A DNA stretch of 64,000 nt from Bythopirellula goksoeyrii (GTDB lineage Bacteria; Planctomycetota; Planctomycetia; Pirellulales; Lacipirellulaceae), in NCBI RefSeq assembly GCF_008065115.1, contig NZ_CP042913.1, positions 1,462,338 through 1,526,337 on the forward strand, in the 5' to 3' direction. Every line of letters starts with the position of its first letter. The stretch's first letter is position 1. Position numbers and translations under genes: made by a program. This document shows positions 1-64,000 of this stretch, in pieces. A model generated the notes under the pieces. It was not told the DNA's origin, searched no databases, and saw nothing but the letters and a program-made list of their open reading frames with translations.

Positions 1-3
1 TGC

Positions 4-246
4 TTAGCGTTGTGGCTCACTGACCGTCGTTGCTGCCTGCTCCTTGAGAGCTGCCGCCTCGCGGGCCAGTTTGAATTCAGGACCTGGAGCGTAATACTGC
101 ACGTCGTCAGTCAAGTAGTAAGCACTGGGCAATGTTTGGCCAGCATATTCGGCTTGGCAACCCAACGAGGCAAGCGACAACAGCATAAAGAGCCCACAGG
201 CCAGCGTTGTCACGCGGTTTTGGATTTTGGTAGAAAAGGTTTTCAC
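4..246 (-). CDS. small predicted lipoprotein, function unknown
   Basis: An 80-residue protein that starts at a GTG with a good ribosome site (AGGAG, about 8 bases upstream). A longer in-frame start exists but would put the signal peptide in the middle of the protein. The N-terminus is a hydrophobic export signal ending in a lipobox-like SLGC, so the mature protein should be lipid-anchored. The remaining roughly 50 residues have no domain I recognise. It is rich in Tyr and Ala and ends close to the left edge of the window. It is divergent from the CHAT-TPR gene to its right. The lipoprotein call is fairly secure; the role is unknown. Confidence 0.6.
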   Translation of the reverse strand: MKTFSTKIQNRVTTLACGLFMLLSLASLGCQAEYAGQTLPSAYYLTDDVQYYAPGPEFKLAREAAALKEQAATTVSEPQR

Positions 247-535
247 GTTCGATGCTCCTACAGGAGGGACTCCGCCGCGCCAGTAACAAATCATTGGCGT
301 GCATAACCGTTATCGTCCCCCCGATCGACAAACTTTCACATCAGCTTGGAAATTGCTACGAAAAACCGTTCGAAGCTAGCATTCAAGCTCGCCAGGCGTG
401 AAATTCGCGCTTCAAAATGGGTGAAGAAGCGGGTTTGCGAAATCGCCTTTTCCGCGGCAATTGTTAGAATGGAGGAGTCTGGGACATGTGTCGCGATGTG
501 AGACGGTGGCAAATTGCAACTACAAGGTGCTAGCG

Positions 536-3500
536 ATGATTCTATCTCTTCGACGATCTTTTGCGCTCCTTGTGGTGTGCTTGATGTCGCTGTGCTGGCC
601 TAGCATTTCCCGGGGCCAATTTGTACCCGGGCTACTCACAGAAACGATACCCAGCCAAGCCTATTTCGAGGCCTTCAACGACCTCTATCGCGGCGAATAC
701 CGCGATGCCTTGCGGGCTCTCAATCGTGAAGCACGCGGGTCCATTCGAATCGGGGTAACTGAGCGGTGGATCGACGCAATTTGCTATCACGCTGCATGGG
801 GCGAGGTTCTTTACCATGCAGGTCAACCAGCGCTTGCCTTGGAACAGTTCGATCAGGCCTGCTCGATGTTTCTGCAAGATCCGAAATGGATGCTGCAGGT
901 CAATTTCACTTCCGATCCTCGCCCCGATGCAAGTCTCGGCCGTACGGCCATCCCTTGGGGGACCAGCACTCGGCAATTCATCCTGGGCGACATTCCGGAG
1001 ACGCTTCCTATCCAGATGGGCGATGATCTTGCGACACAGAATCAAGTCGCGCAACAAGGTGGGGTGCTGCGTCAGATGCAAATGTGGCAAATCAATGTGA
1101 TGGAGATTGTCCGAGCTACATCGCTTGCTATTCGGCGTCGCAATGAACTGCTTGGCCCCTTGGCAGTTCACGATCCTATTTCTCGTGAGATGGTCAACAA
1201 GCTCTCAAGTGGTATCGCTCCCCCCAACCATTGGTCCAATGCCTGGGCCGACTTGCAATTGGGACTTGCCTACGCCGGGCAGGGCAATCTGGATCAGGCC
1301 AACAGTATGTTGAAACGTGCCGAGCGACTAGCTGGTCGATTCGATCACCCTCTCACCTGCGTTGCCCTGCTGGAGCAAGGTAGGCTCGCAATGGAAGCAG
1401 GCAAGTTCGATCTAGCGGACCGGTTATTCGCCGAGGCTAGTTACTCAGCTTTCTACTACGAAGATGCCGGGGTGATTGATGAAGCCTTTCGGCTAGCGAG
1501 TCAGAATCGTCTCGCTGCACCCAATCCTGAACCAAACCCAGCGCTCGACAATGCCGCCGCCTGGGCTCGTCGCGAACGGTTTGATCACATCTTTGCCCGA
1601 CTATGCTTTGCAAGGGCCGAAGAATGGATGAACTCGGAAAACTGGCGCGAGGCAGCCTCCACGTTGCAAACGGGGCAAGCTCGCCTCGGCGATGCACGTA
1701 CGGGACTGCTGGGCAACTGGTCTCAGTTCCTTGAGGCCCGCGTGCTTGCTGAACTGGGTAAACCGACTGCCATCAATGTGCTTAATGAAGCACTTGCCAA
1801 TCAAATGGCAATGTCCAATCGCATGTTGCAGTTGCAATTGGCAGATCGATGGTTCGATCAACAGCAGTTGCGCGCTAGCTCTGCAAACGACGTGTATGGC
1901 AAATTGCTCAGCGACCCGCATGCGGTGGATTGGGCTTTTCGGCCTTTGGAAACGATGGCCATCATGAAGGCACCGTTGGATGGCTCTTTCGACCGCTGGT
2001 TGATTGCGCTTCTGGAACGCAGAGACAAGTTGGCAGCCTTGGAGGTGTCTGACCTTGCCAAGCGTCGCCGCTTTTTCCGTTCACTCCCGTTGGGGGGACG
2101 CATCGCAGCACTCCGCCAAACCCTCGAAAGCCCCTCGAACACTCTCTCCCCCGCAGAGCGCACCTTGCAACACGATCTCTTGATGCGCTTTCCCAACTAT
2201 CAAGACTTGCTCAAATCTGGGCGGCAGATTCAGAACCAACTCCGTGAGCAATGGAAGCCCAAGATGAGCAACGAGGACCAGCAGGCACTATCCAAGCTCT
2301 GGAAAAAGTGGTCGGAAAATCTTGCCGAGCGTGAGCGTCTGTTAGGCAAGATGAGCTTGGGTCGAACTACGAGCCAATTTGGGTTTCCTCAAATTGTCTC
2401 TATCGCTGAGTTGCAAGGCGTGCTCAAGCCTGGTCAGGCAGTAGTCATTTTTCATGAGACGGCCGGTGACCTACTTGGATTCCTGGTTACCGACCGCGCT
2501 TCGACAAGTTGGAACTGCGGACCCAGTGGTGCGATTGCCCGCTCGTTAAGCCAATTTCTGCGCGATCTGGGAAGCGGCGATCGCAATAATCCCATCAATG
2601 AAAAACAGTTGGAGTCGACTGACTGGATGGAGTCTGGCCAGGAATTATTCCACGCGTTGTTCGATGGCTCTTCGATCGATCCCGACTCGATGGATGAACT
2701 GGTTGTCGTGCCGGACGGATTGGTCTGGTATGTGCCTCTCAATGCGATTCCGATTAAACTTGAGGACCGCACCGTCCCGCTTACTTCACTCTCGCGAATT
2801 CGAGTCGTCCCTACAATGGGATTGGCCTTCGGTCATGCCGAGCCTTGGAGACGCGTGCAGCACTCAAGCATCATCGGCGATGAACTCGTGCCAGGAGATA
2901 AAGACGATACAAAAGCCGAATTGCTCGAGCCACTGCAGACGGCGATGCCGAATTTGATCGAATTGCCGGACCCAACTCCCGTATCGACTCCAGTGATTGC
3001 TTCGCTATTAGATGCGTTGGTTGTGCTCGATGAGTTTGACATCGACCGCAATGAACCGCTCGCTTGGTCGCCGATCCCTAATGCCCGCGAGGGACACGAC
3101 GGGGAGCTTGCTGCCTGGTTGGCCTTGCCGCTGCGTGGTCCCCAACGGATGGTTTTTCCCGGCGCACACACGATCGCCGAAAACGGCGGCAAGACATCCC
3201 GCCGACGAGGGAGCCAAGCCCCGCCGGGCAACGAATTATTTCTGGCCAGTTGTGGCCTCATGTCGACCGGTGCGCAGACGATTCTGCTCAGCCGGTGGAT
3301 AGTCGGCGGTGAATCTACCATGCAGCTCGTCCGCGAATTTGTGCAGGAACTCCATCGCACCTCCGCTGCCGATGCCTGGCAACGCTGCATTGAAGTCGCC
3401 AAAGTAATTCAGTTGGAACCGGGGTTGGAGCCCAGGGTGAGCTTGGGAAATGTTGATGAACTGCCTACCGCAGAGCATCCTTTTTTCTGGTCCGGCTATT

Positions 3501-3604
3501 TGCTTGTAGATACGGGCGAACCTCCCCTGCCTCCCCCTGCAAAATCTGACAAGGAACAAGCCGACAAGACTGAGGCACCTCCTGAGAAGCCTGTACCAAA
3601 GTAA
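536..3604 (+). CDS. secreted TPR protein with C-terminal CHAT (caspase-like) domain
   Basis: About 1022 residues. The ATG at 536 is preferred over an upstream in-frame start because it follows AAGGTG and opens directly on a signal peptide. The middle contains helical TPR-like repeats. The last 350 residues resemble a CHAT domain: the VVVPDGLVWYVPL strand, then a candidate catalytic pair of His878 (GAHT) and Cys906 (ASCG), followed by the GAQTILLSRW segment typical of the end of the fold. CHAT domains are caspase-superfamily proteases or degenerate relatives. Compared with typical members, the stretch between the Cys and the GA motif is short. It is four bases upstream of the next gene, so the two are probably co-transcribed. 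The target is unknown. Confidence 0.7.
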   Translation: MILSLRRSFALLVVCLMSLCWPSISRGQFVPGLLTETIPSQAYFEAFNDLYRGEYRDALRALNREARGSIRIGVTERWIDAICYHAAWGEVLYHAGQPALALEQFDQACSMFLQDPKWMLQVNFTSDPRPDASLGRTAIPWGTSTRQFILGDIPETLPIQMGDDLATQNQVAQQGGVLRQMQMWQINVMEIVRATSLAIRRRNELLGPLAVHDPISREMVNKLSSGIAPPNHWSNAWADLQLGLAYAGQGNLDQANSMLKRAERLAGRFDHPLTCVALLEQGRLAMEAGKFDLADRLFAEASYSAFYYEDAGVIDEAFRLASQNRLAAPNPEPNPALDNAAAWARRERFDHIFARLCFARAEEWMNSENWREAASTLQTGQARLGDARTGLLGNWSQFLEARVLAELGKPTAINVLNEALANQMAMSNRMLQLQLADRWFDQQQLRASSANDVYGKLLSDPHAVDWAFRPLETMAIMKAPLDGSFDRWLIALLERRDKLAALEVSDLAKRRRFFRSLPLGGRIAALRQTLESPSNTLSPAERTLQHDLLMRFPNYQDLLKSGRQIQNQLREQWKPKMSNEDQQALSKLWKKWSENLAERERLLGKMSLGRTTSQFGFPQIVSIAELQGVLKPGQAVVIFHETAGDLLGFLVTDRASTSWNCGPSGAIARSLSQFLRDLGSGDRNNPINEKQLESTDWMESGQELFHALFDGSSIDPDSMDELVVVPDGLVWYVPLNAIPIKLEDRTVPLTSLSRIRVVPTMGLAFGHAEPWRRVQHSSIIGDELVPGDKDDTKAELLEPLQTAMPNLIELPDPTPVSTPVIASLLDALVVLDEFDIDRNEPLAWSPIPNAREGHDGELAAWLALPLRGPQRMVFPGAHTIAENGGKTSRRRGSQAPPGNELFLASCGLMSTGAQTILLSRWIVGGESTMQLVREFVQELHRTSAADAWQRCIEVAKVIQLEPGLEPRVSLGNVDELPTAEHPFFWSGYLLVDTGEPPLPPPAKSDKEQADKTEAPPEKPVPK

Positions 3605-3608
3605 GCGA

Positions 3609-4925
3609 ATGATGGTGATGAAGATTAAGTATTGCTTGCTCCTGTTCGCCGTAGTTTTCAGCGGGCATTCTGCTTTCTGCCAGGCCGCTAACTGGAATCT
3701 CGCTCCTCCCAGTACTGTGTTGCTCGATACCTCTGCGGTGGGTGCGGTTAGCCAAATGAGCGGTGTTACTTATCTCGGACTATCCCCATTACCCGCCACA
3801 ACCCTGTTGCACCGCTTTGCGGCCGTGCAGAATGAGGGAGGTGTACTGCTCACTTTCGACGTGGTATTCGACCCCGATGGAACCTTGTTTCTGGCTAAAG
3901 CAGTCAGTTCGCAAATCCTGTCACCTAGCTTTGATTTCGAGGGGATCGCATACACGAGTTCAACGCGTAATAGCGTGTATCTTGCCGAAGAAAATACTCC
4001 TGGGGTCCGCGAATTCAGTTTGGCTACTGGTAGTCAATTGCAAAACGTGGCAATCCCACCAGTGTTTGGCAATAGCCGAGCCAATCGAGGCTTCGAATCC
4101 CTCGCCCGGAGTCCTGATGGCACGACCATGTGGACGGCAAATGAACAGGCGCTCACAGTCGATGGTCCATTGGCGACATCTTCTGCTGGCACCACTGTGC
4201 GATTGCTGCGGATGGATGTAGCAGGTGATAGCGTTAGCCCGGCCGAACAGTATGCCTACGAAGTAGATCCAATTCATGGCACGAGTACAATTGGATCCCC
4301 CCAAAGCGGGCTAAGTGATCTTGTTTTGCTTCCAGACGGTACGCTTCTTGCCCTGGAGCGCTCTGTGGCTTTCACCTCACCTCTTTATCTCAACCGAATC
4401 TACGAAGTCGATCCCGCAGGTGCCACAGATTTGAGTGACGAGACCTTCGATTCAGGACTATTCGGTGAAAACTATGTCCCGGTTTCCAAGCAAATACTTT
4501 GGTCCGGAGCAATAGACGGGTCTAGCGGTCAAAATCTCGAAGGCCTCACACTTGGCCCTCGACTGGCAAATGGCGATTGGGTTCTCTTGGGTGTGGTCGA
4601 CGATGGCGATCCTGTCAGCCAAAATACCATCGTCGCTTTTACTCTTTCAGCGAACCCTTCGGCAGATTTCGATTCCGATGGCGACATTGATGGCAGCGAT
4701 TTTCTCTCTTGGCAACGAGGCGTCGGCATATCGATTGGTGCAACTCATGCCGAAGGAGATGCCGACCGGGACGGCGACGTTGATGCGGATGATCTGGCCT
4801 TCTGGCAGTCGGCCTACTCTGCCCCACTCTCAGGACTGCCGTTAGCGGTGCCCGAGCCTTTGTCAAACACGTTGCTCTTAGGCTTGCTTGTTCCCATGAT
4901 TGCCAGTGGGCGCTGGAGAAGTTAG
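3609..4925 (+). CDS. phytase-like esterase domain protein with dockerin repeats and PEP-CTERM signal
   Basis: 438 residues with an N-terminal signal peptide. Residues of about 50-340 match the 'esterase-like activity of phytase' beta-propeller family: FDFEGIAY, VYLAEEN, NRGFESLA and NLEGLTLG segments. Two dockerin-like calcium repeats follow (DFDSDGDIDGSDFLSW and DADRDGDVDADDLAFW). The C-terminus is VPEP, then a hydrophobic stretch, then Arg, as in PEP-CTERM sorting signals. It therefore probably acts at the cell surface on a phosphate or ester substrate, though the activity is only inferred from the fold. Several ATG codons lie close together (3609, 3612, 3618), so the exact start is uncertain. 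It is probably in an operon with the CHAT-TPR gene. Confidence 0.65.
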   Translation: MMVMKIKYCLLLFAVVFSGHSAFCQAANWNLAPPSTVLLDTSAVGAVSQMSGVTYLGLSPLPATTLLHRFAAVQNEGGVLLTFDVVFDPDGTLFLAKAVSSQILSPSFDFEGIAYTSSTRNSVYLAEENTPGVREFSLATGSQLQNVAIPPVFGNSRANRGFESLARSPDGTTMWTANEQALTVDGPLATSSAGTTVRLLRMDVAGDSVSPAEQYAYEVDPIHGTSTIGSPQSGLSDLVLLPDGTLLALERSVAFTSPLYLNRIYEVDPAGATDLSDETFDSGLFGENYVPVSKQILWSGAIDGSSGQNLEGLTLGPRLANGDWVLLGVVDDGDPVSQNTIVAFTLSANPSADFDSDGDIDGSDFLSWQRGVGISIGATHAEGDADRDGDVDADDLAFWQSAYSAPLSGLPLAVPEPLSNTLLLGLLVPMIASGRWRS

Positions 4926-5014
4926 CCACAAGAAGCACGAGTAGGCACAAAAAAAGTGAAGTTCGAAGCTGGTGAGTATTACTCCTTGCTGTGACTTTTT
5001 GTGCTTCTTGTGGC
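4925..5014. repeat. intergenic inverted repeat (14-bp arms)
   Basis: The arms GCCACAAGAAGCAC (4925-4938) and GTGCTTCTTGTGGC (5001-5014) are perfect inverted copies around a 62-base spacer. The spacer has a further weak internal dyad of A-rich and T-rich parts. It lies between the phytase-like gene and pckG and begins at the stop codon of the former. It may act as a transcript-end hairpin. Confidence 0.75.
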
Positions 5015-5158
5015 AATCTTCGATTTCTTCGATTCTCCGTTTTCTTCCTGTAAAAAACTTTGGTTGCAGTTGTGTCCCCTAGCGGTCACAATCTCTGTAG
5101 GAGGCCTTCGTGCGAGCACCAGTTAGCCGCTGGTTGGAAATAATCGAGGAGAATCAGG

Positions 5159-7015
5159 ATGTCCACGGTAATGGCAGAAGTTCCTAGTGCGGTCAACAAC
5201 CCCGAGTTAGTCAAATGGGTCGACAAGATGGTCGCCCTCTGCCAGCCAGAAGCCGTGCATTGGTGTGACGGCTCGCAGGAAGAATACGACTCACTTTGCA
5301 ACGAAATGGTCGAGAGCGGCACTTTCATCCGGCTGAATCCCGACCTACGGCCCAACTCGTTCCTTGCCCGCAGTCATCCGAGTGACGTCGCCCGAGTCGA
5401 AGACCGGACTTTCATCTGCTCACTGAGCAAAGGCGAAGCGGGTCCCACCAACAACTGGATGGCCCCCAAGGAAATGAAGGCCCTGCTCACGCCCAAGTTC
5501 GAGGGTTGCATGCAGGGTCGTACGCTCTACGTGATTCCCTTCAGCATGGGGCCCATTGGTTCGCGCATTGCACACATCGGGATTCAGATCACCGACTCGC
5601 CGTATGTGGTCACCAATATGCGGATCATGACCCGCATGGGAACGGCAGTGCTGGAAGCATTGGGCGAAGGGGAGTTTATCAAGTGCCTCCACGCAGTAGG
5701 AATGCCGCTTACCGCAGGGGTGAAAGATGTCCCTTGGCCGTGTAGTCCCGATCCCCAGAACAAGTACATTGTCCACTTTCCCAAGGAACGAACGATCTGG
5801 AGCTATGGTTCCGGCTACGGCGGCAATGCCTTGTTGGGCAAGAAGTGTTTCGCCTTGCGAATTGCTTCGGTCTTGGCCCGGGAGCAGGGTTGGCTTGCTG
5901 AGCATATGTTGATCACCGGTGTGAAGGATCCTTCGGGCAAGAAGACTTATGTCGCCGCGGCGTTTCCCAGTGCGTGTGGCAAGACGAATTTTGCGATGCT
6001 GGTTCCCCCGAAGGAATTTCAGGAGGAAGGTTGGGAAGTCACTACCGTGGGGGACGACATTGCCTGGATCAAGCCGGGCGAAGACGGCAAGATTTATGCG
6101 ATCAACCCCGAGGCGGGTTTCTTCGGCGTCGCCCCCGGCACGAACGAAGAGACCAACCCCAACGCGATGGCCTCGATCCGTGCGAACACGATCTTTACCA
6201 ATGTGGCGCTAACCGACGAGGGTGACGTGTGGTGGGAAGGGATGGATGGCCCTCCCCCTGAGCATGCCATCGATTGGCAAGGGAATGATTGGACACCGGC
6301 AAGCGACAAAAAGGCTGCCCATCCCAATAGCCGTTTCACCGCCCCACTTTCGCAGTGCCCTTGTGCCGACCCCGAATACGATAATCCCGACGGTGTGCCG
6401 ATTTCTGCGTTCATCTTCGGGGGTCGCCGTAGCACAGTCTTGCCGTTGGTCTACCAATCGTTTAACTGGGCGTTTGGCGTGTACATGGGCGCAACGATGG
6501 GATCAGAAATGACTGCTGCTGCCTTCGGCGAACTGGGCAAGGTTCGCCGCGATCCCTTTGCGATGCTCCCGTTCTGTGGCTACCACATGGGGGACTACTT
6601 TAATCACTGGCTCAACTTTGGCCGTCAGCTTCCCGTGCCGCCGCGGATCTTCAATGTGAACTGGTTCCGAAAGGATGCCGAGGGTAATTTCTTATGGCCC
6701 GGCTTCAGTGAAAACATGCGTATTTTGCAATGGGTCGTCGAACGTTCGCAAGGCAAGGCGGTTGGGATTGAATGTCCGCTTGGCTGGATGCCCAAGTACG
6801 AGGACATCCATTGGCAAGGCTTGGATTTCTCCGAGGAACAATACCGGCAGTTGATGAGCGTGGATCGCAACGACTGGATGAAAGAGATTGCATCGCACGA
6901 CGAGCTATTTTTCAATCTCTACGACCGACTCCCCCGAGAGTTCACCTTCATCCGCGAGCTATTGATTTCCGGACTCTGGCGCTCTCCGGAACATTGGGGG
7001 CAGAAGGGGAAATAG
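5159..7015 (+). CDS. pckG: phosphoenolpyruvate carboxykinase (GTP)
   Basis: 618 residues, the usual length of the GTP-dependent enzyme. It converts oxaloacetate and GTP to phosphoenolpyruvate, GDP and CO2 in the cytoplasm, at the start of gluconeogenesis. The kinase-1a P-loop FPSACGKTN is at residues 269-277 with the family's reactive Cys at 273. The [20 protein letters not shown] and [10 protein letters not shown] blocks are also characteristic. The ATG at 5159 has AGGAG upstream. It is a single-gene unit flanked on both sides by dyad repeats. In a glycan-degrading cell it would also support anaplerotic flux. Confidence 0.97.
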
Positions 7016-7044
7016 GTTGGTTGTCAGTGGTCCGTGGACTGTAG

Positions 7045-7072
7045 GCCGGAACAAGCCGTGCACAGTTCCGGC
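7045..7072. repeat. intergenic dyad repeat, GTAGGCCGG family
   Basis: GCCGGAAC (7045-7052) and GTTCCGGC (7065-7072) form a perfect 8-bp stem with a 12-base loop, 30 bases after the pckG stop. The surrounding GTAGGCCGG text recurs in the 59188-59222 element, read on the opposite strand, so this is a dispersed family. A role as a terminator or mRNA-stabilising hairpin is possible. Confidence 0.65.
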
Positions 7073-7128
7073 ATCGGTTATCGAAATCGCAACGTTGTTC
7101 CCGAACCAGTGCTATCGCTCGTACCGGT

Positions 7129-10100
7129 TTATTCAGAGTCTGTGGGCAGAACGTAGACCAGATTTCTCCAGCTATCTCCCGAACCGTAAGTCCCATCAAG
7201 TAAATACACCTTCCACCGCTTGCCCTGAAAAGATTGGATAGCCTCATAGCTCCCTCCAAAGCCGCCGAACTCTCCACCGTGGCCACCCTCGCCGCTATAT
7301 CCTTCTGTGAAGACTTCCCCATCCGATTCATAGAGAGTTGTTTCTTCCAATCGACTATCAAAATCAAGCACACTCCAGAAGAGCGGCGTGTGGGCAGGAA
7401 TCTCATCGATAGTTCCCACGTCGCTCCTGGGAGGTACAGAACCCAATATGAGAGGGTACTTTAATCCCGTAGAGTGGTAGACAAACTCACTCCCGGAGTA
7501 AGGATCCAAAGGCATCTTTTCTAAGTATTCAGGTATTAATTCAGCGAGTTCCTCGGGATACTCCTTATGATCGATTCGATATGCCAATAGTGCAAGTTGG
7601 ACCAGCAGTGCCCGACGATTGGTCTCTGCTCGCGCCCATTCCCGGAGCAAGTGGCGTAAGTTATGGCCACTCGCAAACTCTCTGGAGGCAAAAAAGCTTG
7701 TGCTGCCAGCGTAGCTCCAGTTGCATGCCCGGATGAAATCCTGCCAGTCGTCTGCGAAAGCGATCCGATTCACGGCAAAGAGCTTTGAGTACGGGACCAG
7801 CGACAAGAGTTTCCTTACCTCTCCCGATTTTATATCTGGACTGGGCGACTCATCCCTGGTGAGCATCTCCACGGCATCGCAATAGTTGATCGCCTGCGAT
7901 GCGAAGTAATTAAGCGCGAGCAACGCTCGATCACGTTCCCAGGAGAGCTTGTTCCCCAGATATGCAAAATACTGGTGATTACGGTCATTCATAAACTGCG
8001 GCAATTCCTTTTCTAGAATCACATCACGAGTGGCGAGATAGTCCTGCAAGACTTGATTTCGAGGAAGTGCTAAGCTTGAAAAGACTTCTTCTAAGTCCGC
8101 GATGGCTGACCTGATTCGTTCACTCGACTGATGAGGATAGGTTGCCCAATCACGGATTTTTTTTTCAAATCGAGGACTCTGGAGGAATTCATCAGGGTCA
8201 AGGGAGAGATCGACGTGCAAATAGTCCCACGCTTCGTCGAGTTCGTTCGCCTCCATTCGACGAACAAACTCTTCAAAAAAATCCAAAACAAGGTTCGCGG
8301 CGGGAATGTGAATGTGTCGATATTTCTTCTTCGCAGGATAGAGAGGCACTGGGAATTCCATTTTGGAGAGTCTATTAGCAAGTCTTTCCAGATGTGATTC
8401 TTGGAACTCTTGGTAAATTCGACCTTTTTCGGCCTCAAAGCGATTCAAAGTTTCTTTCACTTCAGGTTTCAGCAACTTCCTCTTCCCAAAGCGGTACTCT
8501 TCTACTTCAGCAAGGCTAATGCCGAATTCGTCATAAGTCTTTCCATTAATGGTGACTCCTTCAAAGCGCTCCATGCGCACTAATTCTTCTTCGAGTTCCA
8601 TTGCTGTTTCGCTAGCAATAATCTCGAAACGAGCGACCGATTCGTTGCGTGCAATTTGATCTTGTTCAAACTTTTTCAAGGATGCTTCCAAAGATCCCTG
8701 CAAGAAAGGGAACGTCGGCCTAGGCAAATCGAGTTGCGCTAGTCTGGTAAACGGGAGATACAGTGAAATGAACAACACTGGCAGTCCCAGCGACACGGCT
8801 GGCAAGAGCCAATGGCGGAACGATTTATTCCCCACGAGCCAATCCGGCATTCGCAGCCATGTTGCCGTGAGCGCTCCGGCGGCCAGGGGCAGCACAAACC
8901 AGAGGGGATTCAATTGCCAGTAAAAAACTACCAGCGACCACGCAGCCAGCAACACCGAAAAGAGGATCGCAAGAAAACCGGCCAGCACCTCGCGTTTGAA
9001 GGCCAGCGAGAAAAACTGACCCAAGCCGTATGCTGCCAACACGGCGCTCCAAGTCCCCCAAGTCATCCGGTGATTGGCAATCTTCATTTGACCTCGCCAC
9101 CAACTTTGCAACCAATCCGAGGCATTGTAATAGTCTCCACGAAATTCACGATTAAATCCAAAGTCCAACAGAGATGATGCAATCTGCCCGGCTGTCTCCA
9201 CCGGGATAATTCGCCAGAAGCAGAAGCGAATCATATACAGGACAAGGATGAGAGATGCCAGCCATACAATCTGCCGAGCCAACCACGCATAGCGAGGTCT
9301 GGCTGAATGCGTTGCCAAGAAGAGCCGATGATTTCGCTTCTGATCGTTACGGAATACCAACGCACCAAACAGTGCCGGGAGGATCAACAGCGGGAGGATC
9401 AGCAAGGGTGCCGTTGAATCACTCCGACCGAGAAGTGCTATAGGAATAAAACAAGAAACGGTAAGCAACAGGCCAAGCGGAATCGCGGCCAAAATCGTCT
9501 TCCACGATTCCCGCCACGACTGCCACAGCAGTCTTGAGAGCATCCGCCGCCGCCAAGGTTCTGCCATCTCAACGCCAGCCACTAGCGGCTTAGCAGCAAC
9601 CAACCGTGCGTCCTCGGAAACTCGCTCCTTCCGTCGCTTCCCTTTCATCCCCAACGGTTCAAGCCACCTGCTCCCAAGCATCACATCTACTGCAAACACC
9701 ACCAGACAAATCGCCAGCCGGATCGGCACGGCCGACTGATAGGACTCTGCACTGAACGAGTCCATGAGGTTGGGCGTCAAGCCGATGGCGACCTGAGAAC
9801 CAAACGAAGCGACTGCCATCGCAGTGACTGCCGCCATGAGAGGTTGTTTCCACAAGAGCGAGAACAACAGGCCCCAGACCGTTGCTTCGACAACTGCCAC
9901 CCCGGCTACAGATAGCGAGAGTATTCGCTGGCTGGCCGTGGGCCATTCGCCCCCCGCGATAATCCATCCTATCACGCACAGCAACCCGGCAAGCAATAGA
10001 GAACTACCCACCGCGACGGCCAGCTTAGCAAAAAACATCGGCTGCCAGCGACCGGGCAATAGCTGCAAGAAGCCGCGAGTGCGTTCTTCGTTTTCGGCAC

Positions 10101-10344
10101 CAAAGAGCGTGACCGCCGCCCCCACTGCATAGAGGGCCGCTGCGCCCCAAGCCGAGCTAAACAGCCAACCTGGAATCTGATGGGCATCTATCATCATCAG
10201 GGTCGAAATCCACTGCTCCAGCACACCAAGCACGAGGATCGCCAGCCAAAAACCCCGCAACATGCGGTACTCTTTCCAGGCGAAGCGGGTCCACAGCGAT
10301 ATATTTGGTTGGCGAATCGGTTCGCTTAGAGAAGCTGTATTCAT
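7129..10344 (-). CDS. ABC-2 type permease with large C-terminal soluble domain
   Basis: 1071 residues. The first roughly 550 residues contain about 12 hydrophobic segments in two halves, as in ABC-2 type permeases. The last roughly 500 residues are charged and mostly helical, with no membrane segment. They include a stretch (RIDHKEYPEELAEL) of a kind found in large planctomycete proteins of unknown role. It lies downstream of the ATPase gene in a leftward operon headed by a GntR regulator, the usual arrangement of YtrA-type ABC systems. It probably forms the membrane part of an exporter. The soluble tail is much longer than is normal for the family. Substrate unknown. Confidence 0.75.
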   Translation of the reverse strand: MNTASLSEPIRQPNISLWTRFAWKEYRMLRGFWLAILVLGVLEQWISTLMMIDAHQIPGWLFSSAWGAAALYAVGAAVTLFGAENEERTRGFLQLLPGRWQPMFFAKLAVAVGSSLLLAGLLCVIGWIIAGGEWPTASQRILSLSVAGVAVVEATVWGLLFSLLWKQPLMAAVTAMAVASFGSQVAIGLTPNLMDSFSAESYQSAVPIRLAICLVVFAVDVMLGSRWLEPLGMKGKRRKERVSEDARLVAAKPLVAGVEMAEPWRRRMLSRLLWQSWRESWKTILAAIPLGLLLTVSCFIPIALLGRSDSTAPLLILPLLILPALFGALVFRNDQKRNHRLFLATHSARPRYAWLARQIVWLASLILVLYMIRFCFWRIIPVETAGQIASSLLDFGFNREFRGDYYNASDWLQSWWRGQMKIANHRMTWGTWSAVLAAYGLGQFFSLAFKREVLAGFLAILFSVLLAAWSLVVFYWQLNPLWFVLPLAAGALTATWLRMPDWLVGNKSFRHWLLPAVSLGLPVLFISLYLPFTRLAQLDLPRPTFPFLQGSLEASLKKFEQDQIARNESVARFEIIASETAMELEEELVRMERFEGVTINGKTYDEFGISLAEVEEYRFGKRKLLKPEVKETLNRFEAEKGRIYQEFQESHLERLANRLSKMEFPVPLYPAKKKYRHIHIPAANLVLDFFEEFVRRMEANELDEAWDYLHVDLSLDPDEFLQSPRFEKKIRDWATYPHQSSERIRSAIADLEEVFSSLALPRNQVLQDYLATRDVILEKELPQFMNDRNHQYFAYLGNKLSWERDRALLALNYFASQAINYCDAVEMLTRDESPSPDIKSGEVRKLLSLVPYSKLFAVNRIAFADDWQDFIRACNWSYAGSTSFFASREFASGHNLRHLLREWARAETNRRALLVQLALLAYRIDHKEYPEELAELIPEYLEKMPLDPYSGSEFVYHSTGLKYPLILGSVPPRSDVGTIDEIPAHTPLFWSVLDFDSRLEETTLYESDGEVFTEGYSGEGGHGGEFGGFGGSYEAIQSFQGKRWKVYLLDGTYGSGDSWRNLVYVLPTDSE

Positions 10345-10413
10345 TCTTGTGCCTACAAGGGACCGGTAAGACGAGATTCATGCTTGTATCGATTTACCAA
10401 AGATATTTTCTCG

Positions 10414-10470
10414 CAGAGACGCGGAGACACAGAGAAGAGACCGTTCTTCCTTTGCGTCTCCGCGTCTCTG
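10414..10470. repeat. intergenic inverted repeat (15-bp arms)
   Basis: CAGAGACGCGGAGAC (10414-10428) and GTCTCCGCGTCTCTG (10456-10470) are perfect inverted copies separated by 27 bases. The element sits between the ATPase and permease genes of one operon, where a hairpin could set the ratio of the two products. Confidence 0.75.
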
Positions 10471-10510
10471 AGAGATAGAATCTTCAATACGGGATGTAGG
10501 AGTGTTGAAC

Positions 10511-11452
10511 TCATCGCTCCACCTCTTGAGAATTAGCCGTTAACGACTCGCTTTCCGTTGTGCAGCTCGCTCGTTTGTCACTTTGCATGTAGGCGACAAA
10601 GATTTCTTCGAGCGACGGGGTACGGGTTTCGACGGCGACGACCTCTGACTGTTGGGTGAGATTGTCAAAATCCGTGTTCTCGGGCGTACGGACCAGGAAT
10701 TGCCATTGCCGGCCCCGCTGCCGGCTGGATAGTGTTTCGCAGGGCAACTCCGGCGGACGGCTGCCGCTCATGGTGATTGTCAGTTCGCGGATTTGGCACT
10801 TAAGCGAGTCGAGCGATTCTACGACCAGAAGTTCCCCTTCGCGGACGATCGCCACGATGTCCGCCACGCGTTCTACTTCGCTGATCTGATGGCTGGAGAG
10901 TAGCACGGTGCGCCCCTCGGCGGCGATGTCGACCATGCTTTCGAGAAACTCACGCCGCACGAGCGTATCGAGACCCGAAGTCGGTTCGTCGAGAATCAGC
11001 AACTCCGGTTGATGCGCAATTGCAAGCGAGAGCGACACCTTGGCCCGCATCCCTTTGGACATCTGCGAGATCTTTCGGCCCACTGGCACGCGAAACCGTT
11101 CGAGCAATTTGCGATACTCTTGTTCATACGGCTCCGGATAGAATCCGGCGGTAAACCAACCGATCTCGCTCGCCGTCATCCAGTCGTAGAGCGCGGGCTG
11201 CTCGGGGACGTAGCCCACACGGCGGCGGATCTTCTCGGCCTCGCGGCGACAATCCATCCCGAGCACGTGCATAGATCCACTATCCGCTTCTTCGAGTCCT
11301 AAGAGGAGTTTGATTGTGGTTGTCTTGCCCGCACCGTTCTCGCCCAAGAGGGCAAAGACGGTACCCGCCGGTACGGTGAGCGACACATCGTCGAGTGCGG
11401 TGTGGTTGCCAAATCGTTTACTGACGCGTGAAATTTCAATGGCTGTGGTCAT
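10511..11452 (-). CDS. ABC transporter ATP-binding protein
   Basis: 313 residues. Walker A GENGAGKTT is at residues 37-45, the signature is an unusual MSKGM at 131-135 in place of LSGGQ, and Walker B LLILDE is at 151-156, followed by the PTSGLD D-loop and an SSH switch His. The roughly 90 C-terminal residues are an extension common in ABC-2 type exporters. The ATG follows GAGG at good spacing. It works with the downstream permease, and the upstream GntR protein probably controls both. MSKG variants are common in the YtrB/CcmA-like subgroup, so activity is expected. Confidence 0.92.
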   Translation of the reverse strand: MTTAIEISRVSKRFGNHTALDDVSLTVPAGTVFALLGENGAGKTTTIKLLLGLEEADSGSMHVLGMDCRREAEKIRRRVGYVPEQPALYDWMTASEIGWFTAGFYPEPYEQEYRKLLERFRVPVGRKISQMSKGMRAKVSLSLAIAHQPELLILDEPTSGLDTLVRREFLESMVDIAAEGRTVLLSSHQISEVERVADIVAIVREGELLVVESLDSLKCQIRELTITMSGSRPPELPCETLSSRQRGRQWQFLVRTPENTDFDNLTQQSEVVAVETRTPSLEEIFVAYMQSDKRASCTTESESLTANSQEVER

Positions 11453-11501
11453 GTAGAACCTCGTAGTAGCATAATAGTTGTTCTGCTGGAGTCTCTGCTT
11501 T

Positions 11502-11618
11502 TGTCATTCCGAGGGAGCCTAGGCGACTGAGGAATCTGGGTTCGATCTTTTCACGCCATCCACACATTTCCTGATTGCCAACCGGATTCCTCAGTCGTGT
11601 TACTCCTTCGGAATGACA
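11502..11618. repeat. intergenic double inverted repeat
   Basis: Two nested perfect arm pairs: TGTCATTCCGA (11502-11512) with TCGGAATGACA (11608-11618), and CGACTGAGGAATC (11524-11536) with GATTCCTCAGTCG (11585-11597). The whole can fold as one long hairpin. It lies between the GntR gene and the ATPase gene and resembles the TCATTCCGAG...GGAATC repeats dispersed in many bacterial genomes. Confidence 0.8.
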
Positions 11619-11650
11619 GCTACTTGCCCATTTAGTTTGACTGATCTCTA

Positions 11651-12043
11651 TCATTTTTCACTCTGCCGACGAGCGGCCTGTAGTTCACCTTGGATAAGTT
11701 CTTGAATCTGAGGTTCGTTGAGACCGCTCTGATGGGCTTCGACAAGCACGTCACGGAGACGCGCCTTGATGAGCCGTTTCCGCTCGGTCACACAGGATCG
11801 CCGGGCTCCGTTCTCCACTATGAGGCCGGTTCCTCGCACTTGAGTAAGTACCCCATCGTCCTGCAACTGCCGATAGGCCCGGGCGACTGTGTTGGGATTG
11901 ATCGCCAGTTCTTTGGCCAATTCGCGAACACTCGAAACCATGTCGCCGGCAGAGAGCGTCCCGTCGGCCACGGCAAACTTTACCTGCCGGACAATTTGAT
12001 CGTAAACGGCCAGACCGTTATCGGTTTCGATATGGAGAAACAT
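11651..12043 (-). CDS. GntR-family transcriptional regulator (YtrA type)
   Basis: 130 residues from the ATG at 12043. The longer reading frame begins inside the promoter described at 12068-12115 and is not likely to be used. The N-terminal winged helix contains VYDQIVRQV, SVRELAKELAINPNTVARAY and GLIVENGAR, the standard GntR DNA-binding segments. The C-terminal part is short and helical, as in the YtrA subfamily, which has no large ligand domain. It heads the operon with the ABC ATPase and permease and is very likely an autorepressor acting on the palindrome at its own promoter. Confidence 0.9.
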   Translation of the reverse strand: MFLHIETDNGLAVYDQIVRQVKFAVADGTLSAGDMVSSVRELAKELAINPNTVARAYRQLQDDGVLTQVRGTGLIVENGARRSCVTERKRLIKARLRDVLVEAHQSGLNEPQIQELIQGELQAARRQSEK

Positions 12044-12067
12044 TGGCAGAAACACGGAAAAGGATAA

Positions 12068-12115
12068 ACTGTACCACTGAGATAGTACAGTAGCACGATG
12101 GTTCAGTCGTGTCAA
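12068..12115 (-). promoter_or_regulatory. promoter and operator of the GntR-ABC operon
   Basis: On the minus strand there is a perfect -35 TTGACA (12110-12115), a 17-base spacer and a -10-like TACTGT (12087-12092). An inverted repeat, ACTGTAC (12068-12074) and GTACAGT (12085-12091) with a 10-base centre, overlaps the -10 and the expected start point. This fits repression by the GntR protein encoded 25 bases downstream. Confidence 0.65.
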
Positions 12116-12125
12116 GCAATTTTAT

Positions 12126-12213
12126 TAGCCGCGCTGCGGAGCGCCAGCGTAGCAGAGCGCGTATTCTCCCTTTCTGCAGCCTCAGGAGCCGTGTGCCGCG
12201 TTGCGGCACGGCT
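12126..12213. repeat. GC-rich intergenic dyad region
   Basis: This stretch carries a GCGCTGCGGAGCG-like segment and a tight hairpin, GTGCCGC (12193-12199) and GCGGCAC (12203-12209) with a 3-base loop. It lies between the divergent GntR promoter and the His-rich lipoprotein gene. The gap 12116-12394 otherwise shows no gene. Confidence 0.5.
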
Positions 12214-12394
12214 GGATGGGTCAGGGACATTCTGGCACTTGGCTGACCATGTTTCTGCAGAATCTGGCAATCCAACCATCTCTCTTGTGCGTATCTACAA
12301 TACGAGTGGCGACCCAGACTCTTGCCAAATGTGATGCTGATTACCGACAATGGGGGAATTACAGTGAAGAATTAACTCTACTCACTTGGCGAAA

Positions 12395-12670
12395 ATGATG
12401 CCGCTCAGAAAACTAGCCGTTGCCGCTTTGCTGCTTTTCTTGGGATGCGCCCAAGACAACGCGGACAATGACGACAACTCCCCCATGATGGTCGACGGGG
12501 ACCATACGCACTACCATGTTCATGCAGCGGAAATCAAGCATGACCATACCCATGATCCCACAGAATCAACGGCGCACACCCACGAGCATCTCCACGACCG
12601 TAAATTGGTAGACGACCAGCAGGCACCAGTTGAAAAGCCTGTTGCTAAGCAAATAATCGACGAAAGGTAA
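12395..12670 (+). CDS. histidine-rich lipoprotein, probable metal binder
   Basis: About 91 residues. A signal peptide ends in the lipobox LFLGC, and the mature protein is dominated by His, Asp and Glu (HTHYHVH, KHDHTHD, HTHEHLHD). Such clusters usually bind zinc, nickel or copper. ATG codons at 12395 and 12398 are both possible, and an upstream TTG is less likely. It ends 5 bases before the DUF1559 pseudopilin gene, whose ribosome site lies in its last codons, so the two are probably translated together. That the protein supplies or buffers metal for its partner is only a guess. Confidence 0.65.
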   Translation: MMPLRKLAVAALLLFLGCAQDNADNDDNSPMMVDGDHTHYHVHAAEIKHDHTHDPTESTAHTHEHLHDRKLVDDQQAPVEKPVAKQIIDER

Positions 12671-12675
12671 TTCTC

Positions 12676-13620
12676 ATGCAACTCAAGACGAAACATCATC
12701 GCGACAATCAATCCGCTTTTACCCTCGTCGAACTCTTGGTCGTGATCGCCATTATAGGGGTGCTTGTCGCTTTGCTGCTCCCCGCGATTCAGGCGGCCCG
12801 TGAGGCGGCTCGCAAAAACTCTTGCAAGAACAATCTGAGGCAAGTCGGCCTGGCAATGCACAACTACGAGTCGGCCCTGCGGCATCTGCCACCCGGCTAC
12901 GAATACTTGCCCGGACCAGAAGGGAATGATCGCGGCTACTCCTGGGGTGCATGGTTGTTGCCCTTCATGGAACTGCGGAACATGTATGATCAGTTCGATT
13001 TCGACAAACCGATCTTCGATAATGTCAACGCGATGGTCCGTGAGCAGCATATCGAGACACTGCTCTGCCCTACCGATGATCTTTCGCCCACCAACTTTGT
13101 CGAAATGCAAGAGGGAGAACGTTATGCGATGGCCTGCTACGTTGCCAATTTTGGTGCCCCTGATCTGGACGACGATCAAGAACAAAAGCTAGGTGATTCA
13201 AATCCCTTTGGTCCCTTCGACGGACCTTGGGCTCCGTTCTATCGCAATAGCGAAACGAGGCTGGCAGAAATCACCGACGGCACTTCGCAAACTCTCATGC
13301 TCGGCGAGCGTCAAAATGGACCCTTCCGCACAGCCGGCGTTCACGGCGTACACATTGAGTACGAAACCACTTGGGCCGGTGCGGTTCGAGAGATCACCGA
13401 TCCCAGCGACGACCACGGTCACATGGTCCTCTTCCAAACCGGTCATACACCGAACCATGCAGAAAGCGACGACCGCGATGTATCCGCCTCCCACGCAGGA
13501 GTCTCGCAGTTTCTGCTCTGCGACGGCTCGGTGCATACAGTTGGCGAAGACATCGATTTCGACGTCTATCAGGCCCTCGGCACGATGAATGGCGCGGAGA
13601 CGATGGCTACGGTGAACTAG
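12676..13620 (+). CDS. DUF1559 pseudopilin-like protein
   Basis: 314 residues. The N-terminus has the prepilin motif [23 protein letters not shown], here cut after Ala rather than the usual Gly. It is followed by the EAARKNSCKNNLRQVGLAMHNYE segment typical of the planctomycete DUF1559 family. Near the C-terminus is the intact H-X9-DG motif (from the His of SHAG to CDGS). These proteins are thought to be processed by a prepilin peptidase and to sit in the envelope; their function is unknown. It is co-transcribed with the His-rich lipoprotein and is distinct from the three copies in the mannan locus. Confidence 0.88.
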   Translation: MQLKTKHHRDNQSAFTLVELLVVIAIIGVLVALLLPAIQAAREAARKNSCKNNLRQVGLAMHNYESALRHLPPGYEYLPGPEGNDRGYSWGAWLLPFMELRNMYDQFDFDKPIFDNVNAMVREQHIETLLCPTDDLSPTNFVEMQEGERYAMACYVANFGAPDLDDDQEQKLGDSNPFGPFDGPWAPFYRNSETRLAEITDGTSQTLMLGERQNGPFRTAGVHGVHIEYETTWAGAVREITDPSDDHGHMVLFQTGHTPNHAESDDRDVSASHAGVSQFLLCDGSVHTVGEDIDFDVYQALGTMNGAETMATVN

Positions 13621-13670
13621 CCTCGGAGTAGTTCAAGCGTGGCAGATTCGACGTGCGAAGAGCAAGAGTA

Positions 13671-13750
13671 GCCACGGATCGACACAGGTGAAACACGGAT
13701 AAGGCGTAAGCTCAAATCCTATTCGTGATCAACTGTGTTTAATCCGTGGC
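13671..13750. repeat. intergenic inverted repeat
   Basis: GCCACGGAT (13671-13679) and ATCCGTGGC (13742-13750) are perfect arms, and the inner bases are also partly complementary (ACACAG...CTGTGT). It lies between the ends of two convergent genes, where it could terminate transcription in both directions. Confidence 0.65.
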
Positions 13751-13772
13751 CAAAAAAAGCGTTGGGTTGTCA

Positions 13773-14609
13773 TTACTGCTGTGGTCGTTGCCGAGCACGA
13801 TCCCGCGGATTGAAGTTGCCCCCTTGTCCACCTTGGAAGCGTTGCATCCGCTGTCGAGCGGTCTCCATCGCTTGGCGAAGTTCTTTGGCGTTCAGGCTTC
13901 CATCACCATTGGTATCCGCATCGGCCAACATTCCATGCATCTGCTGAGGAACCTCATTTGGGGAGAGGACTCCGTCGCCGTTGCGGTCGCCAGCCATGAG
14001 CTGCTTAGTCATTTGCTCCGGATCGCCTCCCATTCCTCGACCACCAAAGCCGCCTGGGCCACCAGGACCACCTCGTCCCCGCATGGCTTGCATTGCCTGG
14101 CCAAGCTCCTCGCGATCAATCGCACCGTCGGCATTCAAATCCGCGCCAGTTAGCATTCGAGCCATCTGCTCGGGGACCTCATCGGGAGTGAGCAGCCCGT
14201 CGCCGTTGAGATCGTTTTCCATCATGCGATCGACAAACTGATTGGGATCCCCACCGGGGCCTCGTTGAGGAGTGACTTCGTCGAGTGTGAGATTGCCGTC
14301 GTTGTCGGTATCAAGTTTCTTCAGTCCAACAATGGCACGCTTAAGTTCTCGGGCGGTAATCGTTCCGTCGCCGTCGATATCAATTGCTTCGAACATTAGA
14401 TTTGGGGCGGGACCCCGTCCTCTGCCACGGTCTCCACGATCCCCTCGTTCTCCCCGATCACCACGACCTCGATCTCCGCGGTCTCCTCGCTCGCGCGGCG
14501 AGCCGTCCTCTTCGGAGGATCCGCCAAAATCATCGTCAGGATTCTGCGCCACGCCGACCGTAGAAAATCCACTACACAAAACTGCCATCAAGACAACACG
14601 GCACAACAT
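13773..14609 (-). CDS. secreted EF-hand protein
   Basis: 278 residues with a signal peptide, then a low-complexity Arg-Gly-Asp region (about residues 35-70), then six EF-hand loops. The loops read DIDGDGTITARE, DTDNDGNLTLDE, DLNGDGLLTPDE, DLNADGAIDREE, DRNGDGVLSPNE and DTNGDGSLNAKE, each with the expected Asp/Asn ligands and final Glu. A Gly-rich linker separates the fourth and fifth. It should bind calcium outside the cytoplasm. The start has GGAG upstream. The role is unknown; EF-hand proteins of this type are numerous in planctomycetes. Confidence 0.85.
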   Translation of the reverse strand: MLCRVVLMAVLCSGFSTVGVAQNPDDDFGGSSEEDGSPRERGDRGDRGRGDRGERGDRGDRGRGRGPAPNLMFEAIDIDGDGTITARELKRAIVGLKKLDTDNDGNLTLDEVTPQRGPGGDPNQFVDRMMENDLNGDGLLTPDEVPEQMARMLTGADLNADGAIDREELGQAMQAMRGRGGPGGPGGFGGRGMGGDPEQMTKQLMAGDRNGDGVLSPNEVPQQMHGMLADADTNGDGSLNAKELRQAMETARQRMQRFQGGQGGNFNPRDRARQRPQQ

Positions 14610-14717
14610 GACTAGTCTCCTTTTAGAAAATCGGGGGAACTTCCGGCGGCAAAGCCACCTGCACTTGCAACCCCATCGAGTAGTACGGGTTTCTCAGAAA
14701 ATCTGTTCCTACCCATA

Positions 14718-14747
14718 ATTGTGGGAAACAGTGCTCCCGGCTGTCAA
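14718..14747 (-). promoter_or_regulatory. probable promoter of the EF-hand gene
   Basis: On the minus strand there is TTGACA (14742-14747), an 18-base spacer and CACAAT (14718-14723, 4 of 6 bases of the -10 consensus). It lies about 110 bases upstream of the EF-hand start codon. Untested. Confidence 0.4.
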
Positions 14748-14792
14748 CTGTATTCGCTTTCTAGGCTATTATTCTATACACAAGCCATTCGG

Positions 14793-15443
14793 TCAGAGTC
14801 TCTCGTTTCTCAGCCCCAGAGCCCTTTTCCACCACCACGCCACCAATCCAGGCAGAGCAATCGAAATACAGACGGCCGCCGGAAGCCAACCGCGTTGCCC
14901 CGCCGATTGGCCCAAAGCCGAGTATATACCTGCCACCACGAGATTACTTGCAAAGAGTGCCGGCAGGAAAACTCGCCAGCGCATCTGCAGTGCACCTACC
15001 AGCAAGACGCAGGCCTCAGCAAGTACCGGCAAAGGTCTCGTCAAGAGCACCATCCACCCACCCTGCTGGGAAGTGGCGTGTGTCATATTGTCCAATTGAC
15101 CTTTGGCCGTAAGTCGTTCGGCCAATGGCCAACCCCAGCGTCGAGCCATGCCAAACGCAAGAACTCCTCCCACTGTCATGCCGAGGGTGGAAGCGGCAGT
15201 GCCTGTGAGCCAGCCTAGTTGGTTGCCGGCCAGCGTGCTTATCGGACCTGAAGGTACAGGGAGAAAAACATCGCTGGCGAGGACTGCCGACACTACGACA
15301 AACATTTGCCAGTGCTCGGGCGGGTTTGCTTGCCAGCGATCTACGAGCGATGAGAAGCTCTCCCCTCGCAGCGCAAGCAGCATCAACGGCAAAACTAGTA
15401 CAAGCGCAACTAGGAGCAGGGGCTTAATAAGCGGATTATTCAT
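14793..15443 (-). CDS. VTT-domain (DedA/TVP38-like) membrane protein
   Basis: 216 residues with about five or six membrane segments. The FLPVPSGPISTLAGNQLGW segment and the later LLTRPLPVLAEACVLLVGAL segment match the re-entrant loops of the VTT (SNARE-associated/DedA) family, some members of which move undecaprenyl phosphate or other lipids across the membrane. No neighbour gives a more precise role. It is 183 bases upstream of the EF-hand gene in the same orientation, and that gene seems to have its own promoter. Confidence 0.75.
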   Translation of the reverse strand: MNNPLIKPLLLVALVLVLPLMLLALRGESFSSLVDRWQANPPEHWQMFVVVSAVLASDVFLPVPSGPISTLAGNQLGWLTGTAASTLGMTVGGVLAFGMARRWGWPLAERLTAKGQLDNMTHATSQQGGWMVLLTRPLPVLAEACVLLVGALQMRWRVFLPALFASNLVVAGIYSALGQSAGQRGWLPAAVCISIALPGLVAWWWKRALGLRNERL

Positions 15444-15522
15444 GGTGTTGTGACAACATTGAATCCAATTTTGTCTTACGTCGATGCCATTGTAGGGTTT
15501 TATACTTTTAGAAAATAGTTTA

Positions 15523-15581
15523 ACCGCGGCCCGTAGGGGAGCGCGATATTTTTTTGTTTAGCCGCAACCCGCAGGGAAGCG
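15523..15581. repeat. tandem pair of imperfect 21-bp repeats
   Basis: Two related copies at 15523-15543 and 15560-15581, each of the form CCGCRRCCCGYAGGGRAGCG. They lie in the gap between divergent genes. Similar blocks are scattered through planctomycete genomes. Confidence 0.6.
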
Positions 15582-15606
15582 CTGATGAATAGGAATAGAT
15601 CGACGA

Positions 15607-16728
15607 ATGGGCAATCCCACTGAGAAAAACGAACGCTTAACGACAATTGTTTGCGCATTGGTCGCCATTGCCATGATTGCAGCAGGCGTCACCGCCAGGC
15701 AAGGAGATTCGCCCGCCAGCAATGAACCTGAGCAATGGGAATCGGATGTGCGCTACCAGATTAAGGCCTCCTTCCGACAACGTGCGCGCGAACGTGACGC
15801 CCGACTCTCTCAGGTGGAAGCTGTCATGGCCGCGTGGAGAACCTCAAACCAGAGCGAAGCCGATCGTGAAAAACTGATCGAGTGGCTCTCGGACACCATC
15901 GTACGTTCCATGCCTGGCAGCATAGATGACCTGACGCCACAACCGACTTTTAGCTCGCATGAATCGGCCGCCGTCGTTTACTCTCCGCCGGCAGAATTAC
16001 CTCGGCCCCCGGCTACGATCCAGGCCCCGAGTTTGCTTGCCGGTACGAGATTTCCTGACGTACCAATCACACCGACCCCTTACGATCCATTTTCTGTGAA
16101 GATTGCCAACGATGGAGCAATGGAAGTCGAAGAGCCGATCGCACCGACCCCTGATGATTCATTCGTGCCGGAGCAACCGCCGACCGTGGATCCAAGCAAA
16201 CGCCACTTGGCGAATAAGCCTGGCATCGAGACGGCTGCTTTGCCACAGGCCCCTTTGCCTGGTTCTTCTATGGTAAGCTTTGAAACTAGGGATCAAGTCG
16301 ATAAGTCCGAAAAGCAGCCTTTGACAGTTGTCTCACCACATCCCGTACAGGTTGCCATCAATCTTACAGAACTCGCCGCGCGAATTGCTGGTTACCACGA
16401 CAGTCTCGACGAAGTGGAGACAGCCCTTTTGCGTACCGACGAGGCAAGTCTGGAATTGGTTGCTGAGCAAGCGCAAAAGCTTGACACTATGACTCGCGAC
16501 TACAATTTCGTGCGACTCTACTACGAGTCCTTGAGCGACGATGAGCGTCAGACATTGCTCGCTCCTCGCCCTTTGAGCGCCACCCTCAAGGAAGTGTCGC
16601 GCCAACTCGACCGCTACGAGCTATCTCTAGATACCGATTTCTTGGGTTCCATCGACAGTTCGCAGGCCGAGCAGATTGCCGAATTGCGAGGACTCCTGGC
16701 GGCCCTTGGAGAGCGAATTGGGCGGTAG
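15607..16728 (+). CDS. membrane-anchored protein of unknown function
   Basis: 373 residues. A single N-terminal hydrophobic segment (about residues 12-29) works as a signal or anchor. The middle (about 110-230) is Pro-rich and of low complexity. The last roughly 120 residues are charged and helical, possibly a coiled coil. I recognise no domain. Codon use and composition look like those of its neighbours. Its stop is 55 bases from the MFS gene, so it may share a transcript with it. Start assigned at the ATG at 15607. Confidence 0.6.
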   Translation: MGNPTEKNERLTTIVCALVAIAMIAAGVTARQGDSPASNEPEQWESDVRYQIKASFRQRARERDARLSQVEAVMAAWRTSNQSEADREKLIEWLSDTIVRSMPGSIDDLTPQPTFSSHESAAVVYSPPAELPRPPATIQAPSLLAGTRFPDVPITPTPYDPFSVKIANDGAMEVEEPIAPTPDDSFVPEQPPTVDPSKRHLANKPGIETAALPQAPLPGSSMVSFETRDQVDKSEKQPLTVVSPHPVQVAINLTELAARIAGYHDSLDEVETALLRTDEASLELVAEQAQKLDTMTRDYNFVRLYYESLSDDERQTLLAPRPLSATLKEVSRQLDRYELSLDTDFLGSIDSSQAEQIAELRGLLAALGERIGR

Positions 16729-16782
16729 ACGATCAAGTATCACTGGGCGATCGGGTAGCTGACACCAAGAAATGAGTTAGAC

Positions 16783-18051
16783 GTGAGTAGCACACGCTGG
16801 GGACCAAAGCTGACTGGCGCGGTCGGCAACGTGCTGGAATGGTACGACTTTGCCGTCTTTGGCTTCGTTGCGCCTCTGATGAGTAGCCAATTCTTCCCGG
16901 CGTCTGATAAGACCTCGGCACTGATCAAGACATTCGGTGTTTTCGCGGCAGGCTATTTGGCACGGCCAATTGGTGGTGTGTTGTTCGGCCAGATCGGTGA
17001 CCGCCTTGGTCGCAAGCGGGCCTTGCAACTTTCGGTTGCAATGATGGCGATACCTACTTCACTCATGACAATACTGCCAACCCACGAACAAGTTGGCCTT
17101 CTTGCTCCAATTCTGCTTGTCGTGTTGAGACTTGCTCAAGGGCTATCAGTCGGAGGGGAATTTATTGGTTCCTCGACTTATCTGGTAGAAGTGGCTCCTG
17201 AGGGTCGCCGCGCATCATCGGGTAGCTGGACAATGTTCGGCGCCGTACTTGGGCTTCTCCTGGGATCGGCCGTAGCCACTCTGGCACATCACCTGTTAAC
17301 ACCTGCACAAATCAGCACCTGGGGCTGGCGGCTTCCTTTTTTGGGAGGTTTGTTGATCGGCATCATCGGCTGGCAGATGCGGCACGGGCTTCATGAGACC
17401 GCAGAATTCGTCGAAATGCAACGTACCGGGAATATTGAGAAGCAGCCCGTAGTGAAAGCACTCAAGGAAGCACCACTGCAAGTAATTCAAGTCGCGGGAA
17501 TCGCACTATTACTTGGCGTCGGTATCTACACACTTTTCGTATGGATGCCGACATACTTAACGAACTTTGTCAAACCGCCAATTGCCAATGCCTTGCTCAT
17601 CAATACGCTTGCCATGGCATTCATGCTCGTACTGATGCCACTGGCCGGTCGACTGGGGGACTTGATTGGGTACAAGACCGTGCTGGTCGCCAGTTCACTA
17701 GGAATCGGACTGACGGCTTATCCACTGTTTCGCTGGATGGACAGTGGATCGGTCGTAGCCGTTTCCGTCGCGATGGGAGTATTTGCAGTATTCATGGCAG
17801 GACTCCAGGCGACACTTGCGGTGGCGATGGCCGAACTTTTCCCGCCCCGGCTCCGCTTTAGTGGCACAGCCATCGGCTACAATCTGACGCTGGCACTGTT
17901 CGGCGGCACAGCGCCACTTTTCGCAACGTGGCTGATCGCCAAGACAGGTGACCTGACTTCACCGGCTTGGTATCTCACAGTCGTCGCCATTGTTTCGCTG
18001 CTATTCACACTCTCGATTCAAACTCACCAGGAGAAGAAGATGGAAAACTAA
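16783..18051 (+). CDS. MFS transporter, metabolite:H+ symporter (MHS) family
   Basis: 422 residues with 12 predicted membrane helices and a GTG start. The first helix carries GNVLEWYDFAVFGF, the signature of the MHS family (ProP, ShiA, KgtP and citrate carriers), and the loop between helices 2 and 3 has GDRLGRKRAL, the standard MFS motif. These carriers bring organic acids or compatible solutes into the cell with protons. The substrate cannot be told from the sequence. It faces the next gene tail to tail with only 25 bases between. Confidence 0.88.
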   Translation: MSSTRWGPKLTGAVGNVLEWYDFAVFGFVAPLMSSQFFPASDKTSALIKTFGVFAAGYLARPIGGVLFGQIGDRLGRKRALQLSVAMMAIPTSLMTILPTHEQVGLLAPILLVVLRLAQGLSVGGEFIGSSTYLVEVAPEGRRASSGSWTMFGAVLGLLLGSAVATLAHHLLTPAQISTWGWRLPFLGGLLIGIIGWQMRHGLHETAEFVEMQRTGNIEKQPVVKALKEAPLQVIQVAGIALLLGVGIYTLFVWMPTYLTNFVKPPIANALLINTLAMAFMLVLMPLAGRLGDLIGYKTVLVASSLGIGLTAYPLFRWMDSGSVVAVSVAMGVFAVFMAGLQATLAVAMAELFPPRLRFSGTAIGYNLTLALFGGTAPLFATWLIAKTGDLTSPAWYLTVVAIVSLLFTLSIQTHQEKKMEN

Positions 18052-18076
18052 AGTCAAATTGTGAATCGGATGTATT

Positions 18077-19114
18077 TTACCTGCTAGCCACACGTTCTGG
18101 TGTCGATCGCAATACAACCCAATCTTCGACCACCACTACGCTCAGTGAAGCAAGGACGGCTAGCTCATTCGTGCTCTCGGCTGGATTTAGATGGGCTGGC
18201 AATATGTCTTGAAGCCAGCTCAAGGCGTTATTCATGAGCTTCGGTATATTTGTGTCTGGCGACCTTAACAGGGGCATATGGACCCAGAGTTCGATTTCCG
18301 ACATTAAGTGCTGATCGATTGGACAGACGGTAGCCAAAGAGGTGTCTGTTCCCTCGAAGGCGAAATGAATCGACTTCTCGTTAGTTGAAATCTCAATTAG
18401 TTTGGAATCCAGGAGTGTCAGTAGATGCGTGAGGAGTGGCCGTGTGTGAAGTCGCTGATTGAGCTTTTCGACACATGCATCGACGGCTACATCCACTTCG
18501 GAGGCTAGTTCTTGATCCGTATGTCTCTGGCTGATCCGCTCTGCTGAAGAGCGCATCTCCCCTGCTCTGCGGTTGGCAACACGACGGACGATCCTGCCCC
18601 GCATGCCTGGAAGTGTAGAATCGAATCCCATGGGGGTAATAACGGTATTTCCGGTGATCGTCGAAGGAGGCGAAACAAAACGTTTTCCATCGAACTTCAC
18701 ATGTTTCACCGCTTCCCAGTTCGTGACAGAGCGACTTCGGATGATCGCGGGGCCGTTGCGACCCACGGTATCCGATTCGCTTTTTCCCTTGAGGACCACC
18801 CGAAAGGCAGCTCCGTTGTCATCTGGCTCGAGCACCACATCGGCACGCCCTAAAGTGTGAGCTGAACCTGAGGCCCGAGTACCAAGTACGCATCGATTCA
18901 CCGACGTATGCTTATCGATGTCGCGCGCGAAAAGTTCATCGATCAACTCAGCTGAGACACTCAATACCATTTGTCCTCGCAGCTCTGGAGCAGGCGACGT
19001 AACCGGGCGATCCTCTTCCTGGCAAACTGCCAGTTCGGGTGACCAACAAACCAGAGCTGTCAAGAAGAGAGAAACCCGTTCAATCTTGCGCAGTGGGGCA
19101 TGTGATTGTTTCAT
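18077..19114 (-). CDS. conserved secreted protein of unknown function
   Basis: 345 residues with a cleavable signal peptide ending near residue 31. The remainder looks globular, with mixed alpha and beta character and no obvious catalytic motif. Short segments (SVSAELIDELFARDI, FDSTLPGMRGRIVRRVANRR) look conserved in style but match no family I know. It is convergent with the MFS gene. Periplasmic location is the only property I can support. Confidence 0.55.
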   Translation of the reverse strand: MKQSHAPLRKIERVSLFLTALVCWSPELAVCQEEDRPVTSPAPELRGQMVLSVSAELIDELFARDIDKHTSVNRCVLGTRASGSAHTLGRADVVLEPDDNGAAFRVVLKGKSESDTVGRNGPAIIRSRSVTNWEAVKHVKFDGKRFVSPPSTITGNTVITPMGFDSTLPGMRGRIVRRVANRRAGEMRSSAERISQRHTDQELASEVDVAVDACVEKLNQRLHTRPLLTHLLTLLDSKLIEISTNEKSIHFAFEGTDTSLATVCPIDQHLMSEIELWVHMPLLRSPDTNIPKLMNNALSWLQDILPAHLNPAESTNELAVLASLSVVVVEDWVVLRSTPERVASR

Positions 19115-19334
19115 AAGCCAAGCACTCAGTTGATTCGGTTGAGAGGACTTGTGGCCAAACGGTCATACAGCGCGGGGGGGACTATACACACACTGGACAA
19201 TTTGACACTAGGTTGGTTTGTGGACAGGGCGCACTGAGAGTGCTAGCATGGGGAGCGCATCTACGGAATCGCCCAGTTCATGCCGAGCCTTTGGGGAAGA
19301 TTCCGATGCATTAAGCAAATGAAGAGGAACCACA

Positions 19335-19655
19335 ATGGCTATCGAACATGCCAAACATGGAGAGGTTGTCGCTCTCAGCAAATTTCATACGACTGAGTCA
19401 GCCGCTTTGGTGAAGACCGAGGCGTTTGAAGCAATTCGCCTAGTCGTCAAAGAAGGTAAATCGCTACCGCCGCACAAAGTGGAAGGCCCGATCACGGTAC
19501 AATGCTTGAGTGGCCGTTGTACCTTTTATGTCGAAGATGAGCCGCGAGAATTGGACCCAGGCTCATGGCTCTATCTCAAAGGAGGAACGACGCATGCGGT
19601 TGAGGCGGCGGAGAATTCCGTGCTGCTGGTAACAATTCTACTGGGTAAGGATTGA
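19335..19655 (+). CDS. small cupin-domain protein
   Basis: 106 residues, a single small beta-barrel of the cupin_2 type. The first motif is partly kept (LPPHKVEG around residue 45), with only one His in place of the usual pair, and the second motif ends in GGTTHAVEA. Metal binding may be weakened by the missing His. The ATG follows GAGGA at ideal spacing. Such proteins are common as sugar, sensor or detoxification proteins, and no function can be assigned here. Confidence 0.75.
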   Translation: MAIEHAKHGEVVALSKFHTTESAALVKTEAFEAIRLVVKEGKSLPPHKVEGPITVQCLSGRCTFYVEDEPRELDPGSWLYLKGGTTHAVEAAENSVLLVTILLGKD

Positions 19656-19718
19656 CTCTGTGATTTGCTGGGCGGGTTGCAAGAGCGATCAAGTTGCAGT
19701 GACTAGGGGGAACTCAAA

Positions 19719-19961
19719 ATGTACTTTCTGTACGGGAAGCGGCGCAATGGTAGCACCGAGCTCGTTGCCAAATTCGGATCTGAACAGCAACTCCTAGCGT
19801 ATGTTCAATACGCCACACTCAAGGTAGAAGAAGACGGTACCTACAAGTTCGAGCAGAAGACCCCGCTGACCGGGTGCGTTGGGTATTCCTATGCTTCCGA
19901 AGCATCAGAGGCCGACCAGGAGGCGGATGTCCCTTTCAATCCGACACCGGGAATGCTGTAG
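19719..19961 (+). CDS. small acidic protein, function unknown
   Basis: 80 residues, preceded by a strong ribosome site (AGGGGGAA) and of normal codon use, so probably real. It has no signal peptide or membrane segment and an acidic C-terminus. The first 55 residues look like a small alpha/beta domain. I recognise no family. It follows the cupin gene by 63 bases. Confidence 0.55.
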   Translation: MYFLYGKRRNGSTELVAKFGSEQQLLAYVQYATLKVEEDGTYKFEQKTPLTGCVGYSYASEASEADQEADVPFNPTPGML

Positions 19962-19987
19962 TAGATTGACCTAATGCACTCCGGAAT

Positions 19988-21637
19988 CTAGAGATTCAAC
20001 GAATCACGACGCCCTCGGCAAGAAATTCCTAGTGCAGCGCTCAGTATCAGCATCCATGTGGCTGGCTCAGGCACGGTAGTTACATTGCCATTCATTTCGA
20101 GGCCGTAATTGGCATGGATGTTCGTGAGCCCTGCGGGTGATCCGTCCCACCTTTGCCACCACAAGAAGTCGTTGCCGTCAACGTCCCCGTCGTTGTCGTA
20201 GTCGCCATCACTTGGTGCAGCGTTGGCCCAAGGAAACCAAGGCAGTTCGTCGACGGTCAGCACATCCTCATCACCCAGTGTGTTTTGGAGTTGTTGTGCA
20301 GTGAAGTCATCATCGAATCCGTTCCAGGTCGCGAAGTAGTTCCAGGCGATGCCCCATTGTTCCATTTCATCCGCGTCGGGAAGCGTGCCCGATTCGGAGA
20401 GGGCAATAATCTTCTCGCCGTTGTACTTTTCTAAGGCGTCTAGCCAAGGTCCACTCATATTGTCGCTGGGGTCCGTGTAAATATCCAAGCCGACCATGTC
20501 GACCGTGTCGTCACCAGGGTACCAGTCGGGGTTGCCCAGGTCGGTAAATTCCCAAATCAGGTTATCCAGGCCGTGATGGTCGGTGAGGCGGTCGTACATG
20601 AGGCTCCACAACTCTTTGAAATTGTCTGAGCCGTGGGCTCCCCACCAGAACCAGCCCCCCTCCGCTTCGTGCAACGGGCGCCAAATTACGGGAACGCCGG
20701 CGGTCTCAAACTTCTGTAGCTCAACGGCGATTGTGTCGATGTCGCTGATGATCTTATTGTAGTCAGCACTGCCAGGGTTGTTCAGTGCGCCGTTGAGATC
20801 AAAAGTCGTCGAATGAGTGTAGAATCCGCGCCACCATTCCATGCCTGGTTGGTCGATCAAGTCATCAGGCGCGTTCCAATGCCACATCATGCTTACTACG
20901 CCGCCGGTCTGCTGCGCCCATGCGATCGTGTCTTCGGTTTCGTTATGGTTGGGCTGGCCATAGATCGTTCGAGATGACGAATAGTTGATCAGGTCCGAAC
21001 CTCGGACAGCAGGCAGGAGGCCACCCGACTTGGTCACGTAGCTGGTGGGGGGGAAAGTGTTGGTACCCGAGTTCACGTCGTGCTGCAGACCGCTCATGGT
21101 TTTGTCTCCATAGATGCCGGTAAGGTACTGCATTAAAAAGCGGGTGCGAGAATCAGAATTTGCATTTACCAGAGTCGAGGGGACAGGCAACACTTCGGTG
21201 GGCTCATAGGTGCGAAATTCAAGATAGTCAACGTCGTGGTAGCCCCAGTATTGTGAGATCGAAGCTGAGCTTAGTCCACCATTGACTGAGAACAATCCTG
21301 CCAAGTCATCGCTAAAGCTGGAAGATTCATCGAACATGCCACTGCCTGAAATATCACCAACATCAAAATAGTAGCCTTTCTCGCCGTAAGGAGATCGGTA
21401 GCCTACCCACATCTCGTAGAGGCCATCGGGCAGATCGAAAGGATTGATGGCTACGCTGTTGTTGCTATCGCCACTATTGAAGCGGACATATTGTGAACCA
21501 GAAGCGCCGCCATCGGACTGAACCGACGTTCCGCCGCCGCCCAGGATGCCGTTTTCGGCTTCGTACCGATAGGTCTGCGCAAACACTGCACTGGAGATCA
21601 TGCCTACAACTGATGCCGTGAATAGCAGGAGTTTCAC
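19988..21637 (-). CDS. GH26 beta-mannanase with N-terminal CBM-like domain and PEP-CTERM signal
   Basis: 549 residues from the GTG at 21637, which has AGGAACAGGAAA upstream; longer starts would bury the signal peptide. Residues of about 22-145 form a CBM35-like sugar-binding domain (YRYEAENG). The GH26 barrel spans about 165-480 with the acid/base Glu324 in RPLHEAEGGWFWWG and the nucleophile Glu415 in ALSESG. Then comes one dockerin-like repeat (DYDNDGDVDGNDFLWW) and a VPEP-hydrophobic-Arg signal. GH26 enzymes cut beta-1,4-mannan chains. It is the leftmost enzyme of the mannan locus, probably held at the cell surface, with a palindromic operator about 165 bases upstream. Confidence 0.92.
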   Translation of the reverse strand: MKLLLFTASVVGMISSAVFAQTYRYEAENGILGGGGTSVQSDGGASGSQYVRFNSGDSNNSVAINPFDLPDGLYEMWVGYRSPYGEKGYYFDVGDISGSGMFDESSSFSDDLAGLFSVNGGLSSASISQYWGYHDVDYLEFRTYEPTEVLPVPSTLVNANSDSRTRFLMQYLTGIYGDKTMSGLQHDVNSGTNTFPPTSYVTKSGGLLPAVRGSDLINYSSSRTIYGQPNHNETEDTIAWAQQTGGVVSMMWHWNAPDDLIDQPGMEWWRGFYTHSTTFDLNGALNNPGSADYNKIISDIDTIAVELQKFETAGVPVIWRPLHEAEGGWFWWGAHGSDNFKELWSLMYDRLTDHHGLDNLIWEFTDLGNPDWYPGDDTVDMVGLDIYTDPSDNMSGPWLDALEKYNGEKIIALSESGTLPDADEMEQWGIAWNYFATWNGFDDDFTAQQLQNTLGDEDVLTVDELPWFPWANAAPSDGDYDNDGDVDGNDFLWWQRWDGSPAGLTNIHANYGLEMNGNVTTVPEPATWMLILSAALGISCRGRRDSLNL

Positions 21638-22068
21638 TTTCCTGTTCCTCAATTCTAGATAACAATCACGACTACCTTGCGACCTGATGCAATCGGATAG
21701 GAAGCACGAAATCGACGCGCCGATGATGAGTGGAAGTCCCAATCATGGAAAGGGCACGAAAATTAGCCGTACGATTCGTAGAGTAGTCCAAATCTTTCCA
21801 ATTAAAGTAGTTTACACGCTAGTGATGATTTATGGAACTGGCCCAAGCTCATGCCTTTACCTATCCTAACATCCCGGGGCTTTCCCTGCATCTTGCAAGT
21901 CGTGCTTTCCCCCATTTCTTTCGTCAATTGTGCAATTTGATCAAGGGACGAGTGGTGGAGAGAGGTGGGTTTTTGGCTGCAAGTGCCGAGAAGAAGCGTC
22001 TTCGACATTGTGGACTTACTGGAACAAGATCAGACGCTATACAGACATCAGCACTCTGCCCAACGAAG
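21638..22068. other. intergenic region upstream of the GH26 gene
   Basis: 431 bases with no convincing gene. It holds one copy of the locus operator at 21803-21814. The part from 21840 to 22068 shows no clear promoter, hairpin or gene fragment. Confidence 0.5.
21803..21814. promoter_or_regulatory. locus operator copy 1 (TAAAGTAGTTTA)
   Basis: An exact match to the 12-bp palindrome TMAASTASTTKA shared by eight sites in the window. It lies about 165 bases upstream of the GH26 mannanase, just upstream of a weak minus-strand promoter-like stretch. Confidence 0.65.
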
Positions 22069-22800
22069 TCATAGCCCGCTGAGGAGAGCAACATCGTTTG
22101 AATCGGTATCGACGATGATGATTCCTTCTTCCGTACTATCGAGATTGCCCAGCAACTCTCCTTTATTGTTCCAAGCAGAAGAGGTCCCAGCGCATAGGAC
22201 TCCATCAGCCATCCCCACTGCATTTACCATGAGCGTTGTCATCGAGTATCGGCTGGCAATTTCGCTGAGCCTCTTGCTTGCCTGTTCAACGCCCTTGCCG
22301 GTTTTGGCGACGCTGGCAAGATATATCTTTGCTCCTTGCTCGGCGGCGTGCTTGACGTGCGCTGCTATAGACAATTCGTAGCAGATCGCCAGAGCAATTC
22401 CCTGGTCTGCAATGGCCAAGCAAGTTGGAAGAGGGCCGCTGATGAAATAGGGTTCTTCGTCTGAATGTAGAAATGCCTTGGAATGTACCTGCCTTGACCT
22501 ACCGGGACGGAAGAGCAAAACGCTGATACGCAGACCGTCGTCGTGCTTTGTTGGAACACCGACTCCTATCGCCAGGTTGCCGTTTTCGCAAACAGTTTGA
22601 ATGGCGTCGAAACGGCTGTCGTCTACATCCAATGCCAATTTCTTTGCCAAGGAGGGTTCGTAGCCCGTTAACGAAAGCTCGGGGAACATGACAAGCTCGG
22701 CGCCGGAACCAGCAGCCCTCTCGACAAACGAGAGATGTCTGCTGAGATTACCAGCAATATCCCCAGAAATTGGCTTGTATTGAACGAGGGCGATTCTCAT
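22069..22800 (-). CDS. carbon-nitrogen hydrolase (nitrilase superfamily)
   Basis: 243 residues from the ATG at 22800. The catalytic triad of the superfamily is complete: Glu41 (FPELSLTGYEP), Lys108 (HSKAFL) and Cys140 (AICYELS). The family hydrolyses amides and nitriles; members include omega-amidases, N-carbamoyl hydrolases and apolipoprotein N-acyltransferase domains. There are no added domains and no signal peptide, so it is cytoplasmic. The substrate is unknown. It sits between the GH26 and haloperoxidase genes and has no obvious link to glycan breakdown. Confidence 0.9.
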   Translation of the reverse strand: MRIALVQYKPISGDIAGNLSRHLSFVERAAGSGAELVMFPELSLTGYEPSLAKKLALDVDDSRFDAIQTVCENGNLAIGVGVPTKHDDGLRISVLLFRPGRSRQVHSKAFLHSDEEPYFISGPLPTCLAIADQGIALAICYELSIAAHVKHAAEQGAKIYLASVAKTGKGVEQASKRLSEIASRYSMTTLMVNAVGMADGVLCAGTSSAWNNKGELLGNLDSTEEGIIIVDTDSNDVALLSGL

Positions 22801-22922
22801 AGAAATGCTAAAACTGCTTGACCGTCGGCCTGTGTTCAAGTATTATAGTTAATAGGTTACCTTACCCATACGACGCAACCTAGCGACGTTTCTCATCCAG
22901 CGGACACCGAGTTTTTTTGCCT

Positions 22923-22966
22923 AATGATGCCGACCGCTTTGGTCTTCTAATACCTGTGGCATCATT
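22923..22966. other. hairpin followed by T-rich tract in the gap 22801-23122
   Basis: AATGATGCC (22923-22931) pairs perfectly with GGCATCATT (22958-22966), with a small inner GACC/GGTC stem, and is followed at once by TCTTTTTT. This is the shape of a rho-independent terminator or a leader RNA reading rightwards. There is no obvious gene to its left on that strand. The rest of this 322-base gap has no gene. Confidence 0.4.
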
Positions 22967-23122
22967 TCTTTTTTACGGGTTAGTTCTGCGATCAATCTGT
23001 GATGATCACGGAAAAGAATCCCCCAAATTCCTGTTTGTGGCAATCAATTCAAGTGCCTCGGTATAGACCTAGCGGAAGGCGCCAGAAAAATGGCGAATGT
23101 TTAATATTGGACCCTTCCATAG

Positions 23123-25099
23123 ATGTACACCCTAGTTTTGCGAAGAACGGTTTACTTGATATTCTCGTTGGTAGGGGTGATTGGAAATTTGGAGCCGGCG
23201 CACGCCCAACCATCGGTCGCGAGACTATGGAATGAATCGCTCCTAGACGCAATACGTATCGATTTCCCCGCACCTACCGTACATGCCAGAAATCTGTATC
23301 ACTCCTCTGCGGCGATGTACGATGCCTGGGCCGCTTTTGATCAGGTAGCGACGGGCCATTTCTACACCGACAAACACGCGGCAGGAGATGTTGAGACGGC
23401 CCGCAACGAAGCGATCAGTTATGCTGCCTACGGAGTTCTGTCGCAGCGTTACACGCATGCGATTGATCCGATTGCTTCCCAAGCATTGTTTGACAACGTG
23501 ATGGATACGCTCGGTTATGATAAGAATGTGACGACGACCGTGGGAAATTCACCAGCAGCAATTGGTAATCGCATCGCACGCCAGATTCTCGACAGTCAAC
23601 TGAACGACGGCTCGAATGAAGCGAACGGCTACCAGGACAATACGGGATACATGCCCGCCAATCCACCGATGATTGTCGATTTTCCTGCCGTGACCACGGA
23701 TGGAGTTGTTGATCCAAATCGTTGGCAACCTCTCTATGTCACTGCATTTACCTTACAAAATGGCATACCACTTGGTATCAACCTGCAAAGTTACGTGGGA
23801 CCACATTGGGGTAGCGTCGATACGTTTGCGCTGGGTCGCGGAGGAAGCGGGCCGTATAGTTGGTCGGAAATTGATCCCGGCGCTCCACCTCAATTGGGAG
23901 GTGTCGGCGACGCTGATTACCGCGACAACACGTTGGCGCTGATTCGCTACAGCAATTCCCTTGATCCAAGCAAAGGCCCTGGGGCGGAACAGATCAACAT
24001 CTCGCCTAGTACTTCTGGAAATCGCACTCTGGGAACTCACGTTGATCAAGGGTATGCCCTCAACCCTGTGACGGGTCAGCCCTATGCAGACAACATGGTG
24101 AAAGTTGCTGACTACGGTCGTGTCCTAGCGGAATTCTGGGCCGATGGTCCCCAGTCGGAAACACCTCCTGGTCACTGGAATGTGTTGGCAAATGTGGTAG
24201 CAGATAATCCCTTGTTGGTAAAACGAATTGGCGGCGTCGGTCCAGTAGTCGACGATTTGGAATGGGATGTAAAAACCTACTTTGCTTTGAATGGAGCTGT
24301 CCATGATGCGGCAGTTGCAGCGTGGGGTGTAAAGCGGGAATACGACTATACAAGACCCATCACCATGATCCGATATCAGGGAGGACTTGGACAGTCGTCG
24401 GACTCCAACTTGCCCTCGTACCATCCCGAAGGTTTACCGCTGGAGCCAGGTTTAATTGAGATAGTTACTTCAGACTCGATTGCGGACGGGGGGAAACATC
24501 GAAATGCCTTCCTGAACGCCAACGTCGATCATAATGGGGAGTTTTTTGAATACCTGTCCGAACAAGCTATGGTTGGTAAAATTGTTGTCCAGGCCTGGAA
24601 CCATGAGCCCGCTGACCCAGTCAATGACGTAAGCGGAACCGATTGGATTCTGGCGGAGAACTGGGTGCCCTACCAACGAGATAACTTTGTCACGCCGGCA
24701 TTTGCCGCCTACGTATCCGGCCACAGTACGTTCAGCCGTGCTGCGGCAGAGGTATTAGCACAAATCACTGGTAGCGAGTACTTTCCGGGTGGCTTGGGAG
24801 AAGCAGTGTTTGCTCCCGACTTTCTTCATTTCGAATCTGGTCCGTCGGAAGAAATCCGCCTCCAGTGGGCGACCTATTTTGACGCCGCCGACGAAGCCGG
24901 CATTTCTCGGTTGTGGGGCGGAATTCATGTTCCACCGGATGACTTCGGAGGACGTATCATGGGATCTGCAATAGGAATCGAGGCCTATCTCTTTGCGAGG
25001 GAGCATTTTGGAATAGTGCCCGAACCAGCAAGCGGAGTCTTGTTGATTTTTACCAGTTGCTGGCTGCTTGCTGGGAGGCAATGTGTTCGAGGGAAATAG
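23123..25099 (+). CDS. vanadium-haloperoxidase/PAP2-like protein with PEP-CTERM signal
   Basis: 658 residues with a signal peptide. The complete vanadate/phosphate pocket is visible: K404-(6)-R411-P412, SGH at 532-534 and S595-R596-(5)-H602-(3)-D606. These match the three signatures shared by vanadium haloperoxidases and type-2 acid phosphatases. Such enzymes oxidise halides with hydrogen peroxide, or act as phosphatases. The first motif has Val in place of Pro before SGH. The C-terminus VPEPAS plus a hydrophobic stretch and basic end is a PEP-CTERM signal, so it is exported. It is 28 bases upstream of the FG-GAP/TPR gene and probably in one operon with it. Confidence 0.85.
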   Translation: MYTLVLRRTVYLIFSLVGVIGNLEPAHAQPSVARLWNESLLDAIRIDFPAPTVHARNLYHSSAAMYDAWAAFDQVATGHFYTDKHAAGDVETARNEAISYAAYGVLSQRYTHAIDPIASQALFDNVMDTLGYDKNVTTTVGNSPAAIGNRIARQILDSQLNDGSNEANGYQDNTGYMPANPPMIVDFPAVTTDGVVDPNRWQPLYVTAFTLQNGIPLGINLQSYVGPHWGSVDTFALGRGGSGPYSWSEIDPGAPPQLGGVGDADYRDNTLALIRYSNSLDPSKGPGAEQINISPSTSGNRTLGTHVDQGYALNPVTGQPYADNMVKVADYGRVLAEFWADGPQSETPPGHWNVLANVVADNPLLVKRIGGVGPVVDDLEWDVKTYFALNGAVHDAAVAAWGVKREYDYTRPITMIRYQGGLGQSSDSNLPSYHPEGLPLEPGLIEIVTSDSIADGGKHRNAFLNANVDHNGEFFEYLSEQAMVGKIVVQAWNHEPADPVNDVSGTDWILAENWVPYQRDNFVTPAFAAYVSGHSTFSRAAAEVLAQITGSEYFPGGLGEAVFAPDFLHFESGPSEEIRLQWATYFDAADEAGISRLWGGIHVPPDDFGGRIMGSAIGIEAYLFAREHFGIVPEPASGVLLIFTSCWLLAGRQCVRGK

Positions 25100-25127
25100 G
25101 AATTCGGAGTCCAGCGGCGTGAGTAAA

Positions 25128-27758
25128 ATGCAATTCCGAGTACCTCCACTAATATTTCTGCTGGGGTGTTTGACGGTAATCTCTTCGGCTTGGCGAATCT
25201 CCCACGCTCAAGAAGTAGAATCGGACCCTGTGACTCTAGAGGTACCCACCTCAGATTCTTCCCAGCTCGCTTTCGAATTGCAGCAGATCGGTCCTCCTCC
25301 ATTTCACCGACCGAAGATCACGAATGTTCAGATCGTCGACTTGGATCGAAATGGTTCACAAGATGTCGTCGTATGCGATGCTCAAGCGCAGGCCGTCTAT
25401 TGCTATCGCAAGTCAGATGCTGGTCTTTGGGAAGAACAGCTGCTAGGAGATGACCTCATTGCACCTGCGCATGCTACGGTTGTCGATTTGGACCAAGATG
25501 GAGATTCGGATGTCCTTGTTTCCGTCATGGGCAATCTTTACCCCGACGACGGAGTCATCGGCAGCTTGGTACTCTTGGAAAACAAAGAGGGAGTATTCGA
25601 AAAGAGGGTCTTACTCGACGATGTCAGAAGAGTGGTTGATGCTCAGCCAGGTGACTTTGATAAAGATGGCGATATCGATTTGGCGGTCGCTGTATTCGGT
25701 TATCAACGTGGGCAAGTGCTGTGGCTGGAAAATAAAGGCGACGGAAACTTTTTGGATCATGAACTATTGTATGCGCCGGGAACGATTCATGTTCCCGTTG
25801 CCGACTACGACAACGACGGTGATCTCGATATCGCCGCGATTGTATCGCAAGATGAAGAGGAAGTATGGGGTTTCGAGAACCTTGGCGACGGCAATTTCAC
25901 TCCTCATCGCGTTTGGATGACCGTCAACTATGATATCGGGAGCGCGGGACTTGTGGAAACGGATCTGGATGGTGATGGTGACTCCGATCTTCTCTTGCCA
26001 GTCGGGGACAACTTAGAAGACAGCTACTGTATTCCTCAGCCCTATCATGGATGTCTCTGGTTGGAGAATGAAGGGGGATGGAAGTTTAGCGAGCATCGGT
26101 TGGCCAGCTTTTCGGGTACCTACGCAGCGGCCGCTAGTGACCTAGATAGCGATGGGGACAACGATGTCGTATTGTGCAGCATGGTAAACGATTGGGATTC
26201 GCCAGCTTCGGCGAGCGCTACTTGGATGGAAAACGACGGTGAGGAGAACTTTCAGCAACACACGATCGCCAAAGAACCGATCATGTTGACGACGATCGCC
26301 TGTGGCGACTTGAACAATGACCTGCGACCAGACATTGTTGCCGGCGGATTGCATTTGTTTCGTCCCTTTGATCGGTTCGGCCGTGTCAGTAGTTGGCTCA
26401 ATAACGATGACGTGAGATCGCCAGCACCCAGCTCCCAACAGGCACCGGAGGATAAGCAGAAACCAGGCAATCCTTCGATTGTTCCATTGCCTGACCTGTC
26501 GTTTGTTGATGATTTAACGAGGGCAGACCTTCAGAATGCGCATGACCGAGTAGTGGCCAAGGTGGAACAGGAGAACGACACAGAAGCGGATTGGTTGAAA
26601 CTTGGGCAAGCCTATTATGCTTTTGGTTTGTTCTCCGCCGCAAATGGTTGCTTTGAACTAGCCGTTGTAAAAAACCCGAAGTCGATACTTGCCAACTACC
26701 TCTACGGCGTCAGCCTTGCCAGGCTGGGGAAACTTTCGGACGCTATTGAGCAGTTCCATGAAGCGATTTCCATTTCGGAAAAGCCTCAACACAGCAGACT
26801 TTGGTGCGAGATAGGTCGCTGCTATCTTCGCCTTGAACAGCCCACGGAAGCCGAGTCCGCATTCGTCAAGGCGGGCAGTAATTCTGCCGCACTTGCCCAC
26901 TTAGCTAAACTGAGGCTCCGCTCTGGTCGTGCAAGAGAGGCGGTTGGACCCTTGAACACTCTTGCTCAGCAACATAGCGGGACCACTGAAGTCCTCCTAT
27001 TGAGCTATCAAGTGTCTCTTGCACTTGGACTCAAGGAACAGGCCCAACAGTATCGCGATCGGGCGGAATATAATTCCAAGAAGATGCCCTCAGATCCGAT
27101 TGCCATTATGGTTAAACAAACGACTGAAAAACTCGGAGAGGTCAAGCTAGGGAAGGAAGCAAAAAGGCATGTTGATTCGGAGAATTGGGATGAGGCGGCG
27201 CCGCTCCTGGAGAGAATCACTAACTCCCATAGTGGCAAAGGCGCGATCCTTCTGCTGGCAGGTACTGAGATCCAGCGAGGTAATTCACCACGCTCGATAA
27301 AACTCTTGGAGAAGTTCATAAAACAGAGCGGCAGCGATCCCCAGGCAACGTTCTTGCTAGGAGAAGCTTACCAGTCAGCTGGTCAAGATGAAGCGGCTCT
27401 AAGCATATGGGAATCGTTAGCGAAGATCAGTTCGGAGCCTACGCTGCATGATCGATTGGCCAAACAGTACGAGCGTCTCGGCAATCACGATGCTGCGGAG
27501 AAGCAAAGGGCCCTGAGTATTCAGGCAAAAGGCATCGCAACTCTTCGCACAGGTAATCCGACGTCAGCCAGAAAGTACTTGGAGCAAGCGACCGATCTAG
27601 ATCCAAGTCTCGTGAATTCTTGGTTTTATTTGGCAGAGTGTCGACGCTTTCTGGGTGAAAGAATAGCAGCGCAAGATGCCTACAACAGAGTGCTTGAACT
27701 TAATCCGAATCACGGCCGAGCACTCCGCTATCTTATGTTGCTGTCACAGGCAAGCTGA
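25128..27758 (+). CDS. secreted FG-GAP/VCBS repeat protein fused to TPR repeats
   Basis: About 876 residues from the ATG at 25128, which starts a clear signal peptide ending in SHA. The N-terminal half (about 40-420) is a seven-bladed FG-GAP/VCBS propeller with repeated calcium loops such as DLDQDGDSDVLV, DFDKDGDIDLAV, DYDNDGDLDIAA and DLDGDGDSDLLL. The C-terminal half (about 470-876) is a run of TPRs (for example AYYAFGLFSAANGCFELAV and NSWFYLAECRRFLGER). Propellers of this type bind proteins or glycans at the surface, and TPRs hold partners. It is probably co-transcribed with the haloperoxidase gene. Specific role unknown. Confidence 0.82.
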   Translation: MQFRVPPLIFLLGCLTVISSAWRISHAQEVESDPVTLEVPTSDSSQLAFELQQIGPPPFHRPKITNVQIVDLDRNGSQDVVVCDAQAQAVYCYRKSDAGLWEEQLLGDDLIAPAHATVVDLDQDGDSDVLVSVMGNLYPDDGVIGSLVLLENKEGVFEKRVLLDDVRRVVDAQPGDFDKDGDIDLAVAVFGYQRGQVLWLENKGDGNFLDHELLYAPGTIHVPVADYDNDGDLDIAAIVSQDEEEVWGFENLGDGNFTPHRVWMTVNYDIGSAGLVETDLDGDGDSDLLLPVGDNLEDSYCIPQPYHGCLWLENEGGWKFSEHRLASFSGTYAAAASDLDSDGDNDVVLCSMVNDWDSPASASATWMENDGEENFQQHTIAKEPIMLTTIACGDLNNDLRPDIVAGGLHLFRPFDRFGRVSSWLNNDDVRSPAPSSQQAPEDKQKPGNPSIVPLPDLSFVDDLTRADLQNAHDRVVAKVEQENDTEADWLKLGQAYYAFGLFSAANGCFELAVVKNPKSILANYLYGVSLARLGKLSDAIEQFHEAISISEKPQHSRLWCEIGRCYLRLEQPTEAESAFVKAGSNSAALAHLAKLRLRSGRAREAVGPLNTLAQQHSGTTEVLLLSYQVSLALGLKEQAQQYRDRAEYNSKKMPSDPIAIMVKQTTEKLGEVKLGKEAKRHVDSENWDEAAPLLERITNSHSGKGAILLLAGTEIQRGNSPRSIKLLEKFIKQSGSDPQATFLLGEAYQSAGQDEAALSIWESLAKISSEPTLHDRLAKQYERLGNHDAAEKQRALSIQAKGIATLRTGNPTSARKYLEQATDLDPSLVNSWFYLAECRRFLGERIAAQDAYNRVLELNPNHGRALRYLMLLSQAS

Positions 27759-27772
27759 ATCCAATACAAAGT

Positions 27773-27803
27773 AAGGGCGGCTATCCCTTTGATAGCCGCC
27801 CTT
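27773..27803. terminator. bidirectional terminator-like hairpin
   Basis: AAGGGCGGCTATC (27773-27785) and GATAGCCGCCCTT (27791-27803) make a perfect 13-bp stem with a 5-base loop between two convergent genes. It has no clear T run on either side, so it may work by pausing or by protecting 3' ends. Confidence 0.7.
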
Positions 27804-27835
27804 GCGATTAATGCTAGTTACTGGAATTCACCAAC

Positions 27836-28522
27836 CTAGCGACGTCGGCGAACCAAAGCAAACATTCCACACATTCCGAGCAAGGCAATGCTTGCCGGTT
27901 CTGGAACCAGCCGAATGTTGTCGACCCAGAATGAACCAGGTGCCGTGATAGCTCCGTCCCAATTGACTGCGATGTTTATTTGATTATAGCTGGAAGCCTT
28001 CCAACCAGCAGAATCTGTAATAATACCGCTAAAGTCCCAAGTAACTGTACGTGTGTCGGAGGCGCCAAAGTTATTTGGATCCCAATCACCGGGAGAGCCG
28101 GGATTGGATGTGTCATCGATTGGCGTGGTTTGAGCCCAGCCTAAGTCAGAATTGACAGCGATTTCCTTCATCTGCGCCCAACCGGTATTGGGGCTCCATT
28201 CACTAGTTGTCCAAGAAACGTCGGCCTTCAATTTCTTTTCAGGGAGCGCTTTGAGTACATCGTCAGTTAATGTCAATGCCCAATTGAAATTATTACCTGC
28301 TCCAGAAACTCCGGAATTAGAGAAAAGACTTAGCGCCTGTGAGCCTAGGGTGGCATGAATTGCACTATCAAAGCTGGTTGAAGTACCAGTTCCGTTGTTT
28401 ACAACCCAGCCGTCGTGGTCACCGGCAGCCCCCTCAAAATCTCCAATTACTTGAGCAAAGCTAGTGGTAGTCGAACACACCACTATGGCCACAACCAGTA
28501 AGCACATTTTTTTCAACATCAT
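27836..28522 (-). CDS. PEP-CTERM exoprotein with one DNIR-type beta-sandwich domain
   Basis: 228 residues from the ATG at 28522 (GGGAG upstream). A signal peptide ending in SFA is followed by one domain of about 165 residues of jelly-roll character, beginning with a 'DFEGAAGDHDGW' strand and ending with FWVDNIRL. VPEPAS, a hydrophobic stretch and RRRR follow. The same domain shape and ending appear twice each in the proteins at 30662 and 46028. It is probably a surface-attached sugar-binding protein (inference). The locus operator lies only 22 bases upstream of the start codon. Confidence 0.75.
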   Translation of the reverse strand: MMLKKMCLLVVAIVVCSTTTSFAQVIGDFEGAAGDHDGWVVNNGTGTSTSFDSAIHATLGSQALSLFSNSGVSGAGNNFNWALTLTDDVLKALPEKKLKADVSWTTSEWSPNTGWAQMKEIAVNSDLGWAQTTPIDDTSNPGSPGDWDPNNFGASDTRTVTWDFSGIITDSAGWKASSYNQINIAVNWDGAITAPGSFWVDNIRLVPEPASIALLGMCGMFALVRRRR

Positions 28523-28543
28523 TAGAGCTCTCCCATCAAAAAG

Positions 28544-28555
28544 TAAAGTACTTGA
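28544..28555. promoter_or_regulatory. locus operator copy 2 (TAAAGTACTTGA)
   Basis: An exact match to the shared palindrome, placed between a probable -10 (TAACAT on the minus strand, near 28574) and the ribosome site of the PEP-CTERM gene, where a bound protein would block transcription. A weaker site, TCAACTACTGCA (10 of 12), is at 28779-28790 in the same gap (28523-28840), which otherwise has no gene. Confidence 0.7.
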
Positions 28556-28840
28556 ATCGCGCATTCACATGTTAGACATCACATCATGAATACAACAAAC
28601 AGAAAAGAAGAAAAAGTTTACGAGCACGGCAGCTAAAATAAGCCACCCATAGTCTTCATGTTAGATTCCCTCCTCCTTTCGTGCAAACGTTTTTCTCAGT
28701 TTTGGGGTAAAAAAAGACGGATTTTCAATATTCAAGCGAAAAGGTACAGGCTGGAGTTTACAATCGAGCCATTCTTGTTCAACTACTGCAACACCCCGGC
28801 GTTATTCTTCAAAACTCCCCACTAAAATATTGTGAATGGG

Positions 28841-29263
28841 CTACAATTTGGGCACTTTGATCTCAAAAGGGGAATCATTGGTATCAACGACCAAGGGGGT
28901 CGTACTTCCTTTGGTGTATTCCAGGGGGATCAACGAATTCCCCTCCTCATCGGTGGCGTACAAAATCGAAACCTTGTGCTTTCCAGGGACAAGCCCATCG
29001 GCGTATTTATAACTCGTCACGTCTTTGAACTCTCCATTTGCACCAACAGAAACGGACCCAGGGCGGGGGTGGGCATCCCCAATGGGGGGAGCTTGTGAAT
29101 CAAAAACCAATTTCAGCTTACTGGCCTCAATCGGCGTACCATCTTCATACGTGATCTTGCCTTCAACTGGAACATAGTCGAACGGTGAATTCGATCCCCC
29201 ACAACCCTGCAGCACGATGAGTAGCGAAAGCAAGGCCCCACAGTTCTTCCAAGAAATCAACAT
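28841..29263 (-). CDS. small lipoprotein, module copy 1
   Basis: 140 residues from the ATG at 29263 (GGGTG upstream). A signal peptide ends in the lipobox LQGC. The mature domain of about 110 residues starts with YVPVEGKITYEDGTPIEA and has SYKYADGLVPGKHKVSI, the pattern of a transthyretin-like or carboxypeptidase-regulatory beta-sandwich common in planctomycete lipoproteins. It is a clear paralogue of the protein at 44272: FDYVPVEGKITYEDGTPI against YDYIPVTGSVTYEDGTPI, and the same IKVPK ending. It is the last gene of module copy 1, 112 bases after the pseudopilin gene. Confidence 0.8.
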   Translation of the reverse strand: MLISWKNCGALLSLLIVLQGCGGSNSPFDYVPVEGKITYEDGTPIEASKLKLVFDSQAPPIGDAHPRPGSVSVGANGEFKDVTSYKYADGLVPGKHKVSILYATDEEGNSLIPLEYTKGSTTPLVVDTNDSPFEIKVPKL

Positions 29264-29375
29264 GTAACACCCATAAAAACAAAAAGCTCTTATCCCATGA
29301 ACTTCAGCATATGATCTAATCATGGCGAGGGTTAAGGAACTCTTTCGCGACGAGTGACGTCGCCAGTAAAGTGAA

Positions 29376-30497
29376 TTAGTTATCGATGGAAACGCTTAGC
29401 CCGTCTTGGGAAAGATTGAGTCGTTGCCAAGCACGCAGATCTTCTTGCGGGTTCAAGTTGCCGCTAAAGCCAATAAAACCTATGCCAGTGGCATTGTTGT
29501 CAATAAAGTCGGAGATAAAACGAACGCTTGTATCAGCCATTGCCACGAAGGCTCCGCCAGGGTGCGAACTCCGCACGGTGGATTGAGCACTTTGGCCCCA
29601 GTCATCCGGATACATGCATTGAGCACGCAAAATTCCTTCACCTACTTCTGCTATGATCTCGTCCCCACGGTAGATGTCGTCGGAGCCTGGTTGGCAGGCA
29701 TTCACACCTTCATGGGCATTCCATGCGTGGCGGCAATGGAAGTTTGAACCACACATACTCATCGCCCACACACCACGACGATCTGACTCACTTAGACCTG
29801 CTCGCATTTCTGCCAGCATGATCGTGTTGGATGTACCGTCACTGATCCGTGAAATGCTGTAACCGAGATTATAGCTACCGATCCCTACGTTGTATTCAAT
29901 GAATGGAGAGATATCGTGGGTCGCAGTTCCCAAGACGGCATCAAACTCAGCTTTTAAAGGTAAGTACTGAAAAGCATTGTAACCATAGTTTAGTCGAGCC
30001 CAGCTACGGTCAGTCGCACCGGAAGGACCTCCTATGAATCGAGAGCCTTGGGCCCCATCGCTCGGGCAGAGAAATAGAGGGATCTCCTGGTCCACCAAGG
30101 GGGCGTTCACGATATCTTGCATTCTTGATGCGCCGGTGCTGGGAGAAAAGCGGATATCGAAGCGATCATGCAATGCTTGCTGTTCGATAAAGGGGAGGAT
30201 ATCCTTCGTCCAGGTCTCGAGCAAAGCATTGTCGGTACCGACAGGATTGACTCGAAAGTCGGGGCCTGGCGATCCTGCTGGTGCGGGAAAACTGCTATGC
30301 ACATCGTGATAGTTCTGCATGCCGATGGCGACGTTGCGGATGTTGTTTTGGCAGGAAGCACGTCGGGCTGATTCTCGCGCTGCCTGGACAGCGGGCAAGA
30401 GCAAAGCGACGAGTACGCCGATAATGGCGATCACCACCAATAGCTCTACCAATGTAAAGCCAGCAATGAAGTTCTCGCTCTTCTTGTGATATTTCAA
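29376..30497 (-). CDS. DUF1559 pseudopilin-like protein, module copy 1
   Basis: 373 residues. The N-terminus has [26 protein letters not shown], a standard prepilin cleavage and assembly helix, then RRASCQNNIRNVAIGMQNYH. The C-terminal motif is H-X9-D but followed by Thr instead of the usual Gly (HPGGAFVAMADTSVRF). A GVWAMSMCGSNFHCRH segment with paired Cys is shared only with the copy at 44768. The two are clear paralogues over their full length. It lies between the PEP-CTERM exoprotein and the lipoprotein of module copy 1. An assembly or display role is inferred. Confidence 0.87.
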   Translation of the reverse strand: MKYHKKSENFIAGFTLVELLVVIAIIGVLVALLLPAVQAARESARRASCQNNIRNVAIGMQNYHDVHSSFPAPAGSPGPDFRVNPVGTDNALLETWTKDILPFIEQQALHDRFDIRFSPSTGASRMQDIVNAPLVDQEIPLFLCPSDGAQGSRFIGGPSGATDRSWARLNYGYNAFQYLPLKAEFDAVLGTATHDISPFIEYNVGIGSYNLGYSISRISDGTSNTIMLAEMRAGLSESDRRGVWAMSMCGSNFHCRHAWNAHEGVNACQPGSDDIYRGDEIIAEVGEGILRAQCMYPDDWGQSAQSTVRSSHPGGAFVAMADTSVRFISDFIDNNATGIGFIGFSGNLNPQEDLRAWQRLNLSQDGLSVSIDN

Positions 30498-30661
30498 AGC
30501 ACTCTACCCTAACTAACTTCGCCTACGACCGCGCTTTCGTAAGATGCGTCCCTTGCATCCCCTACCTACCTTCGCTTCACTGCCCCGCAAAGCGCTGGAA
30601 AGTGAGTTTGCTGGTGGTTCGCGCGGATAGCACCGCGCGAACCACTGCAACTCGATCAATA

Positions 30662-32344
30662 TTAAGCCGATCTACGGCGACTTGACCCCAGAAGCACGGA
30701 ACCGAACAAGAGGAGAATGCCTGTCGTTGGCTCAGGAACACCTACGCCAATGCCCAACAATGCCATATCGGCCTTGCTGAGAGCAACGCTGCTCTGCGTG
30801 GCGTCAACTCCGTAGGTGCGTTGCCAGGCCAGGAAATCTTTCCCGTCGCTGTCTCCATCTCCATCGGCATCGCCATTGGCATTAGCTCCATAGGCGTTCT
30901 GCCATACGACCAAGTCGTTCTCATCAACTTTTCCATCATTGTTGAAGTCAGCACTCAAGTCGACTTCGATAATTACACGGAAGTTGTCGATTTGGGCCAA
31001 CAAACCTCCATCCGAATTAAGGGCCAAGAAGACATTCAACTGATTGGTATCAGTCAATCCAACTTCGCTTAGAATCCCCAAATCGGTTGAAACATCGGTC
31101 ATGATGTTCGTGCCGATGATGTATTGGAACGTGTCCGTCGCATTCGCGTCAGGAGTACCAGCTAGTGCAGTACCTTCCGCCTGAAAAAAGCTCCCCGTGC
31201 CATCATTCACCGCTAGAGCAACCCGCATGAAGGCAGGCGCAGGCGAGAATGGGTCAACGGCATTACCATTAAACAAATCTTCGAAGTGTATATCAAAAGC
31301 AAAGGCCGAAGCACTATTAATCAACTCACGCAGTTCATCAATTCTGCCTTGAATACCGGAATCGATCACCGGGGCTTCAGGTGTCCCGATGTTGGAATTA
31401 AGCTCGATCGTGCTTCCCCAGTGGAAGGCAAAACCGTTTGGGAACAATCCAGGGTCGTTCTGACGGGTGTTATCGATTTGCAAGACACGGGTTCCGTCAG
31501 TGGCTGCAGGAGAATTGGCGACAATGGTATGCACATGCGAACCAGTATGGCCAGACGGTGGGTCGTCCATGCAGCCGAGACCGCAGTCGGACCAATCGTT
31601 GGAATAGTCAGTGGCCCCTACTTCCCAGGAGCTTATGGTGACTGGCACACTGGGTGGAGCAGGTACAAATCTCAAGTTGTCGAGATAGGCAATCGCCCCC
31701 AAGGGGGCTTCAGGGGTTCCACCTGCTGCGAAAACGTGTGAGCCACCCAAGAAGAACTGGAATACATCAGAGTCTTGCACGGGATTCAAGTCATTCATGT
31801 TAATGCGCAACGGAATCTGTGTTTCCTGCTCCCAGACATCTGCCGTCGCAAAGGCTTGCGTAAATGACGCATCGCTGTTGAGGGCGACATTCATCTGGAA
31901 TAAACCAACAAATGGGGGTCCTATAGGGTTGGAGACGTTGGCCCAAGAACTTGCGTCGAGTGTCAAATCGCCTTCTAAATACCAACCAGCAGGATTTGCT
32001 GCGACTGTGTTGAAGGCATCATACAGGCCGGTATCGATATCGGTGAAAGATGCGCTGAGCGAGACCCCCCATCCCGATCCCGAGTTCATTTCCAACGCCA
32101 AACTATTAGCCCCATTTGTAACACCAGTGGTCGATTGACTGTGGCTGATGTAGATGGAGTTTTCAGTTTCAGCCACGTAGTCGTTTTGCGTTGACCAATC
32201 ACTAATCCCCCCGACTCCCTCGAACGAGTCGAGCAGGATAGGATCAGGCAAGAACTGGCCAAAAGTATTCTCTGTGCTTAGGTAGGATGTGCACGCTACG
32301 GCGACTGCAAGAATGAATCTTGAAGTCATCAGAAAAGTTTTCAT
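30662..32344 (-). CDS. two-domain PEP-CTERM exoprotein with dockerin repeats, module copy 1
   Basis: 560 residues from the ATG at 32344, which has GGAG ten bases upstream. After the signal peptide there are two beta-sandwich domains, the first ending YLDNLRF and the second ending QIDNFRV. Two dockerin-like repeats follow (DFNNDGKVDENDLVVW and DADGDGDSDGKDFLAW), then VPEPTT, a hydrophobic stretch and RRR. The protein at 46028 has the same domain order and aligns throughout. The architecture suggests a secreted carbohydrate-binding protein held at the surface. Operator copies lie upstream at 32401 (partial) and 32631 (exact). Confidence 0.8.
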   Translation of the reverse strand: MKTFLMTSRFILAVAVACTSYLSTENTFGQFLPDPILLDSFEGVGGISDWSTQNDYVAETENSIYISHSQSTTGVTNGANSLALEMNSGSGWGVSLSASFTDIDTGLYDAFNTVAANPAGWYLEGDLTLDASSWANVSNPIGPPFVGLFQMNVALNSDASFTQAFATADVWEQETQIPLRINMNDLNPVQDSDVFQFFLGGSHVFAAGGTPEAPLGAIAYLDNLRFVPAPPSVPVTISSWEVGATDYSNDWSDCGLGCMDDPPSGHTGSHVHTIVANSPAATDGTRVLQIDNTRQNDPGLFPNGFAFHWGSTIELNSNIGTPEAPVIDSGIQGRIDELRELINSASAFAFDIHFEDLFNGNAVDPFSPAPAFMRVALAVNDGTGSFFQAEGTALAGTPDANATDTFQYIIGTNIMTDVSTDLGILSEVGLTDTNQLNVFLALNSDGGLLAQIDNFRVIIEVDLSADFNNDGKVDENDLVVWQNAYGANANGDADGDGDSDGKDFLAWQRTYGVDATQSSVALSKADMALLGIGVGVPEPTTGILLLFGSVLLGSSRRRSA

Positions 32345-32752
32345 AGATAGGTTTCTCCATTTCATTTGAAGTAGCTCCAGTTCTCAATGGTCCCTTGATG
32401 ACGATTACTTGAGGCTTTAACGAAGTGCATCAGACATGGGAATAGTACAGGTTTTCAAGGACCGTCGATCCTCTAGAGAAGTAAATTAGTCTTGGAATTG
32501 TGTATGTGAAAAGTAACCGCTGCTGAATCAAGAGCAAAGAAAAATAAGACTTATTGAAAGCGACATACCGACGATAAGCAAAAAGAACCAATTGAGGAAA
32601 ACAGTAGTCAATCCAGTTGGTCAACTACTTTACCTGTTTCAGTTTAATCTCCTAGCGGAATGGTTGTCTACTGTTTTGCGAACTCAAATCTGAGTTTTTT
32701 TACAATTGCCAGTGTTTGAGCTAAGTTTCCAGCAATCCCAAGCAGTCCATTG
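32345..32752. other. intergenic region upstream of module copy 1
   Basis: 408 bases, AT-rich, with no gene. It holds the exact operator at 32631-32642 and a partial one, ACGATTACTTGA (9 of 12), at 32401-32412. A large part is poly-purine/pyrimidine tract without further structure that I can see. Confidence 0.5.
32631..32642. promoter_or_regulatory. locus operator copy 3 (TCAACTACTTTA)
   Basis: An exact match to the shared palindrome, about 290 bases upstream of the module copy 1 exoprotein. That is far for a simple repressor site, but a partial site closer to the gene (32401-32412) could pair with it by looping. Confidence 0.6.
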
Positions 32753-33901
32753 CTAGAATTCTAGATCGACGATTTGGCCGTCGTTTCGCGCACCCAACCG
32801 ATTTAGCAACTCGACATCGACATCGAAGGACAAGGAGTGGCAGGACCCATCTGCAAAAACTGCATTGAAAGTCCCCGGATGCGCGGAACCGAAATACCAG
32901 AGATCTACTGCTCGACCAAACATATTGCTATTGGTAGGGCTCAATACGAAAGCATCGGAGTCTCCGTACGGTGCAAAGCATGTCGAGCGTACCGTGTCGG
33001 GGTCCCAACCATCAGTCCAGCCTTTGTCGTCCGAGTACCCACCCCCATCGTATTGATTGCTGGGAACAAGCTTTTCCCCGATGACCAAAGTGTTGCTTAG
33101 CCCATCAGTGACGGCCTCAAATCCTATCTCGGCCTGGTTGTTCAATCCATAGGCGCGTGAGCGAGCCAATGCGTTTGTGTGATTTCCCCAATCATGCCTC
33201 CAGCGGGTCCGCACGATTGCACCATCATAAACCGAGTTGTCAGGACCGCCGCTACCACCACCCGCACGTCCTCGAAAAAACGACCAACCGTTGTTATTTG
33301 CGGGAGGAGTGGCGCTGCCGTGATGCGCGGCTTGAATCTGCGGGGTCAGCGGGACCGAGTCGCGCGGGTTGAATCTCTGTTCGCATGTTGGCGTTTTGCA
33401 CGTGCAAGGGGTTGCCGTTGCATAGTCAATCAGTGCAACGGGCTGTCCTAGAATGCTTGCCTCCTGGGCCTCAGTGATTGTGGCGCCACGGCGAGAGGGG
33501 CAGTAGTAGAGAGTGACGGTGGTTGCCTGTAGTGCCGAAGTATTATTCAGACCATGCAATGCATTCTGTTCCAAGTAGGGCAGGATCTGATAGAAGGCTG
33601 AGAGCCCCTGTCTTTCGGGTCCATTTGGTTTGCCGTCAGGACTTCGATAAGGTGTTACATAGTCTTCTATCTCGGGGAAAATGCCGTCTCCTCCCGTAGG
33701 GAGCACGCCTTGCGCATCGACGAGATTGTGGACAGCGATTCCCATTTGCTTGAGCTTATTGATGCAATCCATGCGCCGCGCCGATTCCCTTGCCGCCTGA
33801 ATCGCGGGCAACAGCAATGCGACCAGCACGCCGATAATGGCAATCACGACGAGCAATTCTACTAAGGTAAAGCCAAACTTCGAACGCTTGTATTTAGCCA
33901 T
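32753..33901 (-). CDS. DUF1559 pseudopilin-like protein
   Basis: 382 residues. It has the prepilin segment [26 protein letters not shown] preceded by a short basic leader, then [18 protein letters not shown]. The C-terminal H-X9-DG motif is intact ([13 protein letters not shown]), unlike the two module copies. A Cys-rich insert ([12 protein letters not shown]) lies in the middle. It is 59 bases downstream of a small lipoprotein gene on the same strand, and both probably start from the operator-bearing region at 34.5 kb. Confidence 0.87.
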
Positions 33902-33960
33902 AAGAAGACCCTTTGAAAATAAGATTTGAGGTCAAGTTCGCCTAATTGATAAGTTGAATT

Positions 33961-34422
33961 TTACTGCGTTGAGCCGAAATAAGACGGAATTTCTCCCTGT
34001 GAGATTTCTGTCACACCTCCGCGAGTATTGGTGGCAAGTAATCTTCCCGATTCACCAACGGCCTCATGGGCAACTACAGGATACCCACTTTCATCAGCAG
34101 GTGGCATCTCGGATCCGTAGAAAATGACCAGCGGTTGGTTGTCTCTAGGTGAAGTAAATAATTGATCGACACTATTTAAGCCTCGGATTCGGTCCTTACG
34201 TGTTTCCAAGAAATCGACCAGTTCCTCTTTGTTAGAGGGAGGTTTTTCTCCATGTTCAGCAGCAAAGTTGCCATACTCGACTCCCATCACCTTCAAAACG
34301 CCTCGTGCAGCACTCGTATTGTCTGAGGGGCTCGTCGAATGGCTACAGCCTAGAATATGCCCCAACAGACATAGTCCAGCTATTGCGAAAACGAAACGTG
34401 AGACATTTCGATTGGACATCAC
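33961..34422 (-). CDS. small lipoprotein paired with a pseudopilin
   Basis: 153 residues with a signal peptide ending in the lipobox ILGC. The mature part has FAAEHGEKPPSNKEELVDFLE and a late SGYPVVAHEAVGESG strand. This is a type often found beside DUF1559 genes in planctomycetes, distantly like the soluble domain of pseudopilins. It is unrelated to the lipoproteins at 28841 and 44272. It precedes the pseudopilin gene instead of following it. Function unknown. Confidence 0.7.
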   Translation of the reverse strand: MMSNRNVSRFVFAIAGLCLLGHILGCSHSTSPSDNTSAARGVLKVMGVEYGNFAAEHGEKPPSNKEELVDFLETRKDRIRGLNSVDQLFTSPRDNQPLVIFYGSEMPPADESGYPVVAHEAVGESGRLLATNTRGGVTEISQGEIPSYFGSTQ

Positions 34423-34546
34423 GACTTACCGCATCTAAGCGAGGGAGAAGAAAGACGAAAAAGTAACATCGCTGTGAAAAAAAGGTTTCAACGACGTCGA
34501 CAAGCCAACGACCGCAGGCGAAAATCGGGAGCTGTCGCCGCTTGAT

Positions 34547-34558
34547 TAAAGTACTTTA
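34547..34558. promoter_or_regulatory. locus operator copy 4 (TAAAGTACTTTA)
   Basis: A perfect 12-bp palindrome and an exact match to the shared motif. It lies 124 bases upstream of the lipoprotein-pseudopilin pair on the minus strand and about 340 bases upstream of the ASPIC/FG-GAP gene on the plus strand, so the first is the likelier target. Confidence 0.65.
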
Positions 34559-34643
34559 GCAGGTTAGTCTCAAAATGTAAAGAGGCCGATTATGGGTTCG
34601 CCACGAAAACTGCAAAGTCAAAATACAAGGAATTGCAAATGCC

Positions 34644-34707
34644 CAATTTCCAAGGACCAATGACCAAAACAGTCAAGATTCCTGCCGAAATTGGTCCTTG
34701 GAAATTG
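34644..34707. repeat. intergenic inverted repeat (17-bp arms)
   Basis: CAATTTCCAAGGACCAA (34644-34660) and TTGGTCCTTGGAAATTG (34691-34707) are perfect arms with a 30-base spacer. TGACCAA and CATTGGTCA nearby add a secondary dyad. This is the longest perfect inverted pair seen in the window. Confidence 0.8.
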
Positions 34708-34802
34708 TACATTGGTCATTTTCCTTCCAATGCCGACTTACTTTGCAGTTCTCCTGTATGGATTCGCTGGGTGGTTCCTAGTGGGCTCAGCAACTGGCAT
34801 TA

Positions 34803-34833
34803 TTGGTACACAATGTCGTAGTTCGACTATAAT
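34803..34833 (+). promoter_or_regulatory. probable promoter of the ASPIC/FG-GAP gene
   Basis: A perfect -10 TATAAT at 34828-34833, with a weak -35 (TTGGTA) at 34803-34808 and 19-base spacing. It places the transcript start near 34840, which rules out the earlier in-frame ATG codons and supports translation from 34901. Confidence 0.5.
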
Positions 34834-34900
34834 GACAGGGGGTCTAGCGTACCTTTACGCAAGTGTTTTCTCGACGATTTTGCTTCTTTTCTCACCGGCT

Positions 34901-36886
34901 ATGTCACACTTGCGTAAACCAAGTATCTGTTTGTTCTCCTCTAACGCGATCTGGCTGATCTGCGCCGTTTCATTCCCGGCCTCGAACCCCTGTTCTGCCC
35001 AAACTTTTACTTTGGTTACGGAAGCTGCCGGAATCAACCATGATGCGACCGCTCCAGGTTCACCGCAGGCTCCTACATTTGCTCAGGTCCAGGCGGGTGG
35101 GGCCGCCGCGGGTGATTTCGACGGTGACGGTTGGGTCGATCTCTATGTGACCCGCTACTTCGACAAGGACGTCCTGTATCGCAATAACAGAGATGGGACC
35201 TTTGTTGACGTCTCCTCCACCGTGTTTCTCGGCGGAATCGAAGACGTAGAGACAAATGGTGCAACGTGGGGTGATATCGACAATGATGGCGATCTCGATT
35301 TGGCTGTAGCAACAATGAATGAAGGCCGTCACCGGCTGTACATCAACGATGGCCTAGGGCATCTTGCCGAGCAGGGTTCATCTCGAGGACTTTTGATCGA
35401 TGGGGGAGCGGTCAATACTCGAGGCACGAGTTTTTCTATGGGGGATTACGACAACGACGGCTATCTGGACATGTACGTCACCGCGTGGAAAGATTTTGTA
35501 CCGAGCGCAACTCCACTTCAAGCCAGACTGTTCCGCAACGAAGGTGCCGCGAATCCAGGGCATTTTGTCGATGTAACCAGTTCTGCGGGGGTCGCAGTCG
35601 ATATCACGTCAGGTGTTCACGCCGGCAAGGAACTCTCCTTCACACCGCGATTTTCAGATCTGGATCGAGATGGCCATCTCGACATAGCGGTCATTGCCGA
35701 TGGCAAAGCTTCACGTGTTTTTTGGAATCAGGGCGATGGTACCTTCGCAGACGGAACTGCCGTCGCAGGTATCAATACGGGTACCAACGATATGGGCTTC
35801 ACGCTTGGTGACTTCAACGGCGATGGCCTGCTCGACTGGTTTGCCACTTCGATTGGCTTCGATACGGGGACACATCCCTCAGGGAATCGGCTGTTTTTAA
35901 ATAATGGCAACCGCACATTTAGCGATGCAACGGATGCAGCCGGAGTGCGCGAAGGGGGCTGGGGATGGGCCGCTGACGCCTTTGATTTTGACAACGATGG
36001 CGACCTGGACATCGCTCACAGCAACGGTATGACGATTGCATTTCCATTTCAGAACCAGTCGGTCTTCTTTCGCAACGACGGAGATCGTGAGCAGCCGCAG
36101 CTAGTTGATGTCGCGACTCAGGTAGGAATCACCGATCAGGAGCAGGGGCGCGGATTGCTTACTTTCGACTACGATCGTGACGGCGATCTCGATATGTTTG
36201 TTGTCAACTACAGTGGCCCACCCATGCTCTATCGCAACGATGGGGGGAATGTCCAGGATTGGCTTGATGTACGTACGGTCGGTGATACATCAAATCGAGG
36301 CGGAGTCGGTGCTTATCTCACGGTGACTCCCGATCTTTCGGAGCCGGATGTTTTCTATGTCCGCGAGATGAATGCCAATAGCAATTACTTGGCGCAGAGC
36401 GAAATGATGGCCCATTTTGGACTTGGTGACGTGGAGACCATCGACCAAGTGACTGTCCAGTGGCCCAGCGGCTATGTACAACATTTTGAGGATGTTGCTC
36501 CCAATCAAGTTCTGGTGATTGGTGAAGGACTGCTGGCAGATTTTAATCGTGACGATTCTGTTAACGACGTTGATCTACAACTTTGGACAACCCATTTTGG
36601 AGGCGAGGCAACCGATGAGGGCAGTCCAGGCGATGCCGACTGGGACGGAGATATCGACGGGGCTGACCTGCTAAAATGGCAGCGTCAGTATGGACGGACC
36701 CTAGCCAGCGGCATCCTTTCTGGAGTGGCTGGACTGAACAGCACCCTTGTCAGCGGAGCCGCGAACACGGTTCCCGAGCCTCACTGCTCGATAGTGATTT
36801 TGACCGTGTTGACGGCGATGACTTTGCCCCGAAGGGCCCTTGAAATTCAGACAAGATTCTTCGCAGGTATCGTCAAGTCAATTTAG
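34901..36886 (+). CDS. FG-GAP/ASPIC-UnbV propeller protein with dockerin repeats and PEP-CTERM signal
   Basis: 661 residues from the ATG at 34901, which starts a signal peptide ending in CSA. A seven-bladed FG-GAP propeller carries loops such as DFDGDGWVDLYV, DIDNDGDLDLAV and DFDNDGDLDIAH. An ASPIC/UnbV segment then closes with VTVQWPSGYVQHFEDV. After that come two dockerin-like repeats (DFNRDDSVNDVDLQLW and DADWDGDIDGADLLKW) and a VPEP signal. The protein continues about 20 residues past the usual basic end. Its stop overlaps the end of the GH5 gene by 14 bases. Probably a surface glycan- or protein-binding factor of the mannan locus. Confidence 0.82.
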   Translation: MSHLRKPSICLFSSNAIWLICAVSFPASNPCSAQTFTLVTEAAGINHDATAPGSPQAPTFAQVQAGGAAAGDFDGDGWVDLYVTRYFDKDVLYRNNRDGTFVDVSSTVFLGGIEDVETNGATWGDIDNDGDLDLAVATMNEGRHRLYINDGLGHLAEQGSSRGLLIDGGAVNTRGTSFSMGDYDNDGYLDMYVTAWKDFVPSATPLQARLFRNEGAANPGHFVDVTSSAGVAVDITSGVHAGKELSFTPRFSDLDRDGHLDIAVIADGKASRVFWNQGDGTFADGTAVAGINTGTNDMGFTLGDFNGDGLLDWFATSIGFDTGTHPSGNRLFLNNGNRTFSDATDAAGVREGGWGWAADAFDFDNDGDLDIAHSNGMTIAFPFQNQSVFFRNDGDREQPQLVDVATQVGITDQEQGRGLLTFDYDRDGDLDMFVVNYSGPPMLYRNDGGNVQDWLDVRTVGDTSNRGGVGAYLTVTPDLSEPDVFYVREMNANSNYLAQSEMMAHFGLGDVETIDQVTVQWPSGYVQHFEDVAPNQVLVIGEGLLADFNRDDSVNDVDLQLWTTHFGGEATDEGSPGDADWDGDIDGADLLKWQRQYGRTLASGILSGVAGLNSTLVSGAANTVPEPHCSIVILTVLTAMTLPRRALEIQTRFFAGIVKSI

Positions 36887-38279
36887 CCTTACGGTGGGCA
36901 ATTGAGGCCGAAGCTAAAAAAAGTAGCAGGCTGATCGAAGTCGGCTCGGGGACAGCAGTGGTCGCACCAAATGCTTGCGACCGGTCTGTTGTGGTCTTCC
37001 ATAGCTCGCGCTGCCAGACGAGGAAGTCGGAGCCATCTGTGTCGCCGTCTCCGTCGATGTCACCTTGGTCATCTAGGGCATAGGCGTTGGCCCATATGCC
37101 ATGGTCATCTTCGTCAACGTCTCCGTCGCCATCCAAATCTCCTAGGACGTCGGCAAAATGGGGTCGCAACACATCCATTTGGATACGATCCGATTGATTG
37201 GGCTGACCAAGATTATTGGGCTCCAAAGAGAAAAAGTAATTGGTATACCAAGGACCAGCGGCCCACCACGCCCAACCGAGCCAGACATCATCATTCGCTT
37301 CCATGTAGCTAAGCATGTTGTCGATTGCTTCGTCGCCAATTTGACTAGGACCGTTGCCAATCGTGGAATCGCCAACTGCGAACTCGCCTAGAAAGCCTCG
37401 TAAGTTGTTTGCTTGCAACCAGTTCGTGAAGTTCACGAGCCGCTCTTGTCCAATCGTGGCGCTGACGATGCCTTGGGAGCCACCAGAAGAATTGTTGTCG
37501 AGGTACTGATGGACATCAAAAGCGTAGTTGTTCAGGGGATCAGTAATATTAAGCATGTGAACGGCGTTGGGTCCGTTGTACCAGGTTTCGTTCCAAGCCC
37601 AGGCTCCCGACCATTGGTTGCCAGGGACGAGGATGAGATTCTCTGCGCCTGTCTCACGAATGGCGGCAATTGCGGCGTTTTCTGCTACTACCAGTTCAGA
37701 GGTCTGCATCGAATTGGGTTCATTCATTAAATTGAAAATGACCCTATCGTTGTCCTTGTAGTGATCCGCAATCTGAGACCAGAAGTCGGAAAACACAGAA
37801 ATGGGGACATTTGGATCTACGCCAACGAGACCTTGGCTTGAGGTTTGGAAGTTATTCGGGTCGGGAAAGTATCGCATGAAATTGTGGGGATCGAGAATGA
37901 CGTTTGCTCCCTGAGAGGTGGCGTAATTGACGAACGTGTCCATGCGACTCAACTCCGTAGCATCCAGGGGGGCCAATGCTGATCGCTGCAGTCGCTCCCA
38001 GCGAAACGGCAAGCGAAATGTGTTCATGCCCTCGCCTAGGAAGTAATCGACTTCAGCTGCAATAGGATACGTGTAGTGTTGGCCGTAATTTCCTGGTAGC
38101 GACGACTCACCAAATTCCGCTCCGAAGAGATTGACGCCTGTGAACCGAATCTGCCCCGAACAGTTCGCCGGATTCAGAAAAGTCGCGAAAGCAAGCGTAA
38201 CACCAGCGATACCTAAACTGGATAGGCAGAATCCAACAATCGGCATCCAGCAGGATATGTAAATGTGTTTCATACGCAT
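36873..38279 (-). CDS. GH5 endoglucanase-like enzyme with dockerin repeats and PEP-CTERM signal
   Basis: 468 residues. A long signal segment is followed by a GH5 barrel (about 45-375): RLPFRWERLQ, the acid/base Glu187 in FNLMNEPNS, HQYLD, and the nucleophile Glu299 in FLGEFAVG. The sequence is of the type seen in GH5_5 cellulases (inference on subfamily), which cut beta-1,4-glucan and often glucomannan. It ends with two dockerin-like repeats (DLDGDGDVDEDDHGIW and DIDGDGDTDGSDFLVW) and VPEPTS, a hydrophobic stretch and a basic end. It is divergent from the GH3 gene, and the operator at 38363 lies between them. It is convergent with, and overlaps the end of, the ASPIC/FG-GAP gene. Confidence 0.92.
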   Translation of the reverse strand: MRMKHIYISCWMPIVGFCLSSLGIAGVTLAFATFLNPANCSGQIRFTGVNLFGAEFGESSLPGNYGQHYTYPIAAEVDYFLGEGMNTFRLPFRWERLQRSALAPLDATELSRMDTFVNYATSQGANVILDPHNFMRYFPDPNNFQTSSQGLVGVDPNVPISVFSDFWSQIADHYKDNDRVIFNLMNEPNSMQTSELVVAENAAIAAIRETGAENLILVPGNQWSGAWAWNETWYNGPNAVHMLNITDPLNNYAFDVHQYLDNNSSGGSQGIVSATIGQERLVNFTNWLQANNLRGFLGEFAVGDSTIGNGPSQIGDEAIDNMLSYMEANDDVWLGWAWWAAGPWYTNYFFSLEPNNLGQPNQSDRIQMDVLRPHFADVLGDLDGDGDVDEDDHGIWANAYALDDQGDIDGDGDTDGSDFLVWQRELWKTTTDRSQAFGATTAVPEPTSISLLLFLASASIAHRKAKLT

Positions 38280-38353
38280 CGTAGGTGCCTTTCCGAAATA
38301 GATGAGAAGGCGAGATTAGATCGCAGCACGAGAAAAAGTGCATCGTATGAAAG

Positions 38354-38382
38354 TTGACTATTTCAAGTACTTGAACTAATCT
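38354..38382 (+). promoter_or_regulatory. promoter with operator copy 5 in its spacer (TCAAGTACTTGA)
   Basis: TTGACT (38354-38359) and TAATCT (38377-38382) are spaced by 17 bases. The spacer contains TTCAAGTACTTGAA (38362-38375), a perfect 14-bp palindrome and the best copy of the shared motif. A protein bound here would block the GH3 promoter, and perhaps the divergent GH5 gene that starts 84 bases to the left. Confidence 0.7.
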
Positions 38383-38578
38383 AACAGGGATTCTCCTCAG
38401 CGTCAAATCCGCATCGAAATAGTTGTGATCTGTCGATGCCACCGGAAGGAAAAGTTCGACTGTGTTCGCTCGGTGCCTACCCTATCGCTCGATACTTCTA
38501 GAAATTATTCCCTGTGGGGGAATTGCCAATCGTTGGCTTACTCCTCAATAGATAACTCTGCAGCTAAAGGCAGGTTGG

Positions 38579-40450
38579 ATGAGAACACTAGTAAACTTAA
38601 CTCTGTTGCTTGCTAATTGTTTATTCACTTGTCTTTCAGTGAAGGCTGCTGAATTTACAAAGTATCGTGACCAAGCCGATAAGTTGATCAGCCAGATGAC
38701 CCTGGCTGAGAAGATTGGCCAGATGACGCAGGCTGAGTTAAGCGCGTTGGGTGATCTGTCAGATGTTGCAGACCTCTATCTTGGATCTGTACTCTCGGGA
38801 GGTGGATCAGACCCTCAGGATGGCAATAGCCTTGAATCGTGGACAAACGCTGTGGAAGCATGTAAGCAGAAAGCTTTGGATACGCGATTGCGCATCCCCA
38901 TTCTCTACGGGATCGATTCGGTACATGGTCACGGCAACGTACTTGGAGCCGTGATTTTTCCTCACAACATTGGCTTGGGTTGTGCTCGCAACGCCGAGCT
39001 GGTAGAGCAGATAGGCCAAATCACGGCTTTGGAAGTTCGGGCTACAGGAATTAATTGGAGCTTTAGTCCGTGTATCACGGTTCCGCGTGACGATCGTTGG
39101 GGACGAACCTACGAGGGATATAGTGAATCCTCGCCGCTCGTCGCGAAGTTGGGAAAGGCGTCGATCGAGGGACTTCAAGGGCCCGACCTGCGAAATCCAG
39201 ATCACGTGCTGGCATGTGCCAAGCATTTCGTTGGTGACGGGGGAACCAGTCTGACAATGGCCAAGCATGAAGACTGGCCGGGATTTGGATCCGAAGCAAA
39301 ACCGATGTATGACCAAGGCGATACTGTGGTCGACGAAGAAGTGTTGCGTGCCGTGCACGTCTCGCCTTATCTGCTAGCGATCCAAGCGGGAGTCGGTTCA
39401 ATCATGCCCTCTTACAGCAGCTGGAATGGAGTCAAATGTTCGGCCAGCAAATACTTGCTGACGACGATGCTGAAAGAAGAACTTGGTTTTCAGGGATTTC
39501 TGATCTCAGATTACGACGCAATCGATCAGGTAGACCCCGACTACAAAACCGCCATCAAGAAGTGCATCAATGCTGGCATGGACATGGTGATGGTCCCTAA
39601 CAATTATCGCCAGTTTATCGAGTTGTTAACGGAGTTGGTCGAAGAAGGCAGCGTTCCAATGAGCCGCATCGACGACTCCGTCCGCAGGATCTTGCAAGTA
39701 AAAGCGGCAATGGGATTACTCGACGCCGAACCTGAAATTGAAGTCGACAAGTCGTTGCAAGAATCCTATGGATCCGCGGGACACCGAGAGGTGGCTCGGC
39801 AGGCCGTCAGAGAATCGCTGGTATTGCTTAAAAACAATAATCAAACCTTGCCACTTTCCAAGAAGTTGAAGCGTCTGCATCTCGTGGGCCGTGGTGCCGA
39901 TGACATTGGCATTCAATGTGGAGGTTGGACCATTGAATGGCAGGGACAAGCGGGCGAGGTAACCACGGGTGGAACCACGATTCTGGAAGGGATTCGACAG
40001 GCACTTGGCGACTCAGTAGAGATCACTCATGATCTTGATGGCGCAGGCTCGGCTGGAGCAGATGCCGTTGTCGTTATGGTCGGCGAGATGCCCTATGCCG
40101 AAGGACTCGGCGATGATCATGATCTAGAATTGAGCGAATCCGACCGTCAAGCGGTACTCTCAGCAAAAAAGTCAGGAGTGCCGATCGTGGTGGTTCTGCT
40201 TTCTGGCCGTCCCATGATTCTAGATACCACCCTCGAATTGGCCGATGCTTTTGTGGCTGCTTGGCTCCCTGGAACCGAAGGCGCCGGCATTGCGGACGTT
40301 CTCTTTGGAGACTTTGAGCCAACAGGTAAGCTATCTTTTACTTGGCCACGCGAGGTCGATCAGCATCCAATCAATCAAGGTGACCAAGAGTACGATCCCC
40401 TTTTTCCTTTCGGCTATGGTTTGAGCTACGCGAAGGATGCGGATCGGTAG
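38579..40450 (+). CDS. GH3 beta-glucosidase
   Basis: 623 residues with a signal peptide ending near residue 24. The (beta/alpha)8 domain contains [22 protein letters not shown] (Lys215-His216) and the nucleophile Asp311 in [11 protein letters not shown]. The C-terminal alpha/beta sandwich carries [10 protein letters not shown] and the general acid/base region around PYAEGLGD. Enzymes of this type release glucose from beta-glucan or gluco-manno-oligosaccharides. There is no third fibronectin-like domain, so it is a short-form member. It is convergent with the propeller protein gene, 8 bases away. Periplasmic, acting after the surface GH5 and GH26 enzymes. Confidence 0.95.
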
Positions 40451-40458
40451 CAAACTGC

Positions 40459-42126
40459 TCAGGGTACCTCGCCGGGCAATCTTGAATTGGAGACAAACGC
40501 GATGCTCCGGCTGTCGGGGGACCACGAAGGGACGTTGATCGTCCCCTGCCCTCCGTACAAATAGGCAATCACGATCGGTTTCCCTCCTGCGGTGGGCATC
40601 ATGCGAAGCGTAACCGGCTTATACCAGGGGTGATCGTCGGCTGCGATATCCGACGAGTACGACAACATCACCAAACGTTTGCCGTCTGGTGCTAGATGCG
40701 GGAACCAGTTATTGTACTCATCATCGGTAACTTGTTCTTGTGCCGTGCCATCGGGTTTCATCCTCCAAATCTGCATTCGGCCTGACCGAGATGAATTGAA
40801 GTAGATGAATTGGCCATCGGGAGCAAATTCTGAGCCATCATCTAGCGAATCATTTGTAGTTAGCCTGATTTCTGCGCCGCTTCCATCAGAGCGGATTTTG
40901 TAGATGTCGAAATTGCCGTTGCGTCCGCCTGTGTACGTAAGCCACTGGCCATCGGGCGACCAACCGTGGAAATAAGAAGGTCCTTGTGTTGTGATAAGTT
41001 GGGGTCTGCCGCCCATAATCGGTACGGTATAGACCATCGAATCTCCGTTGTGGTCTGCTGAATGATGGCTAATCCCGAGCGTCGCTCCGTCGAAGGAAAG
41101 GGCGTGATCGTTGTTGTTGCGATTGGCAAATGCGGTGTCGATTTCTGTCAACTTCTTTGATCCCAGATCGAATCGGAACAGCCTCCCGTCACGGTTGCAG
41201 ATCAGTGCGTTCCCGGTTTTCGTCCAGTTGGGAGCTTGAATCGCTCCCGAGTCAACATGCTGCACATGCCTTTCGCCTGTGTCGACATTCATCGTTTCCA
41301 AACGGCTTCCAATGTAATCTTGATAGGGGCGAAAATCTTTCTGTGCCGGTAATGTAATTCGGACATTGTGGAAGTCCGCGCTCTCCACGACTTCGGGATT
41401 GTGGGCACAGACGAACAGGCCAACGTACACTTCTTCCGGCAAATTCAGATCGGTAAGTTCCTCAGAAACAAACGCCTCACCTCGCCTCGCCACCGACATC
41501 ACATACTTGCCATCGCGACGTTCCAACTGCAGCACAGCGGGATTCTTCACGGCGGATTCGATCTGTTCGGTCTCAGCACCTTGGCTGCGTCGATATTGCA
41601 TGGATGTTAGTCCATCGCCGTGCAGTGCCACGTCCACATAGGCTGAATCGCTGTCTAAATCGGAGCGGATCATCCAGCCCAGCTTACGGTGGGGATCTAC
41701 TCCTTCCCCCAGAAAAGTTACGTTCGTTGTAAGGATGAAGTCTCCGGTCAGTTTCTTCCACAGGAAATGGAATTCGTCCTGATCAGACCACATGTTCGTG
41801 CCGGAACCGGATAGATGAAAACATTGCGTTTGACCATCGTACGAGACATCCCCATTGTGCTTTACCGAGCCTATGTCACCATGCGACTCAAAGACTCCCA
41901 AGGCATTGCCCTTTGTCGACATGATCGGCGCCCTCCTTCGGTAGGCATTCTCTTCTACTTGGAGCATGGGATAGAACCTTTGAGTTGCAAGCTCATCGAG
42001 ACTCTTTAACTGCTCACCTATTTCGCAAAGAAAACGATAAGAAGCAGAATAAGCGCACTCGGAGTAGCTTGTTACCGCAAGAACTGACGACAAGGCCAAT
42101 GCCGCCACGATTCGAATTGCTTTCAT
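40459..42126 (-). CDS. secreted TolB-like (PD40) propeller protein with N-terminal lectin-like domain
   Basis: 555 residues from the ATG at 42126 (GAGG upstream), which opens on a signal peptide. Residues of about 75-270 form a concanavalin/DUF1349-like domain (HLSGSGTNMW, GDFILTTNVTF, RKLGWMIRSD). The rest is a WD40-like PD40 propeller with repeats such as WSPDGQWLTYTGGRNGNFDIYKI and FAPDGQFIYFNSSRSGRMQIW. No catalytic residues are recognisable. Proteins of this build occur in many planctomycete and Bacteroidota glycan loci and probably bind polysaccharide. It is convergent with GH3 and shows no operator of its own within the 148 bases upstream. Confidence 0.75.
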   Translation of the reverse strand: MKAIRIVAALALSSVLAVTSYSECAYSASYRFLCEIGEQLKSLDELATQRFYPMLQVEENAYRRRAPIMSTKGNALGVFESHGDIGSVKHNGDVSYDGQTQCFHLSGSGTNMWSDQDEFHFLWKKLTGDFILTTNVTFLGEGVDPHRKLGWMIRSDLDSDSAYVDVALHGDGLTSMQYRRSQGAETEQIESAVKNPAVLQLERRDGKYVMSVARRGEAFVSEELTDLNLPEEVYVGLFVCAHNPEVVESADFHNVRITLPAQKDFRPYQDYIGSRLETMNVDTGERHVQHVDSGAIQAPNWTKTGNALICNRDGRLFRFDLGSKKLTEIDTAFANRNNNDHALSFDGATLGISHHSADHNGDSMVYTVPIMGGRPQLITTQGPSYFHGWSPDGQWLTYTGGRNGNFDIYKIRSDGSGAEIRLTTNDSLDDGSEFAPDGQFIYFNSSRSGRMQIWRMKPDGTAQEQVTDDEYNNWFPHLAPDGKRLVMLSYSSDIAADDHPWYKPVTLRMMPTAGGKPIVIAYLYGGQGTINVPSWSPDSRSIAFVSNSRLPGEVP

Positions 42127-42274
42127 ACTTTTGCCTCGCCAGCGTGCGGTGCCCAAGAAAACAGGCTTGGCTCAGGTGTTATGGAGTCGGTTCGTTATCT
42201 TTGTCACTAGCGCGATCGCCACTGAACGTCAAAGCCACCCTGCAGTGCCTCTAAAGCAATGAAGAATCAGGACG

Positions 42275-43948
42275 CTACCCAGCTGTTGAAGCGAGCGGAG
42301 GGCGTCGTGGTCTGGTTTTTTTGGGCTGTTCGCTTTCACGGTTCCCGCGGCCACCGCGCCGCTGGAAAAGCTGCCTCATGCCTGCCAAGTATTCTTCCTT
42401 AGTTACTGCCCCATCACCATCGGTGTCGATTTGATCGAGCGCGTCGCGAAGGCGATCACCAATTTCCTCACCTGCTATTTGTCCGTCGCCGTCTTTGTCC
42501 TGTTGCCGGAAGAATTCTTCCGGATCAAAACGTCTGCGGCCCCCTCGCTCGTTCTCTTCAGCGGGCTCCTCTGCTGGGGCATTCTTCGCTGCTTCCTTGG
42601 CTTGTGCGATCGCAGTTTGCAAAGCACCAGTCGTATTCCCTTCGCCCGAAACGCAATAGAGTGATTTGCTTGAGCGGATAAAGAGCTCTCCATCGCAAAC
42701 GGCAGGCGTGGCACTGAAATCTTCTGTATCAGCAGTTACGCGGTTTACAGCAAGCTGAAGAAATTCGTCGTCGGCCTGAAGTACATAAATTGCTCCAGAA
42801 CGCGAGGTAAAGTAGATCAAATCACCAGCGATCACCGGCGACGCATAATCCTGCGCGCGCCCTCCACCGTCACGACCACCTTGGAGTCTGGCGCGATAGA
42901 TTTGCTCGCCACTTGCGGCATCGATGCACGTTGCCACGCCACCGTTAAATGTGTAAAGCCGTCCGTCGCGATAGACGGGAGTACCTATGCGACTGCTTTG
43001 GCGTCCTGACCAGATCACATGCGTGTCGGTCACATCGCCGTTGCCACCGGCGCGCACTGCAATTCCTCCACCACCACCGGGGCCCGATTCGATCGCGTAG
43101 ACAACGTCATCGTGCACGATCGGGCTGGAGCAAAAGGAGTTTGTAGAAAGCGCCTTGCAATACCAAAGCAGTTGTCCCGTGGCAGGATTGAATCCCCATA
43201 TTTCGTTTGGTACTGCCATCACCAGGTCTGTGCGATCGCTATTCGCAGGAACCAAAATTGGCGTCCCCCACACGCTGCCGAAACCGGCCGCTTCCTGTCG
43301 CCAGACTTCCTCGCCGGTTTCCGTGTCCAGAGCGACCATCGCTTCGCTCTCAGCGGTCGCCGGGACAATCAACAGATTATTGAAGAGAATCGGGCTGGAG
43401 GACGAACCCCAATTGCTTGCTCCAGATTCTGTGCCAACGCTCTGTTGCCACAACTGATTGCCGTCCATGTCGAATTTGACGACTCCCGTCTTGCCCAAGA
43501 AGGCATACACATAGTTCCCGTCAGATGTGGGAGTGTGTGATGCATATCCATGTTCGGCAAACATACCTCCGTATTCATCTTCTGGGAGATAGGGATCGAC
43601 AGTCTTGTCCCACAGCAAATTGCCAGTTTGGCGATCGTAACAAACGAGATGCCGTTTGAGCTTTGATTGATCGCCTGGTTCTGATTTGTCGAGTCCATAG
43701 CCCGACCAACAGGTGACAAAGACGCGCTGACCTACAACGATTGGAGACGACGAGCCAGGACCGGGTAATTCTGCTTTCCATTTGACAGAATCTTCGTCCC
43801 ATGAAATCGGACCGGGCTGACTCTCGCTAACAAAGCCATCTCCATTCGGACCCCGAAACCGCAACCAATCTGCCGCGTTAGATTCTAGACCTGTTGATAG
43901 AGAGACTATGAACAGGACAACCCATTGAATACTCAAGGATTTCGCCAT
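42275..43948 (-). CDS. PQQ-type beta-propeller protein with C-terminal EF-hands
   Basis: 557 residues from the ATG at 43948, which follows GGGAG. Eight propeller blades of the PQQ/BamB type start at about residue 30 (WLRFRGPNGDGF, RHLVCYDRQTGNLLW, MVALDTETGEEVW, CIDAASGEQIY). A C-terminal tail carries two EF-hands (DKDGDGQIAGEE and DTDGDGAVTKEE) and a basic end. The residues that bind PQQ in dehydrogenases are not evident, so it is more likely a binding or scaffold protein than a dehydrogenase. Operators at 44061 and 44114 lie over its promoter. Role in glycan use inferred from location only. Confidence 0.82.
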   Translation of the reverse strand: MAKSLSIQWVVLFIVSLSTGLESNAADWLRFRGPNGDGFVSESQPGPISWDEDSVKWKAELPGPGSSSPIVVGQRVFVTCWSGYGLDKSEPGDQSKLKRHLVCYDRQTGNLLWDKTVDPYLPEDEYGGMFAEHGYASHTPTSDGNYVYAFLGKTGVVKFDMDGNQLWQQSVGTESGASNWGSSSSPILFNNLLIVPATAESEAMVALDTETGEEVWRQEAAGFGSVWGTPILVPANSDRTDLVMAVPNEIWGFNPATGQLLWYCKALSTNSFCSSPIVHDDVVYAIESGPGGGGGIAVRAGGNGDVTDTHVIWSGRQSSRIGTPVYRDGRLYTFNGGVATCIDAASGEQIYRARLQGGRDGGGRAQDYASPVIAGDLIYFTSRSGAIYVLQADDEFLQLAVNRVTADTEDFSATPAVCDGELFIRSSKSLYCVSGEGNTTGALQTAIAQAKEAAKNAPAEEPAEENERGGRRRFDPEEFFRQQDKDGDGQIAGEEIGDRLRDALDQIDTDGDGAVTKEEYLAGMRQLFQRRGGRGNRESEQPKKTRPRRPPLASTAG

Positions 43949-44271
43949 AACTGTTACTCCCTTGCCAGCAAATAGAAGAATGAGGCCACGAGAATTCATC
44001 GCCAACCAATCGCTTGGCGAGGGTCTTCGCGCCGCAGTATCGACGCAAGCATATCGTTAGTCAAGTAGTTGGGGCGGCATCCCACGTGCATTGAAGAGGA
44101 TTCATTGCCGTGCTCAAGTAGTGTTCCAAGCCTGACTTAGCGAGATAGCTAACACGTTTCTGGCTTACTGATTCGAATCACGAAGCTTGCAAGAGTAGGC
44201 TGTTTGAGGTGAAAAAAACATTTCTGGGTAAATTGCGCAACTCTTGAAGTGGTGTGGTTAATCCCTGTGCA
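43949..44271. other. intergenic region upstream of the PQQ-type gene
   Basis: 323 bases with no gene. It contains the promoter with the operator at 44036-44072 and a weaker operator, TCAAGTAGTGTT (10 of 12), at 44114-44125, 53 bases away and so five helical turns upstream. Confidence 0.6.
44036..44072 (-). promoter_or_regulatory. promoter and operator copy 6 (TCAAGTAGTTGG, 11 of 12)
   Basis: On the minus strand there is TTGACT (44059-44064), a 17-base spacer and GATACT (44036-44041). The palindrome at 44061-44072 overlaps the -35, so binding would exclude RNA polymerase. Confidence 0.6.
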
Positions 44272-44700
44272 TCATGGTTTGGGGACTTTAATGGCTAGCG
44301 GAAGATCGGAAGTGCTGACAGTCAGAGGAGAATTGCCGGCTAGCGTATATTCTTTAGGAACCAAGAGTTTGCCGTCCTTGTCTGTAGCATAGAAAAAAGC
44401 AACACGATGTTTGCCGGGAATCAGGCCGTCTCCATATTTATAGCTTGTGACACAATCAAATTTACCATTGCTATCAATATCTGCCTGAGCAGGTCGCGGC
44501 CACATGTTCTTCACTTCGGGCGCATCCAGTGCGTAAAACTTCAACACGAATCCACCAGAAGGAATCGGCGTTCCGTCTTCATAGGTGACTGACCCAGTAA
44601 CAGGTATATAGTCATAGGGAGAAACCGAATCCCCGCAACCTCCGAGCAAGAGTAACAAAAAAGAAGCGACGAGCAACTTACTTGTAGAGGGCATACCCAT
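44272..44700 (-). CDS. small lipoprotein, module copy 2
   Basis: 142 residues from the ATG at 44700, chosen because AAGAAG lies just upstream and because longer starts would displace the signal peptide. The lipobox is LGGC. The mature domain has YDYIPVTGSVTYEDGTPIP, SYKYGDGLIPGKHRVAFFYATDKDG and ends in IKVPKP. It aligns over its whole length with the protein at 28841. It is the last gene of module copy 2, 67 bases after the pseudopilin gene. It probably sits in the outer membrane or at the surface; ligand unknown. Confidence 0.8.
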   Translation of the reverse strand: MGMPSTSKLLVASFLLLLLGGCGDSVSPYDYIPVTGSVTYEDGTPIPSGGFVLKFYALDAPEVKNMWPRPAQADIDSNGKFDCVTSYKYGDGLIPGKHRVAFFYATDKDGKLLVPKEYTLAGNSPLTVSTSDLPLAIKVPKP

Positions 44701-44767
44701 GATCTTCTTTCTAGGATCAGGCATCTTCGATAGAGATTCAGAAAGATCGACTAGTCGTCTCACGTAA

Positions 44768-45952
44768 TCATTCGATGACGCCGGTTGACAGGCCATCCGT
44801 CGAGACATTCAATCTCTGCCAAATTCCGAAGTTCTGTTGGAGTATGTCATTGGGACTGCTGCAGCCAATGCAAGCTCCGCCAACGATATTTCCAGAGTCA
44901 ATAAAATCACTGATGAACCGGACACTGGCATCAGCCATGGCGACAAAGGCACCGCCGACATGAACGCTACGGACTACCGATTCACCACTTGAATTGACTC
45001 CACTGTCCGGCATCATGCATTGCGATCGCAATGTTGACTCGCCTACGTCGGCAATAATGTCGGCTGCCCCCTGCACGTCGTCATCATGACCTCCGCAAGA
45101 GTTCACAGCTCCCAGCACATCAGACGCATGACGGCAATGGAAACTAGAGCCACACATTCCCATTGCCCACACTCCGCGACGGTCCCGGGGGCTGAGGCCA
45201 ACTCGCATCTCACCAATCATGATTGTATTGCTCAGCCCATCAGAAATCCGTTTCAGTGCATATCCTTCGGGACCTACTGGCCCCATGCCGACATTATAGT
45301 CGAGGAACTCGGCAAGTTTACTTCCACTTACTCCAAGATCTCCGGAAGCAATCTTGTTATTTTCGTTATTTCCCCAGTATTGATAAGCATTGAGGCCATA
45401 GTTTCCGCGGGCCCACTCTAGGTTGTTGATTCCGCCTACAAACGGATTCCCACTGCCATTGTCACTTGGACACAAGAATAGTGGGATCTCTGTTGCTATT
45501 TCTTCCACGTCATTGGGCGTCTTCGAGGCGGGATCCGTGATACGTCTTGAATCTGCGGCCGATGCGACGTTCCACTCCGCATCGATGCGATCATACAAGT
45601 TCGCCATTTCAACCTGTGGCAATAATTCGATCAACCAATTTGTGTAGAGGATATTGTCTGTTAGGGTGTTCTGCGCGGAAGCATTGGGAACCATGTAGGC
45701 GGGAGAAGGGAAAGTTTTTCTCGCCGATTCATAAGTCATCATCGCCAAAGCGATATTCTTAAGATTGTTTTGGCACTGAGTTCGACGAGCCGCTTCGCGA
45801 GCGGCTTGAACCGCGGGCAACAAGAGTGCTACCAGGACGCCGATGATAGCGATTACTACCAATAGTTCGACCAAGGTAAATCCAGGTCGGTAGGAGAAAA
45901 GGCGATTGCGACTCTTGCAAGGATCGCTAGTTATCAGTCTTGAAAAAATCAT
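44768..45952 (-). CDS. DUF1559 pseudopilin-like protein, module copy 2
   Basis: 394 residues from the ATG at 45952 (GGAG at ten bases); a TTG further upstream is less likely. [26 protein letters not shown] follows a basic leader of about 24 residues. The C-terminal motif is H-X9-D followed by Ala (HVGGAFVAMADASVRF), again not the usual Gly. It shares GVWAMGMCGSSFHCRHA and the FISDFID region with the copy at 29376. The two are more like each other than like the DUF1559 proteins at 12676 or 32753, which fits a duplication of the whole module. Confidence 0.87.
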   Translation of the reverse strand: MIFSRLITSDPCKSRNRLFSYRPGFTLVELLVVIAIIGVLVALLLPAVQAAREAARRTQCQNNLKNIALAMMTYESARKTFPSPAYMVPNASAQNTLTDNILYTNWLIELLPQVEMANLYDRIDAEWNVASAADSRRITDPASKTPNDVEEIATEIPLFLCPSDNGSGNPFVGGINNLEWARGNYGLNAYQYWGNNENNKIASGDLGVSGSKLAEFLDYNVGMGPVGPEGYALKRISDGLSNTIMIGEMRVGLSPRDRRGVWAMGMCGSSFHCRHASDVLGAVNSCGGHDDDVQGAADIIADVGESTLRSQCMMPDSGVNSSGESVVRSVHVGGAFVAMADASVRFISDFIDSGNIVGGACIGCSSPNDILQQNFGIWQRLNVSTDGLSTGVIE

Positions 45953-46027
45953 CCTATCCGTTCTCCAGCTCCATGGCTTAGACAAAGCATGAATCAGTGT
46001 CGATGCGTTCCGCGAACTCCGTGACGA

Positions 46028-47527
46028 TCATTTTCTGCGCCTGCAGGACATAAACACTGCAAACGCACCAAACGTCAGAAGGAATGATGTTGGCTCGGGA
46101 ACGGGAGAACTAGCTACCACTGGTGGCGCCCCGCCATATTGAGCCTGCCAGATCGCCAAATCACCCGAGTTGATTCCATTAGGGGATCCGCCGCGTTGCC
46201 AAACGAGGAAATCATTTCCGTCCACGTCTCCATCGTTATCAAAATCACCAGATTCACTCGAGATCTCACGAATAATCCGGAAGTTGTCAATCTGGTAAAT
46301 GCCGGCACCATCAGTATTGGAAGCAATACCAATTCGAAGGAAGTTCGTGCCCACGCTCAGGCCGGCCTCCTCCAGGCTTAATCCTGAGGTGTTGTCGATC
46401 ATTGAACTAAGAGGGATTGTCACCGTACCCGTCGTTCCAATTGGTGGACTCCCATTGAAACTTGATCCCTCAGCATCATAAAAAGTGCCCTGGTCATCGG
46501 AGAAATGGACACCAAATTTTGTAAAGGTTGGAGAATTGGGAAAAGGATCATCAAACCTTACGTCGAAAGCGACCGAAAGCCCTCCGTTCACTTTTCCGAC
46601 AATCTCGTCGATTAGGCCTTGAATTGTTGGATCGATGTCCTCAATTTCTGGATCTGGATTAGTATCAGAAGAAAGTACAAACTGACTTCCCCAAGTAAAA
46701 TTTGGCGTTGTATGAGATTGCCTATCAATTTGCAGAGATGAACTTCCGTCTGTAGCACCTAGTGTTGAAATTGAATGAATGTGACCAGGTTGCCCGAATC
46801 CATTGGTCCAATTTTCCAATTGCTCGTTCACTCCAGGGGTTCCAGGATCGTCTGGAGTTTCCCAAGAAAACAGAGTTATTTCTTCTAACTGAGGCAACGC
46901 TGTAAACCGAATATTGTCAACAAAATACTTCACGCCTTCCCCTCCCCCACCATTGACGTGATCGCTGTTCGATCCAATGTTCAATTGATAAAATGAAGAG
47001 TTTTGGGCAACGGGTAGCGAGCTCATAGGAATACTGATTGGAAAAGTACCGGTGAGCCCGTTCAAGTTTGGAGATACATTGAAAGCTTGGGGGAAATTGG
47101 GAGAATCGCTATTTGCCGCTACATTAATCGTGAAAAAATTGCCAGCGCTCGTTACGTTGGCAAAACTGTCCGGTGTTATCGAGACATCGAAATCGAGTGT
47201 GTACTGCTGGAGATCGGCCGCAACAGCATTGAAGGCGCCGTACACGTTCGTATCACCAGGCCCAACGCTTACGTTGACATCCCACCCAAATGTAGGTCCT
47301 GTCTCGACGGCCAGGCTCTGTAAGCCTTCCGTCGCTCCCATGGTGGAAGTGGCGACGCTAATGAAATCAGAGTTACTAAATCCGGTGGCCGCCCAATCGT
47401 CCAAGCCAGTCTCAAAAGAGTAAAGTAGTTGAGCGTGAGTTGTTGATGAAATCGAGGCAAATAACAGCCCGACAGCAATCACCGCTACTAATTTGCTAAA
47501 CAACCAATTCTTTGAATATGCCTGCAT
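46028..47527 (-). CDS. two-domain PEP-CTERM exoprotein with dockerin repeat, module copy 2
   Basis: 499 residues. A signal peptide ending in THA is followed by two beta-sandwich domains that match those of the protein at 30662. The first ends YFVDNIRF and the second ends QIDNFRI. One clear dockerin-like repeat follows (DFDNDGDVDGNDFLVW) with a second, decayed one (NSGDLAIWQAQYGG). The end is VPEPTS, a hydrophobic stretch and RRRK. It lies 75 bases upstream of the module copy 2 pseudopilin start. An exact copy of the operator lies inside its 5' coding region (47421-47432). Confidence 0.8.
   Translation of the reverse strand: MQAYSKNWLFSKLVAVIAVGLLFASISSTTHAQLLYSFETGLDDWAATGFSNSDFISVATSTMGATEGLQSLAVETGPTFGWDVNVSVGPGDTNVYGAFNAVAADLQQYTLDFDVSITPDSFANVTSAGNFFTINVAANSDSPNFPQAFNVSPNLNGLTGTFPISIPMSSLPVAQNSSFYQLNIGSNSDHVNGGGGEGVKYFVDNIRFTALPQLEEITLFSWETPDDPGTPGVNEQLENWTNGFGQPGHIHSISTLGATDGSSSLQIDRQSHTTPNFTWGSQFVLSSDTNPDPEIEDIDPTIQGLIDEIVGKVNGGLSVAFDVRFDDPFPNSPTFTKFGVHFSDDQGTFYDAEGSSFNGSPPIGTTGTVTIPLSSMIDNTSGLSLEEAGLSVGTNFLRIGIASNTDGAGIYQIDNFRIIREISSESGDFDNDGDVDGNDFLVWQRGGSPNGINSGDLAIWQAQYGGAPPVVASSPVPEPTSFLLTFGAFAVFMSCRRRK
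47421..47432. promoter_or_regulatory. operator-like site inside a coding region (TAAAGTAGTTGA)
   Basis: An exact match to the shared motif, 95 bases inside the module copy 2 exoprotein gene. A partial match, TAGTCTACTTGT (9 of 12), lies 54 bases before the start codon at 47581-47592. The internal copy may be a downstream roadblock or looping site, or a chance result of coding constraint. Confidence 0.45.
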
Positions 47528-47723
47528 GGCAATGCACTCCTCAATGTTTTTTGCCTGGATCGGCTTCGGAACAGATACAATAGTCTACTTGTCAAACGAA
47601 TCGCTCAAGGAATCTAGTCGAACTCAATACATCATCCGGTCCGAAACTAATCCATCTGTTTGGACCGGATTTAGTGCTCGCAAAGGCATTTCCCTGCCGG
47701 TTGATGGTAATCAATCAAAAGCC

Positions 47724-48899
47724 CTAAATAGTTCGCCTGCGTCTGTCTGATGCTGCCAACACTGCGGCAATTCCTACGATCGCCAGCGAACTCGGTTCAG
47801 GTATCGTGGAATAACGAACCAAATCAATGTTTATCTGAATGTCGTTCATGTGGGACGCTAGGTTAAGACCACTAAACTGCACATTGCTACGATCGGTTAC
47901 GCCAGCCAACGGATACTTCAAATCGTAAAAGGTGCCATCGATTGGCAGTGTCAAATCCCCCGCTGCCTGGTAGGAGAAACCCGACCCCGTTTGATAATAG
48001 GCTTGCACGTCAACGGAGCCACCACCACCTGTGGGGTCCGTAGCAGAAACTCTATATGTCACAAAGTCATAATTTGAGAGATCCGTGAGTCGTTCATTAA
48101 AGGAACTGCCATTGAAAACAGTGCCGTTTCCATAGGCAATTGCTGCTCCGCTAGTGTCACCTACACCGTGATCACCTTGGTCCGTCCACTGTAAAGAACC
48201 AAGGCTGGCATTGTGCGAAAAACCAGTTTGGTTTTGGGCTCCATCATTTCCAATGATTGCACCTTGATCAAAGTTAGCGAACACGCCTTGCAAACCGTTG
48301 TCGGATGAACCAAGGTCATGAGTTGCTAAATCACGAACTGTCAGAGGTGTTCCAGCGCTTCGAACCTCTTCAACGGTCCAAACTAGATTGCCTTCACCCG
48401 CATGATCGCGGATGTTGAATCCGACAGTCCGGATGTAGACTTGCTGTTCGAACGTCAAGCCGGCTAAGGGTAGCTGATAAGTACTAACCCCGGGCGTGAC
48501 AGCTACATCGGGACCGAGTGAAACATAAGTGAAACCTAGTGATCCCTGGATATAGAACTGCACGTCGACATTTCCCAGGCCATTGTGCCCCAGATCAAAT
48601 TCAAGAAAATCCAAACCAGTTAAATCCAAACCGCCGCCAGCTGTTGAAGACTCAAATCGCCTGTTGGACCCATCGCTTATGGCTACATCTTCACCTGGCG
48701 CACCTATTTCGATGATTCTTAATTGGCCAGCAATGTTGTTGTCTAGAAGGACGTCGTTAGTGCCAAAGTTTTTCTTCCAATCTTCAATATTCGCTGCCCC
48801 ATCCCAAGTATAGAGAACGCTAGGCGACTGAGCCCAGGAACTGGAACAAGCTGCCAATGCAGCGACGAGAAATACTGCTGATAACCTGATGCGACTCAT
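47724..48899 (-). CDS. PEP-CTERM exoprotein with repeated beta-sandwich domains
   Basis: 391 residues from the ATG at 48899, which has GGAGGG upstream. After a signal peptide come two similar domains, each with a 'VDVQ(F/A)YYQ/YIQ-G-GF-Y' core (NVDVQFYIQGSLGFTY and SVDVQAYYQTGSGFSY), pointing to an internal duplication. The C-terminus is IPEPSS, a hydrophobic stretch and RRRR. There is no dockerin repeat. It is probably an exported, surface-held binding protein. Its promoter is bracketed by two operators, the most elaborate arrangement in the locus, so it may be tightly controlled. Confidence 0.75.
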   Translation of the reverse strand: MSRIRLSAVFLVAALAACSSSWAQSPSVLYTWDGAANIEDWKKNFGTNDVLLDNNIAGQLRIIEIGAPGEDVAISDGSNRRFESSTAGGGLDLTGLDFLEFDLGHNGLGNVDVQFYIQGSLGFTYVSLGPDVAVTPGVSTYQLPLAGLTFEQQVYIRTVGFNIRDHAGEGNLVWTVEEVRSAGTPLTVRDLATHDLGSSDNGLQGVFANFDQGAIIGNDGAQNQTGFSHNASLGSLQWTDQGDHGVGDTSGAAIAYGNGTVFNGSSFNERLTDLSNYDFVTYRVSATDPTGGGGSVDVQAYYQTGSGFSYQAAGDLTLPIDGTFYDLKYPLAGVTDRSNVQFSGLNLASHMNDIQINIDLVRYSTIPEPSSLAIVGIAAVLAASDRRRRTI

Positions 48900-49242
48900 T
48901 AGACACCCTCCAATAAGGAAAAAACCAGAAACGACACGCAGGTTGACCTGCACGTCAGGAAAAGCTTCATTTCAATAGAATTGCCGCCAAAACAGTGATT
49001 CAACTACTTGAACTGTCTCTATTCTACTCACCGTGCAACGGCCATGTCAACTAATTGAACTTTCGAATCAGATATTTTTTTCCGCAAAGCTGTAACATTT
49101 CACAATCAGACGCTAGGTGATTTGAGATAATCGATTCACCTCTTCCGGATGCATGCGTCCCCGATCAAGTCTTTGCAGGGTAAGCCGAATGTCTCCAGGA
49201 TGGAGCGGCCAAGAAGTTCGGTTCAGGGAGCATCCCGTTGTG
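48900..49242. other. intergenic region between LacI-type gene and PEP-CTERM gene
   Basis: 343 bases. It contains the operator-flanked promoter at 48999-49058. The part from 49110 to 49240 has no promoter or hairpin that I can identify. Confidence 0.5.
48999..49058 (-). promoter_or_regulatory. promoter flanked by two operator copies (7 and 8)
   Basis: On the minus strand there is TTGACA (49045-49050), an 18-base spacer and TAGAAT (49021-49026). One operator, TCAACTACTTGA (49000-49011, exact; 14-bp form 48999-49012), starts within a few bases of the transcript start. The other, TCAACTAATTGA (49047-49058, 11 of 12), overlaps the -35. The centres are 47 bases apart, about 4.5 helical turns. Confidence 0.7.
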
Positions 49243-50298
49243 TCAGGAATGCTGAGTCGAACCGCGCACTATCAACTCCGCACCTACCCGAACGGTGGTA
49301 GGTGGATTATCAGCGAAATCTCCGTCTAGTCGATCCAGCACAAGCTGGGCAGCCCGGCGGCCGATCTCTTTGGGACGCTGACGCATGGTAGTCAGTGGTG
49401 GTTGCAGGGCTGCCGCAAAATCGAGGTCTGCAAACCCTACGACCGAAAGATCTTCAGGAATACGGATGCCGAGACTGGCAGCAGCCTCGTAAATATAGAG
49501 GGCTTCATGATCCGTCACCGTGAAAACCGCTGTCGGTCGGGGATCCTGGGTGAGGATTTCTTCGGCGACTTCTACGCCATTGGAGCCCCATTGATTGAGT
49601 CGCCAGCTCTTGACTTTGACCCCTTTGAGGTCGGCAACGGCCTTCTCAAAGAACTCTCGACGGCGTACGGCCCATGCCTGCCAAGCCGTTTCACGAGAAG
49701 AAAAACAGGCGATGTTCTCATGGCCAAGTGAGATTAGGTGCTCTGCTACTGCTTTGGCAGATCGCTGCTCGTCAGTTTCAATTGAGTCGGCGATTTGATC
49801 TTCAGAGTACTCATGATCGATGACCACGACGGGTACTCGACGTTCGATAAGTTCGCGGAAATGGCCATAGTAGGCCACAGCGAAGGAGGGCCAGAGGATG
49901 AGGCCATCCACACGGCGATCAAGCAAGCGGCTGATTTGCTCCAGTCCCTGTTCATCCCCTTTTTCGAAGTGAGGGATCTCTTGGCAATCGCCCACCCAAA
50001 CCGTGATGGGGAGATAATCGGCTGCTGCCAGCACTAAGTGAATCCCCGCTAAGACATCCACCCAGAACGAGTCAAAAGGAGGAATCATGACGCCGATCAT
50101 CTTGGTACGGCCGGTTTGCATTCCATTGACCAACAGATTTCGCCGCCAACCGAGCTGGCGGGCCGCTTCCAAGACGCGCTGGCAAGTTTCCTCGCCAAAA
50201 CGGTCGCTTTCTCCCCGCAGGATTCGCGAGGCAGCACTCATGGAAACATTGGCCGCTTGGGCGACGTCTTTTAGTCGTGGGGCAGTAGAACCAGCCAT
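49243..50298 (-). CDS. LacI-family transcriptional regulator
   Basis: 351 residues from the ATG at 50298. An upstream TTG is possible but adds only unlike residues. The HTH is at about residues 9-29 (LKDVAQAANVSMSAASRILRG). The hinge region reads VNGMQTGRT where PurR has ARSLKVNHT. It therefore has Met60 in place of the Leu that usually enters the minor groove. The periplasmic-binding-like ligand domain runs from about 65 (MIGVMIPPF) to 345. It should sense a sugar and regulate the surrounding locus. It is divergent from GH130, with an operator copy between, suggesting autoregulation. It is the only regulator between 20 and 57 kb. Confidence 0.92.
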   Translation of the reverse strand: MAGSTAPRLKDVAQAANVSMSAASRILRGESDRFGEETCQRVLEAARQLGWRRNLLVNGMQTGRTKMIGVMIPPFDSFWVDVLAGIHLVLAAADYLPITVWVGDCQEIPHFEKGDEQGLEQISRLLDRRVDGLILWPSFAVAYYGHFRELIERRVPVVVIDHEYSEDQIADSIETDEQRSAKAVAEHLISLGHENIACFSSRETAWQAWAVRRREFFEKAVADLKGVKVKSWRLNQWGSNGVEVAEEILTQDPRPTAVFTVTDHEALYIYEAAASLGIRIPEDLSVVGFADLDFAAALQPPLTTMRQRPKEIGRRAAQLVLDRLDGDFADNPPTTVRVGAELIVRGSTQHS

Positions 50299-50480
50299 AT
50301 TATTCAAATCACCGTTTCTTCTTCCAACAAGGGAGACACTCAATCGCCATGATCCTCTGAAAGAGCCGACTTAGCAACTCCGCCGAAAACTTCGACCGGG
50401 GTGAGTGGTGGAGTCCATGATTTTTCGCCAGCCTACTCAGGCCCACCTTGGGTCAAGGAAAACTTCTCTCCAGGGCATGC

Positions 50481-50492
50481 TCAACTACTTGA
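50481..50492. promoter_or_regulatory. locus operator copy 9 (TCAACTACTTGA)
   Basis: An exact match to the shared palindrome, in the 298-base gap between the LacI-family gene and GH130. It lies 105 bases upstream of the GH130 start and its last bases overlap a possible -35, TTGAAG (50489-50494). It could control both the regulator and the GH130-SSS-GH5-GH113 run. Confidence 0.7.
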
Positions 50493-50596
50493 AGAAACGG
50501 GAATTGCTGTGTAAGCTGGAAACAGACCGACACGTTCCCTTTTCTTGTCACCCATTTCAAACGTTTGTTGATCCAATCGATAGATAGGTATTCTTT

Positions 50597-51670
50597 ATGA
50601 CAAACCAGGCCGGCCATCTTGAAACCGACAACGGGAATGCCTTGGGTACCCTGGAGAAAAAGCCATTCATGGTTTCATTAGGGCAGTCAAGCTCTGCAGT
50701 CTCGATTCCTTGGCAGCAGCGACCTGCTGGTTGCAAGGACGTCGTATGGCGCCATTCAGATAACCCTGTGATTGGTCGGCACTATATCCCAGGTGCGCAA
50801 GGAATCTACAACAGTGCCGTCGTTCCCTACGGAGACGGCTTTGCAGGAGTATTTCGTGTCGAGCTCCGATCACGCTATCCCCACCTTCACGCCGGCTGGA
50901 GCGAAGATGGGTTGGTTTGGCACATCGAGCCAAATCCGATTCAATATGCTGGCGACCCTGAGGTGGTCTCTACCGACGACTACGCCTACGACCCGCGTGT
51001 CTGCAAGATCGATGATACCTATTATGTCACTTGGTGTGGAGGCAAAAACGGGCCCACAATCAGTGTGGCCACCACGAAGGACTTCCAGCAATTCACACAA
51101 ATAGACAATGCGTTCTTGCCCTTCAACCGCAATGGCGTGCTCTTCCCTCGCAAGATTAACGGCAAGTTCTTCATGTTGAGCCGGCCCAGTGATGATGGTC
51201 ACACGCCGTTTGGCGACATTTACGTCAGCCAAAGTCCCGACATGATTCATTGGGGCAAGCATCGCTTGGTGATGCGTCGTGGTGGAGGAGAGGTTGGCCA
51301 GTGGTGGCAGCGAACCAAAGTGGGCGCTGGACCGATTCCTATCGAGACCGAAGACGGCTGGTTGATGATCTATCACGCCGTGATGGACACTTGCAACGGC
51401 TTTGTCTACAGCATGGGGGCCGCGCTGTTGGATCTCGACCAACCGTGGAAGGTGCTTTACCGCACGAACCAACATGTACTCACACCCGAAGCCGATTACG
51501 AAGTTACCGGCCATGTGCCCAACGTGGTATTTCCTTGCGCCGCTCTCCATGATTCCGAGCAGGATCGCGTGGCGATTTATTACGGGGCAGCAGATACGTC
51601 TTCCTGTTTAGCGTATGCCCATTTGAGTGAACTAGTCGAATTTACGAAAGCGAATTCAGCGGTATTCTAG
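50597..51670 (+). CDS. GH130 beta-mannoside phosphorylase
   Basis: 357 residues forming a five-bladed propeller of the GH130 family. Typical segments are GIYNSAVVPYGDGFAGVFRVE, AYDPRV with the catalytic Asp132, RNGVLFPRKI and GAGPIPIETEDGWLMIYH. These enzymes use phosphate to cut beta-1,2- or beta-1,4-mannosides, giving mannose 1-phosphate. There is no signal peptide, so it is cytoplasmic. It probably consumes imported manno-oligosaccharides after the symporter. It is the first gene of a rightward run with SSS, GH5 and GH113 (gaps 91, 26 and 25 bases). Confidence 0.93.
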   Translation: MTNQAGHLETDNGNALGTLEKKPFMVSLGQSSSAVSIPWQQRPAGCKDVVWRHSDNPVIGRHYIPGAQGIYNSAVVPYGDGFAGVFRVELRSRYPHLHAGWSEDGLVWHIEPNPIQYAGDPEVVSTDDYAYDPRVCKIDDTYYVTWCGGKNGPTISVATTKDFQQFTQIDNAFLPFNRNGVLFPRKINGKFFMLSRPSDDGHTPFGDIYVSQSPDMIHWGKHRLVMRRGGGEVGQWWQRTKVGAGPIPIETEDGWLMIYHAVMDTCNGFVYSMGAALLDLDQPWKVLYRTNQHVLTPEADYEVTGHVPNVVFPCAALHDSEQDRVAIYYGAADTSSCLAYAHLSELVEFTKANSAVF

Positions 51671-51761
51671 ATAGTGAGTGGTAGCTGATCCACTCACACA
51701 AAAACTCAGTCCTCTTCCTCTTTGTCTGGCTGGCTTATAATCCGTTCTTTTCTGGTGATCG

Positions 51762-53636
51762 ATGTTTAAGCTTCACCCAATCGACACCGCAATAATTATT
51801 GGCTATCTCGTAATCACGGTATTCATCGGGTTCTGGATATCCAAACGTGCTTCGAAGAACATCGACAGCTATTTCCTGGGCGGGAACACGATCCCCTGGT
51901 ATGCACTTGGGCTCTCGAATGCCTCGGGCATGTTCGACATCAGTGGTACGATGTGGATGGTTTATCTGCTCTTCGTCTACGGGCTCAAGAGCATCTGGAT
52001 TCCCTGGCTGTGGCCCTCTTTTAATCAGATTTTCATGATGGTGTTTCTCTCGATCTGGCTGCGCCGTTCGAGAGTAATGACCGGTGCGGAGTGGATTCGC
52101 TTTCGGTTTGGGGAAGGCCGTGGCGCTCAACTTGCTCATTTGATCGTGGTGCTTTTTGCATTGATCAATGTCATTGGATTCTTGGCGTATGGATTCATCG
52201 GCATAGGTAAATTCGCTGCGTCTTTTCTCCCTTGGCAACTTTCGACGGATCCCGATACCAACGTCAATCTTTATGGGTTGATAATCACCACACTGACCAC
52301 GGTTTATGTCGTAAAAGGTGGCATGTTTAGCGTTGTATTTACCGAAGTGCTGCAGTTCTTCATCATGACGGTCGCCTGCGTTTGGGTTGGCGCCATCGCG
52401 ATGCAGGAAACCTCTCCCGAACTACTCGATCAAATGATACCGGAGGGATGGCGAAATCTCTCCTTTGGCTGGAAACTCGATCTCGATTGGACCGGTATTC
52501 TTGATGCAGCAAATGACAAGATCGCCTCAGACGGGTGGGAATGGTTCTCCATCTTCTTCATGTTGATGCTCTTCAAGGGGGTTTTGCAGAGCCTCGCAGG
52601 GCCGGCGCCGAACTATGACATGCAGAGGGTTCTGTCGGCACGTACACCACGAGAAGCTGCTATGATGAGCGGTTTCGTGAGCCTTGTGCTTTTGGTGCCC
52701 CGATACATGTTGATCACAGGACTTACGGTGCTCGCATTGTGCCACTTTTCAGATGAATTAACTGCGATGGGGAGCAACATTGATTTCGAACTCATTTTGC
52801 CTTTGGCAATGCGCGAATTCATCCCCGTCGGCTTGCTCGGGTTGCTGATTTCTGCCCTGCTGGCGGCCTTCATGTCTACTTATGCGGCAACCGTAAATGC
52901 CGCCCCGGCATACGTCGTCAATGACATCTATAAACGCTACATCAACCCCGATGCCAGTAGCAAAACGTATGTCTGGATGAGCTACGCAATTTCAATCGCG
53001 GTCGTGATCATCGGCACGGCCTTCGGCTTCTTCACCAAGTCGCTCAACGACATCGTGCAGTGGATTGTTGCTGCATTGTATGGAGGATACACGGCTGCGA
53101 ATGTGCTCAAATGGTTTTGGTGGCGCTTTAATAGCTATGGTTACTTTTGGGGCATGGCAGCGGGAATCGCTTCCGCGGCGATCGTACCTCAGTTGATGCC
53201 CGATGTGACGCCCCTCTACGGTTTTCCTGTGATATTGCTCGTATCAATCATTGGGTGTATCGCAGGCAGCCTGCTGACACCAATCGATGATCTTGAAGTC
53301 TTAAAGAACTTTTACCGAAAGGTTCGCCCGTGGGGCTTCTGGAAGCCCATTCATGATCTGGTGGCGCAAGAGCACCCTGAAACGGTGGCGAACCAATCTA
53401 TGACTCGAGATTGGTTGAATACTGCAGTCGGCATGATATGGCAAACTGCATTGGCCGTAGCTGGGGTTTACATAGTGATTCAGGATTATCGTTCATTAGT
53501 CATCTCGGTCATCGTGATTCTCGTAACTACACTCATTTTAAAGTTTAATTGGTACGACAAGCTAGAGGATTACCCTGCCGACCTCTCGTACGAGAGCTCC
53601 AGAGAAGACCTCTATGGAATGCCGTCGAGTTCCTAA
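51762..53636 (+). CDS. sodium:solute symporter (SSS) family protein
   Basis: 624 residues with about 13-14 membrane segments. Early segments DSYFLGGNTIPWYALGLSN and ASGMFDISGTMWMVYL are typical of the SSS family, where they form the Na+ and substrate sites. It resembles sugar-type members found next to GH130 genes in Bacteroidota and Planctomycetota loci. It probably imports mannose or short manno-oligosaccharides with Na+. The ATG follows GGTGATCG. It is the only transporter in the locus that could take up products. Confidence 0.92.
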   Translation: MFKLHPIDTAIIIGYLVITVFIGFWISKRASKNIDSYFLGGNTIPWYALGLSNASGMFDISGTMWMVYLLFVYGLKSIWIPWLWPSFNQIFMMVFLSIWLRRSRVMTGAEWIRFRFGEGRGAQLAHLIVVLFALINVIGFLAYGFIGIGKFAASFLPWQLSTDPDTNVNLYGLIITTLTTVYVVKGGMFSVVFTEVLQFFIMTVACVWVGAIAMQETSPELLDQMIPEGWRNLSFGWKLDLDWTGILDAANDKIASDGWEWFSIFFMLMLFKGVLQSLAGPAPNYDMQRVLSARTPREAAMMSGFVSLVLLVPRYMLITGLTVLALCHFSDELTAMGSNIDFELILPLAMREFIPVGLLGLLISALLAAFMSTYAATVNAAPAYVVNDIYKRYINPDASSKTYVWMSYAISIAVVIIGTAFGFFTKSLNDIVQWIVAALYGGYTAANVLKWFWWRFNSYGYFWGMAAGIASAAIVPQLMPDVTPLYGFPVILLVSIIGCIAGSLLTPIDDLEVLKNFYRKVRPWGFWKPIHDLVAQEHPETVANQSMTRDWLNTAVGMIWQTALAVAGVYIVIQDYRSLVISVIVILVTTLILKFNWYDKLEDYPADLSYESSREDLYGMPSSS

Positions 53637-53662
53637 CAATTTTATTGGTTCGGAGTTGATCG

Positions 53663-55537
53663 ATGAAGAATTTCCGACGAGTACTCGTCTTCCTTGCTGC
53701 CATTGGAGGGCCCCTGCAGTTCGCTTCCGGCGAAGATGCTCGTCCCGTGCGCCATATTCTTTCCAGTCAAGGTGACGAGCTCTATGACGGAGACCAGTTG
53801 TTTCGATTTATTTCTTTTAATATCCCCAATCTCCATTTGATCGAAGATAGCTTTTCGTTCACCGACCCCAATCCTTGGCGGTGGCCGAATGAATTTGAAA
53901 TCGAGGATGCTCTCGAATCGATTCGGCAGCTGGGTGGCACGGTGGTGCGGACCTACGTATTGAGTGTGCGCCGCGAAGGATCAGATATGGGAGAATACGT
54001 CCATGTCCGTGGCCCCGGCGATTTCAATGAAGAAGCCTTTCGAGTGCTCGATAAGGTGCTTCAGATTGCCGGCGAGAAGGGAATCCGTGTCATTATTCCG
54101 TTTGTTGATAATTGGAAATGGTGGGGTGGTGGTGCCGAGTACGCCCAGTTTCGTGATAAGCCGCCAGAAGCTTTCTGGTCGGACGAGGAAGTGATCGGCG
54201 ATTTTGAGGAAACCATTCGCTTCACGCTTTCGAGGACGAATACCTATACAGGGACTCCTTATAAGAATGACCCGGCAATATTCGGTTGGGAGACCGGCAA
54301 TGAATTGGACAGCACCCCCGAGTGGACACGCCGCATTGCCGCCTATATCAAGAGTCTTGACTCCAACCATTTGGTGATTGACGGCTACTCCCTGCATGGA
54401 GTGCGACAGGAGTCATTAGATGACCCCAACATCGATGTTATTACGACGCATCATTATCCGAATGCGGGAGGTGGATTTGTTAAGCCAATCCTCAAGGCCC
54501 GTGAGATGACGAAGGGAAAGAAGCCCTATTTCGTCGGCGAATTTGGCTTTGTTCCTGCTGCGGAGATAGAGCAGGTTCTGGATGCAGTAGTAGAAAACAA
54601 CATCTCTGGAGCCTTGCTGTGGAGTTTGCGGTTTCATAGTCGCGATGGCGGCTTCTACTGGCATGACGAACCTGCCGGAGAGAATCTATTTAAAGCCTAT
54701 CATTGGCCAGGCTTCCCTTCTGGCGATGGGTATGAAGAGACGGCCCTGCTTGAGATGGTCCGAGAAAGTGCCTATCGCATCCAGGGCCTGGATCCACCAG
54801 CCCTTGCTTCTCCGTCGGCACCGCACTTGCTTCCCATTGAACACCCTGGACGCATTTCTTGGCGAGGTTCTTCCGGGGCAAGTGGCTATGACGTCCAACG
54901 ATCGTCCAGCGCCAAGGGTCCCTGGAAAACTGTGGGACAGAATATTAGTGACGCCGCGGTGCAATATCGTCCGCTCTTCGCCGATACCAGTATCGAGAAA
55001 GACGGCCAGTACTTCTATCGCGTGATTGCTAAGAACTCTATTGGCGAATCCGAACCATCCAATGTGGTGGGGCCAATCGTGGCCGATCACATGTTACTGG
55101 TGGACGAGATGGAAACCGACAACCTGATTCACCAAACCGAAGGACCCATCCAGCGACGCCAGGATCAGCCCAGGCGAGTGCAGGAAGATATTCATCGCCA
55201 AGAACTTGGTCCTGGGGGTTCTATAGTCTATCGGTTGCCGAAATCTGTTGGCAGCATCCGGGCATTCTTATTTAGCAATTCTGCAGTTCCACTTTGCGAA
55301 ATAGCTGTTTCCTCTGACGGCATTTCTTATGAACCAGTGGATACAACTCGTGCGACTACCGATCGAGATGCGGGAAACTATGGCTATCTACAGCCCGTAT
55401 TATTGGAAGCAACACTTGCGAACGAGACATTCAGATTTGTACGATTCAAGAACACGTCAGCTGCTGAGCAAGATACTTCAGACGCCGAAGGACACATCTT
55501 CCAGATTTCTCGCATTGAAATCGGCTACGACCACTAA
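53663..55537 (+). CDS. GH5-like mannanase with fibronectin-type domain
   Basis: 624 residues with a signal peptide ending near residue 23. A GH5-type barrel (about 30-375) contains VVRTYVLSVRREG, the acid/base Glu214 in ETGNELD, HHYPNAGG and the nucleophile Glu293 in YFVGEFGF. These resemble GH5_7 mannanases (subfamily inferred). A fibronectin type III-like domain follows (about 385-475), then a discoidin-like sandwich. It lacks both dockerin repeats and PEP-CTERM signal, unlike the other surface enzymes. It therefore probably acts in the periplasm or is freely secreted. It is 26 bases after the symporter. Confidence 0.85.
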   Translation: MKNFRRVLVFLAAIGGPLQFASGEDARPVRHILSSQGDELYDGDQLFRFISFNIPNLHLIEDSFSFTDPNPWRWPNEFEIEDALESIRQLGGTVVRTYVLSVRREGSDMGEYVHVRGPGDFNEEAFRVLDKVLQIAGEKGIRVIIPFVDNWKWWGGGAEYAQFRDKPPEAFWSDEEVIGDFEETIRFTLSRTNTYTGTPYKNDPAIFGWETGNELDSTPEWTRRIAAYIKSLDSNHLVIDGYSLHGVRQESLDDPNIDVITTHHYPNAGGGFVKPILKAREMTKGKKPYFVGEFGFVPAAEIEQVLDAVVENNISGALLWSLRFHSRDGGFYWHDEPAGENLFKAYHWPGFPSGDGYEETALLEMVRESAYRIQGLDPPALASPSAPHLLPIEHPGRISWRGSSGASGYDVQRSSSAKGPWKTVGQNISDAAVQYRPLFADTSIEKDGQYFYRVIAKNSIGESEPSNVVGPIVADHMLLVDEMETDNLIHQTEGPIQRRQDQPRRVQEDIHRQELGPGGSIVYRLPKSVGSIRAFLFSNSAVPLCEIAVSSDGISYEPVDTTRATTDRDAGNYGYLQPVLLEATLANETFRFVRFKNTSAAEQDTSDAEGHIFQISRIEIGYDH

Positions 55538-55562
55538 AACACTCCGGAGAGGAAATGCGATC

Positions 55563-56783
55563 ATGAGAAACAGTTTCATGCCAACCCTTGGTTGGGCAGC
55601 TCGGGTCTGTCTGACGATACTCATCCTCTGCTGCTCAATCCGAGTGGACGCCCAAGAGAATCGTGATCCGAGTACCCTCGGTTTTCTGAAAGGCTATACC
55701 TGGGGGTGGGATGGCTACCGTGGAGCTTACGCTTCGAAGCATGCGAAGAACTCCATGAAGAAAATGGCTGATATGGGCTGCGATTGGGTTTGCATTTCCT
55801 TTGCAACTACTATGCGTTCCTACGACGACCCCGAATTTAATTGGTCAAAAAAGAATCCCTACATGGTGTCCGACGAGGAAATCCGCACTGCGATCGCAAT
55901 GGCCCGAGAATTGGGCCTCAAAGTCATCCTGAAACCCGTAGTGAATAGCCGCGATAGTATTTGGAGGGCGTGGATCCGTTTTTATAGACCAGTAACGGAG
56001 GAGGAAAAATCGGAAGGCATCCATGGTGAATACGATCCTTGGGGAGATGAACCTGGGATGCGTGAGGGAATGGTGCGAGACGAGAAGCAATGGGACGTAT
56101 GGTGGAAGAATTTCGCAGGATTCTTAGAGCATTACGCCAAAATTGCCGAAGACGAGCAGGTTGAACTTTTCTGCTTAGGCTGCGAAATGAACTCCACCGA
56201 AGAAGATGTGGAACGTTGGAATAAAGTCATCGAGGACATCCGGGAAATATACAGTGGCTTCCTCACTTACAACGCCAATCATGGCCGTGAAAGCGAACTG
56301 GCTTGGTGGAGTGCCGTTGATGTCATCAGCACTAGTGCTTATTACCCGGTTCCCCCGCCGACTGACGAATCGCTGGAAGAGGCAATCAAGCAAACAACCA
56401 GCAAAGCGGATATTGTCGCTACGTTGAACATCGTTAAGCGGGAATTGGCTGAGATTAGCAGCAAGTTTCAAAAACCGATTCTGTTCATTGAAACTGGGGT
56501 TACCAGCGTAAGAGGAGCTGCGCGCTATCCTTGGTCACATCCTGATGCAAATATGGAAAGCCCTGTAGACATGGAGGAGCAATCGAACTACTACCAAGGC
56601 ATGTTGGAAGTATTTTGGGATGAACCCTGGTTCATGGGCTTTACCTGGTGGGACTGGCCCGCCCGCCTCTATTCCGAATCCGACGCAGCCGATAGTCGAG
56701 GCTTTTGCATTTACGGAAAATCAGCAGAGAAGGTGCTGCGCGACTGGTACGCTAAACCGGCTTCGGCAAGAACTACACCTTGA
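55563..56783 (+). CDS. GH113-like beta-mannanase
   Basis: 406 residues from the ATG at 55563 (GGAGAGGA upstream), with a signal peptide ending in VDA. The barrel starts with LKGYTWGWDGYRGAYAS and has candidate catalytic residues Glu208 (LGCEMN) and Glu310 (LFIETGVTS), at spacing close to that of GH113 mannanases (a Glu pair about 80-100 residues apart). GH113 enzymes act on beta-1,4-mannan. It is the last intact gene of the GH130 run and is followed directly by the GH44 remnant. Confidence 0.8.
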   Translation: MRNSFMPTLGWAARVCLTILILCCSIRVDAQENRDPSTLGFLKGYTWGWDGYRGAYASKHAKNSMKKMADMGCDWVCISFATTMRSYDDPEFNWSKKNPYMVSDEEIRTAIAMARELGLKVILKPVVNSRDSIWRAWIRFYRPVTEEEKSEGIHGEYDPWGDEPGMREGMVRDEKQWDVWWKNFAGFLEHYAKIAEDEQVELFCLGCEMNSTEEDVERWNKVIEDIREIYSGFLTYNANHGRESELAWWSAVDVISTSAYYPVPPPTDESLEEAIKQTTSKADIVATLNIVKRELAEISSKFQKPILFIETGVTSVRGAARYPWSHPDANMESPVDMEEQSNYYQGMLEVFWDEPWFMGFTWWDWPARLYSESDAADSRGFCIYGKSAEKVLRDWYAKPASARTTP

Positions 56784-57637
56784 ATACTTCTCCTGGAGTA
56801 TGGAATCGAATTTGATATGAGAAGGGTGGCACCAATCACATCTCGGGTGCGATTGCCCAGGCAGACGCCTTGGGAGTGTTTGCTAGCGAAGAAGTATTTG
56901 CTGCCAATATGTGGAATTTGCACGGCGACTCTCAATCGCAATTCGCCTCGGGAGCCTTCAAGATGTATCTCGATTTCGATGGTTCCGGAGGGGCATTTGG
57001 CGACACAATAGTTGACTCGAACACCGACATGATTTCGGAGTCGGCCATTTGTGCCAGTATCGATGCAGACGATCCCAGCCGGATGATTGTGGTAGCCATC
57101 AATCGCACCGATCAACCACTCGATGCTGCCGTCTCGTTAACCAGCGATGTCCGCTTTGACTCCGCAGATGTGTACCAGCTAACCAACGCAACTTCTAATC
57201 CGGTAAGCGTTGGCACGATCTCCATTGATCTCGTAAACGCGTTCCACTATGAGATGCCTGCTTACAGTGTTTCCACCTTGGTTCTGAATGCCTCACTCGA
57301 TACCGCTGATTTCGATAACGACGGTGATGTCGACGGGGAAGATTTTCTCGGGTGGCAACGCGGCCTGTCTCCTGGTCACTTGAGTGGAACGGATTTGACT
57401 CTTTGGCAGGCCCAGTATGACACCAACCCGCCTGCCGCTTCGGCTAGTGTGCCCGAGGCAAGCAGTATCCTGCTCCTGGTATGTGCGACATGCACTTGGG
57501 CATCCATCCGGCCTTTCTCTATGCATAAGCGTTCTCATTTCTGTCGCTTCCCAGTCCCCAGCCCCCTCCCCCAATTGCGGTTCGCCAGGCTTGCGATAAA
57601 ATGGAGTATGCCGCATGCGGGTGTAGTTCAATGGTAG
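56784..57637 (+). pseudogene. remnant of a GH44-type enzyme with dockerin repeat and PEP-CTERM-like tail
   Basis: The open frame carries only the C-terminal part of a GH44-like protein: GGTNHISGAIAQADALGVF, then AFKMYLDFDGSGGAFGDT and a beta-sandwich ending in SVSTLVLN. One dockerin-like repeat (DFDNDGDVDGEDFLGW) and an altered sorting signal (VPEASS in place of VPEP) follow. The catalytic barrel is missing. A frameshift near 56815 joins a possible earlier strand (GIEFD) to YEKGG. It starts right at the GH113 stop, which suggests a deletion. The frame runs on past the sorting signal and ends inside the tRNA gene. It is probably not functional. Confidence 0.7.
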
Positions 57638-57687
57638 AATGAAAGCTTCCCAAGCTTTAGGCGGGGGTTCGATTCCCCTCACCCGCT
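57617..57687 (+). tRNA. tRNA-Gly (CCC)
   Basis: 71 bases. The acceptor arms GCGGGTG (57617-57623) and CACCCGC (57680-57686) pair perfectly. The anticodon stem AAAGC/GCTTT encloses the loop TTCCCAA, giving anticodon CCC for GGG. The T-arm has the standard GGTTCGATTCC. CCA is not encoded. The discriminator base is T. It marks the right end of the mannan locus. Confidence 0.95.
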
Positions 57688-57886
57688 TTTCAGATCGAGC
57701 AAATACGTGACGATTTTCGGGGCGATTATGGTGTTTTTTCACCTCATTTAGCCTAAATATCTCTTTTTCTCCATTCTCCCAGTTGCGAGCGATTCGGCGT
57801 CTCCTAGAATTGAGGATAGTTGGCAGACAGTGGCTTCGGCTTGATGTCTGCGTTGTTCCGAATGTTCAAGAGGGGAGAATTTAGAG

Positions 57887-58207
57887 ATGATGCGTTTGCA
57901 TTCTGTAGTTGCGGTGGCTTTGTTGGTCGTCGGCTCGTTGGTTGTTTCAAGCGACAATGTCCAAGCGGGCAATCCATGTTGCTGTCCACCAGCACCTATC
58001 CAAACCACCCTATGTGTCCAGCCACCATGCAGCTGTTGCTCGACGACCGTCTGTGTGTGCGTGCCAGGTTGCTGCACTGAGGCACCGACCGTCTGCTGGA
58101 GAAGTGGACTGTTGGGTCGCCAGATCGGTACCTACTGCTGGCCCTGTTGTGGTCATGAGGTGAAGGTCGTGGTCACCCGTCGCGGGGACGTCAAAGTCCG
58201 CGGCTAA
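57887..58207 (+). CDS. small Cys-rich secreted protein
   Basis: 106 residues. After a signal peptide ending in VQA comes a domain of about 80 residues with roughly 17 Cys, many as pairs or triplets (PCCCPP, CSCCS, PGCC, PCCGH). It ends with a short basic strand, VKVVVTRRGDVKVRG. The ribosome site AGGGGAG is strong and a rho-independent terminator follows at once, so it is a single-gene unit. Cys-rich exported proteins can bind metals or form disulfide-linked surface layers. I recognise no family. Confidence 0.7.
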   Translation: MMRLHSVVAVALLVVGSLVVSSDNVQAGNPCCCPPAPIQTTLCVQPPCSCCSTTVCVCVPGCCTEAPTVCWRSGLLGRQIGTYCWPCCGHEVKVVVTRRGDVKVRG

Positions 58208-58236
58208 GTGCCTGCTTAGCGATAAGTAAAGCAATG

Positions 58237-58265
58237 CCCCGGGAGAGTGCTCCCGGGGTTTTTTT
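58237..58265 (+). terminator. rho-independent terminator
   Basis: CCCCGGGAG (58237-58245), loop AGTG and CTCCCGGGG (58250-58258) form a perfect 9-bp GC-rich stem followed by seven T bases. It ends the Cys-rich gene and lies between convergent genes. Confidence 0.93.
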
Positions 58266-58289
58266 GTGTACTGAGTAGGTGCATCTCTT

Positions 58290-59159
58290 TCACTCCACCA
58301 TCAACGTCTTCTCCGCCGTTGGGAAATTCTCCGGCACGGGGATCGTTACCTCTCCGGTCGCGGCCCATTCGGTTCCGCGAAGGAGGGTCGTCAGAAAGCC
58401 CACGCAGTTCATTGAATAGTCAGCGTGGCCGAGGACCGTGTGAAACACACGGCCATCACCATAGGTGATGGTCATTAACATAGGTTCGGCACGACCTGTG
58501 CCGCCGTATTTCGGGTCAGCATAGGCTGTTGCAAGAACTTCCAGATTATTCGCTGGTCCGCGAAGTTGTTCGTAGAGTTCATCTTGCGTGTGCAGCCAAA
58601 TGGTTGGGATCCCCTTCATGATGGGATGCTCTTGGTCAAGAGTTGTCACTTGGAACTCATGTTGCTGGCCATGGTTGCCGCCCCGCCCGGCGGACGCATC
58701 ACGCACCAACTCGCCATCCTTCACGTAGACATAGGGCCCAGATTTCTCACTTCGGCCACCCCAGCCGCCGAGCCCTACGATTTCGTTGTACTCTGGCCAA
58801 TCGGGAAAAGCATTGTCAGCGGCGTGGACCGAAACGAATCCCCCTCCGCCGTAGACGTAGGCTTGAAAGGCTTTCTCGGTCGTCTCCGACCAGGTTTCGC
58901 CGTTGTAATTGCTCACTACCACATCGTAGTCGGCAAACTTCGGCTGAAAGCCGCTCATGTCATGTCCCTCAGGAGGGGAGGTCTCCACCTCAACATCGAA
59001 ACGTCCACTGTCGGCAAAGTACCTCTCAAGAATTGGGGTTGTGACTTTCCAATCGTGGTTATTTTGCCCATCGACAATCAGGAGCCGCAGCTTTTCAATC
59101 GCCATGACGCTTCCTAGGTTGATTAAGAAAAACAGTAAGAGACAAATAAAGGTTCGCAT
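58290..59159 (-). CDS. secreted ThuA-domain protein
   Basis: 289 residues from the ATG at 59159, which follows GGAAATAAG and opens on a signal peptide. The single domain has the ThuA fold of the class I glutamine amidotransferase-like group: [47 protein letters not shown] and [11 protein letters not shown]. ThuA was first linked to trehalose use in rhizobia, and planctomycetes carry many exported versions of unknown activity. It lies 74 bases downstream of the cytochrome gene on the same strand, so co-transcription is possible. Confidence 0.88.
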
Positions 59160-59187
59160 CTTATTTCCATTTCGTAAATCTAAACTC

Positions 59188-59222
59188 GTAGGACGGAACT
59201 CGCGTCGCTCGTCCCGGCCTAC
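59188..59222. repeat. intergenic dyad repeat, GTAGGCCGG family
   Basis: GTAGG (59188-59192) and CCTAC (59218-59222) bracket an imperfect hairpin with CGGAAC and CGTCCCGG. Read on the minus strand it gives GTAGGCCGGGACGAGCG, related to the element at 7041-7072. Confidence 0.55.
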
Positions 59223-59233
59223 AGAATGACATT

Positions 59234-61444
59234 TCACTCCTCTGTCTTTTTCTTCTCCGCGGCTTCCTTCTGTTGAATATTCTGGAGAATGCCTCGTATT
59301 GCCGGATCGCCCGGACGCAGTTCATGCATCTTCTCTAATGCTTCGTAGGCGCGTTGCCAGGAACTTTGGTTTTCACACAAGAGTGCCAAGGCCAGCCAGT
59401 TCTCGTATGAATCTGGCCTCAACTCACAAGCTGCTTCAAACGACTCGCGGGCTTCCTTCTTACGGCCGAGTAAGTACAGCAGCATGCCTTGACGGTAACG
59501 AATTTGGTCATTTTTTGGCAAGAGCTTGGCGTCTCGCGTAAGATTCTCGACTTCCTCCGTACGAAGTCGGTTGATCTCGGCAGGATCCCCTCCGGCGCGC
59601 TGGAGTAATTCAGCCAACTGGTCGCGCGGACCAGTGAGATAGGGCTCCAGGCGAATAGCCGTCGCAAGTTCCTCCTGCGCCACGAGTTCTTCTCCCAGGG
59701 CGTGGTTGAGCGACGCCAAGTTCAAATGCGACGCCGCCCGATCCAGAACCATTTCCTGCGCCTGTCGATACTCTGCAATAGCTTTGTCGAGTGACTCACG
59801 ATACTTCGGGTCGAGCAATTGAGCCGCCGCTCCTATCAATCGCCGAGCTGCCGCAAAGCGCACCAGTCGAATCGGATCGTTCAGTTGCCCAGCAACTTCG
59901 AGGACGAAGGTCGTCAAGGAAGTCTCAGACAATGCCTGCGTTGCGGCGGCGCGAACTAGGGGGCTCTCGTCGTCCAGATGTTCTCGGCAAATGGTGTCGG
60001 ATTCCTGAGTACCATATTGTCCTAGCAACTGGACAGCCGTGGCGCGCACAATGTCGGGCCGTGGGGGATTTCCTCGCAGCAACTCGCGAATGAGATTCAC
60101 TCCCTCGGGCTTGCCAAGTTGGGCCGCCAACAGAGTAGGGCCATAATGTGGGTCATCTGGCCGCTTGTCACCATACCAATAACGAATCGCTTGTGCTGCC
60201 CAGGCATTGGTTTCCTCAGGACGCGTGTGGCAAGTGGTACACGCGTTGGGCGTCCCCAGTTCGTCGCTCAGATCGGGACGCGGAATGCGCAGACTATGAT
60301 CACGCCGGTCGTCGACTCCCATATAAGTTCGCGCAGGCATATGGCAGTTGACGCATTGAGTTGCCGCCAAGTCGGTATGATGATGGTGGTTGGGCGTGTC
60401 GTACTTGCCCGGTTGATGGCATTGGGCACAAAGCCGGTTCCCTTCGAACTTCAGTTCAAGCGTATGTGGATTGTGGCAATCGGTGCAGCGCACCCCCTTG
60501 GAGTACATCTTACTTTGCAAGAAGGAACCGTAGACGTACACCTCGTCGAGTATTTGTCCGTCGGGATAGTAGAGCCCCGGTTCAATCAGTGAGGGGTTGT
60601 AGTGATCGAGAAACGTTTCGCCGTCATGCAGATTCACATGCAAAGGGGAACGTCGCGAATGGCATGGGGCACACGTTTCCACCTGTTGCGTGGCGGTGGC
60701 ACCTTTGAGATCTTCCAAACCAAAGCCGCGGTGGCGATCCCAAAACAGAGAATGACTTTCGGCCATCTCCACATGCATGCTTCCCGGCCCATGGCACGTT
60801 TCGCAGCTTACGTCGATATCCGTATAGGTCGTGTGATACGTGTTGGTTGCGAGATCAAATTTCTTCTCCAGATTGGTCGAATGGCATTCTGCACACATGG
60901 TGTTCCAGTTTTGCGCCATTCCAGTCCAGTGCAGCGGATCACCTGGCAGGATGCGTTCGTGCGGTACGTCTGGGGGAGTTACCATGAACCACTCGTTCTT
61001 GCGCGAGTCCCATGAAATGGTGAGTACCTGCAATCGACCGTCGTCAAACTCGACCATATACTGTTGCAATGGCCTGACTCCGAAGGTGTACTTGATCTCA
61101 TAGTCATGCATCTCACCATCTGGCCCTTCAGTGTTGACCATGAACTTGTCATCCTGACGGAAGAAGCGTGTTGTGATGCCGTGGCGCGTGAATTCAGCAT
61201 CGTCAAAATCGCCGAGCACGGAATCATTCGTGGGAAGTTCCATCGCCCGATCGTGGTCAGAGCCTTGCCAGCTGCGCTGCTGATCTTGGTGGCAACGGAT
61301 GCAGGAGTCGTGCCCAACATACTTTGGTCGGGCGTCCCTCGGATAGGCGACATACCAATCCGCGGCACACCACAGAGCCATTCCCGCCAGCAGGCAGCCG
61401 AGCACCAGTCCAGAAATCTGCCGGGCAGAAAGGAGAAAGATCAT
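59234..61444 (-). CDS. octahaem c-type cytochrome with HEAT-like and TPR repeats
   Basis: 736 residues. An N-terminal anchor helix is followed by eight CXXCH haem sites: CIRCH, CAECH, CETCH, CAPCH, CTDCH, CAQCH, CVNCH and CTTCH. Next is an all-helical region with HEAT-like units ([11 protein letters not shown]), then TPRs ([27 protein letters not shown]) to an acidic-basic end. It should be exported and carry electrons in the periplasm, and the repeats suggest assembly with partners. The start at 61444 is preferred to a TTG nine codons earlier. No partner oxidase or reductase is next to it except the ThuA gene. Confidence 0.9.
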
Positions 61445-61628
61445 GGAGAAATTGATATTCAGAGTGTGCAATGCCGACGGGATCAGAAAAACCTATTGTA
61501 ACCCAACTGAAAGAAAATCAATCCCTGCCCGTCCAGCGATCTCGTAGTTCGCGTTTACCTCGAAGCCAAAACCGATAACAATCGGGGCCACGAAAGGATC
61601 CAAGTAGACAACGCTCCGTATCAATGCC

Positions 61629-62831
61629 ATGCCGCAAGATAACCGTTTTCGACATCAACCCTATCGGGCGACACCACCTGTAGCGCCCTACTATGTCGTG
61701 CATGAAGCCGAGGAGGCACTTCCTTCTTCGGCGGACTTCGACGAACGACTCGCCACGGCCTGCGTGCCAATGGCAAAAGTCAATCTGGCCGCCACGTATT
61801 TGGTGCATGGCACCTACACCGGGAATGATGTACTGGGGCTATTGACGGAGCTTCGCAGATTTTCGCCCTGGCTGAGCGAAAGAATCCGTCGAATGACTAA
61901 GGGGTTTATTGATGTCGTCGCTGGTGAAACAGGCAATTACACTTCCCAGTATGCGGCCACATTCCAAAAGGGCCTAACGGTTGGCACAGGCCGCACCACT
62001 GCTGTGCGACTCTTTCATTGGTCAAGTCAAAACAACCACATCGCTCGTGCAGATGGAGCTGTTCGATTGATTTGTGAATTGGCTCGTCTCGCTGAAGACT
62101 TGCCAACGGCAGATGAAAGCAGCGACCCATCCCGAGTAATGCTCTGGGGTCACAGTCATGGGGGCAATGTGTTGGCGATCCTAACGAATCTTCTCGCCGC
62201 GAACCAAGAGACACGAAATCAGTTCTTTGACGCGACTCGGACATTCTTTAGCCCTTGGTGGAGTGAAGAAACTGACCGGCCTGACTGGGAGCAGGCACGC
62301 CAGTTGCTCAATGACGCACAGCACCCACTCCGGCGATTGGCTCTCGACATCGTCACCTTTGGCACACCGATCCGCTATGGCTGGGACACTGCCGGCTACA
62401 GCAAGCTGCTACATTTTGTGAATCACCGCCCCACTCCGCAGCAGCCCGTTCATCGAACAGGATTCCCTCTGCACCTGCCGCGTTTTCTCAAAGCCAAAGA
62501 AGGCGATTACATTCATCAACTAGGTATCGCTGGCACGAATCTTATTCCAAATCCTTTGGCCGTGCGGACTTTGCTCGCTGATTTGCGACTCAAGAAGGTG
62601 CTTGAGCAGGGCCTTCAACCCGAGTGGAGACTCTCCCGCTGGATGCGGGGTCATAGGGTTCCCGATGAGGGCACGACGCTGTTGGTCGATTACCACGACG
62701 GTCATTGGTTTGCGCCTCACCACTTGGCTGGTCATGCTACTTACACTCGCAGCAAATGGTTGCCGTTCCACGTCACCCAGGTCGCCCGACAGTTTTATGC
62801 CGAGAAAAATTCTGATATGATAGTGAGATGA
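61629..62831 (+). CDS. alpha/beta-hydrolase fold protein
   Basis: 400 residues with no signal peptide. The nucleophile elbow GHSHGG puts Ser at 176, and LVHGTYTG at about 59-66 is a likely oxyanion loop. A later FGTPIRYGW segment is also typical of lipase-like folds. The acid and His of the triad cannot be fixed by eye. The C-terminal part includes a DYHDGHWFAPHHLAGHATY segment rich in His. It overlaps cutA by four bases (ATGA), so translation is coupled. Substrate unknown. Confidence 0.72.
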   Translation: MPQDNRFRHQPYRATPPVAPYYVVHEAEEALPSSADFDERLATACVPMAKVNLAATYLVHGTYTGNDVLGLLTELRRFSPWLSERIRRMTKGFIDVVAGETGNYTSQYAATFQKGLTVGTGRTTAVRLFHWSSQNNHIARADGAVRLICELARLAEDLPTADESSDPSRVMLWGHSHGGNVLAILTNLLAANQETRNQFFDATRTFFSPWWSEETDRPDWEQARQLLNDAQHPLRRLALDIVTFGTPIRYGWDTAGYSKLLHFVNHRPTPQQPVHRTGFPLHLPRFLKAKEGDYIHQLGIAGTNLIPNPLAVRTLLADLRLKKVLEQGLQPEWRLSRWMRGHRVPDEGTTLLVDYHDGHWFAPHHLAGHATYTRSKWLPFHVTQVARQFYAEKNSDMIVR

Positions 62832-63154
62832 CTTCCTTCATCCAAATTGACACCACAACCGCGTCTGAGGCAGAAGCCCAGCAGATTTCTCGGGGGCTCG
62901 TAGAGCAGCGCCTGGTCGCATGTGCCCACATCATCGGTCCGGTCAGTAGCATCTATCACTGGAAGGGCCAAGTGGAGGAAGATAAAGAGTGGCACTGCCT
63001 GTTCAAGACACGCGAGTCGTTATTCAACAAGGTCGCTGATGCGATACGGAAATCACACTCCTACAAGTGCCCCAAGATTATCGCTTTGCCTATAATCGAG
63101 GCAAGTGAAGATTACTTGGCGTGGATGAACAGTGAGTTGCTGAGTGACTTGTAA
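62828..63154 (+). CDS. cutA: divalent-cation tolerance protein CutA
   Basis: 108 residues, normal for the family. Conserved segments are ARGLVEQRLVACAHI (here SRGLVEQRLVACAHI), SIYHWKGQVEEDKEW and KTRESLF, with the later HSYKCPKIIALPI. CutA forms a stable trimer and was first linked to copper tolerance; its real role is still unclear. The ATG overlaps the stop of the upstream gene. Confidence 0.95.
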   Translation: MTSFIQIDTTTASEAEAQQISRGLVEQRLVACAHIIGPVSSIYHWKGQVEEDKEWHCLFKTRESLFNKVADAIRKSHSYKCPKIIALPIIEASEDYLAWMNSELLSDL

Positions 63155-63228
63155 ACCGAGAAGCGGAAACTAGATTTTAACCTTTTACTTCATACTTCCA
63201 TCATCCTGCACGTAAATCTAATCTCTAC

Positions 63229-64000
63229 TCAATTTCCCAGAGTGCGGAAATTATCGAAGTTGAATTGCCCAAACGCAAACTGAGGAAATAGCCCGTAGAG
63301 TCCACGTGTAAAATACTGGCCGATAAGTTCGTCGGTCGCTTGGATGCAGGTCTTTGGCAATACGATGATATCACTGTCGTTGAGCCAGATCTCGTCGGCG
63401 GGACCTGGGCGGCGGGCGTAGAGGGCACCCTTGATGTCGAGCATCGTTGCCATCAGACGCCAATCGTCGCCACGGCGGAAGACGACCACTTGCCGCAAGT
63501 TCGCGCCTGGATTCCAGCCCCCGGCCATCGCGATCGCACCCATCAGCGTCGTGGGGCTTTTGAGTTCGAACTGCCCAGGACGCGCGACCTCACCCAGTAC
63601 GTAACAGTATCGGGGAGCCCTTTGCTGCAACACAGGGGTAACATCCACGCCGGGGATCGCTGCATCGTAGCGGGCATCGACTTCATTCTTAAGTTCTTCG
63701 AGTGTTAGGCCTTGAGCATAGATCACACCCAAGCCTGGCAGGTAGAGTTTTCCCGCAGGTGTTACCGTCAGTAAGAGTCGCAAACCTCCGACACCGTAGC
63801 GTGCGTCAACCGATTCGATCAAGTCTCGAAGCCGTGTATTGACCTCGATTGGAGTCACTGTGATCGCTGGCACCTTGTAATATTTCTTATAGCGCTCGTC
63901 GAGGTGCTCCCGCAAGCCGTCCACGGTCATCCGGGCTGCTCGTACCTGTCCCAACAGGGGAAGGCTGATCGTTCCATCGGGCTGGATAACGAGTTCGCGA
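63229..64000 (-). CDS. polysaccharide export protein (Wza-like), partial
   Basis: The frame stays open to the right edge of the window, so the N-terminus is missing; the ATG-like codons inside are not starts. The right end carries VIQPDGTISLPLLGQVRAA, the end of a Poly_export domain. A second copy-like block follows (LTVTPAGKLYLPGLGVIYAQG). After that comes an SLBB-like domain (YVLGEVARPGQFELKSPTTLMGAIAMAGGW). Such outer-membrane proteins carry capsule or exopolysaccharide across the envelope. More genes of that pathway are expected beyond the window. Confidence 0.85.
   Translation of the reverse strand, partial: RELVIQPDGTISLPLLGQVRAARMTVDGLREHLDERYKKYYKVPAITVTPIEVNTRLRDLIESVDARYGVGGLRLLLTVTPAGKLYLPGLGVIYAQGLTLEELKNEVDARYDAAIPGVDVTPVLQQRAPRYCYVLGEVARPGQFELKSPTTLMGAIAMAGGWNPGANLRQVVVFRRGDDWRLMATMLDIKGALYARRPGPADEIWLNDSDIIVLPKTCIQATDELIGQYFTRGLYGLFPQFAFGQFNFDNFRTLGN

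Follow-up and report, generated by a model that had tools for sequence, protein, structure and literature searches.

The probable mannan-utilisation cluster of Bythopirellula goksoeyrii is very likely repressed, until an inducer arrives, by the LacI-family transcription regulator encoded within it (49243-50343, minus strand), acting via a palindrome that recurs across the cluster. Positions are those of the window, the whole 64,000-nucleotide stretch of DNA that was analysed. The motif, its clustering, its link to the regulator and its partial conservation were all obtained by computation, and the palindrome itself is very probably, judging from sequence, the landing site of the in-cluster LacI-type repressor. 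By gene family, the mannan-active GH26, GH130, GH113 and GH5 near the regulator point to a mannan-utilisation locus. The first-pass annotation had proposed a regulon across this locus and left its regulator unnamed; our analysis supports the regulon and assigns it to the in-cluster LacI-family gene.

A palindrome upstream of related lacI genes

With the window excluded, a de novo search for palindromic motifs upstream of related lacI genes (33 regions) recovers TGYTMAASTASTTKARCA with a log-likelihood of 265, against 31-38 in 12 shuffled sets. The regions were taken one per place, leaving out locus L069 (where the contig starts 55 bp ahead of the match), loci of at most 44% identity and the window's own genome. 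Sites of at least 15 bits are present in 27 of the 33 and lacking in 6, counts that include non-independent close relatives (for example the Lacipirellula group) scored with a model trained on them. Order-wide, the strict 18-mer form occurs in 12 of the 39 Pirellulales genomes that carry the regulator (defined at E 1e-40) versus 2 of the 357 that do not (Fisher 1e-11), and the reversed strict pattern, used as a control, in 5 of these 396 genomes, which were drawn from a larger group. In 27 relatives, genome-wide totals for the exact 12-mer are 53 versus 79 for the reversed pattern in 19 carriers, and 11 versus 46 in 8 non-carriers; with no excess over the reversed control, placement near lacI alone is informative in these relatives. 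Strict 18-mers lying away from lacI in genomes G154, G119 and G173 had no window-protein match within 1.5 kb, and five lacI/GH130 spacers were too diverged for their alignment to bring the operators together.

Candidate operators across the cluster

For all loci, gene starts were set by a crude longest-ORF caller; the bit scores come from a matrix trained on other genomes. The candidate operator TCAACTACTTGA at 50481-50492 (23.5 bits) lies upstream of the regulator's own gene, a common LacI-family trait, and is shared with a divergent plus-strand run that encodes a GH130 manno-oligosaccharide phosphorylase (50597-51670), a sodium:solute symporter (SSS, 51762-53636), a GH5-like enzyme (53663-55537) and a GH113 (55329-56783), the last two overlapping as called. 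The same form recurs at 49000-49011 (21.2 bits), just downstream of the promoter of a mannan-binding exoprotein gene (47724-48953, minus strand), whose product has a mannanase galactose-binding-like domain over the cut-off and a PEP-CTERM signal just under it. A one-mismatch site at 49047-49058 (14.8 bits) overlaps the -35 of this promoter and is not kept in B. polymerisocia. Behind the gene, on the same strand, follow a surface glycan-binding-like exoprotein (46028-47527, under the Pfam cut-off), a DUF1559 pseudopilin (44768-45985) and a small protein (44272-44808). The exact match at 47421-47432 (16.9 bits) is a doubtful operator: it falls in the coding part of the glycan-binding-like gene, at the signal-peptide end (A-Q-L-L-Y), and its equivalent in the B. 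polymerisocia locus L049 holds no site of at least 13 bits.

Further to the left, two weak sites, one with one mismatch (44061-44072, 9.5 bits) and one with two (44114-44125, 12.1 bits), precede the gene for a PQQ-type beta-propeller with EF-hand (42275-44005, minus). Between the divergent GH5 (36873-38279, minus) and GH3 (38579-40450, plus) genes stands TCAAGTACTTGA at 38363-38374 (20.8 bits), and TAAAGTACTTTA at 34547-34558 (21.3 bits) separates a minus-strand run of a small protein (33961-34422) and a DUF1559 pseudopilin (32753-33901) from a plus-strand FG-GAP/UnbV_ASPIC repeat protein gene (34691-36886). The candidate operator TCAACTACTTTA at 32621-32632 (21.6 bits) lies upstream of a PEP-CTERM exoprotein gene (30662-32365, minus) with a DUF1559 gene behind it (29376-30497, minus) and then a further small-protein gene (28841-29323, minus). 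Upstream of another PEP-CTERM exoprotein gene (27836-28564, minus) a site with two core mismatches and well-matching flanks, TGTTCAACTACTGCAACA, is found at 28779-28790 (17 bits), and TAAAGTACTTGA at 28544-28555 (15.3 bits) falls in the leader of this gene, whose real start is likely downstream of the site. Finally, TAAAGTAGTTTA at 21803-21814 (16.0 bits) precedes the gene of a GH26 with CBM35 (19988-21742, minus; PEP-CTERM just under the Pfam cut-off), and a weak two-mismatch site at 22836-22847 (14.2 bits) has a carbon-nitrogen hydrolase gene on one side and a DUF6851/PAP2 gene on the other. All three DUF1559 genes carry the N-methylation motif and stand in runs behind candidate operators. 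The three small proteins have lipoprotein-like signals by eye; those at 28841-29323 and 44272-44808 adjoin DUF1559 genes and are ~53% identical, and the third matches neither.

The regulator and its hinge

The regulator contains LacI HTH (PF00356, 1.9e-9) and Peripla_BP_3 (PF13377, 1.1e-34) domains, both over the cut-off, and has orthologues in Pirellulales. It measures 366 amino acids as called from TTG; the likely start is an internal ATG, MAGSTAPRLKDVAQ. LacI proteins found in a plasmid search were all below 60% identity. The operator form is an 18-bp palindrome, within the LacI-family norm (even, 16-22 bp); the model imposed symmetry, and the exact sites are themselves palindromic or nearly so. 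The centre is TA and not the typical CG, which is central in 1173 of 1303 LacI-family factors in RegPrecise, with another central pair in 49 and a degenerate one in 29 (PMC4052901). Likewise, the hinge Ala and Leu that are tied to a central CG and are typical of CcpA-like members (PMC2329647) are kept in none of 27 aligned regulators, the Ala place being taken by Val or Ile and the Leu place by Met, Ile or Val. The alignment suggests that a non-CG operator centre goes with a changed hinge; counting against this, RbsR has Met at the hinge Leu place and yet is grouped with the CG-centred CcpA-like proteins (PMC2329647).

A LacI paralogue encoded elsewhere in the genome (G000 1405676-1406710) is 57% identical to the in-cluster regulator, has nearly the same recognition helix, adjoins GH26 and DUF1559 genes, and is preceded by a related TA-centred palindrome, AGTGCAAGTAGTTGCACT. 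The operator could accordingly be read mainly by another regulator such as this one, or by both in competition, which we regard as unlikely. The paralogue's own site, GCAASTASTTGC, differs from the window form, TMAASTASTTKA, at the outer position; none of its four genome copies (reversed control, 0) lies in the window, and orthologues of the in-window regulator have the window motif in their upstream regions. When the remaining LacI genes of the genome were searched for upstream palindromes, L015 and L017 yielded none, and neither did the in-window gene at the threshold used.

Promoter layout and a possible switch

At the mannan-binding exoprotein gene, a TTGACA-18-TAGAAT promoter carries the operator in its start region, with its centre ~20 bp beyond where the -10 starts; B. 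polymerisocia retains the same layout. Because the operator stands just after the promoter, the arrangement suggests repression that manno-oligosaccharide would lift. A crude sigma-70 matrix revealed no convincing promoter near the lacI/GH130 operator. Some sites, at 49047 and 44061, are upstream of or over a predicted -35, as might be expected if the regulator were an activator, or both, and not a simple repressor; at the best promoter, however, protein on the operator would stand in the way of transcription, and the majority of sugar regulators described in the LacI family are repressors, so that activation appears improbable.

For the in-cluster repressor, binding, repression, effector identity and mannan as the substrate are what we infer. 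Without inducer, a dimer of the regulator would occupy TGYTMAASTASTTKARCA-like sites at or beside promoters. It would thereby repress lacI itself along with the divergent GH130-SSS-GH5-GH113 run, the run of mannan-binding exoprotein, glycan-binding-like, DUF1559 pseudopilin and small lipoprotein-like genes, and also GH26, GH5/GH3 and the further exoprotein runs. A short manno-oligosaccharide from mannan would bind the periplasmic-binding-protein-like domain and free the operators, and the parts for uptake and digestion (enzymes, transporter, cell-surface proteins and pilin-like proteins) would then be made together.

Conservation at the other proposed target genes

In the first-pass annotation the regulon was to stand or fall with conservation of the motif upstream of orthologues. 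This is strong at lacI, at the mannan-binding exoprotein, where the best match has an operator upstream in all 7 genomes with a match (27 searched), and at pseudopilin runs: of the 26 relative loci examined, 15 hold DUF1559 genes, and in 10 of those the genes stand behind an operator scoring 15 bits or more. As added proof, GH26 and GH5 orthologues mostly failed: among 17 genomes with a GH26 match, 4 have a site before it, and the one GH5 orthologue that turned up has none (0/1). Such weak conservation implies that the wide regulon is partly lineage-specific. It would also fit a regulation confined to the core (lacI/GH130 and the mannan-binding exoprotein/pseudopilin run), with coincidental sites at GH26, GH5/GH3 and the PEP-CTERM genes. 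We consider this very unlikely: beyond the core, the cluster has seven sites of at least 15 bits, 6 of them non-coding, versus 1 in 400 kb of background, and genome G142 has a strict operator between, and shared by, homologues of two window exoproteins. PEP-CTERM labels in the relatives were assigned by a crude C-terminal letter pattern.

Copy number in the window and genome

Seven of eight exact matches listed earlier were recovered where they had been placed (21803, 28544, 34547, 38363, 47421, 49000 and 50481), while the eighth, given as 32631, truly lies at 32621; the pattern scan also returned the one-mismatch sites at 44061 and 49047 and the two-mismatch sites at 28779 and 44114, as claimed. 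When up to two mismatches are allowed, 29 matches occur in the window, versus a shuffle mean of 13.1 and a largest value of 22 (100 shuffles), so a lone two-mismatch site carries little weight. Seven of the eight exact sites had been described as intergenic; six are so as called, and the other two fall inside called ORFs, 28544 within the longest ORF yet a little before the probable true start, and 47421 in truly coding sequence.

The exact 12-mer has 13 copies in the 6.47-Mb genome, 8 of which lie within the 28.7-kb stretch from 21.8 to 50.5 kb (binomial chance ~2e-16), against 18 copies of the reversed pattern genome-wide; the placement is thus unusual, and the genome total is not elevated. 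The expected ~0.06 exact copies per 64 kb were correctly calculated and agree with the 5 copies in ~6.44 Mb outside the cluster. It also holds that no exact site lies to the left or right of the cluster in the window, the best matrix score there being 14.0 bits at 15511. Since the 12-mer was picked from this window, the matrix from other genomes provides a weightier test than the binomial: at a threshold of 14 bits it places 11 sites in the cluster stretch and 0 in the remaining window, versus 3 in 400 kb of background (20 spread stretches of the same genome), or 0.22 expected per stretch. Matrix scoring was adopted because a genome scan with at most one mismatch was too noisy (129 places versus 314 for the reversed control).

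Rarity near unrelated genes had been set beforehand as a further test, and it was borne out in part: only five exact copies occur elsewhere, 3 of them inside genes as called, but two score high without a clear target, namely one of 24.9 bits, the genome's top observed matrix score, where a sulfatase gene has its 3' end, and one of 19.6 bits within the 5' part of a GH32 gene. Nor is there a clear role for the copies in a hexapeptide transferase gene and far upstream of a sugar-transferase gene. The motif is AT-rich and palindromic and its genome totals do not exceed the reversed control, but a repeat, terminator or composition artefact is scarcely credible, as background and shuffles yield far fewer sites in such a stretch and the motif stands upstream of the regulator across genera.

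Comparison with known regulators

The best solved-structure match of the regulator is CcpA of Bacillus, with the same domain order and HTH; CcpA differs in being global and CG-centred, and its hinge reads NAVARGLAS versus NLLVNGMQT here. We take the half-site to resemble the cre half-site of CcpA. A functional parallel is GlyR2 of Clostridium thermocellum, a LacI-family, mannobiose-responsive repressor of mannanase genes whose motif GTAAnnTTAC (GTAATATTAC at man5A) is also TA-centred (PMC8457756; PMC10766802). GlyR2, likened here by motif and description, belongs to another phylum and differs in its cellulosomal enzymes, its half-site and in having no pseudopilins named in these sources (PMC8457756; PMC10766802). 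Local sugar regulons of the LacI family in RegPrecise, including that of ManR (mannose, mannosides), similarly have palindromic operators upstream of sugar genes, and Planctomycetes did not turn up in a word search of the main text (PMC4052901). Among planctomycetes, PvmA of the pvm operon in Planctopirus limnophila is a sugar switch used as a rhamnose-inducible system; unlike the present regulator, it is discussed among DeoR-family and not LacI proteins and responds to rhamnose/fucose, not mannan, and the word "operator" is absent from the text (PMC11958385). Among the matches listed, drawn from outside subscription papers, no title or abstract opening named an operator or a LacI regulon for a planctomycete polysaccharide locus. 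The present cluster thus gives such a locus a concrete candidate regulator and operator, and provides a case of a TA-for-CG operator centre alongside changed hinge residues in a LacI-family protein.

Pseudopilins behind the candidate operator

DUF1559 (PF07596) genes number 74 in Rhodopirellula baltica, where they are described as a solute-binding family (PMC2754498), and 68 paralogues are reported for Planctopirus limnophila (PMC10632474). Planctomycetes have been proposed to fish polysaccharides with pili (PMC5394234; PMC12078418). Here, DUF1559 pseudopilins are placed behind the same candidate operator as mannan enzymes. We tentatively raise the idea, doubtful as it is, that DUF1559 proteins are glycan-specific pilin subunits: the regulator of a given polysaccharide would induce one set, along with the matching surface binding proteins and enzymes, and the set would build fibres that bind and pull in that polysaccharide. 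If so, the operator described here would tie one DUF1559 set to mannan, and the fishing idea could be tested on named genes with a candidate inducer. The remaining exact site outside the cluster, at 1830333, precedes a further DUF1559 run; a XylR-type AraC regulator is encoded nearby, and B. polymerisocia has the site too.

A probable LacI-family regulon at the mannan locus

A local mannan regulon under the LacI-family protein encoded at 49243-50343(-) (Pfam) is a prediction well supported by sequence comparison. The eight exact copies of the 12-bp palindrome listed in the first-pass annotation are all present, with one position corrected from 32631 to 32621. The B. goksoeyrii genome (G000; 6.47 Mb, single contig; window at G000:C1:1462338-1526337) holds 13 exact copies, eight of them at 21.8-50.5 kb of the window. 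We also scanned the window with a matrix trained on the lacI upstream regions of other genomes. In this cluster, 11 sites score 14 bits or more and nine of these reach 15 bits, and the window outside it contains none at the lower threshold; 20 background stretches of 20 kb across the genome gave three and one sites at these respective thresholds.

Recovery of the motif in other genomes

A symmetric 18-bp EM search of 33 upstream regions from other genomes returned TGYTMAASTASTTKARCA, with a log-likelihood of 265 versus 31-38 in 12 shuffled sets. Sites of at least 15 bits are found in 27 of the 33 lacI upstream regions; the regions at loci L062, L068, L070, L072, L039 and L034 have none at this threshold. 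Relatives of the regulator occur in 39 of 396 Pirellulales genomes (E 1e-40), among which a subgroup at 77-92% identity stands out; a scan of the named genomes gave 39 lacI loci, some of them not close relatives. The strict 18-mer is present in 14/396 genomes, compared with 5/396 for the pattern read backwards, and 12 of the 14 are among the 39 carriers (Fisher p 1e-11). One of the two non-carriers, G222, is 58% complete, and its strict site precedes a gene homologous to that for the mannan-binding exoprotein. At ten of the 15 places with the strict 18-mer, a lacI relative lies no more than 350 bp away, to one side or the other. B. goksoeyrii itself lacks the strict 18-mer, and its sites agree with the motif better in the core than in the flanks.

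Conservation of the predicted targets

In the window, lacI is divergent from GH130, with site 50481 between them, and the same divergent arrangement is seen in 18 of 26 relative loci. The mannan-binding exoprotein (47724-48953(-)) has a match in seven of the 27 genomes searched (E 1e-30), and a site lies upstream of the best match in all seven; three further paralogues in one genome, G111, have no site within 1.5 kb upstream. A DUF1559 gene is present in 15 of 26 relative loci examined, and in 10 of these 15 it stands behind a co-directional operator of at least 15 bits, either with exoprotein genes in between (L049, L050, L051, L057, L061, L063 and L064) or directly (L058, L060 and L065). This count scores as upstream the L050 and L065 sites, 84 and ~12 bp within the longest called ORF, and excludes the L070 site, 67 bp within an ORF. 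The window has three DUF1559 genes in operator-led runs, two of which adjoin homologous small lipoprotein-like proteins. Upstream sites of at least 12 bits precede GH26 in 4 of 17 genomes (L139-L142), B. polymerisocia GH26 has none at that score, and the sole GH5 orthologue found in 27 genomes has no upstream site. Upstream sites in relatives thus support the earlier proposal of one signal common to enzymes, transporter, pseudopilins and exoproteins; since the sites at lacI/GH130, the mannan-binding exoprotein and the DUF1559 runs are conserved and those at GH26 and GH5 mostly are not, the wide target set is partly the lineage's own.

The small lipoprotein-like homologues at 28841-29323, 44272-44808 and L100:13536-14000 (L100 is G000:C1:1395000-1414999) each directly follow a DUF1559 gene and look like DUF1559 partners. 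None has a Pfam match, and the two in the window have no NCBIfam match either. An additional DUF1559 gene at 12676-13620, outside the cluster, has no operator in the matrix scan.

Position of the predicted operators and their central base pairs

Site 49000 is immediately 3' of TTGACA-18-TAGAAT; B. polymerisocia retains this promoter as well as the operator, in a spacer that is 55% identical. Using an approximate sigma-70 matrix, we found best promoters that outscore 95% of random 220-bp stretches at 32621(-), 34547(-), 38363(-), 38363(+), 44061(-) and 49000(-), and not at 21803, 28544, 28779, 34547(+), 47421 or 50481 (both strands). Operator-promoter overlap is partly built in, because the operator itself includes TTGA. 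The least secure operator among the exact sites is 47421, which falls in coding sequence where a signal peptide ends.

All 27 aligned regulators carry other residues at the positions of the CcpA hinge Ala and Leu. B. goksoeyrii carries four further LacI-type genes. A palindrome search in this one genome gave single cases only: a CG-centred palindrome upstream of a LacI protein whose hinge, NVFARGL, is of the usual type, a TA-centred one upstream of the 57% identical paralogue with an altered hinge, and none upstream of two other LacI genes. Among 1303 LacI-family factors the central pair is different in 49 and degenerate in 29, according to PMC4052901 (section 9); PMC2329647 links missing hinge residues to a missing central CG, though it places Met at the hinge Leu position of RbsR. 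On these grounds, a TA-centred variant with an altered hinge would be uncommon but not unheard-of. GlyR2, likewise a mannanase controller, also has a TA-centred site of its own (PMC8457756).

Sites and loci outside the cluster

The exact site at 1830333 of the genome precedes a run with DUF1559, and a XylR-type regulator is encoded nearby. All 12 bases are identical in B. polymerisocia, in a spacer region that is 53% identical; the site may mark a distant regulon member or may serve the local regulator. The top outlying site, at 24.9 bits, coincides with a sulfatase gene's 3' end and has no clear target. L101:3886-10621 (near 1830333) and L092 show a DUF1559/small protein/dockerin/PEP-CTERM run near a XylR-type AraC regulator, which is syntenic in B. 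polymerisocia. This suggests a recurring unit of sugar regulator, DUF1559 and exoprotein.

The 57% identical lacI paralogue (L100:10677-11711(-)) has GH26 and DUF1559/small-protein genes of its own beside it. Its related operator, GCAASTASTTGC, has four copies genome-wide versus none for the reversed control; the locus is possibly a sister regulon. In the window, the GH5-like (53663-55537) and GH113 (55329-56783) ORFs overlap by ~200 bp as called, and the true start of GH113 is probably downstream of the called one.
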